From: Candidatus Sulfopaludibacter sp. SbA3
GTDB taxonomy: Bacteria; Acidobacteriota; Terriglobia; Bryobacterales; Bryobacteraceae
Assembly: GCA_945890485.1 (NCBI GenBank)
Contig: CAMDCN010000006.1
Coordinates: forward strand, 372,001-436,000
DNA length: 64,000 bases
Direction of reading: 5' to 3'
The notes beneath the pieces are model-generated. The model searched no databases. It was not told the origin of the DNA and saw only the letters and a list, made by a program, of their open reading frames with translations. Positions within the stretch are counted from its first letter, which is position 1, and each line of letters opens with the position of its first letter. This document shows positions 1 to 64,000 of this stretch, piece by piece. The position numbers and the translations under genes are program-made.

Positions 1-62
1 CATAGTCGAGAGCCAAGATGCGCATCTACATGTTAGATTAACGGATATTCGGGGTTTCCCTG

Positions 63-1241
63 TTGGCCATTCAAGATCCCTCCACGTTACCGATTGTTAG
101 GGTGCGCAACACGGGCAGTGTGTTGTTCACGTTGGGGGTGGTGTGCGCCCTGTTGTACTTGGGGCGGCTGTTTTTAGTGACGTTGCTGGTGGGAATTTTC
201 ATCTCGTTTATTCTTGATCCGCTGGTGCGGATGTTCATGCGACTGCGGTTGCCGCGAGGATTTGCGAGCTTCCTGGTCTGCAGTTTGGCCCTCTTGATGC
301 TGTACCTTGGGGCGTTATTGACGTTGTCCCAAGCCCAGGGATTGTGGGATGAGTTACCGAGCTATACGAAACGGGTGAACGATCTCAGCGATAAGGTTTT
401 GATCGAAGTAGAGTCCGCGGAGAAGACCATCAACGACATGATGGCGCCGAAACGGGTGCGCGAGATGGAAGCACAGCGGTTGGAGCAGGAGCGGCAGTTG
501 GCTGAGCAGCAGAAGCAGAGGCGGCGGCGAACCACGGATCCGCCGATGGCGCCACTATTGCCGCTCGCGGTGCAGGAGGTGCGAATTCGTCCGGAACGGT
601 CGCCGCTGGTGGAGTACCTGTACTCGAACTGGCAGCAGTTTTACGACATCGCACTGATGGTGTCGTTTGTGCCGTTTCTGGTCTATTTCATGCTGGCTTG
701 GCGGGACCACTTCGTCTACAATTTCCTGCGCGTGTTTCGGGGGGAGTCGCGGGCGATAGCGTCATCGACGATTGACGGGATTGCCCGCATGACGCGGGCG
801 TATGTGGTGGGGAACTTCTTGCTGGGCGTGGTGTTGGCGCTGGTCAGCACAGGATTCTTTTGGATGGTGAAGGTGCCGTATTGGTTGCTGGTAGGGCCGC
901 TCAGCGGTTTCCTGTCGCTGGTGCCATACATCGGACTGCCTTTGGCGATTCTACCGCCCGTGTTTGCGGCGTTAACTGTCTACGACAATTTGACGGCCTA
1001 TGTCGTGATTGGCACGACGGTGGCGTTCTTTCATCTGATGGCGTTGAACCTCTTGTATCCGAAGTTGGTAGGGTCGCGGGTCCATTTGAATCCGCTTGTC
1101 GTGACCGTTGCCTTGATGTTCTGGGGATTCCTGTGGGGCGGGATCGGGTTGGTGTTGGCGATTCCGCTGACGGCGGCTTTGAAAGCTGTCTGCGATCACT
1201 ATCCCGGGTTGTCGGCTTACGGCAAGTTGATGGGGGATTGA
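63..1241 (+). CDS. AI-2E family transporter (UPF0118 permease)
   Basis: 392-residue polytopic inner-membrane protein. Hydrophobic segments lie at about residues 18-55 and 68-90, followed by a long charged, probably extracytoplasmic or coiled segment (about 90-185, rich in Glu, Gln and Arg), then a dense block of membrane helices to the end. The C-terminal block carries the family-typical PYIGLPLAILPP and HLNPLVVTVALMFWG stretches. The family moves small metabolites or ions; AI-2 export is shown for only some members, so the substrate is unknown. Start is TTG at 63. It is followed after 19 bp by the next gene on the same strand, so co-transcription is possible. Family assignment is firm, function is not. 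Confidence 0.85.
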   Translation: MAIQDPSTLPIVRVRNTGSVLFTLGVVCALLYLGRLFLVTLLVGIFISFILDPLVRMFMRLRLPRGFASFLVCSLALLMLYLGALLTLSQAQGLWDELPSYTKRVNDLSDKVLIEVESAEKTINDMMAPKRVREMEAQRLEQERQLAEQQKQRRRRTTDPPMAPLLPLAVQEVRIRPERSPLVEYLYSNWQQFYDIALMVSFVPFLVYFMLAWRDHFVYNFLRVFRGESRAIASSTIDGIARMTRAYVVGNFLLGVVLALVSTGFFWMVKVPYWLLVGPLSGFLSLVPYIGLPLAILPPVFAALTVYDNLTAYVVIGTTVAFFHLMALNLLYPKLVGSRVHLNPLVVTVALMFWGFLWGGIGLVLAIPLTAALKAVCDHYPGLSAYGKLMGD

Positions 1242-1260
1242 TTGAGATAAACTGGGGCTC

Positions 1261-2190
1261 ATGAATCGTCGTGAACTTCTGGGAGCGTCCCTCGCTCTAC
1301 CGTTGACCGCATGGGCAAAGACTGCAAAGATTGATCGGCGAAGGCTGAGCAGCATCACCGATGAGAGCGGCGCGACGCCAGCCGAAGGGATTGCATTTGC
1401 GCAGAAACACGGTCTGCAATGGATGGAGGTGCGCGCGGTTCCAGGGGCCAAAAGGCACTACGCGGACTTGTCGGCGGAAGAGTTGAAGCGGGCGGCTAAG
1501 GAGTTCAAGGACGGCGGCATCAAAGTGTCGTTTTTCAATTCGGGCCAGTGCAAATACTTGTTGCCAGGAACGGTGGCGCTAAAGCCCCGGCAGGAAACTC
1601 CGGAGCAGCGCACGACGCGTTTGGCGCGGGAACAGCAGGCGTTTGATCGGCGGGAAGAGGATTTGCGAAAGTCCATCCGGGCGGCGCAGGCTCTGGGAAC
1701 TGACAAAGTCCGGGTGTTTGCGTTTCTGCGAACGGTTGATCCCGCCAAGGACATGCAGCGGATTGTGGATGTGCTGGGGCCGCTGGTGAAGATCTGCGAG
1801 AAGGAAGGGATCCGACTTACGCTGGAGAATGAAGTAGCCTGCAACGTGGCGCGATGTGACGAGATGGCTGCCTATATGAAGGCGATCCCGTCGAAGAATT
1901 TTGGGTTGAATTGGGATGCGTTGAACGGGAAGCACATGCAGGAGACGGCGTTTCCGGATGGGTATCGGCTGATTCCGAAAGATAAGCTTTGGAACGTGCA
2001 GATCAAAGGGAAGAGTGTATTGAAGCCGTATTCGGATTGGATTGATTGGGCTCCGATCTTCACTGCGCTGGAGAAGGATGGATACCGGGAACAGATCGGT
2101 TTGGAATGCCACATTTTCGGGCCGGAGTTGATTGCAAAGTCCCATGAATCGATGGTGGAGATGATTCGGCTCGCCGAGAAGCGAGGGTAG
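1261..2190 (+). CDS. exported sugar phosphate isomerase/epimerase-like TIM-barrel protein
   Basis: 309 residues. The N-terminus has a twin-arginine-like signal (NRRELLGASLALPLTAWA), so the protein is probably exported. The rest fits the xylose isomerase-like TIM barrel (AP endonuclease 2 superfamily): EGIAFAQKHGLQWMEVRAV, LTLENEVAC, FGLNWDALN and GLECHIFGPE supply the acidic and His metal ligands at strand ends. Acidobacteria and Planctomycetes carry many such exported paralogues of unknown substrate. Tandem with the genes on either side (19 bp before, 7 bp after). Confidence 0.85.
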   Translation: MNRRELLGASLALPLTAWAKTAKIDRRRLSSITDESGATPAEGIAFAQKHGLQWMEVRAVPGAKRHYADLSAEELKRAAKEFKDGGIKVSFFNSGQCKYLLPGTVALKPRQETPEQRTTRLAREQQAFDRREEDLRKSIRAAQALGTDKVRVFAFLRTVDPAKDMQRIVDVLGPLVKICEKEGIRLTLENEVACNVARCDEMAAYMKAIPSKNFGLNWDALNGKHMQETAFPDGYRLIPKDKLWNVQIKGKSVLKPYSDWIDWAPIFTALEKDGYREQIGLECHIFGPELIAKSHESMVEMIRLAEKRG

Positions 2191-2197
2191 GAGGCAA

Positions 2198-2689
2198 ATG
2201 CCGTCGAAGTCTCTCTGGATTTCCGTTGGAGTTGGTCTCTTGATCGTGGCGGCGTTGATTATGGGAGGGTTGTTTCTCAGCCGGGACTCGCATGTGGAGT
2301 TGGTCGGTACGATTCAGAAGGTACGGACGGGAAAATTGGATGACCAGCGGTCTGTTGTCGTCACTGATTTCCGGGTCACCAATCCATCGGCATATCCCTT
2401 TCAGATCAAGGATCTTGAACTGGACCTGACCAGCGGGGGCAAGGTAATCTCGGGGCGATTCATTCCTGAAACAGATACCAAGAACCTATTCCTCGGCGTT
2501 CCGGAATTAGGCGAGAAGTACAATCCGAGCTTTCGAATGAAAGAGCAGGTGGGAAAAAAGGCGACAGTCGATCGTATGCTTGCTTTCGTTGTAGACGCAC
2601 CGCTGAGCGTGCTGGAGTCCAGAACCAACCTGATCGTGAGGATGCGAGAGGTCGACGGCCCGGTGTCGGAACTCGTCGAGAAGCGGTGA
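2198..2689 (+). CDS. membrane-anchored protein of unknown function
   Basis: 163 residues. One N-terminal transmembrane segment or uncleaved signal (about residues 7-27) and then a soluble, probably beta-rich extracytoplasmic domain (DFRVTNPSAYPFQIKDLELDLT is reminiscent of LEA14 or DUF-type beta sandwiches, but I cannot assign it). A strong ribosome site AGGAGG ends 5 bases before the ATG, and the gene starts 7 bp after the upstream stop, so it is part of the same operon. It is the last host gene before the prophage. Confidence 0.75.
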   Translation: MPSKSLWISVGVGLLIVAALIMGGLFLSRDSHVELVGTIQKVRTGKLDDQRSVVVTDFRVTNPSAYPFQIKDLELDLTSGGKVISGRFIPETDTKNLFLGVPELGEKYNPSFRMKEQVGKKATVDRMLAFVVDAPLSVLESRTNLIVRMREVDGPVSELVEKR

Positions 2690-2698
2690 GGACTGGGA

Positions 2699-2743
2699 TG
2701 GTAGGCCCGGCAGGACTCGAACCTGCTACCCCCGACTTAGAAG
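2699..2743 (-). repeat. attL core: duplicated 3' end of tRNA-Arg
   Basis: 45 bases identical to 39975-40019. They cover the encoded CCA, acceptor 3' strand, T arm, variable loop and part of the anticodon stem of tRNA-Arg. The sequence leaves tRNA homology at 2744, so this copy is not a functional tRNA. It marks the prophage end distal to the rebuilt tRNA. Confidence 0.93.
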
Positions 2744-2852
2744 AGCAACGTCCTCCAGTCGTTTGCGCGGATAACTGCCCTCTTTCTAACATGGTTTCCC
2801 CTTTCGGGGTTCACATGCCAGCTTTCTGCCAGCGATTGAGTTTCCCCGATCT

Positions 2853-4112
2853 TCATTGAACGCGCTCCAGACCGATCCGGATAGATTCCAGATCCGCCTT
2901 CGTGTAATGCATCGTGGTGCCAGCGCGAGTATGCCCGAGCAGCGCCATTCGCTGAGCCAGGGTCAGAACTGCGTCGGCATTACTCGCCGCCGTATGCCGG
3001 AAATGGTGCCAGCCGATTCCGGGAACGCCAGCTTTCACCGCCGCCGGAGCCAGCACTCGGCGGAGATGGTTTTTTCCGCTGAGGGGTTGCCCATGCCTAC
3101 TGGCAAAAACCGTGTCATGGCGCTTGCCCGGCCATTCCATCAGCTGCACCGACAGCGCCACCGTCAGAGGCACCATTCGCCGGCTCTTCGGCGTCTTTAC
3201 TTCCTTTAGCTCGCCGCGCGTGTACTGGCGGCAGATGAAAGCGCAGAACGGTGGAATACGTTCGCCATCGTGCCAGACGTCCGCGTCAGTCAGATTGATC
3301 GCGTCCCAGCGCAGTCCAGCGGCTTCACCGATCCGGACGCCTGTGCTGCACAGGAAGTCGATCAGCAGTCGGGTCCGAGCATCACAATGCGACTTGACCG
3401 CTTCGATCTGCTCGGACGTGAGCGGATTTCGCCTGGCCGCCGTGTGCTTCGGCATAACCAGGTCCTCGGTCGGTAGCTCTCCCGCGAAGTAGTTCAGCCG
3501 CTTGGCATGCCGGAAGAGTGAACTAATGATGTTGCGGATCCTCCGAATGCTCTCGGTTGACAGTCCGGCCCGCACCTTTGCGGAAACCAGCGTCTGAACC
3601 ATCGCCCGGCTGACGTCGCGGAGCTGCACATGCCCCAGAGCCGGAAGGATGTGTTTGGCGAGCGTGGCCTCATAAGTATCGAGCGTTCCCTTGGCGAGCC
3701 CTGCCATGCACTCCGGTCGGAACTTCACTTCGAGGAACTGGGCCACGGTCGCCGCGGAGCCTGGCGTAATCGTTAGACCATTCGCCGGCGCCACAAACTC
3801 CTTGTAGCCCTTTTCCCAAGCTCGATGCTTTGTCAGGCGATCCGGCCCAGTCACAGGCCCGACCACCTTCTCTGTAGTCCGCCAGCGCAAGCCGCCGGAC
3901 TCGTCGGCCACCATCTCGCGGTACGAGATGTACCACTTGTCACCACGTGCGCGGACTGTGCCGCGTTGATTCCCTTTTCGTTTCAAGACATTCTCCGGAG
4001 CCCTCAGTAGGGCTTCAGAGAGAGTGTACTTGTGTAGCTTAGTGTCCATCGGAGCCCGCCCTATCTGCCTGAAACAAAGAGAGTTGCTCGGAAGGCCGAG
4101 CCCATCGAACAT
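2853..4112 (-). CDS. int: tyrosine recombinase, prophage integrase
   Basis: Site-specific recombinase that catalyses integration and, with helper proteins, excision at the tRNA-Arg att core. 419 residues from the first ATG; an ATG 21 codons later (4049), right before the conserved RGTVRARGDKW start region, is an equally good start. N-terminal arm-binding region (about 50-110), core-binding SAM-like domain (about 120-215), catalytic domain from about 225. Catalytic residues visible: Arg260 (TGVRIGEAAGLRW), Lys306, His369 and Arg372 (HHFRHT), His394 (LLGH) and the nucleophile Tyr403 (MHYTKAD). The set is complete, so the enzyme should be active. Its stop is 110 bp from the att repeat. Confidence 0.95.
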   Translation of the reverse strand: MFDGLGLPSNSLCFRQIGRAPMDTKLHKYTLSEALLRAPENVLKRKGNQRGTVRARGDKWYISYREMVADESGGLRWRTTEKVVGPVTGPDRLTKHRAWEKGYKEFVAPANGLTITPGSAATVAQFLEVKFRPECMAGLAKGTLDTYEATLAKHILPALGHVQLRDVSRAMVQTLVSAKVRAGLSTESIRRIRNIISSLFRHAKRLNYFAGELPTEDLVMPKHTAARRNPLTSEQIEAVKSHCDARTRLLIDFLCSTGVRIGEAAGLRWDAINLTDADVWHDGERIPPFCAFICRQYTRGELKEVKTPKSRRMVPLTVALSVQLMEWPGKRHDTVFASRHGQPLSGKNHLRRVLAPAAVKAGVPGIGWHHFRHTAASNADAVLTLAQRMALLGHTRAGTTMHYTKADLESIRIGLERVQ

Positions 4113-4245
4113 CCGACTCCGGCCCGCAGTCGCACCCGAATCCCTGGCACGGACAGATCAGGCCCTCGCGTAGGAGCGGAGCGCAGTTCTCGCAGGCGCC
4201 GGCCGAGCGGCACAGGTCAACATATTGGAAGGCAACCCGGCTCAT
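4039..4245 (-). CDS. small cysteine-rich protein
   Basis: 68 residues from the ATG at 4245. Six Cys in the first half (DLCRSAGACENC, LICPCQGFGCDC) suggest a metal-binding knuckle. It ends inside the integrase N-terminal coding region, overlapping it slightly, as early phage genes often do. No family recognised. An excisionase role is possible from position but nothing in the sequence shows it. Confidence 0.45.
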   Translation of the reverse strand: MSRVAFQYVDLCRSAGACENCAPLLREGLICPCQGFGCDCGPESDVRWARPSEQLSLFQADRAGSDGH

Positions 4246-4515
4246 CTGCTCAGCGCCTCTCCGTCCGCCGCCATGACCAACGCCCAAGGAGACCGGATCG
4301 CCGATGTGTTGTGCGTAACTCCTCGCGTTCCCTTGAATCTTGAGCTCGATACTTGGGACGGCCTGGCTGGGTCCCTGAATGTCTCCCGCCACAACACCTG
4401 CTCGCCCTCTATCCCGCTATGAGGAGACAGGTATAACAGCCCGCTAAGAGACGACCAGGCAAGCGCATGTTGGGCGCTACGGAACTTATGGCCCGAGGTC
4501 GAGTATGCTATAGGT

Positions 4516-4839
4516 ATGAGTAACACCACCGGCACACCAGCTGGATTGACAATCGTTTCTATTGGGAGCAACCCACCAACGGCGACGATACAAGCGGCCT
4601 TTACCCAGCGCGAACTGAACGAGCGGCACAGTTGGTTGCAGCCGACTATAGATCCCGATAACCCCGAATCCATCACCTGCACTCCCCTTGGCGGCATCTT
4701 CCCCAGATTCACCGCACCAGCGAGCCAGTTGGAGCGTCTCATCGAGTTGAAGCATGCGGAATGCAAGGAGTACATAAAGCAGCACTTTCTTGCCAGTAAA
4801 CAGGATCTTTCTGGCATTACTTCCTCCGGAACTCGTTAG
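4516..4839 (+). CDS. hypothetical phage protein
   Basis: 107 residues, soluble, normal amino-acid composition (acidic and polar, unlike the Arg/Ser/Cys-rich opposite strand). A TATGCT/TATAGG stretch immediately precedes the ATG, which would make a near-leaderless transcript if it is the -10 box. The C-terminus overlaps convergently with the next gene by 23 bp. No domain recognised; no helix-turn-helix visible. Confidence 0.5.
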   Translation: MSNTTGTPAGLTIVSIGSNPPTATIQAAFTQRELNERHSWLQPTIDPDNPESITCTPLGGIFPRFTAPASQLERLIELKHAECKEYIKQHFLASKQDLSGITSSGTR

Positions 4840-5011
4840 CGTTCGGACAGTTTACGAAGTGATTAGTCAGGTCCGCCGTGTACGGCGCCAGCTTGCCGTT
4901 CGTGTGGCGGACCATCCAGATCGGGGCATTGCAGCGCTTGCAGGGTCGCCGCTCCTCGGCAATCAAGTCGAGGAGCTTGAGGGCGCGAGCTTCAATCGTG
5001 GTTACTTCCAT
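4817..5011 (-). CDS. small zinc-finger-like phage protein
   Basis: 64 residues. Candidate zinc ligands Cys24, Cys27, His51 and Cys55 (PCKRC and HFVNCP) form a CxxC...HxxxC finger. Its ATG follows directly after the TAG of the upstream gene, so it is translationally coupled to the recombination operon. Function unknown. Confidence 0.65.
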   Translation of the reverse strand: MEVTTIEARALKLLDLIAEERRPCKRCNAPIWMVRHTNGKLAPYTADLTNHFVNCPNANEFRRK

Positions 5012-5467
5012 CTATTTGCCCTCCGGCGCCGCCAACTGTTTATGGGAGAATGCGTCCCACATCGTTAGCCCGGCAGCGTTGAGCAGGTATGGCAGGAAGA
5101 CTTCGCCAGGCGCCGCCATTCCGCTATCGATCATGGCGAGTTGTGCTTCGACCCACGCGAACAGTTGACGCCACGCGATCTTGTCGGCCTGGGCTTGGAT
5201 CTCACTGGGCGCCTTCCGGCGGCCGCGCCCGTTTGCGTTCCGCTTGGCGAGTTCCTTCTCGATCGCCGCAGTCCGAGTAGGAAGGGCGAAAGTGCACATC
5301 GCGCCCTGGACCAGCAGGGTGAACTGGACACCGATTGGCCTGCCCTCTTCATACTGCTGGTTGACCGTCTTCGCCCCGGCCTGGGCCAGCATATCCACAA
5401 TTCCCTCGACCGAACGTCGAACCGGTACTTCCGTCGTCTCCCGGAAAATCGTCTTTCGGCTTCCCAT
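5012..5467 (-). CDS. conserved hypothetical phage protein
   Basis: 151 residues, soluble. Central segment GVQFTLLVQGAMCTFALPTRTAAIEKELAKRN resembles small early proteins of other phages that sit next to recombination genes; C-terminal half contains an amphipathic WRQLFAWVEAQLAMIDSGMA helix. Start ATG abuts the stop of the RuvC-like gene. Function unknown; by position a replication or recombination accessory. Confidence 0.65.
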   Translation of the reverse strand: MGSRKTIFRETTEVPVRRSVEGIVDMLAQAGAKTVNQQYEEGRPIGVQFTLLVQGAMCTFALPTRTAAIEKELAKRNANGRGRRKAPSEIQAQADKIAWRQLFAWVEAQLAMIDSGMAAPGEVFLPYLLNAAGLTMWDAFSHKQLAAPEGK

Positions 5468-5971
5468 CTATTTGACCTCCTTCAACTTCGAAACAACCTC
5501 TTTCATCGGTACTGTGAGCCCTTCCAGCCCACCCCGGAACGCCAGGCCAACGTAGGCCAGCGCCGCGGCATCCCCTTCGTTGTCATTGCCCGCCACCACT
5601 CCCCATCGCCGGTGGATCTCCCGGAGCATGATCGACTTTTCCGCCGATCCCTTGCCGGTGACGAACTTCTTCGCCTGGTTCGGAGTCACGATCAGAAACG
5701 ACCGTTCCGCCGCCCACAGGTTGCAGCGCACAATGAAGTGCAAGGCCCCGCGAGCTTGCGCGGAAGGATCATTCCGCGAGAACGCGAGGCCCTCGATTAC
5801 GACCAGGCCGGGCTCTTTGGTCTCTTCCCGGATGCGTTCGGCCAAGGTGGCGAGCCGTTCCTCGACCCGCATGAGCGCCGGTGTGCCCAGCGTCATCAGC
5901 TCCAAGTGCCGGGCTTCGTAAAGCTTGGCCAGGCCGGTACCGGTGAGGGACAGATCGAGCCCGTAGATCAT
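5468..5971 (-). CDS. RuvC-like Holliday junction resolvase
   Basis: 167 residues, RNase H fold of the RuvC type. Acidic catalytic residues in the expected places: Asp6 (GLDLSLTGTG), Glu60 (LVVIEGLAF), Asp130 and Asp134 (NDNEGDAAALAY). It would cut four-way or branched DNA during phage recombination or before packaging. It overlaps the upstream gene as ATGA, so the two are translated together. Length matches bacterial RuvC. Confidence 0.85.
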   Translation of the reverse strand: MIYGLDLSLTGTGLAKLYEARHLELMTLGTPALMRVEERLATLAERIREETKEPGLVVIEGLAFSRNDPSAQARGALHFIVRCNLWAAERSFLIVTPNQAKKFVTGKGSAEKSIMLREIHRRWGVVAGNDNEGDAAALAYVGLAFRGGLEGLTVPMKEVVSKLKEVK

Positions 5972-6591
5972 TGCGGCTTGCCCCCGAGAACGCTAGGCCG
6001 CGGGCGCCGATTGCCCAATACGACCGCCTTGGGCGCGATGTCACCAGGCCGCGACTTGCCCGTCTCCCCGCTGGCTTCACCGTCGTCGTCGGCATCCTCG
6101 GTAGCATCGTCGCCGAGTTGCATCTGCTTGTCCTCTATGACCTGCAGCTTCGTCTGCTCCGGCGCCATCACCAGCGACAGAACCCCATCTGCTTCGCCCA
6201 TGCGGCCGAAATAGTCCGTCACGAGCTGCCAGGCGGTCGTGACAACCTGGAAGTACAGCACGGTTTCGAGCGACCCCTCGGTATCTCCCTTGATCCGAGA
6301 GACGGTGAAGGCCTTCGCCTCCGTGGCAACGCATTCCAGCGCCGTACCGGCGGTGCCATTCAGCTTGAGGCCAATCTCCTCGAGCCGCAGCTCGGAGCCG
6401 AGCACAAGCTTCTTTACCGCCTCGGAGAATTGGCCTTCGTGGAGAACCGATTCCCAGCCGAGCTCCTCGACCAGCTCTTTTGTCAGGTCGCAGGCCACGT
6501 GCACCCGTGCGAAGCAGTTGCCTTCGGCGACTCTTTGGTCGACGTGGGTGATGCGAGCACCCCGGCAAAGCAGTTTCTTCTGTCTTCCCAT
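5968..6591 (-). CDS. hypothetical protein of the recombination operon
   Basis: 207 residues. The first ~150 form a mixed alpha/beta region (ITHVDQRVAEGNCFARVHVACDLTKELVEELGW); the tail is a disordered acidic stretch (GDDATEDADDDGEASGE) followed by basic residues, a layout seen in phage DNA-binding or single-strand-binding-like proteins. Purine-rich AGAGGG ribosome site upstream. Not assigned to a family. Confidence 0.65.
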   Translation of the reverse strand: MGRQKKLLCRGARITHVDQRVAEGNCFARVHVACDLTKELVEELGWESVLHEGQFSEAVKKLVLGSELRLEEIGLKLNGTAGTALECVATEAKAFTVSRIKGDTEGSLETVLYFQVVTTAWQLVTDYFGRMGEADGVLSLVMAPEQTKLQVIEDKQMQLGDDATEDADDDGEASGETGKSRPGDIAPKAVVLGNRRPRPSVLGGKPQ

Positions 6592-6612
6592 CCTGTTTTC
6601 CCTCTTTGGTTG

Positions 6613-6825
6613 CTACCGAGCACGGTTCCCCGCGCCAAAACTCACCCGCTTCGCTGGCAGTGGCTTGTTTTCCTCCGCCAGCCTTTCCTGCTCGAACGCC
6701 CCGGCCCGCAGCTCGCAATCCCGCACGCTCGCCTCATCCCGGCCCGCCCAGAGGAAGAAGTACATGTGCCGGCCGATCCAGACCTCGACCCCATCCCGGC
6801 GCACGAGCGACTTCCCCCAGTTCAT
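6613..6825 (-). CDS. small hypothetical phage protein
   Basis: 70 residues starting at MNWGKSLVRRDGVEVW. Its ATG overlaps the upstream stop as ATGA, the best argument that it is real. Aromatic beta-strand segment (VEVWIGRHMYFFLWAG) then a charged helix. Unknown function. Confidence 0.55.
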   Translation of the reverse strand: MNWGKSLVRRDGVEVWIGRHMYFFLWAGRDEASVRDCELRAGAFEQERLAEENKPLPAKRVSFGAGNRAR

Positions 6826-6998
6826 TGCGCCGCCTTCTCGTGATCCAGGATCATGCCCCTCACGAACGCCAACTGGACGGCCGGGTCGGAAGACTGGCAC
6901 ATGCGAGAGCGCAGCTCCCGCCCGTTGGCATCCAGCAAAAGAAGGTGCCGGACGCCGAAGCGCTGAATAACTCGCCAAGAGTAGGCCTCGTCTGCCAT
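6822..6998 (-). CDS. small hypothetical phage protein
   Basis: 58 residues starting at MADEAYSWRVIQRFGVRH. It begins 4 bp after the stop of the ATPase gene and ends in an ATGA overlap with the next gene. A short alpha/beta unit, no recognised motif. Confidence 0.55.
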   Translation of the reverse strand: MADEAYSWRVIQRFGVRHLLLLDANGRELRSRMCQSSDPAVQLAFVRGMILDHEKAAQ

Positions 6999-7002
6999 CG
7001 CC

Positions 7003-8376
7003 CTATTCGGCCTCGACCCGCAGACCCGGCTCATCCGAGTCGATTTCAGCCACAAACCATTGGATGTTGGAGTCCTTCGCGGCTTCGATGAACGCCGCGC
7101 GGTTCGGAGCGTCGAGCGCATCCATCGCGCAATCCAGGAAAACGACGCCCCCGTCACCGGCACGCATCGCCGCCAGCGGGATGATGACGCGCCGCCACAG
7201 CTCCCCGGTGCTCACGTTCTCAAGCGGTAGGCCGTCCAGCCGCGGAACTCCGGCCTCGATCGTCAAGCCAGGTATCGGACAGCCGTCGATGATCTCGCCC
7301 TTCAGAGCGTCGAGCCGCTCGAGGATAGCCGAATAGGCTTTACTCAGCCGCTCCTGTTCGTCGGCATCCTTCTCGTGCTGGCGGATCAGCTCAGCCGTTC
7401 GTTTTCCACGCTCGAACGCCGCAACCTGTTCGGTTAGTGTTGCCGCGCGGTCCGTCAGCTCGGCCCGCTCTTCGTTGATCGCCCGCTCCGTCTGCTGCAG
7501 TGCGGTTGTCGACGCTTCGCGCTCCTGAGCCATGTAGAGATCTAGATCGCTCCGCATCGCCGCAAAGCGAGCGTCGATCGCATCCAGGCGCCGGCGGAGC
7601 TCTTGGGCTTCGCGGTTCAATGCATCCCGCTCGGCCGCTTGCGATTTCTGGAATTCATCGACGCGCGCAGTCAGTTCCCGATCACTGGTAGCCGTCAGAT
7701 CTGCCAGGCGAGCATCGAGCGCCCCGATCTTCTGCTGGGTATTCGACAGCTCCGCCGATGCCGACTTATGGTCGCCTTTCGGCAGGCCCTCCCGCAAAAC
7801 CTTGGCGGTAGCCCGTTTGTCTTTTGTCAGGGTGTTGGCCTGCGTTCGGTCGGTGTAGAACTTCGACCGGTACCGCTCAATCACGTCGAGCGCGTTGCCC
7901 TCGACTTCGTGCTCACGAATCGTCAGCCCCGTCGCCGCGGACAGCTGCTCGGCGGAGACCGACAGCGGCATGATGTCGAAAAGCCATTGCGCCCGCTCCT
8001 TGTCGCTGGCGCTGATGAACCGCGCAGGGTTAATCGAGACCGCATCGATCCGGGTGTTCAGCCATTCTTGAACCCGCTTGATAGGCCCAAACTTCTCGCT
8101 ATTGACGGTGGGAGGCTGCAGACCCTTCTCAGTGATCCCACGCCGAACAGTCAGCTTATCGCCGCCGTCCTCGATCACTGCCACCAGTTCGCCGCTGCTC
8201 TCCCCCCGCTTCAGGATTGCCTCGGCCGTCCCGCCGCCGAACAGCAGCTTCAACGCCCGAATTGCGCTCGACTTGCCTGCCTCATTCCGCCCGAGAAAGC
8301 GGTTAATCGACTTTGGTTCGAACTCGAGCTCATCCACTGCGAACACATGCCGTTGCCGGAGTTGAAGGATTCGCAC
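7003..8376 (-). CDS. Rad50/SbcC-like AAA ATPase of the phage recombination module
   Basis: 457 residues, SMC/Rad50-like head split by a coiled coil. Walker A is GRNEAGKSS (Gly29-Ser37). Two heptad-rich arms (about 195-345) flank a short turn. The ABC signature is the STGE of VSTGELWRR and Walker B is VVFLDCA, where Asp415 is followed by Cys416 instead of the usual catalytic Glu. GTG start directly after the TAG of recT. A compact Rad50 homologue beside RecT and an exonuclease suggests a DNA-end clamp; without the Walker B Glu it may bind ATP but hydrolyse it poorly. Confidence 0.85.
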   Translation of the reverse strand: MRILQLRQRHVFAVDELEFEPKSINRFLGRNEAGKSSAIRALKLLFGGGTAEAILKRGESSGELVAVIEDGGDKLTVRRGITEKGLQPPTVNSEKFGPIKRVQEWLNTRIDAVSINPARFISASDKERAQWLFDIMPLSVSAEQLSAATGLTIREHEVEGNALDVIERYRSKFYTDRTQANTLTKDKRATAKVLREGLPKGDHKSASAELSNTQQKIGALDARLADLTATSDRELTARVDEFQKSQAAERDALNREAQELRRRLDAIDARFAAMRSDLDLYMAQEREASTTALQQTERAINEERAELTDRAATLTEQVAAFERGKRTAELIRQHEKDADEQERLSKAYSAILERLDALKGEIIDGCPIPGLTIEAGVPRLDGLPLENVSTGELWRRVIIPLAAMRAGDGGVVFLDCAMDALDAPNRAAFIEAAKDSNIQWFVAEIDSDEPGLRVEAE

Positions 8377-9399
8377 CTACTTGCCCCCCTTGCCCACGCC
8401 GAATGAAAACGATCCGCTTCTCACCTTTCCGGCTTGCACTTCCCGGAGCAGGCTTTCCTTTTCCTCCTCAACGGCCAGCTGGTTCAGCCGAAGGCTCTCC
8501 TCGTCGGAGATCGGCGCGTCCAACTCGGGCGGCGGCGCCGCATTGTCATGACCTCGGTTCGGTTCGTCGCTGGGAGCCAGATCGTCGACGCAGATCGAGC
8601 CGGCCGCCGGTTCCTCGATAGGCTCCGCCTCCACGTCCATGACGTAGCTGGCATCTATGCCCACCTCGCGCTGCTCGTCGGCCGCCGCCACCCGTTGAAT
8701 CTCCGGCGCGAGAGGCAGCAGTTTCACAAGGCGGCGAATCACGGTTTTCTTCCCCATCTCGGCGTAGTGATCCACCCATGGCCCGGAATCCTTCGCCTTG
8801 CTGGTCGCCCGGACCTGGTCCACTTCGTCTTTGCTCATCACCTCGAAGTGATAGCCGCCGTCTTTCAGCTTGGCGATCGCGTAAAAGCAGACGATCTCGC
8901 CTCGCCCTTTTCCCATGTGGGGCACGTGCTCGAGCGAGTCCTGTAGGCCGTAGGCGAAATTGAACTGGTCATTCCGATACACCGCATGCGCCTGGATGCT
9001 CGACACCATGCCGCTCCGGCGCGTCAGTTCGACGAAGCCGCGATAGCCAACGATGAGCTGGCATTGCTTTTCCCAGCGCTCTTTGACAACTCCGCCCACC
9101 TTCTCTTTGATCTTGTTGTTGAAGGGAACCAGGTAGGCATGCCCAAGCACCCCATCGGGCTCCAGTCCCAACTGCGAAGCCTGAATGATCGCGCTCATGA
9201 TCGTGTTCACATCGCACTTCTGCAGGTCAGTGCTCCTCTTGTAGGCCGTGATGGCCACCCGGATCATGCGCTCCGGGGTCATGTGCCGAGGCAGCGCCCG
9301 GGCGATTTCGTGTTTGTACGCCTCCAGGAGCTGAGCCAGCCCCCGCTTCGGTGCCGGTACCGCAGCATCCGGTTTCGTCACTGCTGTTTGAGTTGCCAT
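8377..9399 (-). CDS. recT: RecT single-strand annealing protein
   Basis: 340 residues from the ATG at 9399, chosen over an upstream start because GGAGGA lies 7 bases before it. The RecT core is clear: YKHEIARALPRHMTPERMIRVA, AIIQASQLGLEPDGVLGHAYLVPF, CQLIVGYRGFVELTRRSG and KKTVIRRLVKLLPL. It anneals complementary single strands for phage recombination and concatemer formation. The C-terminal ~100 residues are acidic and probably disordered. Sits between a Cas4-like exonuclease (upstream) and a Rad50-like ATPase. Confidence 0.93.
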   Translation of the reverse strand: MATQTAVTKPDAAVPAPKRGLAQLLEAYKHEIARALPRHMTPERMIRVAITAYKRSTDLQKCDVNTIMSAIIQASQLGLEPDGVLGHAYLVPFNNKIKEKVGGVVKERWEKQCQLIVGYRGFVELTRRSGMVSSIQAHAVYRNDQFNFAYGLQDSLEHVPHMGKGRGEIVCFYAIAKLKDGGYHFEVMSKDEVDQVRATSKAKDSGPWVDHYAEMGKKTVIRRLVKLLPLAPEIQRVAAADEQREVGIDASYVMDVEAEPIEEPAAGSICVDDLAPSDEPNRGHDNAAPPPELDAPISDEESLRLNQLAVEEEKESLLREVQAGKVRSGSFSFGVGKGGK

Positions 9400-9424
9400 C
9401 TGTGTCTCCTCCGTCCTCTCCCGC

Positions 9425-10234
9425 CTAACCAACCGTCACGGAAACGGGTTTCCGCGCATACCGGCAATTCGAGTGGTACCCGCACCACTTCTTTGCGCAC
9501 CACCAGGCATCGAGCGGCGCCGGCGTAAACGTCCCAGTCGACATGGCCTTCTCCGCCATCTCTACTCGCGCCAGCAAGTGGGAAAAGTCGTCGGCCGTCC
9601 GGGTGCTCTCGATCTGCACCAGCTTCGGAACCTTGTTTTTCACGCAGACGTCCAGGATGAGCTTCTCGGGAATAGTGCCGTCGATCACCCGGGCCGCCAT
9701 CGCGTACGTCGTCAGCTGCAGGCTGTTGTGCGCTTCGTCCGCCGGCGGCGTCTTGGCGGCCGTCTTGCAGTCGCGAATCGACTTGCTGCCCTCCTGCACG
9801 TCGATGGTGCCCACCAACTGAAGCCCGAGCCCCTTCACATCCAGGGTCCATGGGCGCTGCAAATGCGTCGGGTTGATCCCGGGAGCCGCCTCCCGATGGT
9901 AGAGCGAGGCCATCGCCACGCTGGTATCGATCGCCTTGGCCTTGGCCAAATGGGCGTCGAGCTCGCCCTCGTCGGGGTCGAGCGCAATCTCCCCCTTCTC
10001 CCACTCCGCCATGAGAGTGTCGCGGGCGATGTCGCGCACCGCCTCGTCCGGGAGCAGAACGCCGGTCTGCATCTTCGATCGGAGATCCTGTTCGGCCGCC
10101 CGATCGGTCGCGGTACCGATCAGCAAGGCCACACCAGGTGGCCGCTTCTCGCCCTCGATATACCGCCGCCGGAACTGCTCGCCGCACTTGGCCAGCATGT
10201 TCAGGCCGCTTACGTGTAACTGAAACATCGCCAT
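9425..10234 (-). CDS. Cas4/RecB-like PD-(D/E)XK exonuclease with four Cys
   Basis: 269 residues from ATG at 10234 (GGAGTAA ribosome site). PD-(D/E)XK nuclease core: Asp145 (VGTIDV), Asp155 and Lys157 (IRDCKTAAK), then a QLTTYA helix typical of the RecB family. One Cys near the N-terminus (Cys17) and three near the C-terminus (Cys246, Cys251, Cys257) match the Cas4/AddB iron-sulfur pattern. It would resect DNA ends to feed RecT, the gene 25 bp downstream. First gene after a strong terminator and structured RNA, so expression probably depends on its own promoter or on antitermination. Confidence 0.88.
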   Translation of the reverse strand: MAMFQLHVSGLNMLAKCGEQFRRRYIEGEKRPPGVALLIGTATDRAAEQDLRSKMQTGVLLPDEAVRDIARDTLMAEWEKGEIALDPDEGELDAHLAKAKAIDTSVAMASLYHREAAPGINPTHLQRPWTLDVKGLGLQLVGTIDVQEGSKSIRDCKTAAKTPPADEAHNSLQLTTYAMAARVIDGTIPEKLILDVCVKNKVPKLVQIESTRTADDFSHLLARVEMAEKAMSTGTFTPAPLDAWWCAKKWCGYHSNCRYARKPVSVTVG

Positions 10235-10257
10235 CGCTGTTACTCCTGTGTTGGAAC

Positions 10258-10292
10258 AAAAAAAGGCCGCCCGCCCGAAAGAGCAGGCGGCC
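10258..10292 (-). terminator. Rho-independent terminator upstream of the exonuclease-recT operon
   Basis: GGCCGCC / GGCGGCC stem with a run of six or more T on the minus strand. It lies between the small membrane protein genes and the exonuclease gene, so readthrough from the promoter at about 11.4 kb would be cut unless the phage antiterminates. Confidence 0.75.
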
Positions 10293-10442
10293 GGAATCGG
10301 AGGCTCTCTTTGGCAGAGAGGGGGTGGGGCCGCGCAGTTAGCCGCTGCGCTGGGAATGGCCCCGAGTGATTGCCGCGTGTCTGGATGAACTGCGGATTTC
10401 CAGATCTGCCCCGCTCCCTCCGGCCAGGGTGCGGCAATCGCT
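10258..10442 (-). ncRNA. candidate structured RNA ending in an intrinsic terminator
   Basis: The gene-free stretch between two minus-strand genes folds into four helices read from 10442 down: P1, 10431-10442 with 10365-10376 (11 of 12 pairs); P2, a two-part stem 10358-10363/10326-10331 and 10345-10350/10332-10337; P3, 10315-10320 with 10304-10309; P4, 10286-10292 with 10265-10271 followed by a T run. P1 encloses smaller hairpins, e.g. TCTGG...CCAGA. This is more than a terminator needs. It may be a free-standing RNA, an antitermination element or a long structured leader. Found by eye; not a recognised family. Confidence 0.4.
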
Positions 10443-10455
10443 CCGGGCCACTCCC

Positions 10456-10713
10456 TCAGCAGAGCCGCTTGAGCAGCGCCACGTACAGCAGGCCCTGCAA
10501 GATGTTGGCTGCTACCGAACCCGCCAGGCCGGCTGCCAGCCACAAGATCACACGCTTCGACCGCTGTGTCGCAACCGCGGCGCACGCTCGCGCGATCATC
10601 CGGCCCTCGGGGCTTCGCTGCTCGGCCCGATTGGCCAGCGGTCGCGCACGATCATACTCCGCTGAATGGGACCGCAACTCCCGCCGCCAGGCCGTGTCTA
10701 CTTGGTTTCGCAT
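10456..10713 (-). CDS. small membrane protein
   Basis: 85 residues from MRNQVDTAWRRELR. Basic N-terminal half and one C-terminal transmembrane helix (VILWLAAGLAGSVAANILQGLLYVALL). The start overlaps the end of the next upstream gene by 16 bp. Tail-anchored topology; function unknown. Confidence 0.55.
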   Translation of the reverse strand: MRNQVDTAWRRELRSHSAEYDRARPLANRAEQRSPEGRMIARACAAVATQRSKRVILWLAAGLAGSVAANILQGLLYVALLKRLC

Positions 10714-10898
10714 TGCAACTCCTCGGCAGCCGCCATCGCCATCTGCCGTCCGAGCCAGCCGGCCGCCGCGGCGATCGCTCCCATCAGCACCCGATCCACC
10801 ATCGGCGCCCAGTCGGCGTATAAGGCCAGCTCGGCCAGCCAGCCCGCCATCACCAGCACCACCAGGGCGCACACCGCCAGTAGGACGGGGGACTTCAC
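10698..10898 (-). CDS. small membrane protein with two hydrophobic segments
   Basis: 66 residues: MKSPVLLAVCALVVLVMAGWL and VLMGAIAAAAGWLGRQMAMAA are likely membrane helices, with a charged C-terminus. This is a holin-like layout, but it sits in the early operon. ATGA-type overlap with the upstream gene. Function unknown. Confidence 0.55.
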   Translation of the reverse strand: MKSPVLLAVCALVVLVMAGWLAELALYADWAPMVDRVLMGAIAAAAGWLGRQMAMAAAEELQCETK

Positions 10899-11131
10899 GC
10901 CGCCACCTTCCAGAGAGAGGCCCGGCCGGCCAGGAAGGCCTTCTTCTCCCGCTTCTGCGCCTCGATGCGCTCCTGCTCGACGATCAGCGCCAGGGCTTCG
11001 TTGTCGGACAGACCATGGTGGCGAGCCGCGCTCCGCAGCCCCCGGCAGTGTTCCACCACCATTGCATGTACCGAGCGCCGCGTATTCTCACGCGTAACCC
11101 GTCCGCCTTCAATCAGTTGTAACTTCCTCAT
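10895..11131 (-). CDS. small hypothetical early protein
   Basis: 78 residues from MRKLQLIEGGRVTRENTRRS. Helical and basic, with LSDNEALALIVEQERIEAQKREKK resembling a DNA-binding or oligomerisation helix pair. Overlaps the following membrane protein gene by 4 bp. No family recognised. Confidence 0.6.
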   Translation of the reverse strand: MRKLQLIEGGRVTRENTRRSVHAMVVEHCRGLRSAARHHGLSDNEALALIVEQERIEAQKREKKAFLAGRASLWKVAA

Positions 11132-11159
11132 ATCAACTTGCTCCGATGCCAAGGACAAT

Positions 11160-11363
11160 CTAACTGTCGGCCTGATTACCAGCCCGGAAGGCCGCAACGG
11201 AGGCCGCAAGCGACTCGCTCACAAACTCGCGAATCGGTTTCTCCTGTGCCGCGGCGACAGAACGCACCTGCGGCCACAATTCGCGAGGGACCTCGACCTG
11301 GACGGCCTTCCAATTTGGTTTATCTGGCTGTGTTACCTTGGACGACATAAATCTCTGAGGCAA
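11160..11363 (-). CDS. ribbon-helix-helix-like small protein
   Basis: 67 residues (62 if started at the internal Met of MSSKVTQ). Strand VQVEVPRELWPQVRSVAAAQ followed by helices KPIREFVSESLAASVAAF fits the Arc/CopG ribbon-helix-helix fold. It heads the leftward early operon and is divergent from another RHH-like gene at 11456. A Cro- or antitoxin-like regulator is possible. Confidence 0.6.
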   Translation of the reverse strand: MPQRFMSSKVTQPDKPNWKAVQVEVPRELWPQVRSVAAAQEKPIREFVSESLAASVAAFRAGNQADS

Positions 11364-11377
11364 GCATAGAAGAAACG

Positions 11378-11405
11378 AAGAATTCTGGTCAAGAAGAATT
11401 CTTCT
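11378..11405. promoter_or_regulatory. paired palindromic operators in a divergent promoter region
   Basis: Two AGAATTCT cores centred 16 bp apart; the right one extends to the perfect 14-bp palindrome AGAAGAATTCTTCT (11392-11405). They lie between two divergent RHH-like genes, in an AT-rich patch of an otherwise GC-rich region. RHH repressors bind such short tandem palindromes cooperatively, so this is the likely control switch of the prophage. Confidence 0.5.
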
Positions 11406-11455
11406 ATTCTTGCTTTCTTCGCCCGGAAGTCATTGCAGGCAAGGGAAATATAGTT

Positions 11456-11908
11456 TTGGAAAAACGGGAAAAGTTCGGTGGCATGATGCGCCCGAGCCTG
11501 GCGCGGGCCCTTCGTACGCGTGCCGCGCAGAACGATCAGCAGTTGAGCGACGTCCTCGAGGCGGCCTGCGAAGCGTATCTCGGATGGGCTGAGAGCGGTG
11601 CCGGAGTACCAGCGCATAACCCTGACGGAGTAGGCCTAGGGCAGGGAACCGAATCCAACTCAGATCTCGTCTCTACCCTAAGTAAAATTCATGAACGCAG
11701 TCCGGTAGTGGCCCGCGCCCTCGAAGCGGCCATCGCCGCGGCCGCGTCGGAGCTGCTGATTGGAAAAACTGATTCAGATGCCCGAGTACCCGACAACGCA
11801 ACCATCGAGCGACTTGCTCAGGAAACTGACCAGGCTGTTCGAGATGCAGAGCAAGCTGTTGCACGCTCAAAAGCAGGTCGTCGACCGATTGCAAAACGGA
11901 CAGGCTAA
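11456..11908 (+). CDS. RHH-like DNA-binding protein, candidate prophage repressor
   Basis: 150 residues from a TTG start preceded by AGGGAAA. Residues 8-45 (GGMMRPSLARALRTRAAQNDQQLSDVLEAACEAYLGW, split here by fold) read as a ribbon followed by two helices of the RHH type. The rest is helical and Ala/Glu-rich, probably for oligomerisation. Divergent from the early operon across palindromic operators. This genetic layout is that of a phage repressor, though the protein is not CI-like. Repressor role is inferred. Confidence 0.55.
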   Translation: MEKREKFGGMMRPSLARALRTRAAQNDQQLSDVLEAACEAYLGWAESGAGVPAHNPDGVGLGQGTESNSDLVSTLSKIHERSPVVARALEAAIAAAASELLIGKTDSDARVPDNATIERLAQETDQAVRDAEQAVARSKAGRRPIAKRTG

Positions 11909-11997
11909 CACCTAGTCCTTGGCCTGGCGCGCCGGCTGTCACCCTGGCGTACTGAGCGGTCCGTCGCGGCCGCTCCTTAATCCGGAGAGCAAGATAG

Positions 11998-12465
11998 ATG
12001 GGAAAGTTCCAAGATATCCTCGCAAGAGCCTGGCTTGTGTGCTGCGTAGGATGGTTCTGTATTGTGGCTTTGTTGGCCTACGAATCGTTTATCGCCCAAG
12101 TGCGATCACATGCGACATTGGCTGCACTTTTCATCGAGCCTTTGGATTCGGAGGACAATTACGAGTTGATTGTGCGCAGCAAAATGTTTGCTTCAAAATA
12201 CTCACAAGACGATCCCGCCATTAACGCAATGCCATGGCCGCCAACCGATAGCGATTGGGGCGCTAGGCAATACCTGAGCGCCAGAGATGCGTTCGACGAG
12301 TTGAAGCGGCGAAACGACAACTTCCCAGTCGCATTAGTGACGAATACCGCCTTTTTCTATTGCGCACTGGCTTTCGTACCGATGCTTCTGGGGCCAGTAA
12401 TCATGATGATCGGCCGATTCATTCTGACCGGGAAGTTCACCCGTTCAGATCCGCCCCGGACCTGA
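11998..12465 (+). CDS. two-helix membrane protein, unknown
   Basis: 155 residues. N-terminal helix (LVCCVGWFCIVALLAY, about 12-28) and C-terminal helix (FFYCALAFVPMLLGPVIMMIGRFIL, about 118-143) flank an ~85-residue soluble loop rich in acidic residues. Lower GC than the phage core. Located beside a defence locus and on the lysogen-expressed strand, so superinfection exclusion is a fair guess, not shown. Confidence 0.6.
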   Translation: MGKFQDILARAWLVCCVGWFCIVALLAYESFIAQVRSHATLAALFIEPLDSEDNYELIVRSKMFASKYSQDDPAINAMPWPPTDSDWGARQYLSARDAFDELKRRNDNFPVALVTNTAFFYCALAFVPMLLGPVIMMIGRFILTGKFTRSDPPRT

Positions 12466-12539
12466 ACGCAAGTAAACACAAAGCGGGATGACGAAAGAAT
12501 GCATCGACCGCGTTTAGAACAGTCAAGAGTGGAAGCTCT

Positions 12540-13076
12540 ATGGGAAGATTGAAAAAGATAACTGAGCATCCAGTAATCAGTGCAGTCATCGCTGGCATTT
12601 TGCTCATGGGCATTTCGGCTTGGGCCGGGCTACTCGTCCCCACTTGGTTGGCCATAGTTTCGGCATTTTTTTGGCTTTCTGGGACTAGTCAAGTCTGGAA
12701 TTGGTTGCTGGTGGCCCTGATCCTAATTGCATCAATAGTTGTAATCATCGGCCTTCGGCGGTTATGGATAGTGGTCGCTACTATTAGGCATAACGCAACA
12801 ACCTCTGGAGCCAAAGAGATCGATGGGGTTCTCTGGCGATTTGAGCTGATTGACGGTGAGGTATGGCACTTATTTCCCTGCTGCCCAAAATGTGACGTTG
12901 AAATTGATCCCACTACTGAAATAGTTCGCGGCGGGAAACCCGCGACTAGGTACAGGTGTCCTACGTGCCGTACAATTGATGGCGTTCGAGATGGGCATCC
13001 CGATGCCGCTCGAAAAGCAGTAAAGCGAATCGTTGAGCGGGATCTTCGACAATCTGCCGGTAGGGTGTTTCTTTGA
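12540..13076 (+). CDS. membrane protein with C-terminal zinc ribbon
   Basis: 178 residues. Two membrane helices (about 13-45 and 55-75), then a cytoplasmic zinc-ribbon-like module with CPKC and CPTC pairs (HLFPCCPKCDVEIDP ... RYRCPTCRT) and a basic C-terminus. Similar membrane-plus-ribbon proteins occur in mobile and defence regions. No exact family. Confidence 0.6.
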   Translation: MGRLKKITEHPVISAVIAGILLMGISAWAGLLVPTWLAIVSAFFWLSGTSQVWNWLLVALILIASIVVIIGLRRLWIVVATIRHNATTSGAKEIDGVLWRFELIDGEVWHLFPCCPKCDVEIDPTTEIVRGGKPATRYRCPTCRTIDGVRDGHPDAARKAVKRIVERDLRQSAGRVFL

Positions 13077-13331
13077 GAAGGCGAAAGTCGCCCGCCCAGC
13101 ATCAAAAACCATCACTGACTGTGAGCCGAAGGCCAGAGCCGCCGCAGAGTATGGCCAAAGAGAAGCCGCCGGCAGTCCGGCGCCATCATCTGGGCCGCAA
13201 CTGCGCGAGACAAATGAGCCTGGTCGAACGGGGCGGACTTGCTGGCAATAGAACACGCCACTGAATTGAAGCGCCTTCGACCGGTAACGGCGTGGTTGAT
13301 TTAGCGCGCAAAGGAGCTATCGTAGACTTAT

Positions 13332-14639
13332 ATGAATATCCTCGGTTCAGTTCGAATGAAAGGCCTTTGGGGGCGAAAGAGCCTTTCGCTTAAGTTCGAC
13401 GAGCACGTTAACTTTCTGACGGGATTGAATGGTTCCGGAAAAACGACTGTCATCAATCTCATCGCCGCGACTCTCGGCGCTGACTTCGCCACCCTTGACC
13501 GAATAAGTTTCGAGTCCATCGACATAGAGGTTGTTGATCCGCAAAAAAGGACCAATCGCTCGAACATCATTGTGCAGAAGCGTCGCAATCAGAAGTCCGA
13601 GTTTCTATCAATCGAATACGAGATCAGCGGCAGTTCAAAATCAGACAACTATCGATTCTCCGTTGACAGCCTGCCCGAGCAATTAATGCTTAGAGAATCA
13701 ATGACTTATCAAAGGGACGCTCGAAATCTCTATGTGAGACAACGACTGAGCCGCGGGTCGGAGACAGTTCTTGAGAAGCTCCGCCAGCAGATCAATTTAA
13801 CGTGGTTATCCATTCATCGTATGCAGGCAAATAGGAATGCACGGGAGGAACGAGACCGCGGATACGAATCCCCTGTGGATCAACGCCTCTACCACCTCTC
13901 GAATGAATTAGTGAGATACTTTTCATCACTTGCGATTAGAGCGGATGCGGAAACCAACAAGTTCCAGAGATTTGTCTTTCTGTCATTGCTCGGGAGGGAA
14001 AGTCCATCCGAGTTAGTGGAATCAGTACAGAGGCTCGATCTTGCGCAAGAGCGAAATACGCTTACGGCAATTTTCAAGACGTTTCAGCTTAGTGAGCCAG
14101 AATTTCAGCCAGACTTAGAGGGCCATCTCAAGATTGCCAAGGCGGCTATCGCGAGTGTCCAGAAGCAGAAGACGCTAACGTTTCCGCAATGGATCGGCTT
14201 GATAAATCTTTGGAGAAGCCACTCAGTCGTCCAGCAATGGCATGCACTTGATGAGCGACAGCAAGTGATTTATGAGCCCAAGGTAACCTTTCTTTCAGTA
14301 TTAAACGGGATGATCGGCCAGAAACGATTTTCGATTTCTGAGAAGAATGAACTAGCTGTAGAACTTGATGATGGCACCCCTCTCCCATTAACTGGATTAT
14401 CGTCGGGCGAAAAGCAGCTGTTGATCATTCTAGGGGAGGCGCTTCTGCAGGAGCGACAGCGTTGGGTTTACATCGCAGACGAGCCCGAATTGTCGCTCCA
14501 TGTTTCTTGGCAGGAACAACTGATTCCGCACCTTAAAAAGATCAATCCGTCCGCTCAAGTCGTTTTTGCTACCCATTCGCCGGATATTGTGAGTGTTTTC
14601 AGGCAAAACGTTTTCGACGTAGGAGCATTGCTAAAGTGA
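13332..14639 (+). CDS. ariA: PARIS-like defence ATPase (AriA-like)
   Basis: 435-residue ABC-type/OLD-like AAA ATPase. Walker A GLNGSGKTT (31-39), signature LSSGEKQ (356-362), Walker B YIADEPE with Asp383-Glu384, and the H-loop ATHSPD (His415). The insertion between Walker A and the signature is helical and lacks a nuclease. It overlaps the next gene as GTGA. The partner is a DUF4435/Toprim protein: exactly the AriA-AriB pair of PARIS (Phage Anti-Restriction-Induced System), and both lengths match (about 450 and 300). AriA forms a scaffold holding AriB inactive until phage anti-restriction proteins are sensed. Noticeably lower GC than its surroundings, so a cargo module. Confidence 0.85.
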   Translation: MNILGSVRMKGLWGRKSLSLKFDEHVNFLTGLNGSGKTTVINLIAATLGADFATLDRISFESIDIEVVDPQKRTNRSNIIVQKRRNQKSEFLSIEYEISGSSKSDNYRFSVDSLPEQLMLRESMTYQRDARNLYVRQRLSRGSETVLEKLRQQINLTWLSIHRMQANRNAREERDRGYESPVDQRLYHLSNELVRYFSSLAIRADAETNKFQRFVFLSLLGRESPSELVESVQRLDLAQERNTLTAIFKTFQLSEPEFQPDLEGHLKIAKAAIASVQKQKTLTFPQWIGLINLWRSHSVVQQWHALDERQQVIYEPKVTFLSVLNGMIGQKRFSISEKNELAVELDDGTPLPLTGLSSGEKQLLIILGEALLQERQRWVYIADEPELSLHVSWQEQLIPHLKKINPSAQVVFATHSPDIVSVFRQNVFDVGALLK

Positions 14640-15577
14640 GCTTTAGAAGAACGTTGAGTGGCCTAAGCAATGAGCACCTCTTCCATCAAACGGACGTCGT
14701 GGTGCATGTCGAGGGAGGCGATGGATTGACATCCAAGTATGAGGCTGGTGAAACTACCGAAGCAATCGACATTCCTTTTTGGAGAGCGGTGTTTCGTTCC
14801 TTCGCTCCAAATGTCAAGGCGCACTTCAAGGCCGGCGGTTCGAAGACAGCTCTGTTACCCATTGCGAATACACTTCGTAATTCCGCCGCCTTATCGGTCG
14901 CGGTCTGTATGGATCGGGATTTTGAAGACGAGGTTGCGCAGTTTTCGAATTGCCCGAATGTGATGTTTACGTGGGGATATAGTTGGGAGAACGACGTCTG
15001 TAGCCCTTTAACGTTGTGCAGAGTAGTTGGCAATGTGTGTCTTGCCAACTACGACAGCGATGAGGTCGATCGGGAGATCGCATCGTGTTTTCAGCGGTTT
15101 GTCAATGATGTTAAATGGCTCGTCAAGGCCGATAAGATTGCTCACGCTCATCGGGTCCCACTGTTTGGCAAAGGCCGTCCCATTGAGAAACTCGTGTACG
15201 GCGAAATTTCTACGGCACCGCCATATTTGTTGAGGAACGACCTTCGGACGGCAATTCAACGATTGCGATCCGAGCATCTTGCAGGAGCTAAGCTTCCCAA
15301 GGGCCTGGTCCCTCTTCCCATAGCCAACCCGCTACGGGAAGTACGTGGTCATGTTGTGGAGCTCTTTACATTCCGAATGTTGCAGTACCTTCTTGGGAAG
15401 TATTCCAAGAAGTCGAAAATATCGCGCGAGGAATTCAAGAAGGCCCTGATTCGTGAGTTGAACCACCAATGTAGGAACCATGACGAGATAAGGCGCCATT
15501 ACCAAAGGCAGCTCCAACCCTTCATCAAGGAACGAGGGACGGGCAAACGGCGGCTCGCAGGGAGTGCCGCAGACTGA
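14636..15577 (+). CDS. ariB: PARIS-like effector nuclease (AriB-like, DUF4435/Toprim)
   Basis: 313 residues. Toprim-type acidic residues: Glu26 (VVVHVEGGDG), Asp93 and Asp95 (CMDRDFED), then the YSWENDVCSP motif (115-124) typical of DUF4435. In E. coli PARIS, AriB released from AriA cuts host tRNA-Lys and stops growth of infected cells. The start overlaps the ariA stop by 4 bp, ensuring matched production. C-terminal ~130 residues are helical and basic. The system would protect the lysogen against other phages. Target here is unknown. Confidence 0.83.
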   Translation: MSFRRTLSGLSNEHLFHQTDVVVHVEGGDGLTSKYEAGETTEAIDIPFWRAVFRSFAPNVKAHFKAGGSKTALLPIANTLRNSAALSVAVCMDRDFEDEVAQFSNCPNVMFTWGYSWENDVCSPLTLCRVVGNVCLANYDSDEVDREIASCFQRFVNDVKWLVKADKIAHAHRVPLFGKGRPIEKLVYGEISTAPPYLLRNDLRTAIQRLRSEHLAGAKLPKGLVPLPIANPLREVRGHVVELFTFRMLQYLLGKYSKKSKISREEFKKALIRELNHQCRNHDEIRRHYQRQLQPFIKERGTGKRRLAGSAAD

Positions 15578-15661
15578 ATGATCGAAGGCCATGGGGGCGC
15601 TTAATCATCTTGCTGCGCCGGAGCACTAATCATCTGAGCGCTACTGAGCCCGACATTCGTT

Positions 15662-16732
15662 TTATGGTGCCCACGCCGGATACGGGGGGTATCTGTTCTT
15701 GTTCTTTTCCCACCAAGATTTGATCGTCCCTCCGTAAGGGAACTGAAACTCGGTACCTACTTCCCGATTCAGGCGTCGGATCGCATTGACCTGAACCTCC
15801 AAGTTGGGGTCCCGCTCGATGATCTTTATCAGCACCGGAACCAATTCAGGAATGTTCTGCGGAAAGTTATAAAGGGCCATCAATCGCAGATCTGCTGGCG
15901 ATGCAAATAGTCGCCCCTGCCACTCGCCGATTGGGTACTCACGATCAGTCGGGTAACTCATTTCCGGCTCTGTTCTCTTCTGGAAGATGATCGACTCGAC
16001 TACTTGGCGTGCAAGGCTCGCTACTTTCGGATCGGACGCACTCTCCAGTGCCACCAGCTTGTCAAACGCCAGCCTTGAGTCGCTTTTTGCAAGCACGGCG
16101 AGCTCCTGAAGCTCAAGAACCGCATTGGTTCTGCTCAAAAGCGCCCCCACCTGTTCTGAAACTTGTCGATCTACGATTTCTTTCATCTGTGGTGAGGCAT
16201 TGAGCACTGCTCGCTTTGCCTCACCCGCTATCGAAGACGTAATCGCGGGCGACTGGCGGTTGACGGCAGCGGCAACTTCTGAGCGAATAGCGGGTGCCAT
16301 TTTGGTTGTTGTTATCGTTTTTGCTGTTTCCTCTACGACCCTAGCCACATTCTTTTCTTGAAAGGCTTGGCCTACTCGGGCCTCGAGTTGTTTCGAGACA
16401 TTGTCTTGAATGCGTTGCACGTTCTTGTCTACCAAGGCGTTGGCAAGTTCTGCTACTTTGGTGTAACTTCCTACTCCAACGAACGCAACGGTTACAGATA
16501 CAACGGCGACAACTACCCAAACGGATGTGCGAATAAGAAGAAAGGTTTTGTCGAACATCCCAGTGAAGATCGCGCGATCCTCTCTTATTCGGGCCTCTGC
16601 ATAGTCAAGGTACTTCCGTTCGCGATCGAGCTCCTGTTGCAAAAGGCGGATAACAGTCTGTTCACTGAGTTGGTCTGGACTTGGACTCATTTGAGATGGC
16701 GTGTCTGGTCGATCTGGGGGCTCGGTTGGCAT
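15662..16732 (-). CDS. membrane-anchored coiled-coil protein with HEAT-like C-terminus
   Basis: 356 residues. Charged coiled coil (about 22-60), one transmembrane helix (about 66-90, RTSVWVVVAVVSVTVAFVGVGSY), a long helical stalk (100-220), and a C-terminal region with HEAT-like helical pairs (LVPVLIKIIERDPNLEVQVNAIRRL). Convergent with ariB, 84 bp apart. Not a recognised phage structural gene; a cargo (moron) gene of unknown function. Confidence 0.65.
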   Translation of the reverse strand: MPTEPPDRPDTPSQMSPSPDQLSEQTVIRLLQQELDRERKYLDYAEARIREDRAIFTGMFDKTFLLIRTSVWVVVAVVSVTVAFVGVGSYTKVAELANALVDKNVQRIQDNVSKQLEARVGQAFQEKNVARVVEETAKTITTTKMAPAIRSEVAAAVNRQSPAITSSIAGEAKRAVLNASPQMKEIVDRQVSEQVGALLSRTNAVLELQELAVLAKSDSRLAFDKLVALESASDPKVASLARQVVESIIFQKRTEPEMSYPTDREYPIGEWQGRLFASPADLRLMALYNFPQNIPELVPVLIKIIERDPNLEVQVNAIRRLNREVGTEFQFPYGGTIKSWWEKNKNRYPPYPAWAP

Positions 16733-16764
16733 CTGGAATCCTTACGAGATGGGTCTTCAATCGA

Positions 16765-16770
16765 TGATAT
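16765..16770 (+). promoter_or_regulatory. possible -10 box TATACT
   Basis: TATACT lies 11 bases before the ATG at 16782 in an AT-rich patch; the -35 region is weak (TTACGA area). A transcript would start about 5-6 bases before the start codon. Confidence 0.3.
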
Positions 16771-16781
16771 ACTCTGGGGCG

Positions 16782-17141
16782 ATGAAACGCGCGCACGAGC
16801 AATATAATGATGCGGTCGGCACAGTTGCGATCGACTGGCACGATGGTGGACAACTGCACAGATTGGCGGAGGCCGTAGGTATCGATCTCAAACGCCATTT
16901 TCCAATTGGGATGTCCCTTAACCACGTAGATGGCGCTCTCAAGATATCTCAAATCTATTATGTGGACGCCTCTTTGCTGCCGGAGTACTCATTTGAGGCC
17001 GTCAAAGCCCATTTGCTTCATAATCCAGACGGCTATCTCGAGTCTGGCCCGCTTGACTTGACCGATGATTTCCAACTGAGACATCACGTAAAGCGGCTGT
17101 CTATCGAAGCCTTCGCGAAGGGATTCGAAGAGGTGCTGTAG
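16782..17141 (+). CDS. hypothetical protein
   Basis: 119 residues from MKRAHEQYNDAV (in-frame ATGs lie a little upstream). Soluble, mixed alpha/beta: DWHDGGQLHRLAEAVGIDLKRHFPIGMSLNHVDG. Divergent from the coiled-coil membrane gene, whose start is ~50 bp away. No domain recognised. Lower GC, like the PARIS block. Confidence 0.5.
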   Translation: MKRAHEQYNDAVGTVAIDWHDGGQLHRLAEAVGIDLKRHFPIGMSLNHVDGALKISQIYYVDASLLPEYSFEAVKAHLLHNPDGYLESGPLDLTDDFQLRHHVKRLSIEAFAKGFEEVL

Positions 17142-17184
17142 GCGCGGTTCAGGAAAGGGGTTGTGCAGTAGTGCGCGGATTCCG

Positions 17185-17490
17185 CTATCGCTGACTCCGC
17201 AGCCACTCCAGCGCCGCCGCGCCCGCCCCGCCACCCGCAAGGCCCAGGAGAGCGTTCAGCAGCGCCCCTTTACCCTTTGCTCGCTCAATCCAATCGTGAT
17301 GCCCCCCTACCTTCCGCGCCAACTCGTCGAAGTCGCGTTGCCGGCGCTCTTCGTTAACGTCTTGGGCCTCGAGCCTGGCAACAATGGCCGCGAGCAGGCG
17401 GCCCTCTTGCTCCTGCACGCCACGAATGTGGCCGAGCTGGGCAAGGATCTCGGCGGCCAGTTGCGGTGAGATGGTGTCCTTCTCTGGCAC
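17185..17490 (-). CDS. small coiled-coil protein with C-terminal membrane helix, lysis-like cluster
   Basis: 101 residues from a GTG that shares its G with the upstream TAG (TAGTG overlap). A helical, charged region (QEQEGRLLAAIVARLEAQDVNEERRQRDFDELARKVG) precedes a C-terminal hydrophobic segment (GALLNALLGLAGGGAGAAALEWL). Tail-anchored proteins of this shape sit beside holins in many phages (antiholin or spanin position). Role inferred from place only. Confidence 0.55.
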   Translation of the reverse strand: MPEKDTISPQLAAEILAQLGHIRGVQEQEGRLLAAIVARLEAQDVNEERRQRDFDELARKVGGHHDWIERAKGKGALLNALLGLAGGGAGAAALEWLRSQR

Positions 17491-17678
17491 TACTCGGCGC
17501 CCTTCTCGTCTGCTGCCTTGAGTAACCCGACCCCCGCGGCCAGGGGAACCGCTACGCGGGTCCAGCCTTCGGTAGTGTCGAGCAGATGCGGCGCCCGCCA
17601 GATCATGAGCGCCGCTACTGCGAAGAGAGCCACCGCCGCCAGGGTAGTGAAGGGGTTTCTCGGACTCTTGATGGCCAT
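17490..17678 (-). CDS. holin-like small membrane protein
   Basis: 62 residues with two membrane segments (TTLAAVALFAVAALMIWRA and VAVPLAAGVGLLKAA) and charged ends, the layout of class II holins. Coupled to the next gene by TAGTG. The endolysin is elsewhere (37.9 kb), so the lysis genes are split, and the holin assignment is tentative. Confidence 0.5.
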   Translation of the reverse strand: MAIKSPRNPFTTLAAVALFAVAALMIWRAPHLLDTTEGWTRVAVPLAAGVGLLKAADEKGAE

Positions 17679-17707
17679 CGGTGGTCTCCTGTGGGTTGTG
17701 TTGCTGC

Positions 17708-18166
17708 CTACGCCGCGTCCCAGACCTTCCGGACCGCCGCATCATACGCGGATTGAACCGAAGGAATCCGGAGGAAGCGTTCCCGCGCTGAGTTGCCGAT
17801 GTCGCCGACGTTCAGGGCGTCGAGTAGCCGCTCGGCTGCCGTCGCCGGATTCGGCGCGTTCTTTACAGTCAGGGCGACGGCCGCCAGGCTCTTGAAGCCG
17901 CCCGAGACCGGCATCTCGTTTCCGCCGTCAGGGTTGGACGTCGGCCCGTCGAGCCGGACGAACAGATGCGCCGGCGTCTCCCGGGTGATGCCGTTCTGCT
18001 CGAAGTCAGCGAGCTCGAGGACTTCGGCATTGGCACCGCCTCCGGTGGTCGCGATCGCGACGATTCCGCCGGTGACGATGCCGATCAGGTTCAGTTTGCG
18101 AACGAGAGGGAGAGCCTCTTCGAGCGCGATGTTTTCCGTTGCGTTGGGTGCAATGAACTTGCTCAT
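17708..18166 (-). CDS. hypothetical protein, first gene of the lysis-like operon
   Basis: 152 residues. Hydrophobic patch GIVTGGIVAIATTGGGANAEVLEL then a mostly helical Ala-rich C-terminus. Starts 8 bp from a 26-bp element also found upstream of terS, so it is probably expressed late. The conserved block plus GGTGAGGG before the ATG support this start. Function unknown. Confidence 0.6.
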   Translation of the reverse strand: MSKFIAPNATENIALEEALPLVRKLNLIGIVTGGIVAIATTGGGANAEVLELADFEQNGITRETPAHLFVRLDGPTSNPDGGNEMPVSGGFKSLAAVALTVKNAPNPATAAERLLDALNVGDIGNSARERFLRIPSVQSAYDAAVRKVWDAA

Positions 18167-18174
18167 ACCCTCAC

Positions 18175-18200
18175 CGTAACGGAGACACTCAAACCGAACG
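18175..18200 (-). promoter_or_regulatory. copy 1 of a duplicated late control element
   Basis: 24 of 26 bases match 37846-37871. On the minus strand it reads CGTTCGGTTTGAG, then one variable base, GTCTCCG, one variable base, TACG, ending 8 bases from the ATG of the downstream gene. The two copies precede the first genes of the two late operons and are the only long shared non-coding sequence I found in the prophage. TTGAG(A/T) could act as a -35. Confidence 0.55.
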
Positions 18201-18235
18201 ATTTGTTATGAATCTCTAGGCTCTAGGGCGAATAC

Positions 18236-19705
18236 CTATTGCGCTGGTGCCTGTCGCGAAGCAAGCCATTCCCTACTCAATCGTTGGGCCTGAGCGATTT
18301 CAGCCTGGCCCATTGTCTCCTCGAGAATCTTTCTGTATAGCGCTGACGAATTCCAGCCTTGAGCCGCAGCAAGGTTGTGCCACATGTAGGCAAGCACGGC
18401 ATCCTTAGGTAGTCCTTCCCCTTTCTGGTATGCCCGGCCCAAGGAAGACTGGCCCATGGCATTCCCTTGCGCAGCCGCTTTTCGAAACCACTTAACTGAT
18501 TCCGCCCAATCCTTTGGCACGCCCTCCCCACGGTAATATGCGTCTCCAAGGAAGGCTTGGCCGGTGGCGTCGCCATTTTCCGCCGCTCTTCGATACCAAC
18601 TAGCAGCCAGAACGGCATCCTTGGGAACACCATCGCCATTTGCATAAGCGTGTCCGAGAGCTAGCTGTCCGAGCTCGTTGTCTTGTATAGCTGCCTTTCG
18701 AAACCAGGCGACCGACTCGGCCGAATCCTTGGGTACGCCGTCTCCGAAACGGTATGCCTGGCCAAGCGCTACTTGTCCAGTCGAATATCCCTGTTCAGCT
18801 GCCTTGCGAAACCACTGAACCGCCTCTGCCAAGTCTTTGGGTACACCCTGACCATTGTGGTAGGCATAGCCGAGCAGCACCTGACTAACTGCATTCCCTT
18901 GTGCGGCTGCCATTCGATGCCATTTTGCTGCCTCAGGCAAGTTCCGTTGGACCCCGTCGCCCGAATGATATGCTTCCGCTAGATGCGATTGCCCCTCGTC
19001 GTTCCCTTGATCCGCCGCCTTCCGAAACCATTGAGCGGCCAGGACAGGATCCTGGGCTACCCCTCGACCATACTTATACGCTCTACCAAGCTCGGTCTGC
19101 GCGTCGGCGTTTCCTTGTTCTGCCGCCTTTCGATACCAAAACGCGGCGAGTTTTGAATCCGCGGGGACTCCTTCCCCCTTTTCATACATCCCTGCGAGAC
19201 TAAGCTGACTGACTACTTCCCCACGTTCTGCCGCTAGCCTAAACCACTTAGCAGCGAGTGGCAGGTTCGGAGTGACACCTCGCCCGCCTGCGCGGTAAAG
19301 CATCCCTAGGGACATTTGAGCGAGTTCCGAGCCGCGATCTGCAGCTTTCTGATACCACTTTGCAGCTTCGAGAGCGTCCTTCGCAACACCAGCACCATAC
19401 ATGTATGCGTAACCCACCCAGATTTGAGCGTGGACTTCCCCTTGCTTGGCTGCCAACAAATACCATCTAGCGGATTGAGCGAGATCTTTGGAGACCGTGT
19501 CGGTCCCATTCTGGTATAGCGACCCGAGAGCCATCTGCGCAGAAGCGTTGCCGGCGTTTCCCATATTGTGAAGTCGTTCCCACGCCTCTTTATCTCCTCG
19601 GCGGACTTCGCCCAACAGGTCGTCAGTTGACTGTCCGAAAGACGCTACCTGCCAGCACCCTAGAGCGACCAACATCACTCGGACAATTTTCACGCACCAT
19701 TCCAT
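18236..19705 (-). CDS. secreted Sel1-repeat (TPR-like) protein
   Basis: 489 residues from the Met that opens a Sec signal peptide (VKIVRVMLVALGCWQVASFGQ). The rest is eleven Sel1-like repeats of ~36 residues, each with the A.W(F/Y)RKAAEQG...AQ..LG.AY..G.GVPKD pattern. Sel1 arrays are protein-binding solenoids often exported to the periplasm. Lies between the lysis-like cluster and the tailspike on the late strand; a lysogenic-conversion gene is the best guess. The repeats are well kept, so it is under selection or recently acquired. Confidence 0.85.
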   Translation of the reverse strand: MEWCVKIVRVMLVALGCWQVASFGQSTDDLLGEVRRGDKEAWERLHNMGNAGNASAQMALGSLYQNGTDTVSKDLAQSARWYLLAAKQGEVHAQIWVGYAYMYGAGVAKDALEAAKWYQKAADRGSELAQMSLGMLYRAGGRGVTPNLPLAAKWFRLAAERGEVVSQLSLAGMYEKGEGVPADSKLAAFWYRKAAEQGNADAQTELGRAYKYGRGVAQDPVLAAQWFRKAADQGNDEGQSHLAEAYHSGDGVQRNLPEAAKWHRMAAAQGNAVSQVLLGYAYHNGQGVPKDLAEAVQWFRKAAEQGYSTGQVALGQAYRFGDGVPKDSAESVAWFRKAAIQDNELGQLALGHAYANGDGVPKDAVLAASWYRRAAENGDATGQAFLGDAYYRGEGVPKDWAESVKWFRKAAAQGNAMGQSSLGRAYQKGEGLPKDAVLAYMWHNLAAAQGWNSSALYRKILEETMGQAEIAQAQRLSREWLASRQAPAQ

Positions 19706-19802
19706 GCCAACCAATTTAGCTGATCGATAGCTCCGAGAGTTGTGGTAGGGACGCATTGCGAGCGGCGGGCACTACTTCTCGTTCCTGACCAAAGACGGTA
19801 GC

Positions 19803-21713
19803 CTATGGCGCCGCGCAAGTCCAGGCGAATACCAGCCCGATGCGCACGTCAATGCTCTTCAACGCCTGGCCAGCCCCGCAGTTAACCACTTGGGTCGGCG
19901 CCGGGGACCCCTGATAGCTGAGCGCTCCGAAGATGTTCACCCCGTCCACCTTCGTAATGCTGTTCGTCGTGACGCCGTTGTCGAAGGTCATCGGCGAGCC
20001 GACTACGATGTCATTCCCGCTGCTCGAAAACATCGTGCGATCGCCCGTTCCCAGCGCATCCTTGAAGTTGATCGAGTTGCCGTTCGAGAGGTTGATTTGC
20101 CCGAACAGAGCCGGGTTCGAGCCGAACTTGATGTTCCCGGCCACGATGTTCGAGAGATAGGCGAACTCCCAGCGGTGTAAGGGGTCGCCCAGGCTCGACA
20201 CGTTGTCCGTGGTCGGAATGATGCTCAGCTGGGGATCGTAGTCGTTCGCCCCGCGCGTGGCGTCGATCAGGACCGGCGCGCCGCTCGGGTTGAAGAAGTA
20301 GTTCTCGGCCACATTGCCGAAGGCAGTGTTTCCGGCGACGTGGATCCGGGTCCCCGAGTTCAACGAATACCCGTACCGCTGGCAATTCATCGCCGCGTTC
20401 CCCGTCACCGTCAGATTGTCGAGAATGACGGTGTCCGGGCCGCCGCTCCAGCCCCAAAAGAAATAGCAGTCCTGGGGGCCCACCGCCGTCGTTGTGCCCC
20501 GGACAGTGTTGCCGGCTACCACAACGTTTCGCGCAGAGCGCACCATGATTCCGGTGTAATTGTTCGCGCCCATGAACACGGTGTTGCCGGTTGCCGTGAT
20601 GTTCTGGCAGGCCGCCCCGATTTCGATGGCGACGTCGACAATGTTGGTTAGGGTGTTGCCGGTGATGGCAATCTGGTCGCACCCGTAAGTGTTCAAGGCC
20701 TTCGCACCGATCGTGAAGATGCCGTTCGCCTGGTTGATGTCCGAGATCGTGTTATTGGCGATGACGCCCCGGCTGCTCATGCTCTCCGGCGGCGTGTTGC
20801 CGATCAGCACGCCGGACCCGACCGTCATGTTCTTGATCCGGTTGCCGACGATGCGGAAGTCGAAGCAGGCATCGTCGAGCCAGACGCCATGCGCCTGAGC
20901 GTCGTGAATGAAGGAGCCCTCGACGCGAACGCCCGTCACCCCGCTGAAGTGAATCGCGCTCGAGAAGATAACCGTCTGATCACCCGCGCCCGCGTCCAGA
21001 TCCATGCCGATAATCGCGATGTTGGTGTCGCCTGGATTCGGGAAGCTTGCATTCCGGAGCAGGTCAGTATTGGCTAGCGGTTTTAGCTTGAGCTTGCCCG
21101 GCCCGAGCAGGGTAGTCCCGGACGGAACGATCAACTGCCCCACCAGACAGGTATTCCCGCTGTTGAAGGTGAGAACCTTTCCGGCCGCCGCAGTCAGCGC
21201 TGCTTGAATCGCCGCCGTGGTGTCCGTCACCCCATCGCACACTGCCCCGTAGTCGGCAACGGAAACCGTCTGGTCGAGCTTCGCCTTGACCGTCGACGGA
21301 GACGCGCCAGGCGCCGGACTCTGGTACCCGATCATGGCCGCACCCTTTCCGCTCGCTGTGCTCGCCAGGTCGGCCTTCAGGATCTGGCCCCATTCATAGA
21401 CGTTATCGACCGTCCACAGAACGACGTCCGCGGACGTGCGGAGCTCGAGCTTGTAGCTTGCAGCACCAAGCCAGACCGTCGCCCGGCCCGCCGCGTCGAG
21501 AATCACTGGATTTGGCAACGCCACGTTGCCCGCGGACGTGGTGTAGGTCGCCAGCGGAGTAGTCGTTCCCGCTGCATACGTGTAGAGCCTTCCACCAGCC
21601 AACGGCCGCCCGCTGTTGTCGAAGAATTGCAGCCGGGGCTCTGGCATCAGGCTTGCGACCTGGCCCAGCGCCGCCGCCGCGAACATCACACCGAAAATTG
21701 CCAATCTCATCAT
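19803..21713 (-). CDS. tailspike, pectate-lyase-like beta-helix, with N-terminal signal-like segment
   Basis: 636 residues. Residues 1-21 (MMRLAIFGVMFAAAALGQVA) look like a Sec signal, odd for a virion protein. Then a phage fibre head-binding-like domain (LQFFDNSGRPLAGGRLYTYAAGTTTPLATY, 28-110), a pectate lyase superfamily entry (VSVADYGAVCDGVTDTTAAIQAAL, 147-170), a right-handed parallel beta helix (about 200-500, many GNT repeats) and a C-terminal region (VSSLGDPLHRWEFAYLSNIVAGNIKFG) used for trimerisation in related spikes. It should bind and cut host surface polysaccharide. Same genomic slot as P22 gp9. Overlaps the upstream gene by 4 bp. Confidence 0.85.
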   Translation of the reverse strand: MMRLAIFGVMFAAAALGQVASLMPEPRLQFFDNSGRPLAGGRLYTYAAGTTTPLATYTTSAGNVALPNPVILDAAGRATVWLGAASYKLELRTSADVVLWTVDNVYEWGQILKADLASTASGKGAAMIGYQSPAPGASPSTVKAKLDQTVSVADYGAVCDGVTDTTAAIQAALTAAAGKVLTFNSGNTCLVGQLIVPSGTTLLGPGKLKLKPLANTDLLRNASFPNPGDTNIAIIGMDLDAGAGDQTVIFSSAIHFSGVTGVRVEGSFIHDAQAHGVWLDDACFDFRIVGNRIKNMTVGSGVLIGNTPPESMSSRGVIANNTISDINQANGIFTIGAKALNTYGCDQIAITGNTLTNIVDVAIEIGAACQNITATGNTVFMGANNYTGIMVRSARNVVVAGNTVRGTTTAVGPQDCYFFWGWSGGPDTVILDNLTVTGNAAMNCQRYGYSLNSGTRIHVAGNTAFGNVAENYFFNPSGAPVLIDATRGANDYDPQLSIIPTTDNVSSLGDPLHRWEFAYLSNIVAGNIKFGSNPALFGQINLSNGNSINFKDALGTGDRTMFSSSGNDIVVGSPMTFDNGVTTNSITKVDGVNIFGALSYQGSPAPTQVVNCGAGQALKSIDVRIGLVFAWTCAAP

Positions 21714-24700
21714 CGCTTCCGCTCCTCTTGGTTCAGCGGCTTGGCTTGATCGCCCGCCACCTTCAGAATGTTGGCCGCCGTAGCAGCCCGGCCTAAGCCG
21801 GTGTTGAACTTCGGATCCAAGCCTCTTGAAAGCGCCGCCACCGCCCGCGGCGAGTGCAGCAGCTTGGAAAGGGCGCCCGTCCCGATCAGCATTGGAACGG
21901 CAGTTGTCGGGTCGATTGCGATATAGCCGAGCCCCGCCGTGAATGTGTTTACCTTTGCCGTGCCCGATGGATTAGGGGTTTCGGCTGCTTTCTTGGCCAG
22001 CAGGAAGAAGTTATCCAGGTCCCGGATCTTCATCGGGTCCTTGAAAAGAATCTTCTTTGTCTCAGGGCCGAGGCTCTCCCAGTCGCGCAACATGGAAGCC
22101 TCGCGAGAAAACCCGCCCTCAGCCGTGGCCTTATTCAGCAGCGCATCAATGTAAGCACGGCCCACTCGAGGCATCTGCTCTGGCGCCAGCTTCGCCACTT
22201 CGCGAAGCCTTGCGATGCCGGCGTCTTTTGGCCAGACAAGCTTGTTGAATGCCTGCACCGGCTCAGCGTTTTTACCCTCAAGCGCCATCAGAACGTCCGC
22301 CGCATCGTACTTTGCGACCGTCGCCGTCCGGCCGTCTCGCAGGAGCTGGAGGCCTTCGGCGCCCCGCGGAGTCGTCGGCCGCGCCGTCTCCTCAGCGCGA
22401 GCCCGCGGCTTCGGCAATCCGCTGTTGGCGATCGCTTCCACGTCGCCGCCAAACGCCGCCGCGAAAGACTCGGCCGCGCTCGGAGGGTCGCCGAACAGCC
22501 CCGGGCCCCGCGCCGCGATTTCCGCATCGTTCGCGTACTGCCGGACGGCCGCCTGGACTTCCTGCATATTGCGCTGGGAGAGGGTTCGCGCCAACTCCAC
22601 CGACCGCGGAGAGTACTGCGCCTCGCCGAACAGCCCGCCCTGGTTCAGGAACACTTCGAGATCGCCGATACCGCTGGTTTTCGCGCTCTCGAGAATCCCC
22701 ACCGCTTCCTGCACAAACGGCGTCAAAGACCACTCGCCGCCCTCTACGCGAGCCAACGGACCCGCCACGCGCTCGAGCCTGGCCTGCACCACCGAAGGAA
22801 CGCTGTCGAGCTGGGCCGGATCCTCAAAGAAACGTCCGAGAAGCAGCTTGTTGATGCGCTCCCGGCCCGCCTTTGTCAGGCCCTTATCGCCCATGAACGC
22901 GGCCTGTTCTTGCGGAGAGATAACGCCGTCGTCGATCAGCCGTTGCAACATCGTGATGCCCTCGGCGTCCATCAGATCGGCCAGCGTTTTATTTGTGCCG
23001 AGGTTCTCGAGCTTGCCCCCGATCTCTTCGAGCATTTCGGGAGAGACCCGCCGCGAGTCCGCGATCGCTCGCTCTGCCGGCGTAAGCTCCGCCGTGCCCG
23101 TCTTGTTGAAATCCGTCACCGCGGCCTGCGCACCGCGCCCGGATTGCGCGGCCGGCTCTTCGATCACTCGCACCAAAACCGGTTGCTTCATGCCCTGCAG
23201 TTGCGCCGTGTCAATGCCGAACAGCTGGGCCTGCTGCTCAATCGATTGCCGGTACCGCTCGGCGCCGCGAGGGTTTGAGCGATACACGCGCTCGAGCGTC
23301 ATCAATCGGCCGTTGCCGCCGAGCGCTTCGCCGGCGCCGCTCAGAATCGGCGGCCCGTTCACGGCGTCCGGATTCGTGTTCACCAGATACCGCTCATCGA
23401 ACTTCGCCGGCGTCGCGTTCTCGAGCACCTTGCGCTGGTTGACTGCCTTCGTATAGTCGCGATCGTTCTTGAGCGAGTACCGCGGATTCGGCCGGAACGT
23501 CTCGCCCGAATGCGAGGCCCGCACGTCGGCCAACTCCCGCACTTCGTACCGCGCCGCGTATTCCTTCGGCGAGCCCGGCACGGTTACCGACGTCTGCACG
23601 CCACCCACCGGCGGCCGGACGGGCCCCGCCTCTTCCGCCGCACCCATCAGCGGCGCCGGACCCTGCGCGGCCCCCTCGACCGCTTGCGGCACGCCCCGGC
23701 CCATGCTCGGCGCTTCGTCGGCGAACTGCACCGCAGAGGCCACCGCCTCAGTAACCGCTTCGTCCAGCGACTTCAGCGCCGCGGCAGCAACGCCCTGTGA
23801 AAGCGTTCTCAGCTCCGGAATATCGTTGTATCGCGCAAGGCCCTTGATTGTCCCAAGGTCCATATCTACGACCGAGACGGACTCAAAGTCAGGGCCCTCG
23901 AGGATATTCTGCATCGCCTTCATTCCGGGCGATGCGCGTTCCTGCGTTACTGTCAGTTGGCGTTTGAGGCGATCATAGAACGGGCGAAGCTGCTCTTTTG
24001 CCGTCCGTAAATCCACCGGCAAAGGCATCTCCTCATAAACGGGCACCTCGACCATAACGGGGTTGCCGCCCTCGTCGAGGTTGCCCGACGGCACTTTTTT
24101 CGTTCCCGTCTGCACCGTGCGAAGGTTGGCCGGATCCGCTTCGATTTCCCGCAGCGCCTCATATGCGGCCCGCGCATCTCCCGCGTAGCCCTGCACCCGG
24201 CGCCGTACAGTGTCGATCGCGCCCTGCCCCGCCTGCTCGGGCACCACCGGCCGCGGCAAAACCTCATTTGCCAGATCTGAGCCCACCCGGGCGAACGCTT
24301 CCTGTTGCGCCAGTCTGGTTCCATTGCTCGCCAAAGCGCCCAACGGAGTGGCGTCCGCGGAGAATTGCGCCAACTGCACTGCCTTCGATCCGGTTTGCGT
24401 GGCAGCATCAAGGGGAATCCCACGCTGCAAGCCGAAATCGACAGCCGCGGCCAGTTCCGGCGTCGCGGGCTTCGGCAGGAGCTTGGTCGGAATGCGCTTA
24501 GCCACTTCTGGCATTGCCGCAAGGCCAGCCAGGTCGCCCACCGCCTCGCCAGTAGCAAACGCGTCGCCGGCGCCCGCGGCCGTGCCTAGCTTCTCGGCGA
24601 TGTGCGCCACTGGCGGCCCGATGCCCGGCAGCAGCCCGGCAACGAACTGGCCGCCCGCTTCGAGCAGCTCCCCTTGCCGCGCCGCGTCGTATGCCTTTTT

Positions 24701-25015
24701 GAACTGGTCGGCCTGCGCCAATACCAAATCGGTAGCCAGCGCTCCAGCCGGCCCTGCAACCATCTGCGCCACTTGGCCCCGCGTGTCCTGGGCAGGCGTA
24801 GCGATGCGCCTGCCCATCTCGTAAAGATTGGCCCCGGTGTTGACGATCAGGCCCTTTGCGGCCCCGGCGCCGAACTTCAGCGCCTCGTCCCACCAGCTGG
24901 ATTCCTTCGGCGTATCAGTTTGGCCCACCACGCGGAAGCCCGGAGGAGGTGGCGGTACGTCACCCGTAACGATGCGGAAGCCAGGAGGCGGAGGAGGGAT
25001 TTTGGGATCTGCCAT
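21710..25015 (-). CDS. large ejection/internal virion protein (gp16-like position) with ParB-like domain
   Basis: 1101 residues. N-terminus has two PPPPPGF(R) repeats (7-14 and 20-27). The centre (about 480-640) holds a ParB/DdrB-like domain with the GNGR motif (ALGGNGRLMTLERVYR), preceded by ADVRASHSGETFRPNPRY. C-terminal hydrophobic segment (GLGYIAIDPTTAVPMLIGTGALSKLL). Polyvalent domains of this type are carried into the new host with phage DNA. Position matches P22 gp16, the last ejection protein. ATGA-type overlaps or adjacency on both sides. Confidence 0.75.
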   Translation of the reverse strand: MADPKIPPPPPGFRIVTGDVPPPPPGFRVVGQTDTPKESSWWDEALKFGAGAAKGLIVNTGANLYEMGRRIATPAQDTRGQVAQMVAGPAGALATDLVLAQADQFKKAYDAARQGELLEAGGQFVAGLLPGIGPPVAHIAEKLGTAAGAGDAFATGEAVGDLAGLAAMPEVAKRIPTKLLPKPATPELAAAVDFGLQRGIPLDAATQTGSKAVQLAQFSADATPLGALASNGTRLAQQEAFARVGSDLANEVLPRPVVPEQAGQGAIDTVRRRVQGYAGDARAAYEALREIEADPANLRTVQTGTKKVPSGNLDEGGNPVMVEVPVYEEMPLPVDLRTAKEQLRPFYDRLKRQLTVTQERASPGMKAMQNILEGPDFESVSVVDMDLGTIKGLARYNDIPELRTLSQGVAAAALKSLDEAVTEAVASAVQFADEAPSMGRGVPQAVEGAAQGPAPLMGAAEEAGPVRPPVGGVQTSVTVPGSPKEYAARYEVRELADVRASHSGETFRPNPRYSLKNDRDYTKAVNQRKVLENATPAKFDERYLVNTNPDAVNGPPILSGAGEALGGNGRLMTLERVYRSNPRGAERYRQSIEQQAQLFGIDTAQLQGMKQPVLVRVIEEPAAQSGRGAQAAVTDFNKTGTAELTPAERAIADSRRVSPEMLEEIGGKLENLGTNKTLADLMDAEGITMLQRLIDDGVISPQEQAAFMGDKGLTKAGRERINKLLLGRFFEDPAQLDSVPSVVQARLERVAGPLARVEGGEWSLTPFVQEAVGILESAKTSGIGDLEVFLNQGGLFGEAQYSPRSVELARTLSQRNMQEVQAAVRQYANDAEIAARGPGLFGDPPSAAESFAAAFGGDVEAIANSGLPKPRARAEETARPTTPRGAEGLQLLRDGRTATVAKYDAADVLMALEGKNAEPVQAFNKLVWPKDAGIARLREVAKLAPEQMPRVGRAYIDALLNKATAEGGFSREASMLRDWESLGPETKKILFKDPMKIRDLDNFFLLAKKAAETPNPSGTAKVNTFTAGLGYIAIDPTTAVPMLIGTGALSKLLHSPRAVAALSRGLDPKFNTGLGRAATAANILKVAGDQAKPLNQEERKR

Positions 25016-26443
25016 TTACTTCACCACGATCCAGGCCGAGCCGTTCCAGCCCAGCTTCTGTTTTCCATCAGGACTAACGGCGATTGCTTGGAACTTGCCG
25101 CCGGCCGCAGGCGCAGCACCTGATTGCTGAGGAGCTGGGCCAGCCGAGCCCAAAGCAACGCCCCTGCTTACGCTCGGAGCAGCAGCCCCGCCCGCCGCCG
25201 GATCGTCCAGCCCCAACTGCGCCGCCGCACGGCCAGCCGCGACCCGCAAACCGTTCAAAACCTCTAAGCGCGCATCGGCTTTTTGCTTGAGCGTCTCGGG
25301 CTTGTCGCCCGGCTGCGGGAAAAACGTCTTTTCGTCGTTTTCGTATTCGCTCGCCGCGATCGCCGCCCCGGACTCTTTGCGCAGCCGAGCCTCGGTAAAC
25401 TCTCGCTGCGCCTGTCGGTAAAGCTGGTTGTCCTCGGATTGGAGCATGTTCGGCAGGTAGCGATAACCCAGCTGGTCAACGCCGGACTTGTTCAGCATCA
25501 ACGTTTCCATCTGCTCAAGCCGCCTATTTGCCGAGAGCGCCCGGCCGTAGTACCCCGCCGCCTGCTGCTCCGAAGCGGTTGGCGGTTTTTGATCCCGGGT
25601 GATAGCGTTCAACTCCCGGGCCCGGGTGTCCGTCATTTCCTGCCCGCGCATCGTGATAGCCTGCCCGGCCCGCGCCGTCGCCGCGCTCATGTCCTGGCCG
25701 CGAGCGGTCAATTTCAACCCCTGCTCGCCCTGCGCAATCCGCGCCGCGTCCGCCGGCTGGATCGGGGCCTGGCCCGCGGCCGTCAGCTGCTTAAGTGTGG
25801 CATCGGCCCGCATGCCCGGCAATTGCACATCGAACAGCGTGGCGTTGCGCTGATCCTGGCGATTCGCCCGCTCCTCGGCCCCCTGCCTCAGCTTTAGGTC
25901 AAGCTGCTGCCGTTCCTGGTCGAGCCGATCTTTGATCGAGAGGCCCTTCTGAACGTAGCCGTCGACCAACTGCGGCGCGAACATGGGCGGCATCTGATCC
26001 ACTGGAAGGCCCGCCGCCGCGATCCGCTCCCGCGCCATGTCGTAGGAGGCCTGGTCGCGGACGCCGCCGAGCTGTTGGCCGATGTACTCGGCCGCCTTCG
26101 CATCGTGCTCGAGCCGCAGTTTCTTGAACTCCAGCCCGGTCTTTTCCTGCTCGCTGAGCTGCTTGGCGATCGCCAAGCCCGTCTTGGGAGAAGCTGCCAT
26201 TACTCCCGGTAGAGCCTTGCGGGCATCGCCGCCGGCCGCCTGGAAGGCCCCGCGCACAGCCTGCTCTTCGTCGGCAGCCCGCTGCATCTGCGCCGTCTGC
26301 ATGCGGGATTGCTCGAGCTGCTGCTGGTTCATCTGCCCGGCCTGCAGCATGTTTTTCAGCGACAACACGCGGCCGTAGCCCTCGAGCGGGTCGGCGACTT
26401 GCGCGGTCCGGACTTGTAATGCGATGGATGGATCGATAGCCAT
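25016..26443 (-). CDS. ejection/internal virion protein (gp20-like position)
   Basis: 475 residues, almost wholly helical and rich in Gln, Ala and Arg (MNQQQLEQSRMQTAQMQRAADEEQAVRGAFQAAGGDARKALPGVMAAS). Coiled-coil stretches at about 35-65, 95-200 and 270-350; the last ~60 residues are a Gly/Ala linker and a small beta unit (KFQAIAVSPDGKQKLGWNGSAWIVV). Such proteins are stored in the capsid and injected with DNA. No enzymatic domain seen. The next gene starts immediately after its stop. Confidence 0.7.
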   Translation of the reverse strand: MAIDPSIALQVRTAQVADPLEGYGRVLSLKNMLQAGQMNQQQLEQSRMQTAQMQRAADEEQAVRGAFQAAGGDARKALPGVMAASPKTGLAIAKQLSEQEKTGLEFKKLRLEHDAKAAEYIGQQLGGVRDQASYDMARERIAAAGLPVDQMPPMFAPQLVDGYVQKGLSIKDRLDQERQQLDLKLRQGAEERANRQDQRNATLFDVQLPGMRADATLKQLTAAGQAPIQPADAARIAQGEQGLKLTARGQDMSAATARAGQAITMRGQEMTDTRARELNAITRDQKPPTASEQQAAGYYGRALSANRRLEQMETLMLNKSGVDQLGYRYLPNMLQSEDNQLYRQAQREFTEARLRKESGAAIAASEYENDEKTFFPQPGDKPETLKQKADARLEVLNGLRVAAGRAAAQLGLDDPAAGGAAAPSVSRGVALGSAGPAPQQSGAAPAAGGKFQAIAVSPDGKQKLGWNGSAWIVVK

Positions 26444-26452
26444 AGTTCCCCC

Positions 26453-27214
26453 TTACGGCCGCAGCATGTTCATCAGGTACAGACTCTGAGCCGTATTCCC
26501 GGCCCCGCCGAGCGCCTGCTGCCAAGCGTTCCCAGCCCCCACATAGCCCGACGCCCGAGCGTTGCCGCCCTGCGTAGCCAAGTTTGCAAGCGTCGTTCCG
26601 GTGCCGAGGATGTTGGTGCCCGCGTTGGCCCCGTAAGTGCCCGCGTCACTGTTCATCTGGTTCACCGCCTGCTGCCCGGTGCCCGCCAGCGCGCTCAGCC
26701 GGTTGAAGGTATTGCCCTGATTCGTCTGGAAGGTGTTGAACGCCCGTCCGAAAGCCCGGTCGTACTCGTTACTCGCGTAGTCCTGGCCGAACCGGGCCAG
26801 CGCCTTCAGAGTGGCCCCGCCAAGGGCGCCGCCCCGCGCCGCGGCCGAGCGCTGAATGGCCTTCTCGCCTTCGCCCATGCGGAACTGGAAGCCCGGGTCG
26901 CCCTGGAAGTCGCGTGCGTTGAACTCGAAGTTCTGGCGGAGCTCGCCGCCTGGCGCCAAGAGGTCGCGAAGCTGAAGCAGCGCGCCCTGGCCCGCCTGCA
27001 GCCACGGCTGTTGGTTGGCCTGCTGCTGCTCGAAAATGCGCCGCTGGAGCTCGAGCGCTTCCTGCGACGACAACCGCGAGAGGTCCGCCGCGTACCGCGT
27101 GCTCTCTTCCTGCGCCCGCGCCGCATTGTTGGCCGAACGCGACCCAAGAAAGCCGCTGGCAAGACTTGTCCCGGCCCCGATAATCCCTAACGTAAGCAAG
27201 CCGCCGAAAGGCAT
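26453..27214 (-). CDS. DNA transfer/ejection protein (P22 gp7-like)
   Basis: 253 residues. Starts with a glycine-rich hydrophobic segment (GGLLTLGIIGAGTSLASGFLG) then a long Gln/Ala-rich helix (ESTRYAADLSRLSSQEALELQRRIFEQQQANQQPW) and GDPGFQFRMGEGEKAIQRSAAARGG, a motif seen in gp7-type DNA transfer proteins of short-tailed phages. The membrane-active N-terminus fits a pore-forming injected protein. First of three ejection genes, as in P22. Confidence 0.75.
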   Translation of the reverse strand: MPFGGLLTLGIIGAGTSLASGFLGSRSANNAARAQEESTRYAADLSRLSSQEALELQRRIFEQQQANQQPWLQAGQGALLQLRDLLAPGGELRQNFEFNARDFQGDPGFQFRMGEGEKAIQRSAAARGGALGGATLKALARFGQDYASNEYDRAFGRAFNTFQTNQGNTFNRLSALAGTGQQAVNQMNSDAGTYGANAGTNILGTGTTLANLATQGGNARASGYVGAGNAWQQALGGAGNTAQSLYLMNMLRP

Positions 27215-27699
27215 AGATCACCTCCTTCTGGCGCAAATAGCGCCGCTATCCGAACATCAATCTCAGTCCCGCCGCGGCACACATGGCGCCGGAGCAGACC
27301 CTCCTGTTGCGCCCCTTGCTTGGCCAAGAACGCGGCCACCCGCGCATTGTCCGCGAAGTGAGTAATTGCCACTTTCCGAAAGCCCCGCGCCCAGATGCTC
27401 GCCAAGAATCGCTGGAACGCTTCGCCCGCGATACCCCGGCCATGCACGGAACGGTCAAAGCAGATGCCATGGAGCGCCGCCAGCCGCTCGGAGACGGGCC
27501 GGTAGGCCATCACCCCCGCCAGCGCCTCGCCGAGCTCGCAGACGGCGATTTCCTCAACCTGGACGCGCTCCAGCATCCACGCCTCGAACTCTTCGTAAGT
27601 CCGCGGCCCGTCATCGTCGAAGTTCGCCTGAGGGTCCTGCAACAGCAACGCCCAGACGCGCTCAAGATCGGCCGGCGCCAACGCGCGAAGCCGCATCAT
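27187..27699 (-). CDS. GNAT-family N-acetyltransferase
   Basis: 170 residues. GNAT fold: LRALAPADLERVWALL start, beta strands ending in EALAGVMAYRP, acetyl-CoA loop region CFDRSVHGRGIAGEAFQRFLASIWARG (R/Q-x-x-G-x-G/A) and a final strand VAITHFADNARVAAFLAKQGAQ. It occupies the slot of P22 gp14 between tail and ejection genes, where a modifying enzyme is unusual but recurrent in podoviruses. It may acetylate a virion protein. Overlaps the gp7-like gene by 28 bp. Confidence 0.8.
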   Translation of the reverse strand: MMRLRALAPADLERVWALLLQDPQANFDDDGPRTYEEFEAWMLERVQVEEIAVCELGEALAGVMAYRPVSERLAALHGICFDRSVHGRGIAGEAFQRFLASIWARGFRKVAITHFADNARVAAFLAKQGAQQEGLLRRHVCRGGTEIDVRIAALFAPEGGDLCLSAACLR

Positions 27700-28034
27700 A
27701 CGATTTCCACCCCGGAAGCGAAAAGGGTCATCTTGTTGCCGCTGCTTGCCTGCATCCGGAGCGTCGATCCAGGTTCCATGACGGCGTTTTCAAGAAAGAA
27801 AATCTCCCGCGTCTCGGTCGGACCTACGGCAACGTCCTGGCCGATTTGATTGCCCGCCACCGGCGTACCGCCAGCGGGAACGATCCAGATATCGGCGGTG
27901 TAGGCATTGCCCAAGTCATCGTTGGTGAGGGTGACTTTCTTCAAAACGCAGCGCGTGCTGCTCGGCACGGTGTAGTAGATATCCTGCGTCGAAGTGACCC
28001 GGACGCCCGGGATGATATTGCGAGGAGTGACCAT
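27696..28034 (-). CDS. hypothetical virion-associated beta protein
   Basis: 112 residues, all-beta appearance (YYTVPSSTRCVLKKVTLTNDDLGNAYTADIWIVPAGG). It sits between the tail fibre and GNAT genes with 4-bp overlap on one side and direct adjacency on the other. Proteins of this size and fold near fibres are often small head or tail decoration proteins. Unassigned. Confidence 0.6.
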   Translation of the reverse strand: MVTPRNIIPGVRVTSTQDIYYTVPSSTRCVLKKVTLTNDDLGNAYTADIWIVPAGGTPVAGNQIGQDVAVGPTETREIFFLENAVMEPGSTLRMQASSGNKMTLFASGVEIV

Positions 28035-29234
28035 TTAGCGCCTCATGAACCAATACAGAACCATTCGTTTCGGCAGCCCGCCCGTCGCCTCGGATGGAGT
28101 CCCCAAGCCCAGGTTGGCCGCCGTGATGTTGTGAAAGTGCGCTGTTCCCGCACTGGTAGCCGCCGCCGGCACAAAGACGCTATGCGCGTGGCCCGTCGAC
28201 GGTATGTTGGCTGGACCCGCCGTGCCCTCGGTAATCGTCCCCAGACTGTCCGGACCGCCCGTCAGGGTGTTTATGATCGGCGTGTTGTGGGTGTGCGCGT
28301 TTTCCGTCTCCGTCTTTGAGCCAGCACCCACCGTGATCGGCGTGGCCGGTCGAGTGAACGTCTCCGCCGCACCGCCCACCAGGAACGCCAGCGTGTTCAA
28401 CTCCGGCGTCTGGACAGCCGCGAGCGAACCATCTGGCATCGCCGATTGAACGATGGTCGTATCGCAGAGCGCCCACAGCCCGCCAGTCGGCGCCGTCCAG
28501 TTACCCGCCGCGACGATGTATCGCGAGCCCGGATCACCAGGCGCGAACCGGTAGGCCGCAGGGATGCCCTGCCAAACGTAAGCATGCTCATAGTCGCCAG
28601 CGCGGAACAAAAAGCCCGTATCCAGAACGCCCAAGTTCGTCGGTTTGGTGTCGGGGGCGAGGGTGCCGTACATCGTTCCGGCAACGTATTTCCACTGCGT
28701 ATTGATCGAGGCATAGAGAACGGTGCGGTCGGTTTCGTAGTACCAGCCGTTCGGATAAGAAGAGGCCGGATACTTGACCTTGTTCGCGTGGGTGTCGGCA
28801 ATCAGCCGCGAGCCAGGCCGCCCGTTCTGAGCCTCCAAGACGGTAGCCAGGAGCACGCGGACGTCGGCCAGTTCGGCGTGAAGGGGATTCACCGGCACAC
28901 CGGCCGCCATCGAGGCCAACGCATCGCGGAGTTGCTCGGTGTTCGGCGAAGCGGCCGAGCCCACCAGCGCCGAGCCTGCCTCAAAGTGTCGCAGCCGCTC
29001 CAGCGCCTCGGGCCCGCCCGCCTGCAACTGCTGGGAAAGCAGAGCCGCTTGCGCCGCGGCGTCCACGTCGGGCGAGGCCTCCGCGTTCATCGCCTGCAGC
29101 ACCGCCGTGTCCTCGGCCATCTGCGCATCGCGGAAGACTTCGAGAAAGTACCATTGCCAGGCCCGCGTCATAGCGCCGTCGCGGCCAAATACCGGCTCTC
29201 GGAATGGCGGAGGTGTGATGGAGTTGCGCGCCAT
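28035..29234 (-). CDS. tail fibre/collar-like protein with His-rich tip
   Basis: 399 residues from MARNSITPPPFREPVF, a short anchor also seen at the start of short-tail fibre proteins. A helical segment (about 25-130), then a beta-rich body, and a C-terminal tip with HxH pairs (ENAHTHNTP, TGHAHSV, TAHFHNI) and the end LPKRMVLYWFMRR, typical of phage tail-collar domains where His residues coordinate metal along a trimer. Start ATG overlaps the gp10-like stop. In the place of P22 gp26, but not a needle by sequence. Confidence 0.75.
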   Translation of the reverse strand: MARNSITPPPFREPVFGRDGAMTRAWQWYFLEVFRDAQMAEDTAVLQAMNAEASPDVDAAAQAALLSQQLQAGGPEALERLRHFEAGSALVGSAASPNTEQLRDALASMAAGVPVNPLHAELADVRVLLATVLEAQNGRPGSRLIADTHANKVKYPASSYPNGWYYETDRTVLYASINTQWKYVAGTMYGTLAPDTKPTNLGVLDTGFLFRAGDYEHAYVWQGIPAAYRFAPGDPGSRYIVAAGNWTAPTGGLWALCDTTIVQSAMPDGSLAAVQTPELNTLAFLVGGAAETFTRPATPITVGAGSKTETENAHTHNTPIINTLTGGPDSLGTITEGTAGPANIPSTGHAHSVFVPAAATSAGTAHFHNITAANLGLGTPSEATGGLPKRMVLYWFMRR

Positions 29235-30652
29235 TAGCCCTCCGCCTTCAGGTCGACAAACGCGTCCAGCAGGAAAACGGGAATCGCCGCGTCGACGATG
29301 ACTCGAAACGCTCGGTTGCGCGAACGGCCGAGCCGCCGCCACTCAACGCGATGCCGATAATCGCCGATTCGTCCGGCCTTCGCCTGCATCTCATTGCCCC
29401 AGGTGAAACCCCCGTCGTTCGAGGCCTGCAGGATCACAGTCGGATCTTGCGACGGCCCCACCGTGCCCGTCTGCATGAACAGCTCGAACTGCTGGTAGGT
29501 GATCCAATTCAGTTCGTTGTTCACATTCGGGGCCTGCCGGAGTCGCCGCATCGGCGCGCCGGCGTCGTCATAAGCCGTTGTTGTCTGCCAGTAAACGCGG
29601 CCGTTTTCCCGATCGCCAACAAGATGCTTGCCCCATGCGAAACAATGCGTCCGGACCCGGTCCGCCGTCCACGCACCTACACCCAAATCCCAATAGGCCC
29701 GCTCATGCCAGAGCCCGTTCGAGGCGTCGAAAACCCAAGTCGCGTCAGCAGTCGGGAAGCTCAGGACGTAGAAGGCGTGGCCGTCGTCCTGATAGGCGAA
29801 CGCCCGGGCGTCGTCGATACGGGAGTATGTCTTTATCGCTGCCTCGATTGCATGGTTCGAGATGCGCTTCGGCGCGTAGGACTCGGCCCGCCACACCATA
29901 CCGTTGCCGCGCTCATCCTGGCCCAGCCAGAAGACGCTGTTGTCCATCCGGACCGCCGAGAGCGGAGCCGCACAACCGAGCTCGATAAACACGCCCTGGA
30001 TGCGCTGAAACGGAAAGTCCGCCGCGCCCGCGTTCCACCACACTTCGATTGTGTTCGAGCCCATCAGCCAGGCCTCGCGATGATCACAGACCAGCGCCAC
30101 GATCGGATCAGGTCCGCCTTCCTTCACGGCGAATTCGAGCGGGTCCCAGGAAAGGCCATCGAGCAGCCCGGAGATGCGCCAGTTTCGGCTGCCGATGTCG
30201 GCAGTCAGGAAGTAGCCGTCGATGCACCCGACGTTGACGGCCCCGACCCATCCGTCGGCCGTGATTTGGGTGAAGCCGCCGGTACCGATATCGAAGATGT
30301 ACCCGCGCGAGCCGCAAACCACGATGATCTGCGGCCCGTTGGTTGCCATTTGAGCGCTTGCCACCGTGCCGACCGTGCCCCGCTGCTGCCAGGTCTGATC
30401 GAGAAAGATCTCGTAAAAGCCTTGCCCGGCCACGGCGAAGCATCGCCCAGTGAAATGGTAGAACAGCGCCCGGACCGGAACGTCCGGCAACGTGGTGTGA
30501 ACGACCAGGCCCGGCTTCGACCGCAGAATCGCCCGGACCGCACGCTCGCCCGGCGCTTCGATGACCTCTGGGAAAAGATTGATGCAACGCTCCGCCGCCG
30601 CCGCGTGTGAGGCAGCCACGTAGGTCGGACCGATGAAGCCGGGGAGTCTCAT
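29234..30652 (-). CDS. packaged DNA stabilization protein, P22 gp10-like (tail hub)
   Basis: 472 residues. The N-terminus (LPGFIGPTYVAASHAAAAERCINLFPEV) and the repeated beta-propeller-like blades with W/Y-G-G patterns are characteristic of gp10, the protein that closes the portal-gp4 assembly and holds packaged DNA. Follows gp4-like directly (ATGA overlap), as in P22. Length equals P22 gp10 (472). Confidence 0.85.
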   Translation of the reverse strand: MRLPGFIGPTYVAASHAAAAERCINLFPEVIEAPGERAVRAILRSKPGLVVHTTLPDVPVRALFYHFTGRCFAVAGQGFYEIFLDQTWQQRGTVGTVASAQMATNGPQIIVVCGSRGYIFDIGTGGFTQITADGWVGAVNVGCIDGYFLTADIGSRNWRISGLLDGLSWDPLEFAVKEGGPDPIVALVCDHREAWLMGSNTIEVWWNAGAADFPFQRIQGVFIELGCAAPLSAVRMDNSVFWLGQDERGNGMVWRAESYAPKRISNHAIEAAIKTYSRIDDARAFAYQDDGHAFYVLSFPTADATWVFDASNGLWHERAYWDLGVGAWTADRVRTHCFAWGKHLVGDRENGRVYWQTTTAYDDAGAPMRRLRQAPNVNNELNWITYQQFELFMQTGTVGPSQDPTVILQASNDGGFTWGNEMQAKAGRIGDYRHRVEWRRLGRSRNRAFRVIVDAAIPVFLLDAFVDLKAEG

Positions 30653-31383
30653 CGCGTGTAGGGTTCCCCCGTCAGCCAGTTGAACGGCCGATCGTGATTC
30701 CGCAATGCATCGTCTACGCGCATGTCCACCATGGGCGCGTTCTGCACCTTGATCCGGGCTTTCGACTCGACCGCCCAGCCGGCAACTAACTCAGACGGCG
30801 TAACGCCAAAAGACGGAGCGACGAGCAGCCCGAGGTTGTACTCGATAGCCATGGCGTAGCCCGGCGGAAAGACCAGGTCGGTGAACAGGTCCGGGAACTG
30901 AGACAGCGCCTTCCGCGTGAATAGTTCCAGCGAAGGCGCCGAACTCGAGAACTGGGGAATCGGCCACACATGCACCCGCCCGAGCGGAAACGTCGTTTCG
31001 TACCAGAGCCGATCCGGCCAGGTCGAGGGAGTGCCCTGTAGCATGATCGAACCCCATTCGACCTGCGTCAGCACTCGCACCGGCAGCCGAGTCGGACCGT
31101 TCGGCCCGGGATTCGGCAACATCACGTTGGCCTGCTCGATCGCCAACGGCCGCTCGGCGTTCCAATCGCCGCCAGCCCCCAGCGTGTATACCTGCTGGTT
31201 GGCGACTAGCGGATAGATGTCCGGCGCCACAACGTAGATCATGAGCCGCTCAAGCGTCCAAAGCTCGATCATCTGGTTGAGCGATACGAAGCAGTCCTGC
31301 GCCTCTTCGGCTGTCGGCGTCTCGCCCTGCGAGAGCACGCCGATATGCTTCAACGACCTGGCGATGATGTCTTGAGCGGTCAT
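30649..31383 (-). CDS. tail accessory factor, P22 gp4-like
   Basis: 244 residues. MTAQDIIARSLKHIGVLSQGETPTAEEAQDCFVSLNQMIELW is the typical gp4/head-tail adaptor N-terminus; the C-terminal half carries FPPGYAMAIEYNLGLLVAPSFG, also conserved. gp4 adds to the portal after packaging as a 12-mer. Located between the 106-residue protein and gp10. Confidence 0.85.
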   Translation of the reverse strand: MTAQDIIARSLKHIGVLSQGETPTAEEAQDCFVSLNQMIELWTLERLMIYVVAPDIYPLVANQQVYTLGAGGDWNAERPLAIEQANVMLPNPGPNGPTRLPVRVLTQVEWGSIMLQGTPSTWPDRLWYETTFPLGRVHVWPIPQFSSSAPSLELFTRKALSQFPDLFTDLVFPPGYAMAIEYNLGLLVAPSFGVTPSELVAGWAVESKARIKVQNAPMVDMRVDDALRNHDRPFNWLTGEPYTR

Positions 31384-31385
31384 GG

Positions 31386-31706
31386 TTACCGGCGTCTCCG
31401 CTTCTTGGGAACGGCCACAGCGTCGGCAGGCCGCGCTTTCTCAAAGCCGAAATCTTCGATCGTCGGCGCGTCAGCCACAGGAGCCGCGGGCGCGTCCTCA
31501 TCGCCGCTGTTGTCCTCGACGACGACCGGAACGTTCGGAACGTTCGGAACGTTCGGAACCTCGCTCGGGGCGTCCGGAACATCGAACGCGGCCGGAGACT
31601 CGGCCCAATCGGGGCCCAGCGCATCCTGTTCGATCGGATCATCCACGATCCGAGCCGCTTCGGTGCGATGATACATCCACTTTGGAAACTCCTGAAAAAC
31701 GTACAC
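31386..31706 (-). CDS. small acidic protein with NVP tandem repeat
   Basis: 106 residues. Folded-looking first ~45 residues (EFPKWMYHRTEAARIVDDPIEQDAL, a pattern seen in small post-capsid proteins of short-tailed phages), then a low-complexity linker with PNVP-NVP-NVP, an acidic tract and a Lys/Arg C-terminus (KKRRRR). Between coat and gp4, preceded by a hairpin terminator. Function unknown. Confidence 0.6.
   Translation of the reverse strand: MYVFQEFPKWMYHRTEAARIVDDPIEQDALGPDWAESPAAFDVPDAPSEVPNVPNVPNVPVVVEDNSGDEDAPAAPVADAPTIEDFGFEKARPADAVAVPKKRRRR
31528..31559. repeat. 9-bp tandem repeat GGAACGTTC, about 3.5 copies
   Basis: Exact 9-bp units inside the small acidic gene; each contains the palindrome GAACGTTC and encodes Val-Pro-Asn on the minus strand. 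Copy-number change would alter the linker by three residues without frameshift. Confidence 0.9.
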
Positions 31707-31724
31707 AAGGCCTCTCTATGCGCG

Positions 31725-31754
31725 AAAAGCGGGCCAGCCAGAAGGCCAGCCCGC
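31725..31754 (-). terminator. hairpin with T tract after the coat gene
   Basis: Minus-strand GCGGGC...GCCCGC stem (31729-31754, imperfect inner pairs) followed by TTTT. It lies between the coat gene and the next gene and probably trims coat transcription below that of downstream genes. Confidence 0.55.
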
Positions 31755-31771
31755 ACGGTTGATGGTTGAAC

Positions 31772-32980
31772 CTAGCTCGCGATGCGGCAGGCGTTTTCCG
31801 GGTAGAGCTCTTTCCACCCGTAAAGCACATCGAGACGGCAGGGGAACTGGTCGGTGCTGATGTTGTAAGCCCGGACCATGCGAATCGAAATGCCGGTTTG
31901 CGGGTCGGACACCCGCGCCGCCATGTCCACCCCGCGGGGCATCTGCAGGTCGGCGCTCACGAAGGTAAAGGCATCCTTGTGGAACGCGAGGCCCTGAGGA
32001 GTGTTGGTGTTGGCCGCCCCCAGCACCGTCAGCAAAGCGCCGCCCGCAGGCGAGGCCGTCACGGTCTGGAACGCGCCACTCGTCACGATCGCCGGGAAAA
32101 TCGGAATCGTCGCATTGCCGGCGCCGTCGCTCGAAACGTTGGCCGTCACCACAAACTGCTGCAGTTGCCCCGTCGTCTGCCGATTCTGCGGATTGACGCC
32201 AAAGACGTTCGCGATCGTGAAGACATCACCAGCGCGGAGCCGGAGAGCCGCCGCCGCCGTCCAAGCGTTCGTGACGAGGTTCGAGCCAGTCTGGCCAGCG
32301 CCGTTGACGGCCGGAGCGCCGCCAAGCGGCCCAACCTGGTGAACGGCCACGTTCTGGTCCATGTACCACTTGTAGCCGATCGCCTCGCCCATCTTGCCCT
32401 TTTCGTACTGCTGGGCAATCTTCTCAGACGACTGGAAAAGGCCCTTCAGGTTGTCCACGATCGTCGCCTGCATGCGCGGATTAATACACAGCGAGCGCTT
32501 TCCGTCCATCGGCGCCGAATTGTTGTCCAGTGCTACGCCGGAATCCAGGTACGTCAAAAGCGCACTCGGCACAGTGCCGGGCGTTCCAACGGTGTTGGCC
32601 ACCGTGCGATACAACTGCAGGCCGTCAAAATCAATCTTGTTGGCAACGGCCGCAATGGCAGGCTGAATAAACCGTTCGCTAAAGTCGTCGATGCTGAGCG
32701 TCAACTCCTGAGAGGTAAAGCTGATATCGACGCCAAACTGCGTAGTCAGCGTCACCGGGACTTGGGTTTCGGTCGCGTCTTCGACCGAAAGGGCCGGGCC
32801 CGTCCGTCCAACGTAACGCGGGGGCTTTCGAGCGTTGACGGTGCTGCCGATCTTCGCGCCTTCGATCGCGAACTTGTCGCTGTACTGACGGTTGACCTGC
32901 TTCGTAAACGTCAGATTGTTGGTAAGCACCCGGAGAGCTTCGCGGGTGATCATCGAGATTGTTAAAAGAGTATTCGGCAT
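31772..32980 (-). CDS. major capsid (coat) protein, P22 gp5-like
   Basis: 402 residues. P22-type HK97-fold coat: MPNTLLTISMITREALRVLTNNL start, FTKQVNRQYSDKFAIEGAKIGSTVNARKPPRY, GVDISFTSQELTLSIDDFSERFIQPA and the C-terminal IRMVRAYNISTDQFPCRLDVLYGWKELYPE, all strongly characteristic. The middle insertion (about 190-300) matches the I-domain position. Assembles with the scaffold encoded just upstream. Confidence 0.93.
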   Translation of the reverse strand: MPNTLLTISMITREALRVLTNNLTFTKQVNRQYSDKFAIEGAKIGSTVNARKPPRYVGRTGPALSVEDATETQVPVTLTTQFGVDISFTSQELTLSIDDFSERFIQPAIAAVANKIDFDGLQLYRTVANTVGTPGTVPSALLTYLDSGVALDNNSAPMDGKRSLCINPRMQATIVDNLKGLFQSSEKIAQQYEKGKMGEAIGYKWYMDQNVAVHQVGPLGGAPAVNGAGQTGSNLVTNAWTAAAALRLRAGDVFTIANVFGVNPQNRQTTGQLQQFVVTANVSSDGAGNATIPIFPAIVTSGAFQTVTASPAGGALLTVLGAANTNTPQGLAFHKDAFTFVSADLQMPRGVDMAARVSDPQTGISIRMVRAYNISTDQFPCRLDVLYGWKELYPENACRIAS

Positions 32981-33004
32981 TGCTGCCTCCCGGCCTGCTA
33001 GGCG

Positions 33005-33871
33005 TTACCGCCCGCCGCCCGCTTCGCGCCACGCCTTGAACTCCTGAAATGTCATCTTGTCCGGATCTTTCAAGGCCGCGCTTCCACGCGCACCAATCGG
33101 AGAAATGGGTTCAGGAGCGCTCGACGCGCGTGGTTTCGGTTTCGCCGGCGGCTCGGCAGAGCCACCCGACAGAGAATCTTCGATCTTTCCTAGGGCCTTG
33201 ATCGCCGCAACCGGGCCCAGCTTGGCGATTCGCTCGGCTTCCTTGGGATTGGAGCCCAGCCAATAGGCCAACTCCGCGCCGTGGTCGCTCTCGAGCAGCG
33301 CCTGCTGCATCGCCTGGGTAATCGGGATCTCTTGCCCAACAACTTCGTCGTAGTCGTCGTATTTCGCGCGTACCGCATCCTGCCGGGCCTGCCAGCTATT
33401 CGCCAGCTCTGCCTGCTGCTGCTTTTGCGCGTCCGCCCGCGCCTGTTCTGCCTTCGCGGCCTCGCGCCGCTCCAGCTTCCAGTCCGTCAAGGCCTCTACA
33501 TACTCCTCGTAGGAGTCAAACTTTTCGAGTTGCGGCTTTCCGTCGCCCGCATCAGCTTTCGGCGTCTCTGCGGGCTTGCCAGCAGTCAACGCTGCCAGTC
33601 TTGCCTCCAGTTCCCGCTTCTCCGTCGTCAGCTTCGTGATGCGCCGCTGAAATCCGCCCTTCTTTTTCGGCTGCTCGCCGTCCGCTTCGTCGTCATCGTC
33701 GCCAGTCTCGGCGCCAGCGGCTTTCGCCTCCGGCTGCTCGCCCTGCTCGGCTTCGATGGGCCCGGCCGTTACCGTGTCTTGCGCCGCCTCGGTAGTCGCG
33801 CCAGCGGGCTTCGCCTCGCCATACGCTGCTGCTACCTGTTCGGCCGTGTCTGAAGTGCTTTCGATCGTCAT
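33005..33871 (-). CDS. scaffolding protein
   Basis: 288 residues, highly charged (Glu, Lys, Ala, Gln), with long coiled-coil stretches (about 75-100 and 130-170) and no globular hydrophobic core until the C-terminus, where basic helices MTFQEFKAWREAG resemble coat-binding helix-loop-helix ends of scaffolds. Lies between portal and coat, the scaffold slot in P22 (gp8, 303 residues). Confidence 0.78.
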   Translation of the reverse strand: MTIESTSDTAEQVAAAYGEAKPAGATTEAAQDTVTAGPIEAEQGEQPEAKAAGAETGDDDDEADGEQPKKKGGFQRRITKLTTEKRELEARLAALTAGKPAETPKADAGDGKPQLEKFDSYEEYVEALTDWKLERREAAKAEQARADAQKQQQAELANSWQARQDAVRAKYDDYDEVVGQEIPITQAMQQALLESDHGAELAYWLGSNPKEAERIAKLGPVAAIKALGKIEDSLSGGSAEPPAKPKPRASSAPEPISPIGARGSAALKDPDKMTFQEFKAWREAGGGR

Positions 33872-33919
33872 GGTTTGTCGCTCCCAAGGATTTTGCGCGG
33901 TGTACGAACTGGCCCGCCG

Positions 33920-35950
33920 CTAGGCCGAAACTTGTTGATCTGGCGATCGCCGCATGGCGCCCACCAGCATTTTGAGCTCTTCGAGTTGCGCCTTAAACGC
34001 TGCCTGCGTTTCTTGGCTTTCGATCTTGGCCGCGTTGATCATCAGCTGCGTCTCGCGCTGCATCTCTGCAATGCGCTCGCGGCTTTCGCTCTGCTCGCGC
34101 GCTACCTGCAGCCGGTTCTCGGCTTCAATCTGCTTCGTCTCCAAGGCCCGCATGGACTCCTCGAGCGCCGCCGTCAGCTGCTGAATCTGCTGGCCCATCG
34201 CTGCCATTTGCGCCTGCGCTTCCGGTGGCAGTTCCTGAGTGCCGTTCTCGCCGGCATCCCGCAGTTCAGGCGGGAGCGTTTTCTTGTACCGCGCCGCGAT
34301 GTCCTGACCGCCCGGCCAGTCCATCGCCGCATAAACCAAATCTGGCGCCACCTGCATCAACCGAGGGTCAGCAGCTGCCATTTCGATCATGCTTGCCGCC
34401 GCCTCTTGCCGCTGTGTCTGGTAGCTCGGTCCGGTTGAAATCGAGACGTCGTACTTGCCCGCTCCCAGATCATAGATGCGCTCCACGCCCTTGTCGACGA
34501 ATGGCTGATTGACCGGCACCATGTCGCTGGTGCCATCCGGCCGCAGAATGCGCACCACGCGCGCCGCATCGTAGATATGCGGGATCAGGTCGATGAGGAT
34601 GCGGCCAACGTGCTTTATCGCCCGGGCCAGATTGTCGCCATAGTTCGCGTTTGCGGTGTCGCTTTCACGCTGCCGCGCCAGGATCGCCCGGCCGCTCGAC
34701 TCCGGACCGCGCTGTCCCAGCGAGGCATCGTATATGCCCATGGTCGCCTTGAGATCGTTATCGGCTTGTCCGATCGAGGCCATAATCGCTTGGATGGGCG
34801 GCTCGGCGAAGTTGCGTTGAGGCGGCGGGGCCGGTTGGCCGCCAACGCTGGTGGGTTTGTACTCCAGGTACGCAAAGCTGCGGACGTTCGCCTGGCGCCA
34901 TTTCGCCTCATGTCCTTCGAACTGCCCTTCAACGCCGATGAACGGGGCCCGCGGTGCGAGCGCGATTGTCTCGGTCGCCGACGAAACCCAGTAGTTGTAC
35001 ATGCGCTGGGGGTCGCGAGCAAATCGCACCATCCCGAACAGATGGCGCTTTCCGTTGACGCTCACCTCATCGCCCAGTACGGGCACAAGCGGAATCCACT
35101 TGCCTGCCCACTCGCGACGCTCGAGCACTTCGATGCCGTTTATCTTCGCCCACATGACGCGCTTGCTTTCGACAGACCGACGCCGGATGACTCTAGCCGG
35201 CACCTTGACCTGCTCAAACTGATCGGCAAAGACGATCTGCCCGTTCTCCAGCAGTAGCAACTCTCGCCGAGACCTTTCGATCGAGAAATACTCGGCCACT
35301 CGGATATTGCCGCCTGAATGCCAATCCGGCGCCGCGTCGCCGATGCTCGACCAGTCGCTTAGCCCGGCTGCTTGGCTGTCGGGATACAGCGCTTCGTACT
35401 CTTCCTTCGAGAAGTCCTCGACAATGAACGCCCAGTTCATATCGCTGCGATCGGGCCTCACTGCGGCCGGGTCCACATACACGCTGAACGGATTCAGCAC
35501 CCGCTCAACGCGGATGTCTTGGTCGAACGTCTCGTCGTTGCAGTACTCGGTGATGATCCGAACCCAGCCGAAACTCCCAGTTGTCGCGCACTCGAACGCA
35601 GTATCGTAGGCCGCCTCGGCATCGCTCGCCACTTCGATGTGGCGCGTCATGCCTTGATAGATTTCGGCGGTCTCGATGTCGGCGCCGGAGTCAACAGCAT
35701 TCACCTGGATAGCAGGCCGCGAGAGCCGCTGTTCGTTGGTGACCTGGCGGAGGAACTGCGGAATTCGGTTGATGGTGAGAGCTGGGCGGCCATCGTCCTC
35801 GCGTTGCTTCTTGATGCCTTCGGGCCACTGCTCGCCGATGCGAAACTCAAAGTCTTTTAGAGCCTCTTCGCGGATGTGCTGCTCGGCTTCCGCCGCCGCC
35901 TTGAACCGTTTCCGCGCGAGCTCGATTAACTGCTCGTCTGCCTTGCTCAT
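33920..35950 (-). CDS. portal protein, P22 gp1-like
   Basis: 676 residues from MSKADEQLIELARKRF; ATG overlaps the terminase stop as ATGA. P22-type portal features: LRQVTNEQRLSRPAIQVNAVD, GMTRHIEVASDAEAAYDTAFECATTGSFGWVRI, PFSVYVDPAA, a wing/stem region, QRGPESSGRAILARQRESD and a C-terminal coiled-coil barrel (about 560-660). It forms the dodecameric DNA gate at one capsid vertex. Length is in the P22 range (725). Confidence 0.92.
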   Translation of the reverse strand: MSKADEQLIELARKRFKAAAEAEQHIREEALKDFEFRIGEQWPEGIKKQREDDGRPALTINRIPQFLRQVTNEQRLSRPAIQVNAVDSGADIETAEIYQGMTRHIEVASDAEAAYDTAFECATTGSFGWVRIITEYCNDETFDQDIRVERVLNPFSVYVDPAAVRPDRSDMNWAFIVEDFSKEEYEALYPDSQAAGLSDWSSIGDAAPDWHSGGNIRVAEYFSIERSRRELLLLENGQIVFADQFEQVKVPARVIRRRSVESKRVMWAKINGIEVLERREWAGKWIPLVPVLGDEVSVNGKRHLFGMVRFARDPQRMYNYWVSSATETIALAPRAPFIGVEGQFEGHEAKWRQANVRSFAYLEYKPTSVGGQPAPPPQRNFAEPPIQAIMASIGQADNDLKATMGIYDASLGQRGPESSGRAILARQRESDTANANYGDNLARAIKHVGRILIDLIPHIYDAARVVRILRPDGTSDMVPVNQPFVDKGVERIYDLGAGKYDVSISTGPSYQTQRQEAAASMIEMAAADPRLMQVAPDLVYAAMDWPGGQDIAARYKKTLPPELRDAGENGTQELPPEAQAQMAAMGQQIQQLTAALEESMRALETKQIEAENRLQVAREQSESRERIAEMQRETQLMINAAKIESQETQAAFKAQLEELKMLVGAMRRSPDQQVSA

Positions 35951-37398
35951 CCCATCCACCCCCCGGCGCCGCCACTCCCGTAGCCGTCAGAGTTGCGCGG
36001 CCGGTCTACCGGCTTCGTCTTGGCCAACGCCAGGCCCGACACGATCAAATAGCGCGTGGCGTCCATGAGGTGATCGTTTTCCTTCACGATCCGGCCCTGG
36101 GCATCGCGCCGGTACAGCCGGAACTCATGCCGCCAGTTGCCCAGCGACTCGAACACCTTGAGGCGGCCGCCGCTCAAGCGCTGCCACACTTCGAAAAGCC
36201 CCGTTTCAACCGCGTTGTCCGCAGCCTCCAGCTTCAGCCCCAACTGGGTGTAGCTTTCAATCAGCCGCGAGCCATCATGCTGGCCCCTGCCACGCGCCGC
36301 TGGATCAATCACCCCGAGAATCCACTCGCCCCGGCTCTTGATAGCTTGCGTGTGGACCACAGGCTCCGCCTCGCCCCGGTAATGCTCCGAGTAGAGATAT
36401 GCCGTCGACGTTTGCCGATCGAGCGCCGCCCACACGCCGGCGGTCCGCTTCCAGCCCACATCCAGCCCGTAGACGCGCGGCCAATGCGCCGGAATCTCGA
36501 AATCGGGAACGACGAAGTCAGACTCGGGAACGGGATAAATCGCGCCGCTTCCGAGCTGGGGAACGCCCTTCGAACGCGCATCGCGCTGGTGAGGAGGAAT
36601 CGACGCGAGCAGTTCGGCCTTCGTCTTCGCGTCGAGATGCGGGATGTCATCCCAGCCCGCCATCACCACGCAACGCGCCGCGGACACTTCGCCGGCGCCA
36701 GGCGCTTGCCCGCCCGGCAGGAAGGACAGAACAACCTCGGTGAGCCCCTGCAGCGGGGTGAAAGTCAGGTAGAGCAGCCCGCCCGTCGTCATCGTCCGGA
36801 GAAGGCACTCGGTATAGATCTCCATCGGGCATTCTTCGTCGAGCCAGATCACATCCTGCGCCGTGCCCTGGAAGGCTTCGCGGCGCTGATCGTAGCTCTT
36901 GAACGTCAGGACGCTGGTACCGCCGGAAACATGGCGAACGTAGACAACCTCGACAGCATCGGCCAGGCCGCTTCGCGCCGTGGTTTTCCGGATGCGATCG
37001 CCGGGGATCATGCCGGTACCGATGGAGCCCACCGGCCCGAGTAGATTGCCCTGCAGGATGTCGCGAACCGTCTTCGACGTGTCGCCGGCGGCCCAGGCCT
37101 TCACTGGGCGATCAAACCGGCGGCCAGGCCACCATGCCGGATACTCGCCCGTCAGGTGCAACGCCTTCTCGTAGGCACCGAGAAACGTCTTGCCGGTGCG
37201 GTTGCCCCCGATGAACGCCCGCTCTCGGAACGTCGCCCCAGCCGCGAAAAACTCCAGGTGCTTGCCGTAGCCGGACCGGCAAAGCGGCCCGCTTTCGGGA
37301 TAGTAGCCGTCGATGCGCCGCCGCGCCCGTCTCGCTCGCTCAGCCGCGAGGAGAGTCGGGTTCAGCAGCTCGGGCAGCAAGGCGCTCGAGTGTTGCAA
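35947..37398 (-). CDS. terL: terminase large subunit
   Basis: 483 residues. N-terminal packaging ATPase with Walker A GGNRTGKT (64-71), Walker B DVIWLDEE, and coupling motif TGGLLYLTFTPLQGLTE. C-terminal RNase H-like headful nuclease begins at YGLDVGWKRTAGVWAALD and includes DGSRLIESYTQLGL. Pumps DNA into the procapsid through the portal encoded next. Overlaps terS by 59 bp. Confidence 0.93.
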   Translation of the reverse strand: MQHSSALLPELLNPTLLAAERARRARRRIDGYYPESGPLCRSGYGKHLEFFAAGATFRERAFIGGNRTGKTFLGAYEKALHLTGEYPAWWPGRRFDRPVKAWAAGDTSKTVRDILQGNLLGPVGSIGTGMIPGDRIRKTTARSGLADAVEVVYVRHVSGGTSVLTFKSYDQRREAFQGTAQDVIWLDEECPMEIYTECLLRTMTTGGLLYLTFTPLQGLTEVVLSFLPGGQAPGAGEVSAARCVVMAGWDDIPHLDAKTKAELLASIPPHQRDARSKGVPQLGSGAIYPVPESDFVVPDFEIPAHWPRVYGLDVGWKRTAGVWAALDRQTSTAYLYSEHYRGEAEPVVHTQAIKSRGEWILGVIDPAARGRGQHDGSRLIESYTQLGLKLEAADNAVETGLFEVWQRLSGGRLKVFESLGNWRHEFRLYRRDAQGRIVKENDHLMDATRYLIVSGLALAKTKPVDRPRNSDGYGSGGAGGWMG

Positions 37399-37837
37399 GT
37401 TCGTCCTCCGTCAGCTTCGACAGGTCCACCGCGGTTCTGATCGGCCCACCGTCAGGCCCGGAAATCTCCCCCTTCCACTGGTCTCGGTACGTGTTCGGCT
37501 TGGCCCCCTTGAGCAGGAAAATCAGCAGCGTGTCGGAGTACTTCCGCACCCGGCCCACTTCCGCCCCGCCCTGGAAAACCGGCTCTTCCACGCCGTCATG
37601 CGCCCGGCGGAAGGCCTCGGCTTCGAGCAGCTCCGCTGCCATCTGCCACGCACAAGCCCTTGCCGCCAGGTAAGCCGGGTCTGTACCGCGCCAGTGCCAC
37701 TCGGTTCCCCGCTGAATCCCGACCTGCTCGCAAGACGCGCTGACATTGCCGCTCTTCGAGTAGGCAAGCAAAAACGCCCGCTTTTTCGGGTGTGCAATCC
37801 CGTCAAGCCACTCCGGCCATTTTGCTCGCTTGCCCAT
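37340..37837 (-). CDS. terS: terminase small subunit
   Basis: 165 residues from MGKRAKWPEWL. N-terminal helix-turn-helix of the terS type (KKRAFLLAYSKSGNVSASCEQVGIQRGTEWHW), then a helical oligomerisation region and a C-terminal tail that overlaps terL. Recognises phage DNA for packaging. The 26-bp late element ends 8 bases upstream of the ATG. Confidence 0.85.
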   Translation of the reverse strand: MGKRAKWPEWLDGIAHPKKRAFLLAYSKSGNVSASCEQVGIQRGTEWHWRGTDPAYLAARACAWQMAAELLEAEAFRRAHDGVEEPVFQGGAEVGRVRKYSDTLLIFLLKGAKPNTYRDQWKGEISGPDGGPIRTAVDLSKLTEDELATLERLAARAAEPDSPRG

Positions 37838-37845
37838 ATCCCGAA

Positions 37846-37871
37846 CGTAGCGGAGACTCTCAAACCGAACG
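37846..37871 (-). promoter_or_regulatory. copy 2 of the duplicated late control element
   Basis: Pairs with 18175-18200 (24 of 26 identical) and has the same distance to the start codon of its gene. Lies in the 54-bp divergent gap between terS and the endolysin, so it may control either or both. Confidence 0.55.
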
Positions 37872-37891
37872 CAAGTGGCTACCCTCCGGCT

Positions 37892-38463
37892 ATGAGCACA
37901 CCCACCCGAACGCCAAACATGCCCGCCGCCAAAATCACCTTGGCCGAGATCGCTCCGCACGCCGTGGCGATCGAGCGCCGGACCGGCCTGCCGGCCGTGG
38001 TGCTGATTGCGCAGTGGGCGATCGAGTCGGGGTGGGGGGCGAAGCAGTCTGGCCGCTGGAATTTCTTCGGCATCACGAAGGCAAGCCGTCACGCAAAGTG
38101 GGCGATGGTACCGACCCGAGAGGTGCTCACCGCTGAGCAGATCAACGCGCTACCAGCCGACGAAGCCGCCACCGTTACCCGGCGCCATGCACGGCCTGAC
38201 GGGAGGTTTGACGTCTGGCTTTCCCGAAAATTCGCGGCCTACGACACGCTGGATGAAGGGCTGGAAGACTACGCCAGGCTGCTCACCACCGGAGCGCCGT
38301 ACGCCAAGGCGTGGGCGGCTTACCGGCTCGACAGCAACCTGGACTCGCTGGTCGAGGCGATCGCCAAACGCTACGCCACCGACCCCCGGTATGCCGAGCT
38401 TGTGAAGCGCATCGCACGGCAGACGAACGTGCTGCAGGCCGTCGAGAAAGCCCGTCAAACGCA

Positions 38464-38467
<4 letters not shown>
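37892..38467 (+). CDS. glucosaminidase-domain endolysin
   Basis: 191 residues from MSTPTRTPN. GH73/FlgJ-like glucosaminidase: GLPAVVLIAQWAIESGWGAKQSGRWNFFGI with catalytic Glu45, followed by the SRKFAAYDTLDEGLEDYARLL helix and the C-terminal ATDPRYAELVKRIARQ motif. Cleaves peptidoglycan glycan strands to release progeny. No signal peptide, so it needs a holin. Divergent from terS and separate from the holin-like genes at 17.5 kb. Confidence 0.88.
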
Positions 38468-39378
<911 letters not shown>

Positions 39379-39382
39379 GGAA

Positions 39383-39868
39383 CTACACCTCTCCCTTCGC
39401 CGTCAGACGACGGCGCCGCGCCAGAATCGCATCCACCGCCGCAGCCTTCGCCGGATCGTCCGCCTCTACTGACTCCACAAAACGCACAGTGCGCACGCCA
39501 AGAGGCCAGCGCTTCGACGTCGGCGGTTCGGAAGGAACTGCAGGCTTTGCTTTCCGGCCGATGTGAAGTTCGTCCTTCCATCCAGTGACCCGCGCTTCTT
39601 TTGTCGAGTTAAGCCGGTTCAGTCGCGCCGCGCTCCGCTGGTTTCGGCAAGTGTCACACAGGCGCGGACGGGTTGTCGGAAGCTCGCAGATCGGGCACGG
39701 ATGCGGCTCCGGCTCCGGGCGTGGACTCCGAACTGTGGGGACCAGGCCGGCCTTCCGAGCCAGGTAGGCGCGGCGCTGGTACGCCTTGCGGCACTCGTCG
39801 CAGCGACCTTTTCTGGTGGCCGGGGCCCGTTTGCACCCCAGGCAGATGGGGGAGGGAAGGGGCGGCAT
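39383..39868 (-). CDS. double zinc-ribbon phage protein
   Basis: 161 residues with two CxxC...CxxC ribbons: Cys9, Cys12, Cys23, Cys26 and Cys58, Cys61, Cys71, Cys74, each followed by a basic helix (RKAYQRRAYLARKAG; RNQRSAARLNRLN). Probably nucleic-acid binding. First gene of the two-gene replication operon next to attR. No family name. Confidence 0.6.
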   Translation of the reverse strand: MPPLPSPICLGCKRAPATRKGRCDECRKAYQRRAYLARKAGLVPTVRSPRPEPEPHPCPICELPTTRPRLCDTCRNQRSAARLNRLNSTKEARVTGWKDELHIGRKAKPAVPSEPPTSKRWPLGVRTVRFVESVEADDPAKAAAVDAILARRRRLTAKGEV

Positions 39869-39974
39869 TATGCCACCCCGCTGGCTGCCAGCAGTTTGCC
39901 AGCTTTAAGCATCTCCCGACCACCCGTTTCGGGTCGGGGCAGGGAACTCGGCTTAGCGAATTCCCCTTTAAAAC

Positions 39975-40019
39975 TGGTAGGCCCGGCAGGACTCGAACCT
40001 GCTACCCCCGACTTAGAAG
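39975..40019 (-). repeat. attR core within tRNA-Arg
   Basis: Perfect 45-base match of 2699-2743. Here it is part of a complete tRNA, so the phage restores the gene's 3' end on integration. Confidence 0.93.
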
Positions 40020-40051
40020 GTCGGTGCTCTATCCAGATGAGCTACGAGCCC
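39975..40051 (-). tRNA. tRNA-Arg (anticodon UCU)
   Basis: Full cloverleaf on the minus strand: acceptor 40051-40045 pairs with 39985-39979 (one G-U at the end and one U-G inside), D arm GCTC...GAGC, anticodon stem CCGAC/GTCGG around the loop CTTCTAA (UCU, reads AGA), T arm GCAGG-TTCGAGT-CCTGC, discriminator A and encoded CCA. It lies 21 bp downstream of cimA and is the prophage integration site. Confidence 0.95.
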
Positions 40052-40072
40052 GCACTTTTAGTTTACGGCAAA

Positions 40073-41689
40073 CTATAGGTTGCTGGAAAGCAAAGTGGGG
40101 GACAACTGCGCCGAATCGGTCGCCGCGTCGGCCAAGCGCATCAGTTCGAGACGAATAGCGTCGACCATGGCTTTCCAACTAGCCTCAATCACATTGTCGG
40201 AGACCCCCACGGTCACCCAGGTCCGCTCGCGATCATGCCATTCGATCAAGACCCGGACCTTGGCGTCCGTGCCTTTCTTGGAATCAATCACGCGGACTTT
40301 ATAGTCGGCCAGCTTAACGGTCGCGATTTCCGGGTAGAGGCTGGCCAAACATTGGCGAAGACTGAGATCGAGTGCATTCACTGGGCCATTCCCAACCGCA
40401 GTCTCGGTATGCAGACCGTCTTCAGCCTGCAAGGAAACAGTCGCGACGGTCAGGGACCCGCCGCTGCGTCCCATCTTGGTCGCTACGTCGAGAGATACAA
40501 GGTTAAAGAATCGCCTGCCGGGATTCAACGTCTCTCGGACCATCAGCTCAAAGGTACCTTCTGCTGCCTCAAGCTCGTAGCCCTCATGCTCCATCTGCTT
40601 GATTTGGTCCAGAAGCTGCCGCCGCTGACTCTCGCTGAGCTGTGCGCCGAGACCCTGCTCCTTCAGCTTATAAAAAATATTCCCACGACCGGACATGTCG
40701 CTTAGTAGGACTCGCTGTTGATTGCCCACTAAGCCGGGAGGAATGTGTTCGTAGGTCGCCGAATCTTTGAGCACGGCACTGACGTGGATGCCACCCTTGT
40801 GCGCGAACGCGCTCTTGCCGATGTATGGTTGGTCATTCCGGACCGGAAGATTCGCCAGATCGGCGATGAAGTGCGCCACACTCGTTAAGTTGCGGAGTCC
40901 CTGTTCTCCGACTGTCGTGTGACCCAACTTCAGTTCCAGATTGGCGAGTACCGAAATTAGATTTGCGTTGCCACAGCGTTCGCCGTATCCGTTCATACAG
41001 CCTTGGACATGCGTACATCCAGCTTCAACAGCTGCAAGCGCGTTGGCCACCGCAACGTCGGAATCGTTGTGTGGATGAATGCCAATAACGCCGTCAAAAC
41101 GGCTGCGCACGATCCCCACAATTTCGGAAACTTTGCTGGGAAGAGTCCCGCCATTCGTATCGCACAAACACACCACATCAGCGCCGGCGTCCCATGCGGC
41201 CTGAATCGTCAGCAGGGCATACTCGGAATTGTGCTTATAGCCGTCGAAAAAATGCTCAGCGTCGTAGATCACCTCGCGACCATGCTGCTTGAGGAAGCGC
41301 ACCGTATCGGCAATGATCTTTAGGTTTTCCTCGAGTGAAATTCCAAGTGCCCGCGTAACATGAAAATCCCAGGTCTTACCGAAGATCGAGATAGCAGGCG
41401 TTTCAGCATCGATGAGCTCTCGGATGGAAGGATCAGTCTCGACCGTATACCGGGCAAAATGTGTAGCTCCAAACGCACAAAGCTTGGCATTTTTCAGCCG
41501 CAGCTCGTGCTTTGCGCGAGCGAAAAATTCCTTATCTTTCGGATTCGAACCGGGCCAGCCCCCCTCGATGTAATCAATCCCCAGTTCGTCTAGCTTTCGC
41601 GCGATTATCAGCTTGTCCTCTACCGAGAAGGAGACGGCTTCGCCTTGGGTTCCATCGCGCAACGTTGTGTCGAATGTGGTGATTTTCAT
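40073..41689 (-). CDS. cimA: (R)-citramalate synthase
   Basis: 538 residues. DRE-TIM metallolyase: FDTTLRDGTQGEA (6-18) with the catalytic Arg-Asp pair, IEGGWPGSNPKD that separates CimA-type enzymes from isopropylmalate synthase, the GIHPHNDSDVAVAN metal motif, and HVQGCMNGYGERCGNAN. C-terminal LeuA dimer/regulatory domain (about 400-520) for isoleucine feedback. Condenses pyruvate with acetyl-CoA to give 2-oxobutyrate precursor for isoleucine without threonine. Last gene of the ilvBNC-cimA operon, which supports this over LeuA. Confidence 0.92.
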   Translation of the reverse strand: MKITTFDTTLRDGTQGEAVSFSVEDKLIIARKLDELGIDYIEGGWPGSNPKDKEFFARAKHELRLKNAKLCAFGATHFARYTVETDPSIRELIDAETPAISIFGKTWDFHVTRALGISLEENLKIIADTVRFLKQHGREVIYDAEHFFDGYKHNSEYALLTIQAAWDAGADVVCLCDTNGGTLPSKVSEIVGIVRSRFDGVIGIHPHNDSDVAVANALAAVEAGCTHVQGCMNGYGERCGNANLISVLANLELKLGHTTVGEQGLRNLTSVAHFIADLANLPVRNDQPYIGKSAFAHKGGIHVSAVLKDSATYEHIPPGLVGNQQRVLLSDMSGRGNIFYKLKEQGLGAQLSESQRRQLLDQIKQMEHEGYELEAAEGTFELMVRETLNPGRRFFNLVSLDVATKMGRSGGSLTVATVSLQAEDGLHTETAVGNGPVNALDLSLRQCLASLYPEIATVKLADYKVRVIDSKKGTDAKVRVLIEWHDRERTWVTVGVSDNVIEASWKAMVDAIRLELMRLADAATDSAQLSPTLLSSNL

Positions 41690-41712
41690 GGGGTGCTGAC
41701 CCGGCCCAGAGA

Positions 41713-43288
<1,576 letters not shown>

Positions 43289-43302
43289 CGTGGATTCCTG
43301 GA

Positions 43303-45030
43303 TCAGGCGACTGGTGCAGGTTGAACCGGCCCGAGCACCATCTCATTGATGGCGCCCCCAGCGGGAACCATGGGGTACACGTTTTCCGTGGGCGTCACCT
43401 TAACATTCAACAAATAAGGTCCGTTGTACTCAATCGCTTCTTTCAGCGCGTCGGCCAATTCTGAGGGCTGCTCAACCGTACGACCCTTGAATCCATAGGC
43501 TCCGGCAAGAAGTGCTGGATCGGGGAAACTGTCTAGCGTAACAGAGCAAAGCCGATTGTTATAGAAGAGTTCCTGCCATTGACGAACCATCCCAAGGTAG
43601 CCATTGTTCATCACGATAATCTTTACTGGAAGACCATAATTCATGAGGGTGGCAAGCTCGGGGAGGGACATTTGGAAGCCGCCATCACCGACGATCGAGA
43701 AAACCAACTGATCGGGATTGGCGAACTGAGCACCGATAGCGGAGGGAAGGCCGAAACCCATCGAGCCCAATCCACCAGAGTTGATCCACAAGCGCGGCGC
43801 ATTGTAGCGGATCAATTGCGCTGCCCACATCTGGTGCTGACCAACGTCGGTGGTGACGATCGCCTTTCCGTTCGAGATTCGATCAATCTCCGACATCAGA
43901 TGCTGCGGTTTGATCTCGGTTGTCGAGAAAACCGGCTTGAGGGGATGTTCCTCTTTCCATGCGCGAACTTGCTTCCACCACTGCTTCAATCCTGGGCGCT
44001 CCGGATTGCCGGTCTCGCTCCTAAGTTCGCTAATGTTTGCGCATAACTTGGGTAGCACCCGCTTTAGATCTCCAACAATCGGGAGGTCTGCATTCCGATT
44101 CTTCGAAATCTCGGCCGGGTCGATGTCGACGTGAATAATTTTGGCGTGTGGTGCGAATGCCGCCAATCTTCCTGTTACGCGGTCATCAAAACGAACCCCT
44201 AGAGCGATCAGCAGATCGGCCCCGGATAGGGCCATATTCGCCGCATAACTGCCGTGCATGCCCGGCATGCTGATGAAATTGGGGTGATCACATGGCAAAC
44301 CGCCCAAGCCCATAAGCGTACAAACCGTGGGAGCATCAAGCAGTTCGACGAGTTCCTTCAACTCGTCATGAGCATTTCCGAGGACGATACCACCACCTGC
44401 GTACACCATTGGACGCTCTGCCTCAAGCATCATTTGGGCGGCGCGCCGGATCTGGCCGGTGTGGCCCTCGGTGTATACCTTATAGCCCGGCAGGTGAATC
44501 GAATTGACCGGTTCATAATGGGCGTTACCCATAAAGACGTCTTTCGTAACGTCGATCAGTACTGGACCTGGACGGCCAGAGGCAGCAATGTAGAAGGCCT
44601 CATGGATCACTGACGGAAGATCCTTAATGTTCTTCACCAGGTAATTGTGTTTCGTCGCCGACCGAGTGATTCCGAAGGTATCGGCTTCCTGAAACGCGTC
44701 GGTGCCAATCAATTTAGTCGAAACTTGGCCCGTTAAAGCGACGATCGGGATCGAATCCATCATCGCGTCAACGAGGCCGGTTACCAGATTCGTGGCGCCC
44801 GGACCAGAGGTCGCGCAACAAACGCCAACCCGGCCGGTGGAACGTGCGTAGCCCTGGGCAGCGAACGCAGCGTTCTGCTCATGGCGAACAAGCACGTGCC
44901 GGATCGGGTGGTCGTACAAGGCATCGTAGAACGGAAGCGTTACCCCTCCCGGATAGCCAAATATGACATCCACCCCTTCCCGTCCCAAACACTCAAGGAG
45001 GATCTTAGCGCCACTCATCAATTGAGACAT
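43303..45030 (-). CDS. ilvB: acetolactate synthase large subunit
   Basis: 575 residues, TPP/FAD enzyme. Catalytic Glu51 (VRHEQNAAFAAQGYAR), FAD domain in the middle (SMPGMHGSYAANMAL), and TPP-Mg motif VGDGGFQM (447-454) ending at Asn475-Asn476 (MNNGYLGMVRQWQ). Makes acetolactate from two pyruvates or acetohydroxybutyrate from pyruvate and 2-oxobutyrate. First structural gene of the operon; GGAG ribosome site 10 bases before ATG, downstream of an attenuator. Confidence 0.96.
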   Translation of the reverse strand: MSQLMSGAKILLECLGREGVDVIFGYPGGVTLPFYDALYDHPIRHVLVRHEQNAAFAAQGYARSTGRVGVCCATSGPGATNLVTGLVDAMMDSIPIVALTGQVSTKLIGTDAFQEADTFGITRSATKHNYLVKNIKDLPSVIHEAFYIAASGRPGPVLIDVTKDVFMGNAHYEPVNSIHLPGYKVYTEGHTGQIRRAAQMMLEAERPMVYAGGGIVLGNAHDELKELVELLDAPTVCTLMGLGGLPCDHPNFISMPGMHGSYAANMALSGADLLIALGVRFDDRVTGRLAAFAPHAKIIHVDIDPAEISKNRNADLPIVGDLKRVLPKLCANISELRSETGNPERPGLKQWWKQVRAWKEEHPLKPVFSTTEIKPQHLMSEIDRISNGKAIVTTDVGQHQMWAAQLIRYNAPRLWINSGGLGSMGFGLPSAIGAQFANPDQLVFSIVGDGGFQMSLPELATLMNYGLPVKIIVMNNGYLGMVRQWQELFYNNRLCSVTLDSFPDPALLAGAYGFKGRTVEQPSELADALKEAIEYNGPYLLNVKVTPTENVYPMVPAGGAINEMVLGPVQPAPVA

Positions 45031-45050
45031 CGATATTGCTCCAAAGACTG

Positions 45051-45089
45051 AAAAAGGCCACCGGTCAGGTTTCCCCGCCGGTGGCCTTT
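45051..45089 (-). terminator. ilv operon attenuator hairpin
   Basis: Perfect 12-bp stem: AAAGGCCACCGG (45053-45064) with its complement (45078-45089), 13-base loop and a T run on the minus strand, ending 21 bases before ilvB. An intrinsic terminator between leader peptide and ilvB is the mark of transcription attenuation. Confidence 0.9.
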
Positions 45090-45114
45090 AGATTCCGTAG
45101 GGAGTCCGTTGCCA

Positions 45115-45201
45115 CTAAGCGGGTACCGAAACGGTAACCCCAATCGCGGCTACTACACCAAGACCGACTTGCGGTTGCAGATTCGCGTCGCTGGTATTCA
45201 A
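45115..45201 (-). CDS. branched-chain leader peptide of the ilv attenuator
   Basis: 28 residues from a TTG start with AAGGAG eight bases upstream. Nine of 28 residues are Val, Leu or Ile, with runs VGLGVV, IGV and VTVSV near the end, and the stop lies 26 bases before the terminator stem. Slow ribosomes at Val/Leu/Ile codons would favour the antiterminated fold and open ilvB transcription. Confidence 0.75.
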   Translation of the reverse strand: MNTSDANLQPQVGLGVVAAIGVTVSVPA

Positions 45202-45253
45202 ACGGCTCACTCCTTGAGGTTAGAGCAAAAGTCAGCTAAATGCAAGATGCGAG

Positions 45254-45270
45254 TTGCATAAATTCTGCAA
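45254..45270. promoter_or_regulatory. inverted repeat TTGCA-N7-TGCAA upstream of the ilv leader
   Basis: Perfect 5-bp arms around an AT-rich centre, with another TGCAA at 45241-45245, in the 83-bp gap that must hold the ilv promoter. Minus-strand TTGCAT and TAACCT boxes with a 17-base spacer follow. Could be an operator for an Lrp-like or other regulator; no direct evidence. Confidence 0.35.
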
Positions 45271-45284
45271 ATGGTCGCATCAGG

Positions 45285-48071
45285 CTAGGATCCATGTCGA
45301 GCGCTTCTTCGTACGCCTCGAAACAGCGGCATCTCGTATCCAATCAGGCAAAACTGGTCAAGCGCGAAGAGCACAATCGACTCAACACCTCTCGCGAATG
45401 CCATTTGTACCTCTTTTTGCCAGGTCGTCGTCGAGTCCCCTGGGCCTACCAGGAAAGCGCTTTTAGAACGAGCAAATCCCTTACTCGCGGGAAATTCCAT
45501 CGAATATCGAGACTTGTTGAGATTTCGCTCGAAGGTGAAGCTGAAGCTCTCTGTCTTCAATGCGTCCAGCTTTTCTGGTGTCCAGGAGTCCTCCGGATAG
45601 TTGACGACCCTGCCCCATGGGGTGTCATTCACGTCGGTGGGGTATAGAACCTCGTAGCGGCAATCGGGATGAAATGTACGAACGTAGCTGATCAGCTCAT
45701 CGCAGAATTGACCGACAAGCCTCGGTAGATGTTCAGCTTCTTCTGGATAGAGCGAGGGATCCACGTACTGATGTGGAATGACTCTCATCGGAAATCCGTA
45801 CTCGTCCTCGAACGATTCAAGCGTATAGGCATCATAATAGGGCAGGCTCACCCCGGACGAAACCGCAAATGGTCCTGGAAAATACCACCACTGAACTTCA
45901 CCCAGCTGCATATAAGGCGGCAACTCCGCCTCCACCAGGATGTCTGCCATCTCTTTGTGTACCCGCTGCCAGTAGTCGCGAGACACAGGAGAAAAATTTG
46001 TTTGCAACGCTGGAGTGGTGAGAAGGCAAGGTGTCCCGTCCGCGTAACGCTGTGCGATGCCAGCCTCGATTGAAGGGTCTCCATGCTCCAATTCGGTCGA
46101 AAATGCCGCCGTGACATCCCAACCATACGCTTTGCAAACCTTATAGAACTCGCGAGACCAGTCCCTGCAAGCCCGATTGATCAGGTTCGGCGAATGAAGG
46201 TCTGTCGTCCAGGTTCCCTCAACTGCTCCCGTCAGATGCGGGCTGCTCACCTGCACTTCGAACGCGCCACTCGTGGGTGTCGCCGCGACCGTCGTCATCT
46301 CACCTGCGAGTCCCATTCGTCTCGAAAAGAGCGTCAATCTCGCTCCGACTGCCTCTGCCCGGATCGCGGTGTAGCCTCGGTTGAATTCCAACTCATATGC
46401 CTTCGCAATTGTGGCGGCTGTATCGCCATACAGATTGAGATGACGGACAGTAATGGTTGAGTCTGGATCGCCGGCTGTTCCGATCTGCAGTTCCGTATAC
46501 TCGCTCGGAGTCGGTGTTCCAAGAAAATCTACCTGGCAGGACGCATAGGCGTGCCCTTTCTTATAGAGTTCATAGAATATAAGCGCTCCGACGTAGTGAT
46601 TGACGCGACCTCGAAAGCCGAGCGTATGCAGCATCCACGCAGTCCGCTCCGCTGGGACAGCCAAGGAGTGGTCGGTATCCCAATCGGTTGCGGCTGTCAA
46701 CTTCGGCATCGGTGGCAGATTCCGCACTGAGTCAGCTGGAATCGCAATCTCCAGGAAGTCGAACCAGAATCGCCATCCCGAGGGTCCATTGTGCGTTACG
46801 AAAATCGTGTGCTCACCGGGTGGATATTCTCCCACCGGAATCCGTACGAGCCGGTCTTCTCCTGCTCGACGAAGATCAAACACTCTCGCCGGTTCAGAAT
46901 CAACGCGAAATGCAATGGCCGGAGCTTGATCCAGCAATCGAGTCCCGAGAAAAAGTTCGTGAGTTTGCTCAGATCGATAAGTAATCGAGAACCCGTCGCT
47001 ATATTGGTTCGTCCAACGGATGAGTCCCCCTGAATAGTTCCCTCGCAGAAAGGAACTCCAGTTGAGCCCATAGTACTCAACCTTAGAACTGCGGCAGTCG
47101 ATTCTGCGCGATCCAGGCCCGGCCACCCGATATCGTGTGTTCACCCCGCTCACCATCCAATTAGCGATAGTAACCGCGAACTCGCTTCGAAGGAACTCAC
47201 CGGCCTGCAGGTCGGCCGCATAAGTCCATCGCATCTTGCGGACGCGGTCCATCGGAACAGGAACGCCATTGCGGTCAACCATCAGAGAAAAATCAATCGA
47301 GAATCTCCACTTAGATGGGGAGACGCCTCCCGACAATGTCTTGGCTGCGACCTCCCAGTACACGCCGCTCCCTGGCGTTGCATGTCCGTACGCACCAACC
47401 CGGTTTCCGTTGTTTCCCGTCTTACTATCTTCAAGCGCACTGCGCACTCCGCCCACTTCCCCAACATAGATCAAGATAATGGAACGATCCGCGACTAGCG
47501 CAATCATATTCTTCGATCCGATGGTCGTGCTATTGATGCTTATCGCAATAGCCTCTGCGACATCCTCGAGTGTGTCGGTGGCGCTGCATACATGAGTATG
47601 ATGCTCACCCATCCAGGACAATCCCACGGCTTCCCCTCCTGCCAGCGCGCCCGCCAAAGTGAAGGTCGCTTGCGCCGGAACGTAGGCGCCCTCGATCGGC
47701 GTCGCATATTGCAACAAGGGAACCTGGTAGAACTGCTCCAGACCCGAAGCGTCGTTGGCCCACACTCGAAGATTGTGCCAATCTACTGTTGGGAAGAGAT
47801 CGGAATCTACCAGAATGCAGTTGTCGCGGACCTCTTCATAGGTCAATTGGATTCCACTCAGGTCACCATCCGGAAGGTTCCGGAACAACGGGTGCTCCCA
47901 AACGTTATCGCGATTCCATTCAATCACGCACCAATCGAACTGCTGGCGCCACGTCCCAGAAACCACAAACGAGCTCTCATCTGCCGCGCTCATAGCGGCA
48001 ATCGCCGACGGGCGCTCGAAATAGACCTGCAGGTCGCGGTCTGGCCGCAGTTTATCGAGATACTCAGCCAT
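45285..48071 (-). CDS. large tail protein with C-terminal glycosidase-like TIM barrel
   Basis: 928 residues from the ATG at 48071, chosen for its AAGGGG ribosome site; an upstream in-frame TTG would add 7. N-terminal beta-rich region (1-460) includes a jelly-roll-like part (RLVRIPVGEYPPGEHTIFVTHNGPSGW). The C-terminal half (from about 600) reads as a TIM barrel: WSREFYKVCKAYGWDVTAAFSTELE, YMQLGEVQWWYFPG, GVESIVLFALDQF. GTA megatron proteins also carry a glycosidase-like TIM barrel, and some phage proteins called non-contractile tail sheath have one. Last gene of the cluster, at the tail-tip end. Confidence 0.6.
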   Translation of the reverse strand: MAEYLDKLRPDRDLQVYFERPSAIAAMSAADESSFVVSGTWRQQFDWCVIEWNRDNVWEHPLFRNLPDGDLSGIQLTYEEVRDNCILVDSDLFPTVDWHNLRVWANDASGLEQFYQVPLLQYATPIEGAYVPAQATFTLAGALAGGEAVGLSWMGEHHTHVCSATDTLEDVAEAIAISINSTTIGSKNMIALVADRSIILIYVGEVGGVRSALEDSKTGNNGNRVGAYGHATPGSGVYWEVAAKTLSGGVSPSKWRFSIDFSLMVDRNGVPVPMDRVRKMRWTYAADLQAGEFLRSEFAVTIANWMVSGVNTRYRVAGPGSRRIDCRSSKVEYYGLNWSSFLRGNYSGGLIRWTNQYSDGFSITYRSEQTHELFLGTRLLDQAPAIAFRVDSEPARVFDLRRAGEDRLVRIPVGEYPPGEHTIFVTHNGPSGWRFWFDFLEIAIPADSVRNLPPMPKLTAATDWDTDHSLAVPAERTAWMLHTLGFRGRVNHYVGALIFYELYKKGHAYASCQVDFLGTPTPSEYTELQIGTAGDPDSTITVRHLNLYGDTAATIAKAYELEFNRGYTAIRAEAVGARLTLFSRRMGLAGEMTTVAATPTSGAFEVQVSSPHLTGAVEGTWTTDLHSPNLINRACRDWSREFYKVCKAYGWDVTAAFSTELEHGDPSIEAGIAQRYADGTPCLLTTPALQTNFSPVSRDYWQRVHKEMADILVEAELPPYMQLGEVQWWYFPGPFAVSSGVSLPYYDAYTLESFEDEYGFPMRVIPHQYVDPSLYPEEAEHLPRLVGQFCDELISYVRTFHPDCRYEVLYPTDVNDTPWGRVVNYPEDSWTPEKLDALKTESFSFTFERNLNKSRYSMEFPASKGFARSKSAFLVGPGDSTTTWQKEVQMAFARGVESIVLFALDQFCLIGYEMPLFRGVRRSARHGS

Positions 48072-48088
48072 TAAAATTCCCCTTGTTG

Positions 48089-51000
48089 TCAAAGCCGAAT
48101 TGTTACAGTAAGATCACTTCCAGGTGTACTCTCCGCGCTCTGAGAGAGACTCACAACATCGAGATGGAGGTACGCGCCATTTCTAAGCGGAGACAACGCA
48201 AAGCCGTCCACCACGTTCGAGATCGTTGCCCCCGGTTCAATGGTGAGTAAGCAGATTTCATCGCTATCCTGCCGGAGCCGTAGCGTAACCGGACCGACAC
48301 TCGGTGCCTCCTGCACAACAGCGAATAGGTCTCGCATTACCAGAGGCCGATCCACCGAGAGTGGCGGCGTCGCCGATTCCTCAATCGCAAGCCACCCAGC
48401 AAGTTGAAGCGTGATCTGTCCCCCTTGCATCGTGCGAAGTCCATCGTCGATCGTGCTGGTGACGCTACGCCTCGAAACAGCCGAGTTGCCACGCGCGTTC
48501 GTCAGATATAGGCTGGCGCCCGCCACCCGCACGCTTGGCAAGTGAATGCTGAAAGCATAACTTCCGCTTGCGGGCGAGCCAAAGAAATCCCGCCCAAAGG
48601 GCAATATCTCTGCGCGAGAATCCAAGGGATAGATGGAGGCGCCCGCCGCGTGCTCGGATACCAGCGAACCGTATGACCCCCTCACCACCTGAATTGCGTC
48701 TCCCTCCGTTGAGACGGAGAGAACCTCAAGAAGCTCTTGGCCAATCTGAACGATCTGACCCACGCCGACCTGTCCAGGTGGCGTGAACACCACTACGTCG
48801 GTCTCATGATCCAAATTGGCGGCCAAAGTCGTCGCCGAAGGACTCTGCAGCTCGTTCCAATACTGCAAGACGAATGTTCCGGCGGTTATGGTTCGTGTAT
48901 TCACAAGCTCCGGAAACCCGATGGATTGGACTTCGATGGTTCCGTCTCCTGTAGTGCTCAGCGCAAACGTGGGGGCTGGCGGCACATCATGATCTAGTTG
49001 CATCCCGCTCGAACCGCTCAATCGCCAACGCGTCACCGGTGACAGCTCAGGTGAACACTCCCGATTACTTGCGTTGGCCGCCCGTCCAGTCACTTGCACG
49101 GTGGCACCCTCGCGATTGGGTACCTCGAATGTTGCTGGACTCGACGAAGTCGTAGCAGCAGGCACCCAACTAGAGTCGATCACCACCCAGCTGCTCGAAG
49201 CGTCTGGAATTACGCTCCAAGGTTCCATCAACACGCACTCGGTCGTGGTGTTTGAATCGATTCTCCTCTCTTGTCCTAGTCCTTTCCCCTTTGTGATTCG
49301 AACAGTTTTTGCCCGCCACTCGTTGGCCAGCATGGTCAGGAGGGGATTGCCAATCGTCGTCGATGACGATGTCGTGGCGATCCATTCGCCCTGCAACTCC
49401 AGACGCCAATAGAAGTTCGCATGCGAAAAATTTTCGTCTGGAGGTGAAATCAATCCGGCAGTCCCGCCGATATCCACATACGAAGCGGCGATTGCAAGGT
49501 CCGTCCCAATCCTAGCGAGTTGCTGAGGCGTTGGTCCCCGATACACGTTGAACGACTCCGTCCCAGGACCAAAACTCAATCCAGTAAGCGTCACAACATT
49601 GGTATCGGAGCCCGGTGGAACCACTGCCCGAACCACGAATGAGGTTCCCCCTTCCCGTTGCTCCGCATCCAGCCCAGTCAGTGTGTAGTAAAGGATCTGA
49701 TCGCCCGCGATCGATCCACCCTCCTGCTCTGTCGATGGGCTAAGGGAAAGCAACGGAATGCCTGCCCTGGAACCCGCCGGCCTCGCTGGCTCATGGAAAC
49801 TTACCGAAAGTTCCGTCCTGGCCCGGCCGTCTGTCTCCTCTGTATACGTCTCCACGACGCCAAACCGGGGAACGCCCTCTTCGTCCAACTCGGATCCAAT
49901 CAGCGGGCGTGGCAGCCCAAGCTCAAACCTCGGCTGGCGGCCTGACGATTCCATTCCATTTCCAGCCGTGAGTACGTACCAGCTCTCGTCGTGCCATTGC
50001 AGGGTCAACTGAACTGTCCGGAAGTTCTGGCCTGGAGCCAGACGAAGAACCCGAAACAACTGGCGATTCAAGCCCTCCTTCGTATAAGAAACCGTAACCA
50101 GGTCTCCCGGACGAATCCCCAATGCCTTTACTGACGACACAAGCTCGAGGTAGACATTTCCTCGAACACTCTTCAGCAGGTGTAGCTTGGTCACTCTCGA
50201 GGCCTGATCGAAGTTCGCGAGCCCCAGTGCCGGCAACGAACCGCTAATCTCTTGTCCTATAGTAACGACATCTTCCATATCCAGAAGCGAGAAAGAGTCT
50301 TGCTGATATTCATTGAAAGCGTCTTGAAACTCGACACTGTACCGATTAGGCGTGTCGGCTGAGTTCCGTGAATACATTCGGATCCTCGGCTCGCCACTCG
50401 AATCGCGGAGAATGTCTCCCTCATCAAATTCATACGCAGGCCAACCGCCAAAAAGCGGGATGGTAGCGTTGGAACCATTCGAAGCCGCCGGCTGTTGAAC
50501 TCCAATCGTCGACTCTTGCCGCAGCTGTAGCTTGCCACCGTAGCCAAACGTGAGGTACAACCCTGCGCAATTACGGATTCCTCGAACAACCTCCGCCGCG
50601 CTCCGTCGACGCCGAAGGACAAGGTTACACTGATACCGCGGCAGCATAAGTGCATTCCCATGCAAATCGACGGTCTCAATCTCATCGTCACAGTAAGCAG
50701 CGGTATTGCTGAAGCTCGACAGATCAATCTCATCAAGGCTCCAGCCGCTCCTCCGCAGAACATCCAGCAGAATCCATGCCGGATTGCTGGTGTGCGAGAA
50801 AGAGAGAGTATCCCCCACTTCATTGAAGATGGGCAGCTTGGTGCCCTTGAGTAGCACCTGAACCTGGGGTAGGGACCGCCCATCCTGAATCCGGCTCGGC
50901 ACGACGATAGAGAGATATGCCATGCTCCCGTACGGGTCCCCGAGTGGATCACCTATTGCATCAACGAAATTCAGGTTAAAGTCACCGGTCCGATTTCCCC

Positions 51001-52003
51001 TTCCGACTAAGTGGTACCATCCTGTCGCGGTCATGTCCGTTCCGTTGACGGCTAAAGGTATTTCTACATCGTTGACCACAACCTTGACCACGCCCTCGAT
51101 CTCACCCAGCGCCAACAGCGCCTCCATGCGGGTCAGATTACCATCGTTCCGGGCAAGCGTGATTGGCGGTTGCATCCATCCCGTGCCATACACAAGTGGA
51201 ACGAAGTCATTGTACTTAGCCTCATTGGATTGAACCGCCGACAGTGAATGGACTTTGTCGCCGTGTCCCCGGACTGCCGTTGTTGACGGTACAAACTCAA
51301 TCCCTCCAAACCTGCGAGTAATCTGAACCAGCGAGTCTTGCTGAAACATACCGCGCTCAACGCATGATTTGCGCGTGTAGTCGCAACTGTCGAATGGCAC
51401 TTCGCCGTTCAGATTCCCCACCCCACCCTCGACACCAGCCGAGTATCCACAACGGAAGAACGGAGAGTAGGCTCCCCGTTCGCCTCCGGTGATCGCCTCC
51501 GTCCGTTGCTCGGTCGTCGTCGGGAACAACCAAGGGCATCGTTTCTGAATCCGCACGTCCGGCAATAGAATTCTTTGAAAGTTCAGCCGGTTATTGAAGG
51601 TGACCCGGAACGTTGACTCGCGAATCTGATCTGGCGCGTTTCCTGAACCACGGAAGATTGTGATCGCTTCCGAAACCGGAACACTCGAAACGAGATCGAA
51701 GAACGCAAATCGAACGTGCAGGCGGGAACCCTTGAATCCGAGCGTCCTCTCCAACTGGGAGTAGCGGGAGTCTGCGTTCGCCAAGACGAGGCTAACCTTC
51801 GCGGAAGTATCAATCCCATCTTCGGAGTAAGCTCGAATGTCGAAGCCCGTGTGCTCCAGCAGCCTGGCTTCGTAGACTACCCCTTCAAAGTCAACTCGAT
51901 GAGTCGCCCAGAAGTGTCGCTGTCCATCTCGTAATTCGCATTCAAAGAGGAGAACTGGCGTCTCAAGCTGTTCTTGCTCCTTCATCTCGTGAATCGTCGG
52001 CAT
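48089..52003 (-). CDS. tail hub: gpL-like four-Cys domain fused to gpJ-like hub and fibronectin-type C-terminus
   Basis: 1304 residues. N-terminal 220 residues resemble DUF2163/lambda gpL-type tail-tip proteins: beta start VLLFECELRDGQRHFWATHR and Cys156, Cys185, Cys207, Cys214 (RCPWLF, FRCGYS, DSCDYTRKSC) spaced like the iron-sulfur ligands of gpL. Next, a hub region (about 260-700: PLVYGTGWMQPP, VRGIRNCAGLYLTFGYGGKLQLRQES, GIRPGDLVTVSY) as in gpJ/GTA hub proteins, then beta-sandwich repeats and a carbohydrate- or fibre-like end. Normally two or more separate genes. Confidence 0.7.
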   Translation of the reverse strand: MPTIHEMKEQEQLETPVLLFECELRDGQRHFWATHRVDFEGVVYEARLLEHTGFDIRAYSEDGIDTSAKVSLVLANADSRYSQLERTLGFKGSRLHVRFAFFDLVSSVPVSEAITIFRGSGNAPDQIRESTFRVTFNNRLNFQRILLPDVRIQKRCPWLFPTTTEQRTEAITGGERGAYSPFFRCGYSAGVEGGVGNLNGEVPFDSCDYTRKSCVERGMFQQDSLVQITRRFGGIEFVPSTTAVRGHGDKVHSLSAVQSNEAKYNDFVPLVYGTGWMQPPITLARNDGNLTRMEALLALGEIEGVVKVVVNDVEIPLAVNGTDMTATGWYHLVGRGNRTGDFNLNFVDAIGDPLGDPYGSMAYLSIVVPSRIQDGRSLPQVQVLLKGTKLPIFNEVGDTLSFSHTSNPAWILLDVLRRSGWSLDEIDLSSFSNTAAYCDDEIETVDLHGNALMLPRYQCNLVLRRRRSAAEVVRGIRNCAGLYLTFGYGGKLQLRQESTIGVQQPAASNGSNATIPLFGGWPAYEFDEGDILRDSSGEPRIRMYSRNSADTPNRYSVEFQDAFNEYQQDSFSLLDMEDVVTIGQEISGSLPALGLANFDQASRVTKLHLLKSVRGNVYLELVSSVKALGIRPGDLVTVSYTKEGLNRQLFRVLRLAPGQNFRTVQLTLQWHDESWYVLTAGNGMESSGRQPRFELGLPRPLIGSELDEEGVPRFGVVETYTEETDGRARTELSVSFHEPARPAGSRAGIPLLSLSPSTEQEGGSIAGDQILYYTLTGLDAEQREGGTSFVVRAVVPPGSDTNVVTLTGLSFGPGTESFNVYRGPTPQQLARIGTDLAIAASYVDIGGTAGLISPPDENFSHANFYWRLELQGEWIATTSSSTTIGNPLLTMLANEWRAKTVRITKGKGLGQERRIDSNTTTECVLMEPWSVIPDASSSWVVIDSSWVPAATTSSSPATFEVPNREGATVQVTGRAANASNRECSPELSPVTRWRLSGSSGMQLDHDVPPAPTFALSTTGDGTIEVQSIGFPELVNTRTITAGTFVLQYWNELQSPSATTLAANLDHETDVVVFTPPGQVGVGQIVQIGQELLEVLSVSTEGDAIQVVRGSYGSLVSEHAAGASIYPLDSRAEILPFGRDFFGSPASGSYAFSIHLPSVRVAGASLYLTNARGNSAVSRRSVTSTIDDGLRTMQGGQITLQLAGWLAIEESATPPLSVDRPLVMRDLFAVVQEAPSVGPVTLRLRQDSDEICLLTIEPGATISNVVDGFALSPLRNGAYLHLDVVSLSQSAESTPGSDLTVTIRL

Positions 52004-52028
52004 AGTGGGGGCTCCGGGAACCGCAAAG

Positions 52029-52823
52029 CTAGACAGCGCGGGTCAATAGGGAAACAGTGGTGCGATGGTCATTCGGTCCGTTGGTAGTACGGGACAGTGA
52101 ATCCATCGCAAAACGAACTTTTGGGTGCACGCCGTGGCGAGTACTGCTTCGGCGATAAGCGGCCGGGGCCGGTTGGGCGTCGACCTGTGCTCCTACGGCA
52201 TAAACGGTCACGCCGGCTGGTAGCTCCCAACCAAATCCGATGGAATTCAGCTCACTTGGAAGGCTCACACTCAGGTGGAATCGTTTCCAGGTGGCTGTCG
52301 GAAACACAAGCTGAGTCTGGGTATAGCCCCCGGACGCGGCCAGCAAAGTGACAGGATCAGAAGTGAGCCCTCTCAGCCAGACGCTCAAGCAATAGGAGTA
52401 GTTGCCTGGTGCCTCAATCGCTTGAATCACGGCCTGCGGAGCGATGGCGCTATTTGAGACAGACGTCGCTCGTTGGCTACCCCATGGGTCACTCTGGCCA
52501 TCGGATAGCATGAGCAGTGGACCGACGGTCCAAACGCTGCGCGCGAAGTCCTCGCTCCATCGCAAAAGATTCAATGCGGGATCAAGAAACCCGAAAGTGC
52601 CTCGCCGTCCCTCTTGAGAGAGAAAGAATGCTTCCACGGCGTCCATCTCCATGTCGGAAAGGCCATTGAAACCAAGCGAAAACTCCAGTGCTGAGCCAAA
52701 AGGATCCAGGCTCTTTACCTCGCTTCCATCGGAAAGCGTATTCACCACGGTTCGGTAGAGTTGCTTTCTTTGCAAGGGAAACTGGCTCACGGCGCCCGTA
52801 GACAACTGTGGGAAGAAGGGCAT
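52029..52823 (-). CDS. distal tail-like protein (DUF2460-related) with C-terminal lectin-like domain
   Basis: 264 residues. First ~85 residues (FFPQLSTGAVSQFPLQRKQLYRTVVNTLSDGSEVKS ... MDAVEAFFLSQEGRRGTFGFLDP) align by eye with the next gene upstream. The remaining ~175 look like a jelly-roll carbohydrate-binding domain (YSYCLSVWLRGLTSDPVTLLAASGGYTQTQLVFPTATWKRFHLSVSL). DUF2460 proteins are distal tail proteins of GTAs and siphophages. Confidence 0.65.
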   Translation of the reverse strand: MPFFPQLSTGAVSQFPLQRKQLYRTVVNTLSDGSEVKSLDPFGSALEFSLGFNGLSDMEMDAVEAFFLSQEGRRGTFGFLDPALNLLRWSEDFARSVWTVGPLLMLSDGQSDPWGSQRATSVSNSAIAPQAVIQAIEAPGNYSYCLSVWLRGLTSDPVTLLAASGGYTQTQLVFPTATWKRFHLSVSLPSELNSIGFGWELPAGVTVYAVGAQVDAQPAPAAYRRSSTRHGVHPKVRFAMDSLSRTTNGPNDHRTTVSLLTRAV

Positions 52824-52830
52824 AGTTGCG

Positions 52831-53187
52831 TTACCTCACCTCTCGAATAATTAAGGTCGTGCTGCCGCGATGGATGTCCCGGTAGTCCGCCAGAATATGG
52901 GAACTTTCGAACTGACACTCCTCATAGAGCGTTCCGTCCCAAGGGTCGACAAATGAGAAAGTCCCGAACCCACCCTGTTCCTGTGCGTAAAACGACTCCA
53001 TCCTGGCAAGTTCCTCTTCGTCAAGATCATCCAGCCGGACAATCCATCGCAGCACTGGCTTCGGGAAGTTTCTGAAGCGTTGTTCCGACCCGTCTGCGAA
53101 CTCGAGTACCTCGGTCGCGAACTGGCGGTCACGCGTTGCCGGCCACTGCATAATTGCTCCACTTTTCAGATAGGGAAAGGAGCTCAT
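52831..53187 (-). CDS. distal tail-like protein (DUF2460-related), short form
   Basis: 118 residues. SSFPYLKSGAIMQWPATRDRQFATEVLEFADGSEQRF, LARMESFYAQEQGGFGTFSFVDP: the same scaffold as the first third of its neighbour. Overlaps the tape measure gene by 4 bp. Probably forms the hexameric ring below the tail tube. Confidence 0.65.
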   Translation of the reverse strand: MSSFPYLKSGAIMQWPATRDRQFATEVLEFADGSEQRFRNFPKPVLRWIVRLDDLDEEELARMESFYAQEQGGFGTFSFVDPWDGTLYEECQFESSHILADYRDIHRGSTTLIIREVR

Positions 53188-53852
53188 AGGTCATTCACCA
53201 TATCGTTCAGTGAGTGAGAATGGAGCATCGCCTCTCTAACGGCCATTGCGATGTCTTCACTGTGATCAAGGAAGCTACGGCTATCCATCGCGTTAACCTG
53301 TACGGTGATGTTTTGGGATGCAACGCTCCCTGTTTGTGTGCCGCCACGCCCAGCGTATAACTGGGGAAGTTGACTGTCGGGCTGACGCAGCGGCCGGATT
53401 CGGTCACCGGCCCCGCGGTCAATTGAAATGGTCTGGCCATCTACTGCGAGGCCGGCCTCCGTCTTAATCGGAGCCGGAAGACTAAACCGGACTGGCGCTG
53501 CCTCCTCGGCTGGATTGTCCCGCCGAAAAAGCCCGAGGAGTCCATTGATGAAAGGCGCCAAGGTCAAGCCTTTCAATAGGAAGCTGCCGGAAGTCTTCGC
53601 GACGTCTCCCGCCAGAGATGTCAGAGCCCCGCCGTTACTCACTGGTGAAGAAGTGAGACCTGGATTTGATGATGCAGTGGCCGGCCGAAAGTCAGACTGG
53701 GTAAGATCGCCAATCTGCCTCGCTAGTACTTGTACCGCCTCCCGGGCTTCGGCTCCCGCTAGGGAACGGATTTCATCCATTCCCTGAGGGAAGAAATCTC
53801 CGCCGGCGAGTAAATTATGCTGCAACTCCTCCAAATCAAGATGATTCGCCAT
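53184..53852 (-). CDS. very short tape measure-like protein
   Basis: 222 residues in the tape measure slot between the tail chaperone and distal tail genes. Pattern: helical N-terminus (LDLEELQHNLLAGGDFFPQGMDEIRSLAGAEAREAVQVLARQIG), hydrophobic centre (ALTSLAGDVAKTSGSFLLKGLTLAPFINGLLGLF), and a C-terminal SQNITVQVNAMDSRSFLDHSEDIAMAVREAMLHSHSLND that resembles tape measure C-termini. Most siphophage tape measures exceed 600 residues, so the tail would be very short. Confidence 0.6.
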   Translation of the reverse strand: MANHLDLEELQHNLLAGGDFFPQGMDEIRSLAGAEAREAVQVLARQIGDLTQSDFRPATASSNPGLTSSPVSNGGALTSLAGDVAKTSGSFLLKGLTLAPFINGLLGLFRRDNPAEEAAPVRFSLPAPIKTEAGLAVDGQTISIDRGAGDRIRPLRQPDSQLPQLYAGRGGTQTGSVASQNITVQVNAMDSRSFLDHSEDIAMAVREAMLHSHSLNDMVNDL

Positions 53853-54530
53853 TGTTTCGCTCCTTAAGTAGTTCGCTCTCCAGGATTGTAAATGCCTCCG
53901 CCGACTTAGCTGGATAGCGCATTAAGTCGGGTTTGCCCCCAAATCGCCACAAATGATACTCCTCGAGCCACGCGTCACTGTCGCCCGTTACATAGCTTCG
54001 GGGGCATTCGTCACAGGTAATGTGGTTCCTGAGCCACACGGGACGAGTCGCCTCACCGTCCCGCGGAAGGAAGCCGCATCTACGCTTTTTCTCCAAGCCT
54101 TGCTGCCTGCACGTGTCGCACTTCCATGCGGCTTGATTCGCAAACTGAAAGTGGAAGGCGACCGTTAGTTTTTTCGCTCTTCCTCGCTAAGGAAGCACTC
54201 GGCGCGAATTGCCTCCGCGATTTCGTGGCAGAGTGCCTCCGGACCCTTCTCCAGAAGCAGATCATGATCTGCCGGTCGATCGTCGATGAACAGGCCTTCA
54301 AGACTGCTTAGTCCCCAACGAATGTAGATGGCCTCGATCGATGCCGTCACCTCTCTCGCCCGAATCTGATCAGCCATCCCATCACTGGCACTGTGAAATT
54401 CTAGGTCGCGCCCCTCCTGTCTAACCAGCCGAAGGAGGTCCAGGCGTCCCGACAAAGACAGTTTCTTGATGGCAAACCAAACTCCCGGAAACGCCGTCGA
54501 CTCTTTGCGTACCGTACTCTGATAATTCAT
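53836..54530 (-). CDS. tail assembly chaperone, -1 frameshift fusion (GT-like)
   Basis: Programmed -1 frameshift product: 121 residues of the short form, then 110 residues in the -1 frame, about 231 in all. After the slip the -1 frame is open from 54168 to the stop at 53836 without interruption. The extension carries CDTC and CDEC pairs that could bind zinc. Ratio of short to long chaperone controls tail assembly in lambda-like phages. The extension overlaps the tape measure start by 17 bp, as usual for GT. Confidence 0.75.
54165..54530 (-). CDS. tail assembly chaperone, short form (G-like)
   Basis: 121 residues. Compact helical protein (FAIKKLSLSGRLDLLRLVRQEGRDLEF, EAIYIRWGLSSLEGLFIDDRPADHDLLLEKGPEALCHEIAEAI). 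Lies between tube and tape measure genes, the G slot. Its last codons CGA AAA AAC TAA contain the slippery heptamer. Confidence 0.75.
   Translation of the reverse strand: MNYQSTVRKESTAFPGVWFAIKKLSLSGRLDLLRLVRQEGRDLEFHSASDGMADQIRAREVTASIEAIYIRWGLSSLEGLFIDDRPADHDLLLEKGPEALCHEIAEAIRAECFLSEEERKN
54168..54174 (-). promoter_or_regulatory. -1 ribosomal frameshift site A_AAA_AAC
   Basis: Heptamer AAAAAAC in exact X_XXY_YYZ phase, immediately before the zero-frame TAA. This is one of the most slippery heptamers in bacteria, in the classical place for tail chaperones. Confidence 0.8.
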
Positions 54531-54539
54531 CGGATGCTC

Positions 54540-55709
54540 CTACGCGAACGCAATGCGAATCTCATCGTCGAGTGTTCCGCTGGCTTGGCTCATTCCAAAT
54601 GCCCATTCCAGTCGCGGATTTCGGTCATCGAACTCCGGAACCTCGGGTACGACATTCGGCAGATAAATACCGCACAGTTGCCCCGGCTGTTCCCCCAACT
54701 GCAACATCACCGAGATCGGCTGTCGATTTCGCGCCGCAGCATACAATCCCTTCGTCGCCTCGTCGTCCTGTTCCAGGATTCGGAATCGCATACCCACCTC
54801 GCGTTCCCCCGCAGCGAGGCAGCGTGGACCATCGAACCCGAACTCTCGCTTCCGCATGTCGATGTTGTTCTTTACCGAAACCTCCGCATCCGTCAACGTG
54901 AAGAAGCGCGTCGCCGTGGAGCCCATCCACACTTGCCCCAGATGGCCTGGGATGATCTGATAGTCGATCTCCCCCGCCTGTGGCTCTGCCGGAAACTCCG
55001 TCAGAGCTCCGAGACCCTCAGTAAAGGAAACACTATCAATCAACTGGCGTGCTTCGCCCTGAAATTCAAGTTCGTGGAAGTCGCCATTCACCTTGATCTT
55101 TAACGTGTCAACCGCTCCTCCGGACAGCAGTCGCTGAACGGCAGTCGAAGGGCTCCAGTAGTCGAACAGAGACACACTCGGCAACTGGGTTGCCGGACTG
55201 TAGGTAATTGTTGGATTCAGCGGCGCGCCAGGAACTGGTACTTCGCTAAATGGGGCATTCAGTTGAACTGTCGTCGGATTCACAACGGCTTCAACGAATC
55301 GAATCTCACTTCCGAAGCTGATTGCTTGCCCTGCCGTGAGCCCATGCGGTCCGCCCAACGTTAGATTGTTGCCGTTCGCTGAGGCAATCGTTTGTCCCCC
55401 ATCAAACTGTGGCGAGGCTCCCAGCGCCCCCTGAATCAGTGGACCATACGAAGGCTCCCCTGTCGTATTGGCCCAATTGGTTAAGTACGTTTCCAATCGA
55501 TACTCGGTCTGGTCACGCGTGCCTGTAGGTACGGCGTTCCGTGAACGGCTCCCTGTCTTGTCCCGGCGTCGTCCCGACTGTGTTTCGTTCTTAATGGTGA
55601 GCCGAATCGCGGGGATGCGGTTCTCGGCTGTAACCGAGGAGGTCACTCCGAAGCCCTCTTCGAGTGCTGTATAGAAGCGATTCTGATTGGATGAAATATA
55701 GCAGGCCAT
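54540..55709 (-). CDS. major tail tube protein
   Basis: 389 residues from MACYISSNQNRFYTAL with GAGG eight bases upstream. Two-part tube protein: YYxSNQNRFYxALEE-type start and repeated beta-barrel halves (SVSLFDYWSPSTAVQRLLSGGAVDTLKIKVNGDFHELEFQGEARQLIDS; RFFTLTDAEVSVKNNIDMRKREFGFDGPR), as in siphophage and GTA tubes. Ends with a C-terminal PRLEWAFGMSQASGTLDDEIRIAF unit. Tube rings would stack around the short tape measure. Confidence 0.75.
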   Translation of the reverse strand: MACYISSNQNRFYTALEEGFGVTSSVTAENRIPAIRLTIKNETQSGRRRDKTGSRSRNAVPTGTRDQTEYRLETYLTNWANTTGEPSYGPLIQGALGASPQFDGGQTIASANGNNLTLGGPHGLTAGQAISFGSEIRFVEAVVNPTTVQLNAPFSEVPVPGAPLNPTITYSPATQLPSVSLFDYWSPSTAVQRLLSGGAVDTLKIKVNGDFHELEFQGEARQLIDSVSFTEGLGALTEFPAEPQAGEIDYQIIPGHLGQVWMGSTATRFFTLTDAEVSVKNNIDMRKREFGFDGPRCLAAGEREVGMRFRILEQDDEATKGLYAAARNRQPISVMLQLGEQPGQLCGIYLPNVVPEVPEFDDRNPRLEWAFGMSQASGTLDDEIRIAFA

Positions 55710-55719
55710 ATCGATTCCT

Positions 55720-56214
55720 CTATTTGCTGATCTGTAAATCAAAAGTGGCTTTCGCAACTTGGATGTAGTGCTTGCCGCCAGGTTTAACCGCACTGAAGGA
55801 AATCTGGTAGCCGCCGGTATAGAATTGCCCGTCTCCCCAGTCGCCCCTGTTTGAATCCAGCGTCTCGGTCAAGGCGTCGACGTAGAGTTGGATGGCGCTG
55901 GCAAGATGTTCAAGCCGGTCATGAGTCACCCGCACTTCCACTGACAGTGTCGCGGTGCCGGAGAACTGCCGGAATTTCTCCCGAAGCGTGTTGTTTAACT
56001 TCTCACAGTAGAGAAAATATGTCGGATAATGGGTCCCCGTCGATCGTTCTACGAGATCAGGTGATATGTTTTGAGCAACAATCTGACTGTCCTGTAGCGG
56101 CGCCAGTTCGTTTCCACTTCGAATGCACACCGCGGCAAGTCCGTTCGCCAGACCGGTCGGGGCCCGGAGTAGATTCTCCAATGTCTTAACAGCGCTGTTT
56201 GCGAGCTGTGCCAT
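55720..56214 (-). CDS. tail terminator/head-tail joining protein
   Basis: 164 residues. Size, slot (just before the tube gene) and alpha/beta pattern (YPTYFLYCEKLNNTLREKFRQFSGTATLSVEVRVTHDRLEHLASAIQLYVDALTETL) fit gpU-type tail terminators. Ends 10 bp before the tube start. Assignment from order and shape. Confidence 0.6.
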   Translation of the reverse strand: MAQLANSAVKTLENLLRAPTGLANGLAAVCIRSGNELAPLQDSQIVAQNISPDLVERSTGTHYPTYFLYCEKLNNTLREKFRQFSGTATLSVEVRVTHDRLEHLASAIQLYVDALTETLDSNRGDWGDGQFYTGGYQISFSAVKPGGKHYIQVAKATFDLQISK

Positions 56215-56218
56215 GCGG

Positions 56219-56965
56219 TTAGCCTCTCAAGAAGGTTGTCGTGCGACGTAACGACGCATCGGGGTTCTGTCCGTTCGGGGGGGCCATTCCAGAACGAAGT
56301 CCTTCGTCCGGGAGTAACCATTGTTCGGATAGCATTAGGGGCGCTGGATTCTGCCGCGCCAAGGTGTCCTCGCTGCTGCCGACGTATACATTCCACGCCA
56401 AGGCATTCACCGGCGGTGCCGGGCGCGCCACCGTAAGTGACGATCCTGGTTCTGTCCCAATGGATGCAAGTGGACTTGCTTCACTCTCAGCGCCATGGAT
56501 ACTGATCCAGCTTACCTTCGCGAACCACGCGCTTGCCTCATGGACGCCGACAACCTGCCCCAGGAATGGCCTGTCGGGCCGATGGATTGGCGAATAGGTG
56601 ATGCCGACTCCGAGTTGAAACAGCAGATCGGCTGCGGATTCGCATAGCACTAGGTAGGCGTCCAGCTTGTGTTTGTAGCGTTCATTGAGTTGCTGATGGT
56701 AGGCGTCAAGGTATGTCAACGAAAGTGTGCGAAGTATATGCCAGCGCCGAAGAGCATCAGTCACTACCACCTGGTTGATGCTAATATTGCTAGCCGCAGC
56801 GACTCGCAACAGGAATCTTTGGATTTCGAGATTGAGCTCGGTCGCTGCCACGGTCCCTTTCGTCGCCAGGTCAATTCCTTCGGCAGCAGCCGTCTGAAAG
56901 ATCGAGCTTTCGTACTGCGAAAGGTCGCTGGGTTCTGATGGAATACTATCTACGAAGAGTGCCAT
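56219..56965 (-). CDS. head-tail connector/adaptor-like protein
   Basis: 248 residues. N-terminal helical segment (SDLSQYESSIFQTAAAEGIDLATKGTVAATELNLEIQRFLLR) and DAYHQQLNERYKHKLDAYLVLCESAADLLFQLGVG resemble adaptor (gp6-like) proteins; the C-terminal half is beta-rich (WNVYVGSSEDTLARQNPAPL). Four bp from the next gene. Tentative. Confidence 0.55.
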   Translation of the reverse strand: MALFVDSIPSEPSDLSQYESSIFQTAAAEGIDLATKGTVAATELNLEIQRFLLRVAAASNISINQVVVTDALRRWHILRTLSLTYLDAYHQQLNERYKHKLDAYLVLCESAADLLFQLGVGITYSPIHRPDRPFLGQVVGVHEASAWFAKVSWISIHGAESEASPLASIGTEPGSSLTVARPAPPVNALAWNVYVGSSEDTLARQNPAPLMLSEQWLLPDEGLRSGMAPPNGQNPDASLRRTTTFLRG

Positions 56966-56976
56966 ACGTTAGTCCT

Positions 56977-57285
56977 TCAACCTCTCCGGGCCCGAGGCAC
57001 GGCGGAGTGCTTTGTTGTTGTCTCGATCACGGCAGGAGACGTTGCATCGGGCAGTGAAGCCGCTGTTGCAGGCACTCGAGTTCGGCGAAACTGCGTTTGT
57101 TCGTCGGTCGTCGCCAGTCTGGCCTTCTGCTCCACGACTAAGCGGGCGCCGGCTTGTCGAGTGACCTCGCTGAATACGCCGGCCTTCCCCCCGTCGCTCG
57201 TCGCCTCGCTCACTACCAACACATCGGGTCCTTCGATCTGGTTCTCGATGAGCTGTACCGCCGCATAATACTGTCGTAAGTCCAT
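56977..57285 (-). CDS. small head-associated hypothetical protein
   Basis: 102 residues; GAGGGAG ribosome site. N-terminal half is ordered (MDLRQYYAAVQLIENQIEGPDVLVVS), C-terminal half is basic and Thr/Ala-rich, probably disordered. Between coat and connector genes; could be a head fibre or decoration protein. Unassigned. Confidence 0.55.
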   Translation of the reverse strand: MDLRQYYAAVQLIENQIEGPDVLVVSEATSDGGKAGVFSEVTRQAGARLVVEQKARLATTDEQTQFRRTRVPATAASLPDATSPAVIETTTKHSAVPRARRG

Positions 57286-57345
57286 AGTGTCTCCCTCGCT
57301 TAGTAATGGAAGTGCCGGGCGGCCGCGGCCGCCCGGCTGGTCGAA

Positions 57346-58257
57346 CTAGCTGCGTACCTGAACGCCGAAGTTGTTGCGCAGCACCGCGACGCCGTATAGG
57401 CAGTCGACGGTGAACTGCTGCGCCAAGGTGTTCGGCTGGTAGCTCATCATCACTCGCATGCCAAAGTTGCCGAGCTCGGAGTACTCTGCAATTGCTCCGG
57501 TACCCGGCAGCGGCTGCGGCAAGCGGCGAACACACAAGCCGATGGCGTCTTTTGCAAAGGCCAGATTCTGCGTCGTCGTGGGCGCCGAACCAGTCTTTGA
57601 GACGAACTGAGAACGAAATACGAAGAAGTCCTTCAGTTTGCCAACCGAGCCATCGATCATGGCCCGGACTCCCGCCTCGCCGGCCGTGTTGTACTCCGAG
57701 AAGCGTGGAATCTGCCGCAATTGCGAGTACGTGCTGCCGTCCACCACGAGGTACTTCTGAGACGCCGAAGGAACTTTCGCGTTGAAGAGCGCCGTCTCGG
57801 CTTCGTCCACCAGGGATTCCGAGATCGGCGACCCAGCAAAGCCCAAGGCGGTATTCGCAGTGAACTGCGAGTACAGTGAGAGCAGATCGGACTCGATCTT
57901 CTCGGCTAGGGCCACGACCGCCGGCTCCATATACAACCGCAGCAAATCGGGAACTGCCAGTACCTTGGTAACATCCGGAATCTGGAAGGTCGCCTCTGCA
58001 TGGGTGTTCAACACGATCTGCGCGTTGCCCAAGCTCGGATTCTGCGTCGTGACGGTGCCGCCCTGAGCAATATTGTTGGCCACCAGCGTCGGCGGAATCG
58101 GAACGTTGATCGTGTCACCAGCTTGAGCCAGAGACGGCTCAAAGTTCCGATTCACCAGGTTTCCCATCACCAGGTTGCCCATCAGGGCCGGCAGCGCGTC
58201 CGCCGCAACCAATTTCACAAGCGCATTCGCAACATTCGCTGAAGTAATAGCAGGCAT
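57346..58257 (-). CDS. major capsid protein, P22 coat-like (HK97 fold)
   Basis: 303 residues from MPAITSANVANAL with AAGGAG upstream. LPALMGNLVMGNLVNRNFEPSLAQAGDTINVPIPPT and MEPAVVALAEKIESDLLSLY, plus the C-terminal LGNFGMRVMMSYQPNTLAQQFTVDCLYGVAVLRNNFGVQV, match the P22-gp5-like/coat family. Shorter than the coat of the left prophage (402), lacking its I-domain-size insert. Strong ribosome site suits a highly made protein. Confidence 0.88.
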   Translation of the reverse strand: MPAITSANVANALVKLVAADALPALMGNLVMGNLVNRNFEPSLAQAGDTINVPIPPTLVANNIAQGGTVTTQNPSLGNAQIVLNTHAEATFQIPDVTKVLAVPDLLRLYMEPAVVALAEKIESDLLSLYSQFTANTALGFAGSPISESLVDEAETALFNAKVPSASQKYLVVDGSTYSQLRQIPRFSEYNTAGEAGVRAMIDGSVGKLKDFFVFRSQFVSKTGSAPTTTQNLAFAKDAIGLCVRRLPQPLPGTGAIAEYSELGNFGMRVMMSYQPNTLAQQFTVDCLYGVAVLRNNFGVQVRS

Positions 58258-58275
58258 GTTATGTCTCCTTAAATG

Positions 58276-58306
58276 AAAACGCCCCAGCCGATGTGGCATT
58301 GGGGCG
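58276..58306 (-). terminator. hairpin with T tract just upstream of the coat gene
   Basis: Minus-strand CGCCCCA...TGGGGCG stem (58300-58306 with 58280-58286) followed by TTTTC, ending about 18 bases before the coat ATG. It may attenuate readthrough into coat, or protect a processed coat transcript's 5' end. Confidence 0.5.
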
Positions 58307-58413
58307 GTTGTGTTCTGTATCAGGCCGGACAGTTCCAGCCTTTATGTTTGCCAGTGCCTATCGAGTCCTCGGGGGTCCCTCGGTCAGATGGCTATTGACG
58401 TTTCCATTTCCCA

Positions 58414-59001
58414 CTACCGGGAACTGTTAATCTGCTGGGCGATCCGGGAGATCTCTTGCCGAGCTCGTTCCAGATCTTCCTTCGGCATACCGGGGCGAAT
58501 TTTGTCGATGTCGAAACCGACACCCGATGAGGCCACAGGAGCTTTCGGGTTGTTCGTCGCTCCTGACCCGCCAGTAATCCTGGCAGGCAGCAATTCGGGA
58601 TTCTCATTAACGAAATTCGTGAGATATTCCTTGACAGGCAAGTCGCCAGTCGTCGTCTTGGCGACCAATCGCCCATCCTCGGATCGCTGAATATCGTCCT
58701 TTACCGCTCGGAAAGCAAGGTCGAGCTTCTGCACGCCGAGACGCTGCAGTTCGCTGCGGATGGCAGAGCTGCGTTCTGCCTCCTCGGCGATCAGCCGGCT
58801 GCGGCGATTCTCTTCAACGAGTTCGTTCATTCGACGCTCGAGTTGCTCACGGCGACGCCGTTCCTCTTCGAGTTCGATTTTGTACGCTGGTTCGCTTTTG
58901 GATTGCTCCAGGTTGACGAATTCCCGTACGGCCTCTTGGATCAGGTTTCGAAAATCGACCCCTCGACCTGTCGTCACTTGCTCATGTTTGCTCTCATCCA
59001 T
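58414..59001 (-). CDS. scaffolding-like protein
   Basis: 195 residues, strongly charged and helical: long coiled coil (KSEPAYKIELEEERRRREQLERRMNELVEENRRSRLIAEEAERSS), then a Gly/Pro-rich linker and a C-terminal basic helix. The composition and position between portal and coat fit a scaffold. Confidence 0.7.
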   Translation of the reverse strand: MDESKHEQVTTGRGVDFRNLIQEAVREFVNLEQSKSEPAYKIELEEERRRREQLERRMNELVEENRRSRLIAEEAERSSAIRSELQRLGVQKLDLAFRAVKDDIQRSEDGRLVAKTTTGDLPVKEYLTNFVNENPELLPARITGGSGATNNPKAPVASSGVGFDIDKIRPGMPKEDLERARQEISRIAQQINSSR

Positions 59002-59013
59002 GCGTCCTCCTCC

Positions 59014-60423
59014 TTAGTTGACTCCGCGTAGAAACCAGTTGTCGATTTCACGCGCGATCGTGTCCTTGATCTCTTGCCTTTCATCGCAGAGATACTTGAA
59101 CGCCAATTTCTTGTAAATTTGCTTCGCCAAGGTTCGCGAGTCAATGTTCATCGCAATCAGCTTCGCGGCGTCGTCGACTTCGCTCGCGAAGTCACCGATA
59201 TCGAACTCATCCAAACCCGACACATTGACCTGTAGGCCGTCCTCGCGGACGCATTCAATCGCCTTCAGAACGCGCTTCAATACATCCTTGACGGAATCGC
59301 CAAAGCTGCGCAGAACCTCTTGGGTGATCGCGAAATCCCGCTGCTTTGAAAGCCCGGATACGGCTCGATGGTCGCCAACAACAGGTCCTGCCTGGCCGAT
59401 GAGGTAGCAAACACGATAGATTTCATCTTTCAACCGGTGCAGATTCTGCGTTGCAATCTCGAATACCTTTCCCTCCGGCTCTGTCCAGCCAAAGCGGTCC
59501 CCCGGTCCCAACTGCAGGAAATAGCTCTCGCCTACCATCTGGTCAAATTTCTTGTCGCTGTAAACCACGGGCATTGCGAACAGCCCCATTGTAAGGGCCC
59601 AGCTCAGGGCATTCGACTTATTGAAGTGTTCCAATTGTAAGAGAGCGGCCTTGTTCATAAGCCACATGCCCTGACTCACGGTGAATTCGAAAAGCGGTAC
59701 TCGATGTAGCTTCGCCAATCCGTGCATGCCCTCATCCACGAGTTCAATGCCGCCGGTCTGTTTTGACGCTCCTTGAACGACGGAGCGTCGATAGATCTTG
59801 AAACGCTCCCGGTCGTAGTAGATCCAGCGGGTCTCGACAGTGTTCTCGTCAACCTCAAGGTTCCGCTTTGAGGTGTGTGTGGTTCTCAGGACGATCCACT
59901 CGAAGTTCCCGTGTTCGTCGCGACTCCAGTTCACAAGCTCATCTGGACTGCAATGAATCAGGTAGGCCCTGCTCGAACCCAGAAGTTCCTCTTCAGCACG
60001 GCTTGAAGCGGCATAGCTAGTCCGTGGGAAGTCCACCAAAGCATAGCCGACTCCGTACACCAGAGCATCGGTGATTTGCCGTCGGTAGAAGTCGCTCAAA
60101 CTCGTTCCCTTGCGGTCGCAATCTTCGATGAAGTCGCTAAAAAAGGTACGGCCTAGATCGTTGGAACCTTCCACGCTGATGACAGGTTCCCTCCGGAACA
60201 AAGTTGCTGCGTACCAATCGATAATCGAACCGATGTAGTTCTCGTAGAAAACCCTGTTTAGCCGCTCTCCATAGACATCTGCTGGCTCCTTTTGTCGCGG
60301 TATCAGGTAGTTCCCGGAGTTGAGCTTGAATGTCTCTCCTCCGGTGTACAGATCTAGATAGCGCTTCCAAATCTCATGCTTGTTTCGATAATCTGCATGT
60401 TCTTGGTCAATTCGTGTAACCAT
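59014..60423 (-). CDS. portal protein
   Basis: 469 residues from MVTRIDQEHADYRNKHEIWKRYLDLYTGG. Contains LIPRQKEPADVYGERLNRVFYENYIGSIIDWYAATLFR, typical of siphophage portals that begin with a clip region, GYALVDFPR, and a C-terminal helical crown (SKQRDFAITQEVLRSFGDSVKDVLKRVLKAIE). Follows terL after ~95 bp. Confidence 0.85.
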   Translation of the reverse strand: MVTRIDQEHADYRNKHEIWKRYLDLYTGGETFKLNSGNYLIPRQKEPADVYGERLNRVFYENYIGSIIDWYAATLFRREPVISVEGSNDLGRTFFSDFIEDCDRKGTSLSDFYRRQITDALVYGVGYALVDFPRTSYAASSRAEEELLGSSRAYLIHCSPDELVNWSRDEHGNFEWIVLRTTHTSKRNLEVDENTVETRWIYYDRERFKIYRRSVVQGASKQTGGIELVDEGMHGLAKLHRVPLFEFTVSQGMWLMNKAALLQLEHFNKSNALSWALTMGLFAMPVVYSDKKFDQMVGESYFLQLGPGDRFGWTEPEGKVFEIATQNLHRLKDEIYRVCYLIGQAGPVVGDHRAVSGLSKQRDFAITQEVLRSFGDSVKDVLKRVLKAIECVREDGLQVNVSGLDEFDIGDFASEVDDAAKLIAMNIDSRTLAKQIYKKLAFKYLCDERQEIKDTIAREIDNWFLRGVN

Positions 60424-60518
60424 GGTGGGTCCTTGTGTGCTGAAGTGAGAGGATTGCGGTGAGTCGAAGCACACCACGCGTCTGTTTGTCGCCGTCGCGC
60501 CGAAGGCCGCAGTTGGTC

Positions 60519-61850
60519 CTAGAAGCCTGGCAAGCGCCGCGTCTTGTATCCGGCCGGTTGCCTATGCTCGTTGCTGACCACTTGCCAGAGCAGATATCCC
60601 AAGGCATCGGAGACGTGAGTCCGTTTGGAGTCCTGGCCTTTGTCGATAATCATCGTACCCGGCAACAAAGTCACTTGTTCGAGATCTTTGATCAACTCTT
60701 TGCATCGCGGGTCTACATACAGACGTCGTTTTCCGGCGGCATCCTTTAGCGTGCTGTTCATCAGAACAAGTCGCTCTCGAACGGCTGGATTCTGAGGTGG
60801 TAGTTCCACCTGGCATCCTTGTATGTTTCGTGTCCGAAAGAAGGAACTGATGGCATCCGCATCGCGCGGCCCGGTAGTCTTCATCGAGTTGCCCGATGCA
60901 TCGCCGAATACCGTCAAGCCGTTGCAGGCCGGAAAACGCCGTAGAAATTCTTCACAGGCCTCCCACGTGGTTGCGCGGGATAGTGCAATCTCGTCGATTA
61001 CGTGGATCGTATCGCCGTGTATTTGTACGACTACTGAAGACATAGGGTCCACGTTGAAGTCCATCGCCCAGTACAACGCCCGGTTGGGTTCGTAAGGGCA
61101 CGGTCTCACGTTGTCGTTCCTGTCGAAGCTATAGTACGCCTGCCCCGCACTGATGTTTAGGTAGCTGCCCAAAACCTCCTGCTGATAGAAGCGTTCGTCG
61201 TAGCTTTCCTTCAATCTGTCGTAGAAGTCTGGAATGGTTTCTAGTAGGTGTCGATTTTCTCGCGGTTGCGCGAGAATCGCCTTGTATCCGCTAACCGGGT
61301 TTGCGAGAAAGCGCTTGTAGACCCAGTCGAACCCTTTCGGTGTCCAAACCCCGAATCCGGACAGTTGTTTGGCCTTGGGATCACGCAATCTACCTTCAAG
61401 GCGGAGCCATGCCTCTTCCCGGCAATAAGTAAGCTCATCGACGCCGAACCAAGCCAAATTCGTTCCGCGGAGTCTTTCAAAATCCTCCAGGCTTCGAAAT
61501 GTGATCTTCGAGTTCGTGTCCAGCATGCTCAAGCAGTTATCTGCCTTATTGAACGAGGTCGGAATGCGGTTTTCTTCCAACAGGTCGAACAGGCTTCTTT
61601 GTGTGGCATCTCGTAGCATCGGAAAGGTGGGTGCGGCCAGCATTCCCTGCCGGCCAGGATTCAGGTAGCTGAGCCGAATGGCCTCGTGGCACAATGCTTG
61701 GCTCTTACCTGATCCGATAGGGCCGGAAAAGCCCTTGAAGCGGGCCTGACAGTCGTGAAAGGCCCGCTGTGATGGCAGGGCATCGTAAAGAATTGGGCGG
61801 TCAACTGTTACTCGGGCTTTGCTGGAGAGTCTTGTTCTCGTTCTATCCAT
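60519..61850 (-). CDS. terL: terminase large subunit
   Basis: 443 residues. Walker A GPIGSGKS (43-50), Walker B AWFGVDE, coupling WTPKGFDWVYKRF, and an RNase H-like nuclease: Asp in YWAMDFNVDPMSSVV, VFGDASGN and HVSDALGYLLW. All catalytic positions present. Unrelated at sequence level to the terminase of the left prophage. Overlaps terS by 43 bp. Confidence 0.92.
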   Translation of the reverse strand: MDRTRTRLSSKARVTVDRPILYDALPSQRAFHDCQARFKGFSGPIGSGKSQALCHEAIRLSYLNPGRQGMLAAPTFPMLRDATQRSLFDLLEENRIPTSFNKADNCLSMLDTNSKITFRSLEDFERLRGTNLAWFGVDELTYCREEAWLRLEGRLRDPKAKQLSGFGVWTPKGFDWVYKRFLANPVSGYKAILAQPRENRHLLETIPDFYDRLKESYDERFYQQEVLGSYLNISAGQAYYSFDRNDNVRPCPYEPNRALYWAMDFNVDPMSSVVVQIHGDTIHVIDEIALSRATTWEACEEFLRRFPACNGLTVFGDASGNSMKTTGPRDADAISSFFRTRNIQGCQVELPPQNPAVRERLVLMNSTLKDAAGKRRLYVDPRCKELIKDLEQVTLLPGTMIIDKGQDSKRTHVSDALGYLLWQVVSNEHRQPAGYKTRRLPGF

Positions 61851-62047
61851 CTCACCAACACCTCGCTTGGTCTGTTGACGTCCTGCATTGCGTTATGCGC
61901 CTCGATCAGTCGGATCAGATCACCCGGATTTGCTTTAAAGTCATCTCGATTCTGCAATTGTTCATGCAGTTTGTGCAGCGCCAATTCGATCAGATGAAGT
62001 TTAAACTTGTCGGTGACTATTGTGGCCTTCGGCCGCTCTTTCTTCAT
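61808..62047 (-). CDS. terminase small subunit-like protein
   Basis: 79 residues from ATG 62047 (a TTG codon precedes it). Helical, basic then acidic: FKLHLIELALHKLHEQLQNRDDFKANPGDLIRLIEAHN. Small size and overlap with terL fit a minimal terS. No clear helix-turn-helix, so specificity for a pac site may be weak, as for GTAs that package random DNA. Confidence 0.6.
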   Translation of the reverse strand: MKKERPKATIVTDKFKLHLIELALHKLHEQLQNRDDFKANPGDLIRLIEAHNAMQDVNRPSEVLVRWIEREQDSPAKPE

Positions 62048-62050
62048 CAA

Positions 62051-62792
62051 TCTCGTTAGTCCTTGTGAATGTGTCCTGCGCCAACTGGGCGGCGTCTCTC
62101 TCGCAACTCCAAACTATCAGTCCGGAGTGTGTTGCTAGCTGCTTAGTGGCTGCAAGTATCTGAAAAGAAAAGGAAAAAAGTTGAGAACTGCTCGTGAACG
62201 TCAGTTTTGGCCGCCGCGAAGGCACCAACTAAGCACGAAGAGCGGGTCGATCCGGTGCGATGCGGGAGTCGGTGGCGAGAAAGAGGTCGATTCGCAGTTG
62301 AGCTTTCCAATCTCGTCTGGGAAACGACTCAGAATCCGCTCGAAGAAGAACGATATGGTGCACACGGCTCATCGGCTCGTTGAGCCCGGGACAAATACTC
62401 TGAGGGGTCTGCTGCGCCATTGCCGTTCGCGTGTTGGTCTCGGTAGCCAACGGCGTGCGTGAGGTGCGCCTGGAGACTTTCGCGACTGACTTGGTGAAGC
62501 ACAGCGGAGTTGCCTCTGGCTGTTCGCAAGGCTAGTGTGGCATCGTGATACCCCGATGTGGCGAGGTGGTGCCGTCCATCCCGTCTGAGATGCACAAACT
62601 CCCGGGCTGGAAGTCCGACGCTAGCGATTTGGTTCTGGAGCACACCCGTCCGAAACTGGGAACGGTCGCCGGCGACGCCTGGCGTGTAGCTACGGCTGAT
62701 TCTCCAGGCGATTCTGGAGTGCAAAAAGGATTCGGGATCCTTAGCCAGCAGTGCTGGCGATAAGCACTCGGGCCCTGATGCCCAGGACTTCG
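62051..62792. other. gene-free region upstream of the head-tail cluster
   Basis: About 740 bp. The open frames here have composition of random reading and no ribosome sites. A pyrimidine run (TTTTTTCCTTTTCTTTTC on the minus strand, near 62165-62182) is the only marked feature; I saw no clear promoter boxes, tRNA or integrase remnant. It must hold the start of cluster transcription, or the regulator acts from elsewhere. Confidence 0.5.
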
Positions 62793-63980
62793 TTAAGGGG
62801 TCGTCTTGCTCTTGCGCGGTTTGGGCCGTGTTCGATTCCCATTGTCGACCGGAGCGCCGTCGTACGGCTCCACCGGTTGCTCCTCTTCGCCATAAGCAAA
62901 GCGCAGATACCAGTGCGAGACGCCCATGATGTAAAGGCGCGAGACCATCCCCGCCTCGGTATCCGTGCCGCCGGCCTCAAGGCCCATCACCTGAGGATAG
63001 TAGCCAGGATGCTCGGGAATGGCATCTCCATTCAGGATCTTCGTGGGATATCCCCAGTAACTAGGGTCGGCGAGGTCATAGGTGGCGGCTAGGTAGATGC
63101 CCTCCTGCGGCCACCCGGGTTCACAACAGGAGCGATTCATCAAGAGGATGTAGCGCTGAAGATCGTTGTTCCAGTGTACGGAGGGGCCCCAATAGGAATC
63201 CGTATCGGTGCCCTGCCACGCGCGGTTAGCTGGAAAGATGGGTGTCAGATGGCCGCCAATTCCAGGCTCTGTCCATTCGCCTTGATAATACTTGTGGACG
63301 GCTCCAGCAGGGCGCATGCGGTCTTCAAACGCTAGGCGTGCCATTGCGACACCTTGCTCACTGACGTCTCCGCCATAGTTGGTAAAAAGAAAGTAGAAAT
63401 ACTGTTTCTCACGATCCAGGACTGCGGAAAAATCGCCGTGCCCGGAGGCAAAAAAGCCGTTTTTCGCCTCGCAGTTCGGCGCATCGCCAGATTCCAGCAC
63501 AATACCAAGATCAATCACCGAGGCGCCGTTATCGTACGACACGACCGCGCCTATTTTGGGGGCTGTCAGCCCAGGCTTACCAGGGCAGACTTCACCAGGT
63601 TCGTGGTGATACCAGCCGAAGATGGTGCCGTCTTCATCGCGCCATGCGGCTTCAACCCACAGCGGACGGTGATCCTGGCGGGAGACATCGACTGGGGCGC
63701 TTTCAAATGGCCCGAATTGATCCGGCCCGCGGCTGATCATCAGCGGGTCGCCCGTCGATGTAAACAGATGGAGGATCCCATCGGCCCAAAAGGACGATGT
63801 GTTGCCATCGACATGAGTTGGCAGCGCGTGACGAGGCGCCGGATCGAGGTGGACGCTTTGGCCCAACAGACCAACCGAGCCCGCGAGCAACAGAGCTTGC
63901 AACCGGAAATTCAACGAATCACCATACGATGGGGACGGGGCCGTGGCAGGGCCGGTTACCCGCTTTGCACTCTTTAACAT
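62793..63980 (-). CDS. exported beta-propeller glycosidase-like protein
   Basis: 395 residues. N-terminal signal (LQALLLAGSVGLLGQ), then a five-bladed propeller-like body of GH43/GH32/DUF4185 style: SSFWADGILHLFTSTGDPLMISRGPDQFGPF, WVEAAWRDEDGTIFGWYHHEPGE, GHGDFSAVLDREKQYFYFLFTNYGG, WGPSVHWNNDLQRYILLMNRSCC. Repeated aromatic-acidic strand ends suggest a sugar-binding pocket. Lys/Arg-rich C-terminus. Ordinary host secreted enzyme; substrate unknown. Confidence 0.78.
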   Translation of the reverse strand: MLKSAKRVTGPATAPSPSYGDSLNFRLQALLLAGSVGLLGQSVHLDPAPRHALPTHVDGNTSSFWADGILHLFTSTGDPLMISRGPDQFGPFESAPVDVSRQDHRPLWVEAAWRDEDGTIFGWYHHEPGEVCPGKPGLTAPKIGAVVSYDNGASVIDLGIVLESGDAPNCEAKNGFFASGHGDFSAVLDREKQYFYFLFTNYGGDVSEQGVAMARLAFEDRMRPAGAVHKYYQGEWTEPGIGGHLTPIFPANRAWQGTDTDSYWGPSVHWNNDLQRYILLMNRSCCEPGWPQEGIYLAATYDLADPSYWGYPTKILNGDAIPEHPGYYPQVMGLEAGGTDTEAGMVSRLYIMGVSHWYLRFAYGEEEQPVEPYDGAPVDNGNRTRPKPRKSKTTP

Positions 63981-64000
63981 TTGTGCAGCGCTACACTGAA

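Follow-up and report, generated by a model that had tools for sequence, protein, structure and literature searches.

A candidate gene transfer agent of probable independent origin in the Bryobacterales lineage of Acidobacteriota

As defined in PMC9662315, gene transfer agents (GTAs) are built from tailed-phage-derived proteins, package mostly random host DNA and are fully endogenized; the definition given there also includes a head too small for the whole GTA genome, vertical inheritance and delivery to other cells. The GTA-type small terminase (TerS) is described in PMC6854486 as adjoining the large terminase (TerL), shorter than phage TerS and without the N-terminal helix-turn-helix. The true prevalence of GTAs is presented in PMC11841831 as an open question, and new GTAs as not definitively located at present by homology, synteny or gene content. 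In Bryobacterales, PMC11924767 (2025) reports ‘group (i)’ proviruses with a common gene order in Ca. Solibacter usitatus, Paludibaculum and Bryobacteraceae MAGs, hosts that overlap those of the genomes matched here. Likened by hosts and reported gene order, they are probably the same element as the cluster analysed below; PMC11924767 calls it proviruses, and ‘gene transfer’ is absent from its main text.

The window, a 64,000-nucleotide stretch of DNA from Candidatus Sulfopaludibacter sp. SbA3, carries on its minus strand, at 45285-62047, 16 co-directional genes running from small terminase to tail tip. The outer limits are the TerS start (62047, 79 aa) and the stop of a TIM-barrel protein (45285, 928 aa counted from the first ATG). 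The complete one-strand head-and-tail set claimed in the initial annotation was confirmed, all structural ORFs lying on the minus strand, and one gene, the 102-aa ORF, was added to the earlier list:

61808..62047, minus strand: TerS, 79 aa (position and homology across loci; overlaps the TerL start)
60519..61850, minus strand: TerL, 443 aa (phrog_2 8e-34, PF03237)
59014..60477, minus strand: portal, conserved start near 60423 (phrog_145 7e-47)
58414..59001, minus strand: probable scaffolding protein (phrog_1879 E 0.003; position)
57346..58299, minus strand: major coat, P22-type, ~303 aa, conserved start near 58257 (PF11651 2e-17, phrog_283 5e-43)
56977..57285, minus strand: g11, 102 aa, probable head/neck protein by position (tblastn matches in 54/60 loci; no PHROG match)
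56219..56965, minus strand: g10, probable head-tail connector by position (no family match)
55720..56214, minus strand: g9, probable tail terminator/completion protein by position (no family match)
54540..55793, minus strand: g8, tail protein, tube or minor tail (phrog_290 9e-12)
54165..54530, minus strand: g7, probable tail assembly chaperone by position
53836..54096, minus strand: g6, probable second chaperone by position
53184..53852, minus strand: g5, in the tape-measure position, 222 aa
52831..53187, minus strand: DUF2460 protein a, distal-tail type (PF09343 2.9e-10)
52029..52823, minus strand: DUF2460 protein b, distal-tail type (PF09343 7.7e-6, under the curated cut-off)
48089..52003, minus strand: hub/tail-tip protein, 1304 aa (PF13550 Phage-tail_3, phrog_31)
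45285..48092, minus strand: TIM-barrel protein, non-contractile tail sheath family, 928 aa from ATG (PF23845 1.3e-19)

Profile matches point to a tailed-phage origin of the particle proteins: TerL, portal, P22-type coat, a weak scaffold, minor tail, Phage-tail_3 hub, DUF2460 (twice) and the NCTSP TIM barrel. The two coat profiles bear out the P22-like coat proposed earlier. Against PDB sequences the coat gave a weak match (8zdh, E 3.5e-4) and the TIM-barrel protein nothing credible (E 0.5); we take the sheath family of the latter to be N4-type. The PHROG and Pfam profile searches matched nothing inside the cluster from an integrase, repressor or replication family, in agreement with the initial annotation. 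Its further claim that lysis genes are absent is less certain, because g5, g6, g7, g9, g10 and g11 had no PHROG match; the Pfam scan, which covered g5, g6, g7, g9 and g10, gave no match to these either. Neither a lysis gene nor a regulatory gene could be identified for the cluster. A tailocin, by definition a tail only, without head or terminase, does not describe this locus, in which head and packaging genes are conserved. We rejected as a cluster member one ORF located upstream of TerS (from window 62793 into L032), as it occurs in 0 of 60 loci.

Gene order was the same, and spacing nearly the same, in most of the 60 loci. Length ranges were recorded for portal (451-497 aa, 57/57 genomes), coat (302-317 aa, 57/57), g10 (244-275 aa, 57/57), g8 (381-417 aa, 56/56), g7 (113-166 aa, 55/55 extracted) and hub (1272-1313 aa, 55/55). 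The scaffold profile matched in 57/57 loci and that of g9 in 56/57, 9 of the 56 extracted g9 frames being under 80% of the median length; g6 was extracted from 54 genomes, in five of which it was short. The longest ORF in the g5 slot measured 153-270 aa across 54 loci, and a short tail is predicted from the 222-aa tape-measure slot of the window. The TIM-barrel profile matched in 35 of 57 loci, and in 20 hub-bearing loci the hub was followed by other ORFs.

The coat gene was present in 127 of 150 family genomes, spread over 70 of 76 genera; a match in a 128th genome (G138), at only 25% identity, was left out. Five of the 22 family genomes without a coat match have the hub, and both are missing in 17/150. 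At the order level 152 of 200 genomes matched, and among 396 genomes of the phylum matches above 60% occurred only in the window's own genome and one family member. The cluster is usually single copy; in five family genomes the coat match was split into two adjacent parts, by a frameshift or an assembly error. As a control, the coat of the window's left prophage had relatives in 6 further genomes among the 150, and its TerL in 2/60 others. The sporadic presence that the initial annotation named as a reason to abandon its reading was thus not found.

Inheritance of the cluster appears to be largely vertical across most of the order, a pattern to be expected of a particle for passing DNA between bacteria and not of a virus. 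The cluster tree and the rpoB tree had 21 of 43 splits in common (shuffles: mean 0.2, max 2), 14 splits were common with rpoC, and genera were monophyletic in 8 of 8 cases, as expected of co-diversification with the host, though rpoB contradicts 10 of the 32 cluster splits that have good support. Pairwise distances of cluster and rpoB correlated weakly (Spearman 0.155-0.352), we think because distances saturate, and trees were used instead. The cluster genes are under purifying selection, with dN/dS of 0.018-0.180 (NG86, nine genes, two pairs; many dS values were saturated and given as -1). Both outcomes agree with the checks suggested in the initial annotation. In G119 a deletion scar shows that the cluster was lost by internal deletion. 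An inert relic kept by chance would also be compatible with the losses, the copies without TerL and the split coat frames, but dN/dS stays below 1 over genus-level divergence and frames were full length in every extracted copy of coat (57), portal (57), TerL (52) and hub (55), in loci picked from longer contigs; such a relic is disfavoured and hardly credible.

A Wzt-type ABC gene lies 20-104 nt downstream of the cluster in 15/57 genomes (11 genera), and ilvBNC adjoins it in 5/57. Chromosomal neighbours, whose conservation (ilvB or the glycosidase) was a check suggested earlier, recur in part of the family, but flanking genes show no family-wide conservation. No listed tyrosine integrase occurred within 15 kb of the cluster in 25 genomes, in a search confined to tyrosine-type enzymes, and no exact direct repeat of >=13 bp was common to 39001-45290 and 62041-64000, whereas the same script found a perfect 45-bp repeat pair at the left prophage; the absence of att repeats reported earlier thus stands at this threshold. 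The cluster does not combine integrase and att repeats with structural genes as a temperate prophage does, and the lack of integrase and replication families and of att repeats, with host genes adjacent, is what full endogenization entails. The initial annotation was right that the cluster GC (0.554) is near that of the ilv genes (ilv-leu, 0.548) and that the left prophage is GC-richer (0.630), but its argument for long residence fails because the left prophage sits nearer the GC of the surrounding chromosome (0.613-0.625) than the cluster does. Across 53 genomes cluster GC3 follows rpoB GC3 (r 0.68).

The cluster could instead be a still-mobile or recently active prophage or satellite family of very high prevalence in the order. 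The element is indeed filed as virus, with at least 576 IMG/VR contigs matched by coat and at least 592 by portal, and it probably corresponds to the ‘group (i)’ proviruses of PMC11924767. However, besides the missing repeats and listed integrases, host genes adjoin the cluster, its tree is congruent with rpoB and one loss occurred by internal deletion. The longest contigs among the 80 matches listed in each of the two IMG/VR cluster searches reached 21.2 and 23.8 kb. By contrast, of 34 contigs with phage-type portals, 17 are longer than 30 kb. We consider a mobile family very improbable.

True phage relatives do occur in the same hosts (L080, L086, L389, L061; IMG/VR contigs up to 73.6 kb). 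They share with the cluster a homologous coat (60-77%), portal and scaffold and, where the locus reaches them, TerL and tail genes in the same order, but their portals are only about 28-34% identical, TerS measures 197 and 203 aa in two, the tape-measure slot ORF 1145 and 999 aa in two, three have clamp, ParB-methyltransferase or exonuclease genes, and their contigs are longer. They separate from the cluster in the portal and TerL trees. In the coat tree, phage coats L086/L489 nest with the G032 cluster coat and L478/L487 with that of G007, all with phage-type portals. We count two candidate coat captures, leaving out L515 (support 52) and L062, where the coat frame stands alone with no other cluster gene. 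We dropped an origin of the L080 coat in the cluster of its host (similarity rank 2 among 57; support 92 in a smaller tree), since a larger tree did not uphold it; the L389 coat has its highest similarity to the cluster coat of its host, yet groups with phages. We tentatively envisage, as a possibility short of even odds, a GTA that is present across the order, has its own origin and lost copies of its coat gene to infecting phages more than once. Phage and host particle would then have capsid subunits in common, and phages might exploit the host machine or be packaged or inhibited by it.

TerS homologues were found in 50 of 52 TerL-bearing loci (E-values relative to 58 candidates), at 51-133 aa in 49 measured loci versus the longer proteins of the two phage relatives, to which the cluster TerS had no significant match. 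TerS gave no convincing family match and no recognisable N-terminal DNA-binding domain; its AF2 model (pLDDT 81) has two helices only, and Foldseek with this model returned nothing at E <= 0.001. A short TerS beside TerL, with no domain match and a two-helix model, corresponds to the GTA-type terminase, although a crude scan also turned up no ORF longer than 106 aa in the TerS slot of 9 out of 30 phage-type contigs. TerL is retained, full length, in 52 of 57 loci, and what we take to be its Walker A (GPxGxGKS), Walker B (DE) and acidic nuclease-type residues are conserved in at least 51 of 52 rows. TerL and detectable TerS are missing in 5/57 loci, from three lineages, which keep the genes from portal onward. 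In four g55 genomes no homologous TerL turned up elsewhere in the genome, and a phrog_2 search for a terminase in trans in g55 gave only terminases of other kinds, with no clear substitute; in the TerL-less g55 pair G104/G146 the other cluster genes look selected. The G128 TerL on another contig proved to be an assembly break.

These losses bear on a domesticated virion kept for a non-transfer role, as a killing or signalling particle or in interference with infecting phages, whose particles might be poisoned by shared coat subunits or which might hijack these; for such roles packaging genes would be dispensable. Such a role would also suit the two phage lineages with coats nested among cluster coats, so that coat compatibility may matter to phages, and a coat whose conservation from genus to genus comes close to that of rpoB (median difference 21.8% vs 17.7%). 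On the other hand, TerL with catalytic motifs persists in 52/57 loci under purifying selection in measured pairs, and a killing particle does not need terminase, portal or scaffold. We regard a non-transfer role as rather unlikely.

We conclude that the cluster is likely a GTA that arose independently and became fixed in the Bryobacterales (Acidobacteriota), and the earlier reading as a candidate GTA or domesticated virion cassette is supported. Domestication is favoured because of near order-wide presence, host co-diversification, neighbours recurring in part of the family and purifying selection, together with the lack of a listed adjacent tyrosine integrase and of att repeats, one loss by internal deletion and the short TerS. 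GTA function, that is random packaging and transfer of host DNA, is our inference from these features. Some host signal would lead to transcription of the operon in few cells; TerL with a TerS stub devoid of a sequence-reading N-terminal domain would begin headful packaging on arbitrary chromosomal DNA; and a P22-type head with a short tail and DUF2460/hub tip would deliver it to kin, lysis, regulation and uptake genes presumably lying elsewhere in the genome, like in other GTAs. Against the GTA reading we counted TerL loss in three lineages, the 10/32 conflicting splits, the 17/150 genomes without coat and hub, the split coats in five genomes, variable flanks, the lack of an identified lysis or regulatory gene and a cluster TerS without significant match to the two phage TerS.

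The locus is a GTA candidate open to testing, and its host order is abundant in soil. Other GTAs can be sought in silico by four criteria: a difference in prevalence from a resident prophage, rpoB congruence, a TerS stub and a contig-length ceiling. This chromosomal cluster probably accounts for hundreds of IMG/VR ‘viruses’, in which case acidobacterial virus counts would be inflated. If DNA transfer is true, it would provide a gene-exchange route within a mostly uncultured bacterial group.

Like known GTAs, the cluster has a short TerS stub (79 aa). Unlike RcGTA (Rhodogtaviriformidae, Alphaproteobacteria), whose coat is of another type, it lies in a different phylum, its coat matches the P22 type (PF11651) only, and it has a large single hub and a separate TIM-barrel sheath-family protein. 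Among the matches listed from 50,697 phage records the best coat identity was 27.5%, none reaching 60%; with the P22-like coat and N4-type sheath families the cluster has PF11651 and PF23845 in common.

In the window (G000:C6:372001-436000, from the 7.1-Mb draft genome G000), a run of 16 minus-strand genes, from the small terminase (TerS) to a TIM-barrel protein, is bounded by ilvB on one side and by an unrelated upstream region on the other. Landmarks of this cluster are as follows:

61808-62047, minus strand: TerS, first gene of the cluster
56977-57285, minus strand: 102-aa gene, conserved in 54 of 60 loci
minus strand, 1304 aa: hub (tail-tip protein), with a Phage-tail_3 match
stop at 45285, minus strand: TIM-barrel protein, family PF23845 (non-contractile tail sheath)

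Family searches identified the large terminase (TerL), portal, P22-type coat, minor tail protein and two DUF2460 proteins, as well as the scaffold by a weak match, bearing out the one-strand head-and-tail set from TerS to the tail end described in the initial annotation. The small and middle proteins g5, g6, g7, g9, g10 and g11 had no match in the family libraries searched, so gene order is what suggests their roles.

The coat matched in 128 of the 150 family genomes (94 of the 109 high-quality ones, and 70 of 76 genera), or 127 without G138, whose match is 25% only. Full-length first copies were 67-100% identical; four genomes (G041, G032, G054, G100) had a further copy at >60% identity, and in five (G067, G087, G095, G102, G141) the coat lay in two adjacent pieces, by frameshift or assembly error. 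The hub was found in 5 of the 22 coat-less genomes (partial in two), bringing those with at least one of the two genes to 132. Twelve of the 17 genomes lacking both were searched for TerL; with two weak matches (25-27%) excluded, it turned up at a contig end in both G126 and G024 and as a fragment in G119. The TerL fragment of G024 lies with a TIM-barrel trace at the contig start. In G119, a single open frame (L386:9755-12376) joins the start of TerL to the TIM-barrel protein, a scar left, by comparison with the window, by the internal loss of ~14 kb. Order-wide, 152 of 200 genomes matched, three of them outside the family, and a phylum sample gave 6 of 396, of which just two exceeded 60% identity: the genome of the window and another member of the family. 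The titles of the 80 genome contigs listed were Bryobacter, Bryobacterales, Bryobacteraceae, Solibacteraceae, Solibacter, Paludibaculum or Sulfopaludibacter (43), other Acidobacteriota (35) or other labels (2). Phage records (50,697 searched) yielded no coat match as high as 60% identity, the best one listed being 27.5%, and no hub match covering 80% of the protein.

The left prophage, used as a control, is patchy across the family. Relatives of its coat (31-56% identity) are limited to 6 further genomes among the 150; the tally of 125 consists largely of weak cross-matches with the coat of the cluster. The prophage TerL matched in 2 of 60 other genomes. This temperate prophage (2699-40019) carries an integrase (2853-4112), portal, TerL and P22-like coat between perfect 45-bp repeats (2699-2743 and 39975-40019, the second in tRNA-Arg). 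It also holds a low-GC cargo (~0.50, 11000-17000), where a P-loop ATPase-like gene (13332-14639) and its partner (14636-15577) are possibly a defence pair.

The two flanks of the cluster shared no exact direct repeat of ≥13 bp, against the perfect pair of the left prophage, in agreement with the lack of visible att repeats noted initially. Sporadic presence with att sites had been named as evidence against a resident cassette; what we find is the cluster coat in 127 of 150 family genomes and no flanking repeat. Nor did a tyrosine integrase search of 25 genomes list any match within 15 kb of the cluster (nearest listed ~18 kb, in G104). The suggested conserved position held in part: ilvBNC adjoins the cluster in 5 of 57 genomes (downstream in three, upstream in two), but other flanks vary between genera. 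In 18 of the 57, the downstream side holds a same-strand homologue of a Wzt-type ABC ATPase, which starts 20-104 nt past the last cluster gene in 15 of these (11 genera, including the divergent genus g55 and the query genome).

To follow inheritance, 60 loci of ≤20 kb were fetched from coat matches, longer contigs being preferred; L061, L062, L080 and L086, of a different, mostly phage-like type, were excluded from the selection and tree work, leaving 56 loci plus the window. In these, gene order was the same and spacing nearly so, with a few cut by contig ends. Full-length frames measured 302-317 aa for coat (n=57), 451-497 for portal (n=57), 388-446 for TerL (n=52) and 1272-1313 for hub (n=55). 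Apparent frames below 80% of the median, as extracted, affected smaller genes and numbered 12 of 52 for g5, 9 of 56 for g9, 5 of 54 for g6, 2 of 57 for the scaffold, 1 of 36 for the TIM-barrel protein and one for each DUF2460 protein.

The expected vertical inheritance was supported, though not in its strict form. A tree of seven concatenated cluster proteins from 46 genomes had 21 of 43 splits in common with rpoB (the figure for rpoC, a shorter control, is 14; 200 label shuffles averaged 0.2 shared splits and never exceeded 2), and all eight multi-member genera were monophyletic. However, 10 of 32 well-supported cluster splits contradict rpoB (rpoC, 3 of 12), which counts against strict verticality. 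Purifying selection was found as predicted, dN/dS being below 1 in all measurable comparisons. By NG86, nine cluster genes gave 0.056-0.180 for G044/G144 and 0.018-0.109 for G109/G132 (rpoB, 0.056 and 0.038). Over nine pairs and 13 cluster genes, measurable values never exceeded 0.46, many dS being saturated; the highest came from small tail genes and the pair G047/G127.

A homologous protein adjacent to TerL, TerS, was found in 50 of 52 TerL-bearing loci (match E-values relative to 58 candidate ORFs). It measures 51-133 aa in the 49 measurable loci, with a conserved core of ~65 aa made of two helices, the second reading GDxIRLLQLxxEL, and a strand-like end (EIxVxWVE). The AlphaFold2 model (mean pLDDT 81) shows a pair of helices with no additional domain; many copies have basic N-terminal tails, with start codons uncertain. 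TerS of two phage-type relatives are 197 and 203 aa, and their N-terminal halves match a PHROG terminase small subunit. As the cluster TerS profile had no significant match to these two, position is the basis of the comparison. Thirty phage-type contigs were also scanned crudely: the longest ORF ending near TerL was at least 137 aa in 21 and at most 106 aa in 9, some being cut by contig ends. A short TerS might make packaging by cluster particles promiscuous.

Speaking against a simple gene transfer agent (GTA) reading, 5 of 57 loci lack TerL before the portal, and TerS by profile (G103, G054, G146, G104, G050). These loci (L051, L056, L073, L092, L098), from three lineages, retain head and tail genes, and the ORFs in the TerL slot are host-like as we read them. 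A homologous TerL was sought elsewhere in four g55 genomes and only terminases of other kinds were found. The TerL-less pair G104/G146 gave NG86 dN/dS of 0.068 (coat), 0.115 (g8) and 0.168 (hub). Either another terminase serves in these lineages or the particle is used without packaging.

Loci of the second type, with homologous coats and phage-type portals, include genes typical of phages: G041 and G054 encode a DNA polymerase clamp, G054 also a ParB-methyltransferase, and G100 an exonuclease. Their portals retrieved overlapping sets of 3, 12, 1 and (alignment query) 34 IMG/VR contigs; half of the 34 (17) are longer than 30 kb, up to 73.6 kb. Cluster-type relatives in IMG/VR number at least 576 by coat and at least 592 by portal, the longest among the 80 listed per search being 21.2 and 23.8 kb, respectively; the hundreds of "viral" contigs matched, among them L305-L384 and L400-L466, are probably this chromosomal cluster. 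Portal and TerL trees split phages from cluster (supports 1.0 and 0.995); coats are not so split. A quick coat tree (57 cluster, 37 phage-type) placed 31 phage-type coats on one side with no cluster rows (support 89) and nested six among cluster coats: L086 and L489 with G032 (98), L478 and L487 with G007 (100), L062 with G100 (88) and L515 weakly (52). L086, L489, L478 and L487 have phage-type portals. On our reading, phages captured the cluster coat gene on two or more occasions, a direction inferred from the nesting. The L062 coat is a lone frame (L062:13616-14473, minus strand) ~16 kb from the phage-type cluster of G100 (L061), on the opposite strand, and groups with the coat of the cluster resident in that genome. 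In G550, from another family of the order, a 601-aa ORF (L387:5784-7589) occupies the tape-measure slot, against ~220 aa, which suggests a longer tail.

A literature search with little subscription-journal coverage found no GTA described in Acidobacteria or Bryobacterales. In the accessible text of PMC5900883, "gene transfer agents" is used once, in a general sense; PMC12946183 describes gut Oscillospiraceae and Ruminococcaceae with GTA activity. The cluster is very likely domesticated, and it is a likely candidate for a GTA in function, showing three of the six features in the definition of PMC9662315. The Bryobacterales "group (i)" proviruses, described in PMC11924767 as having a common gene order and including Ca. 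Solibacter usitatus and Paludibaculum fermentans, are probably the same element.
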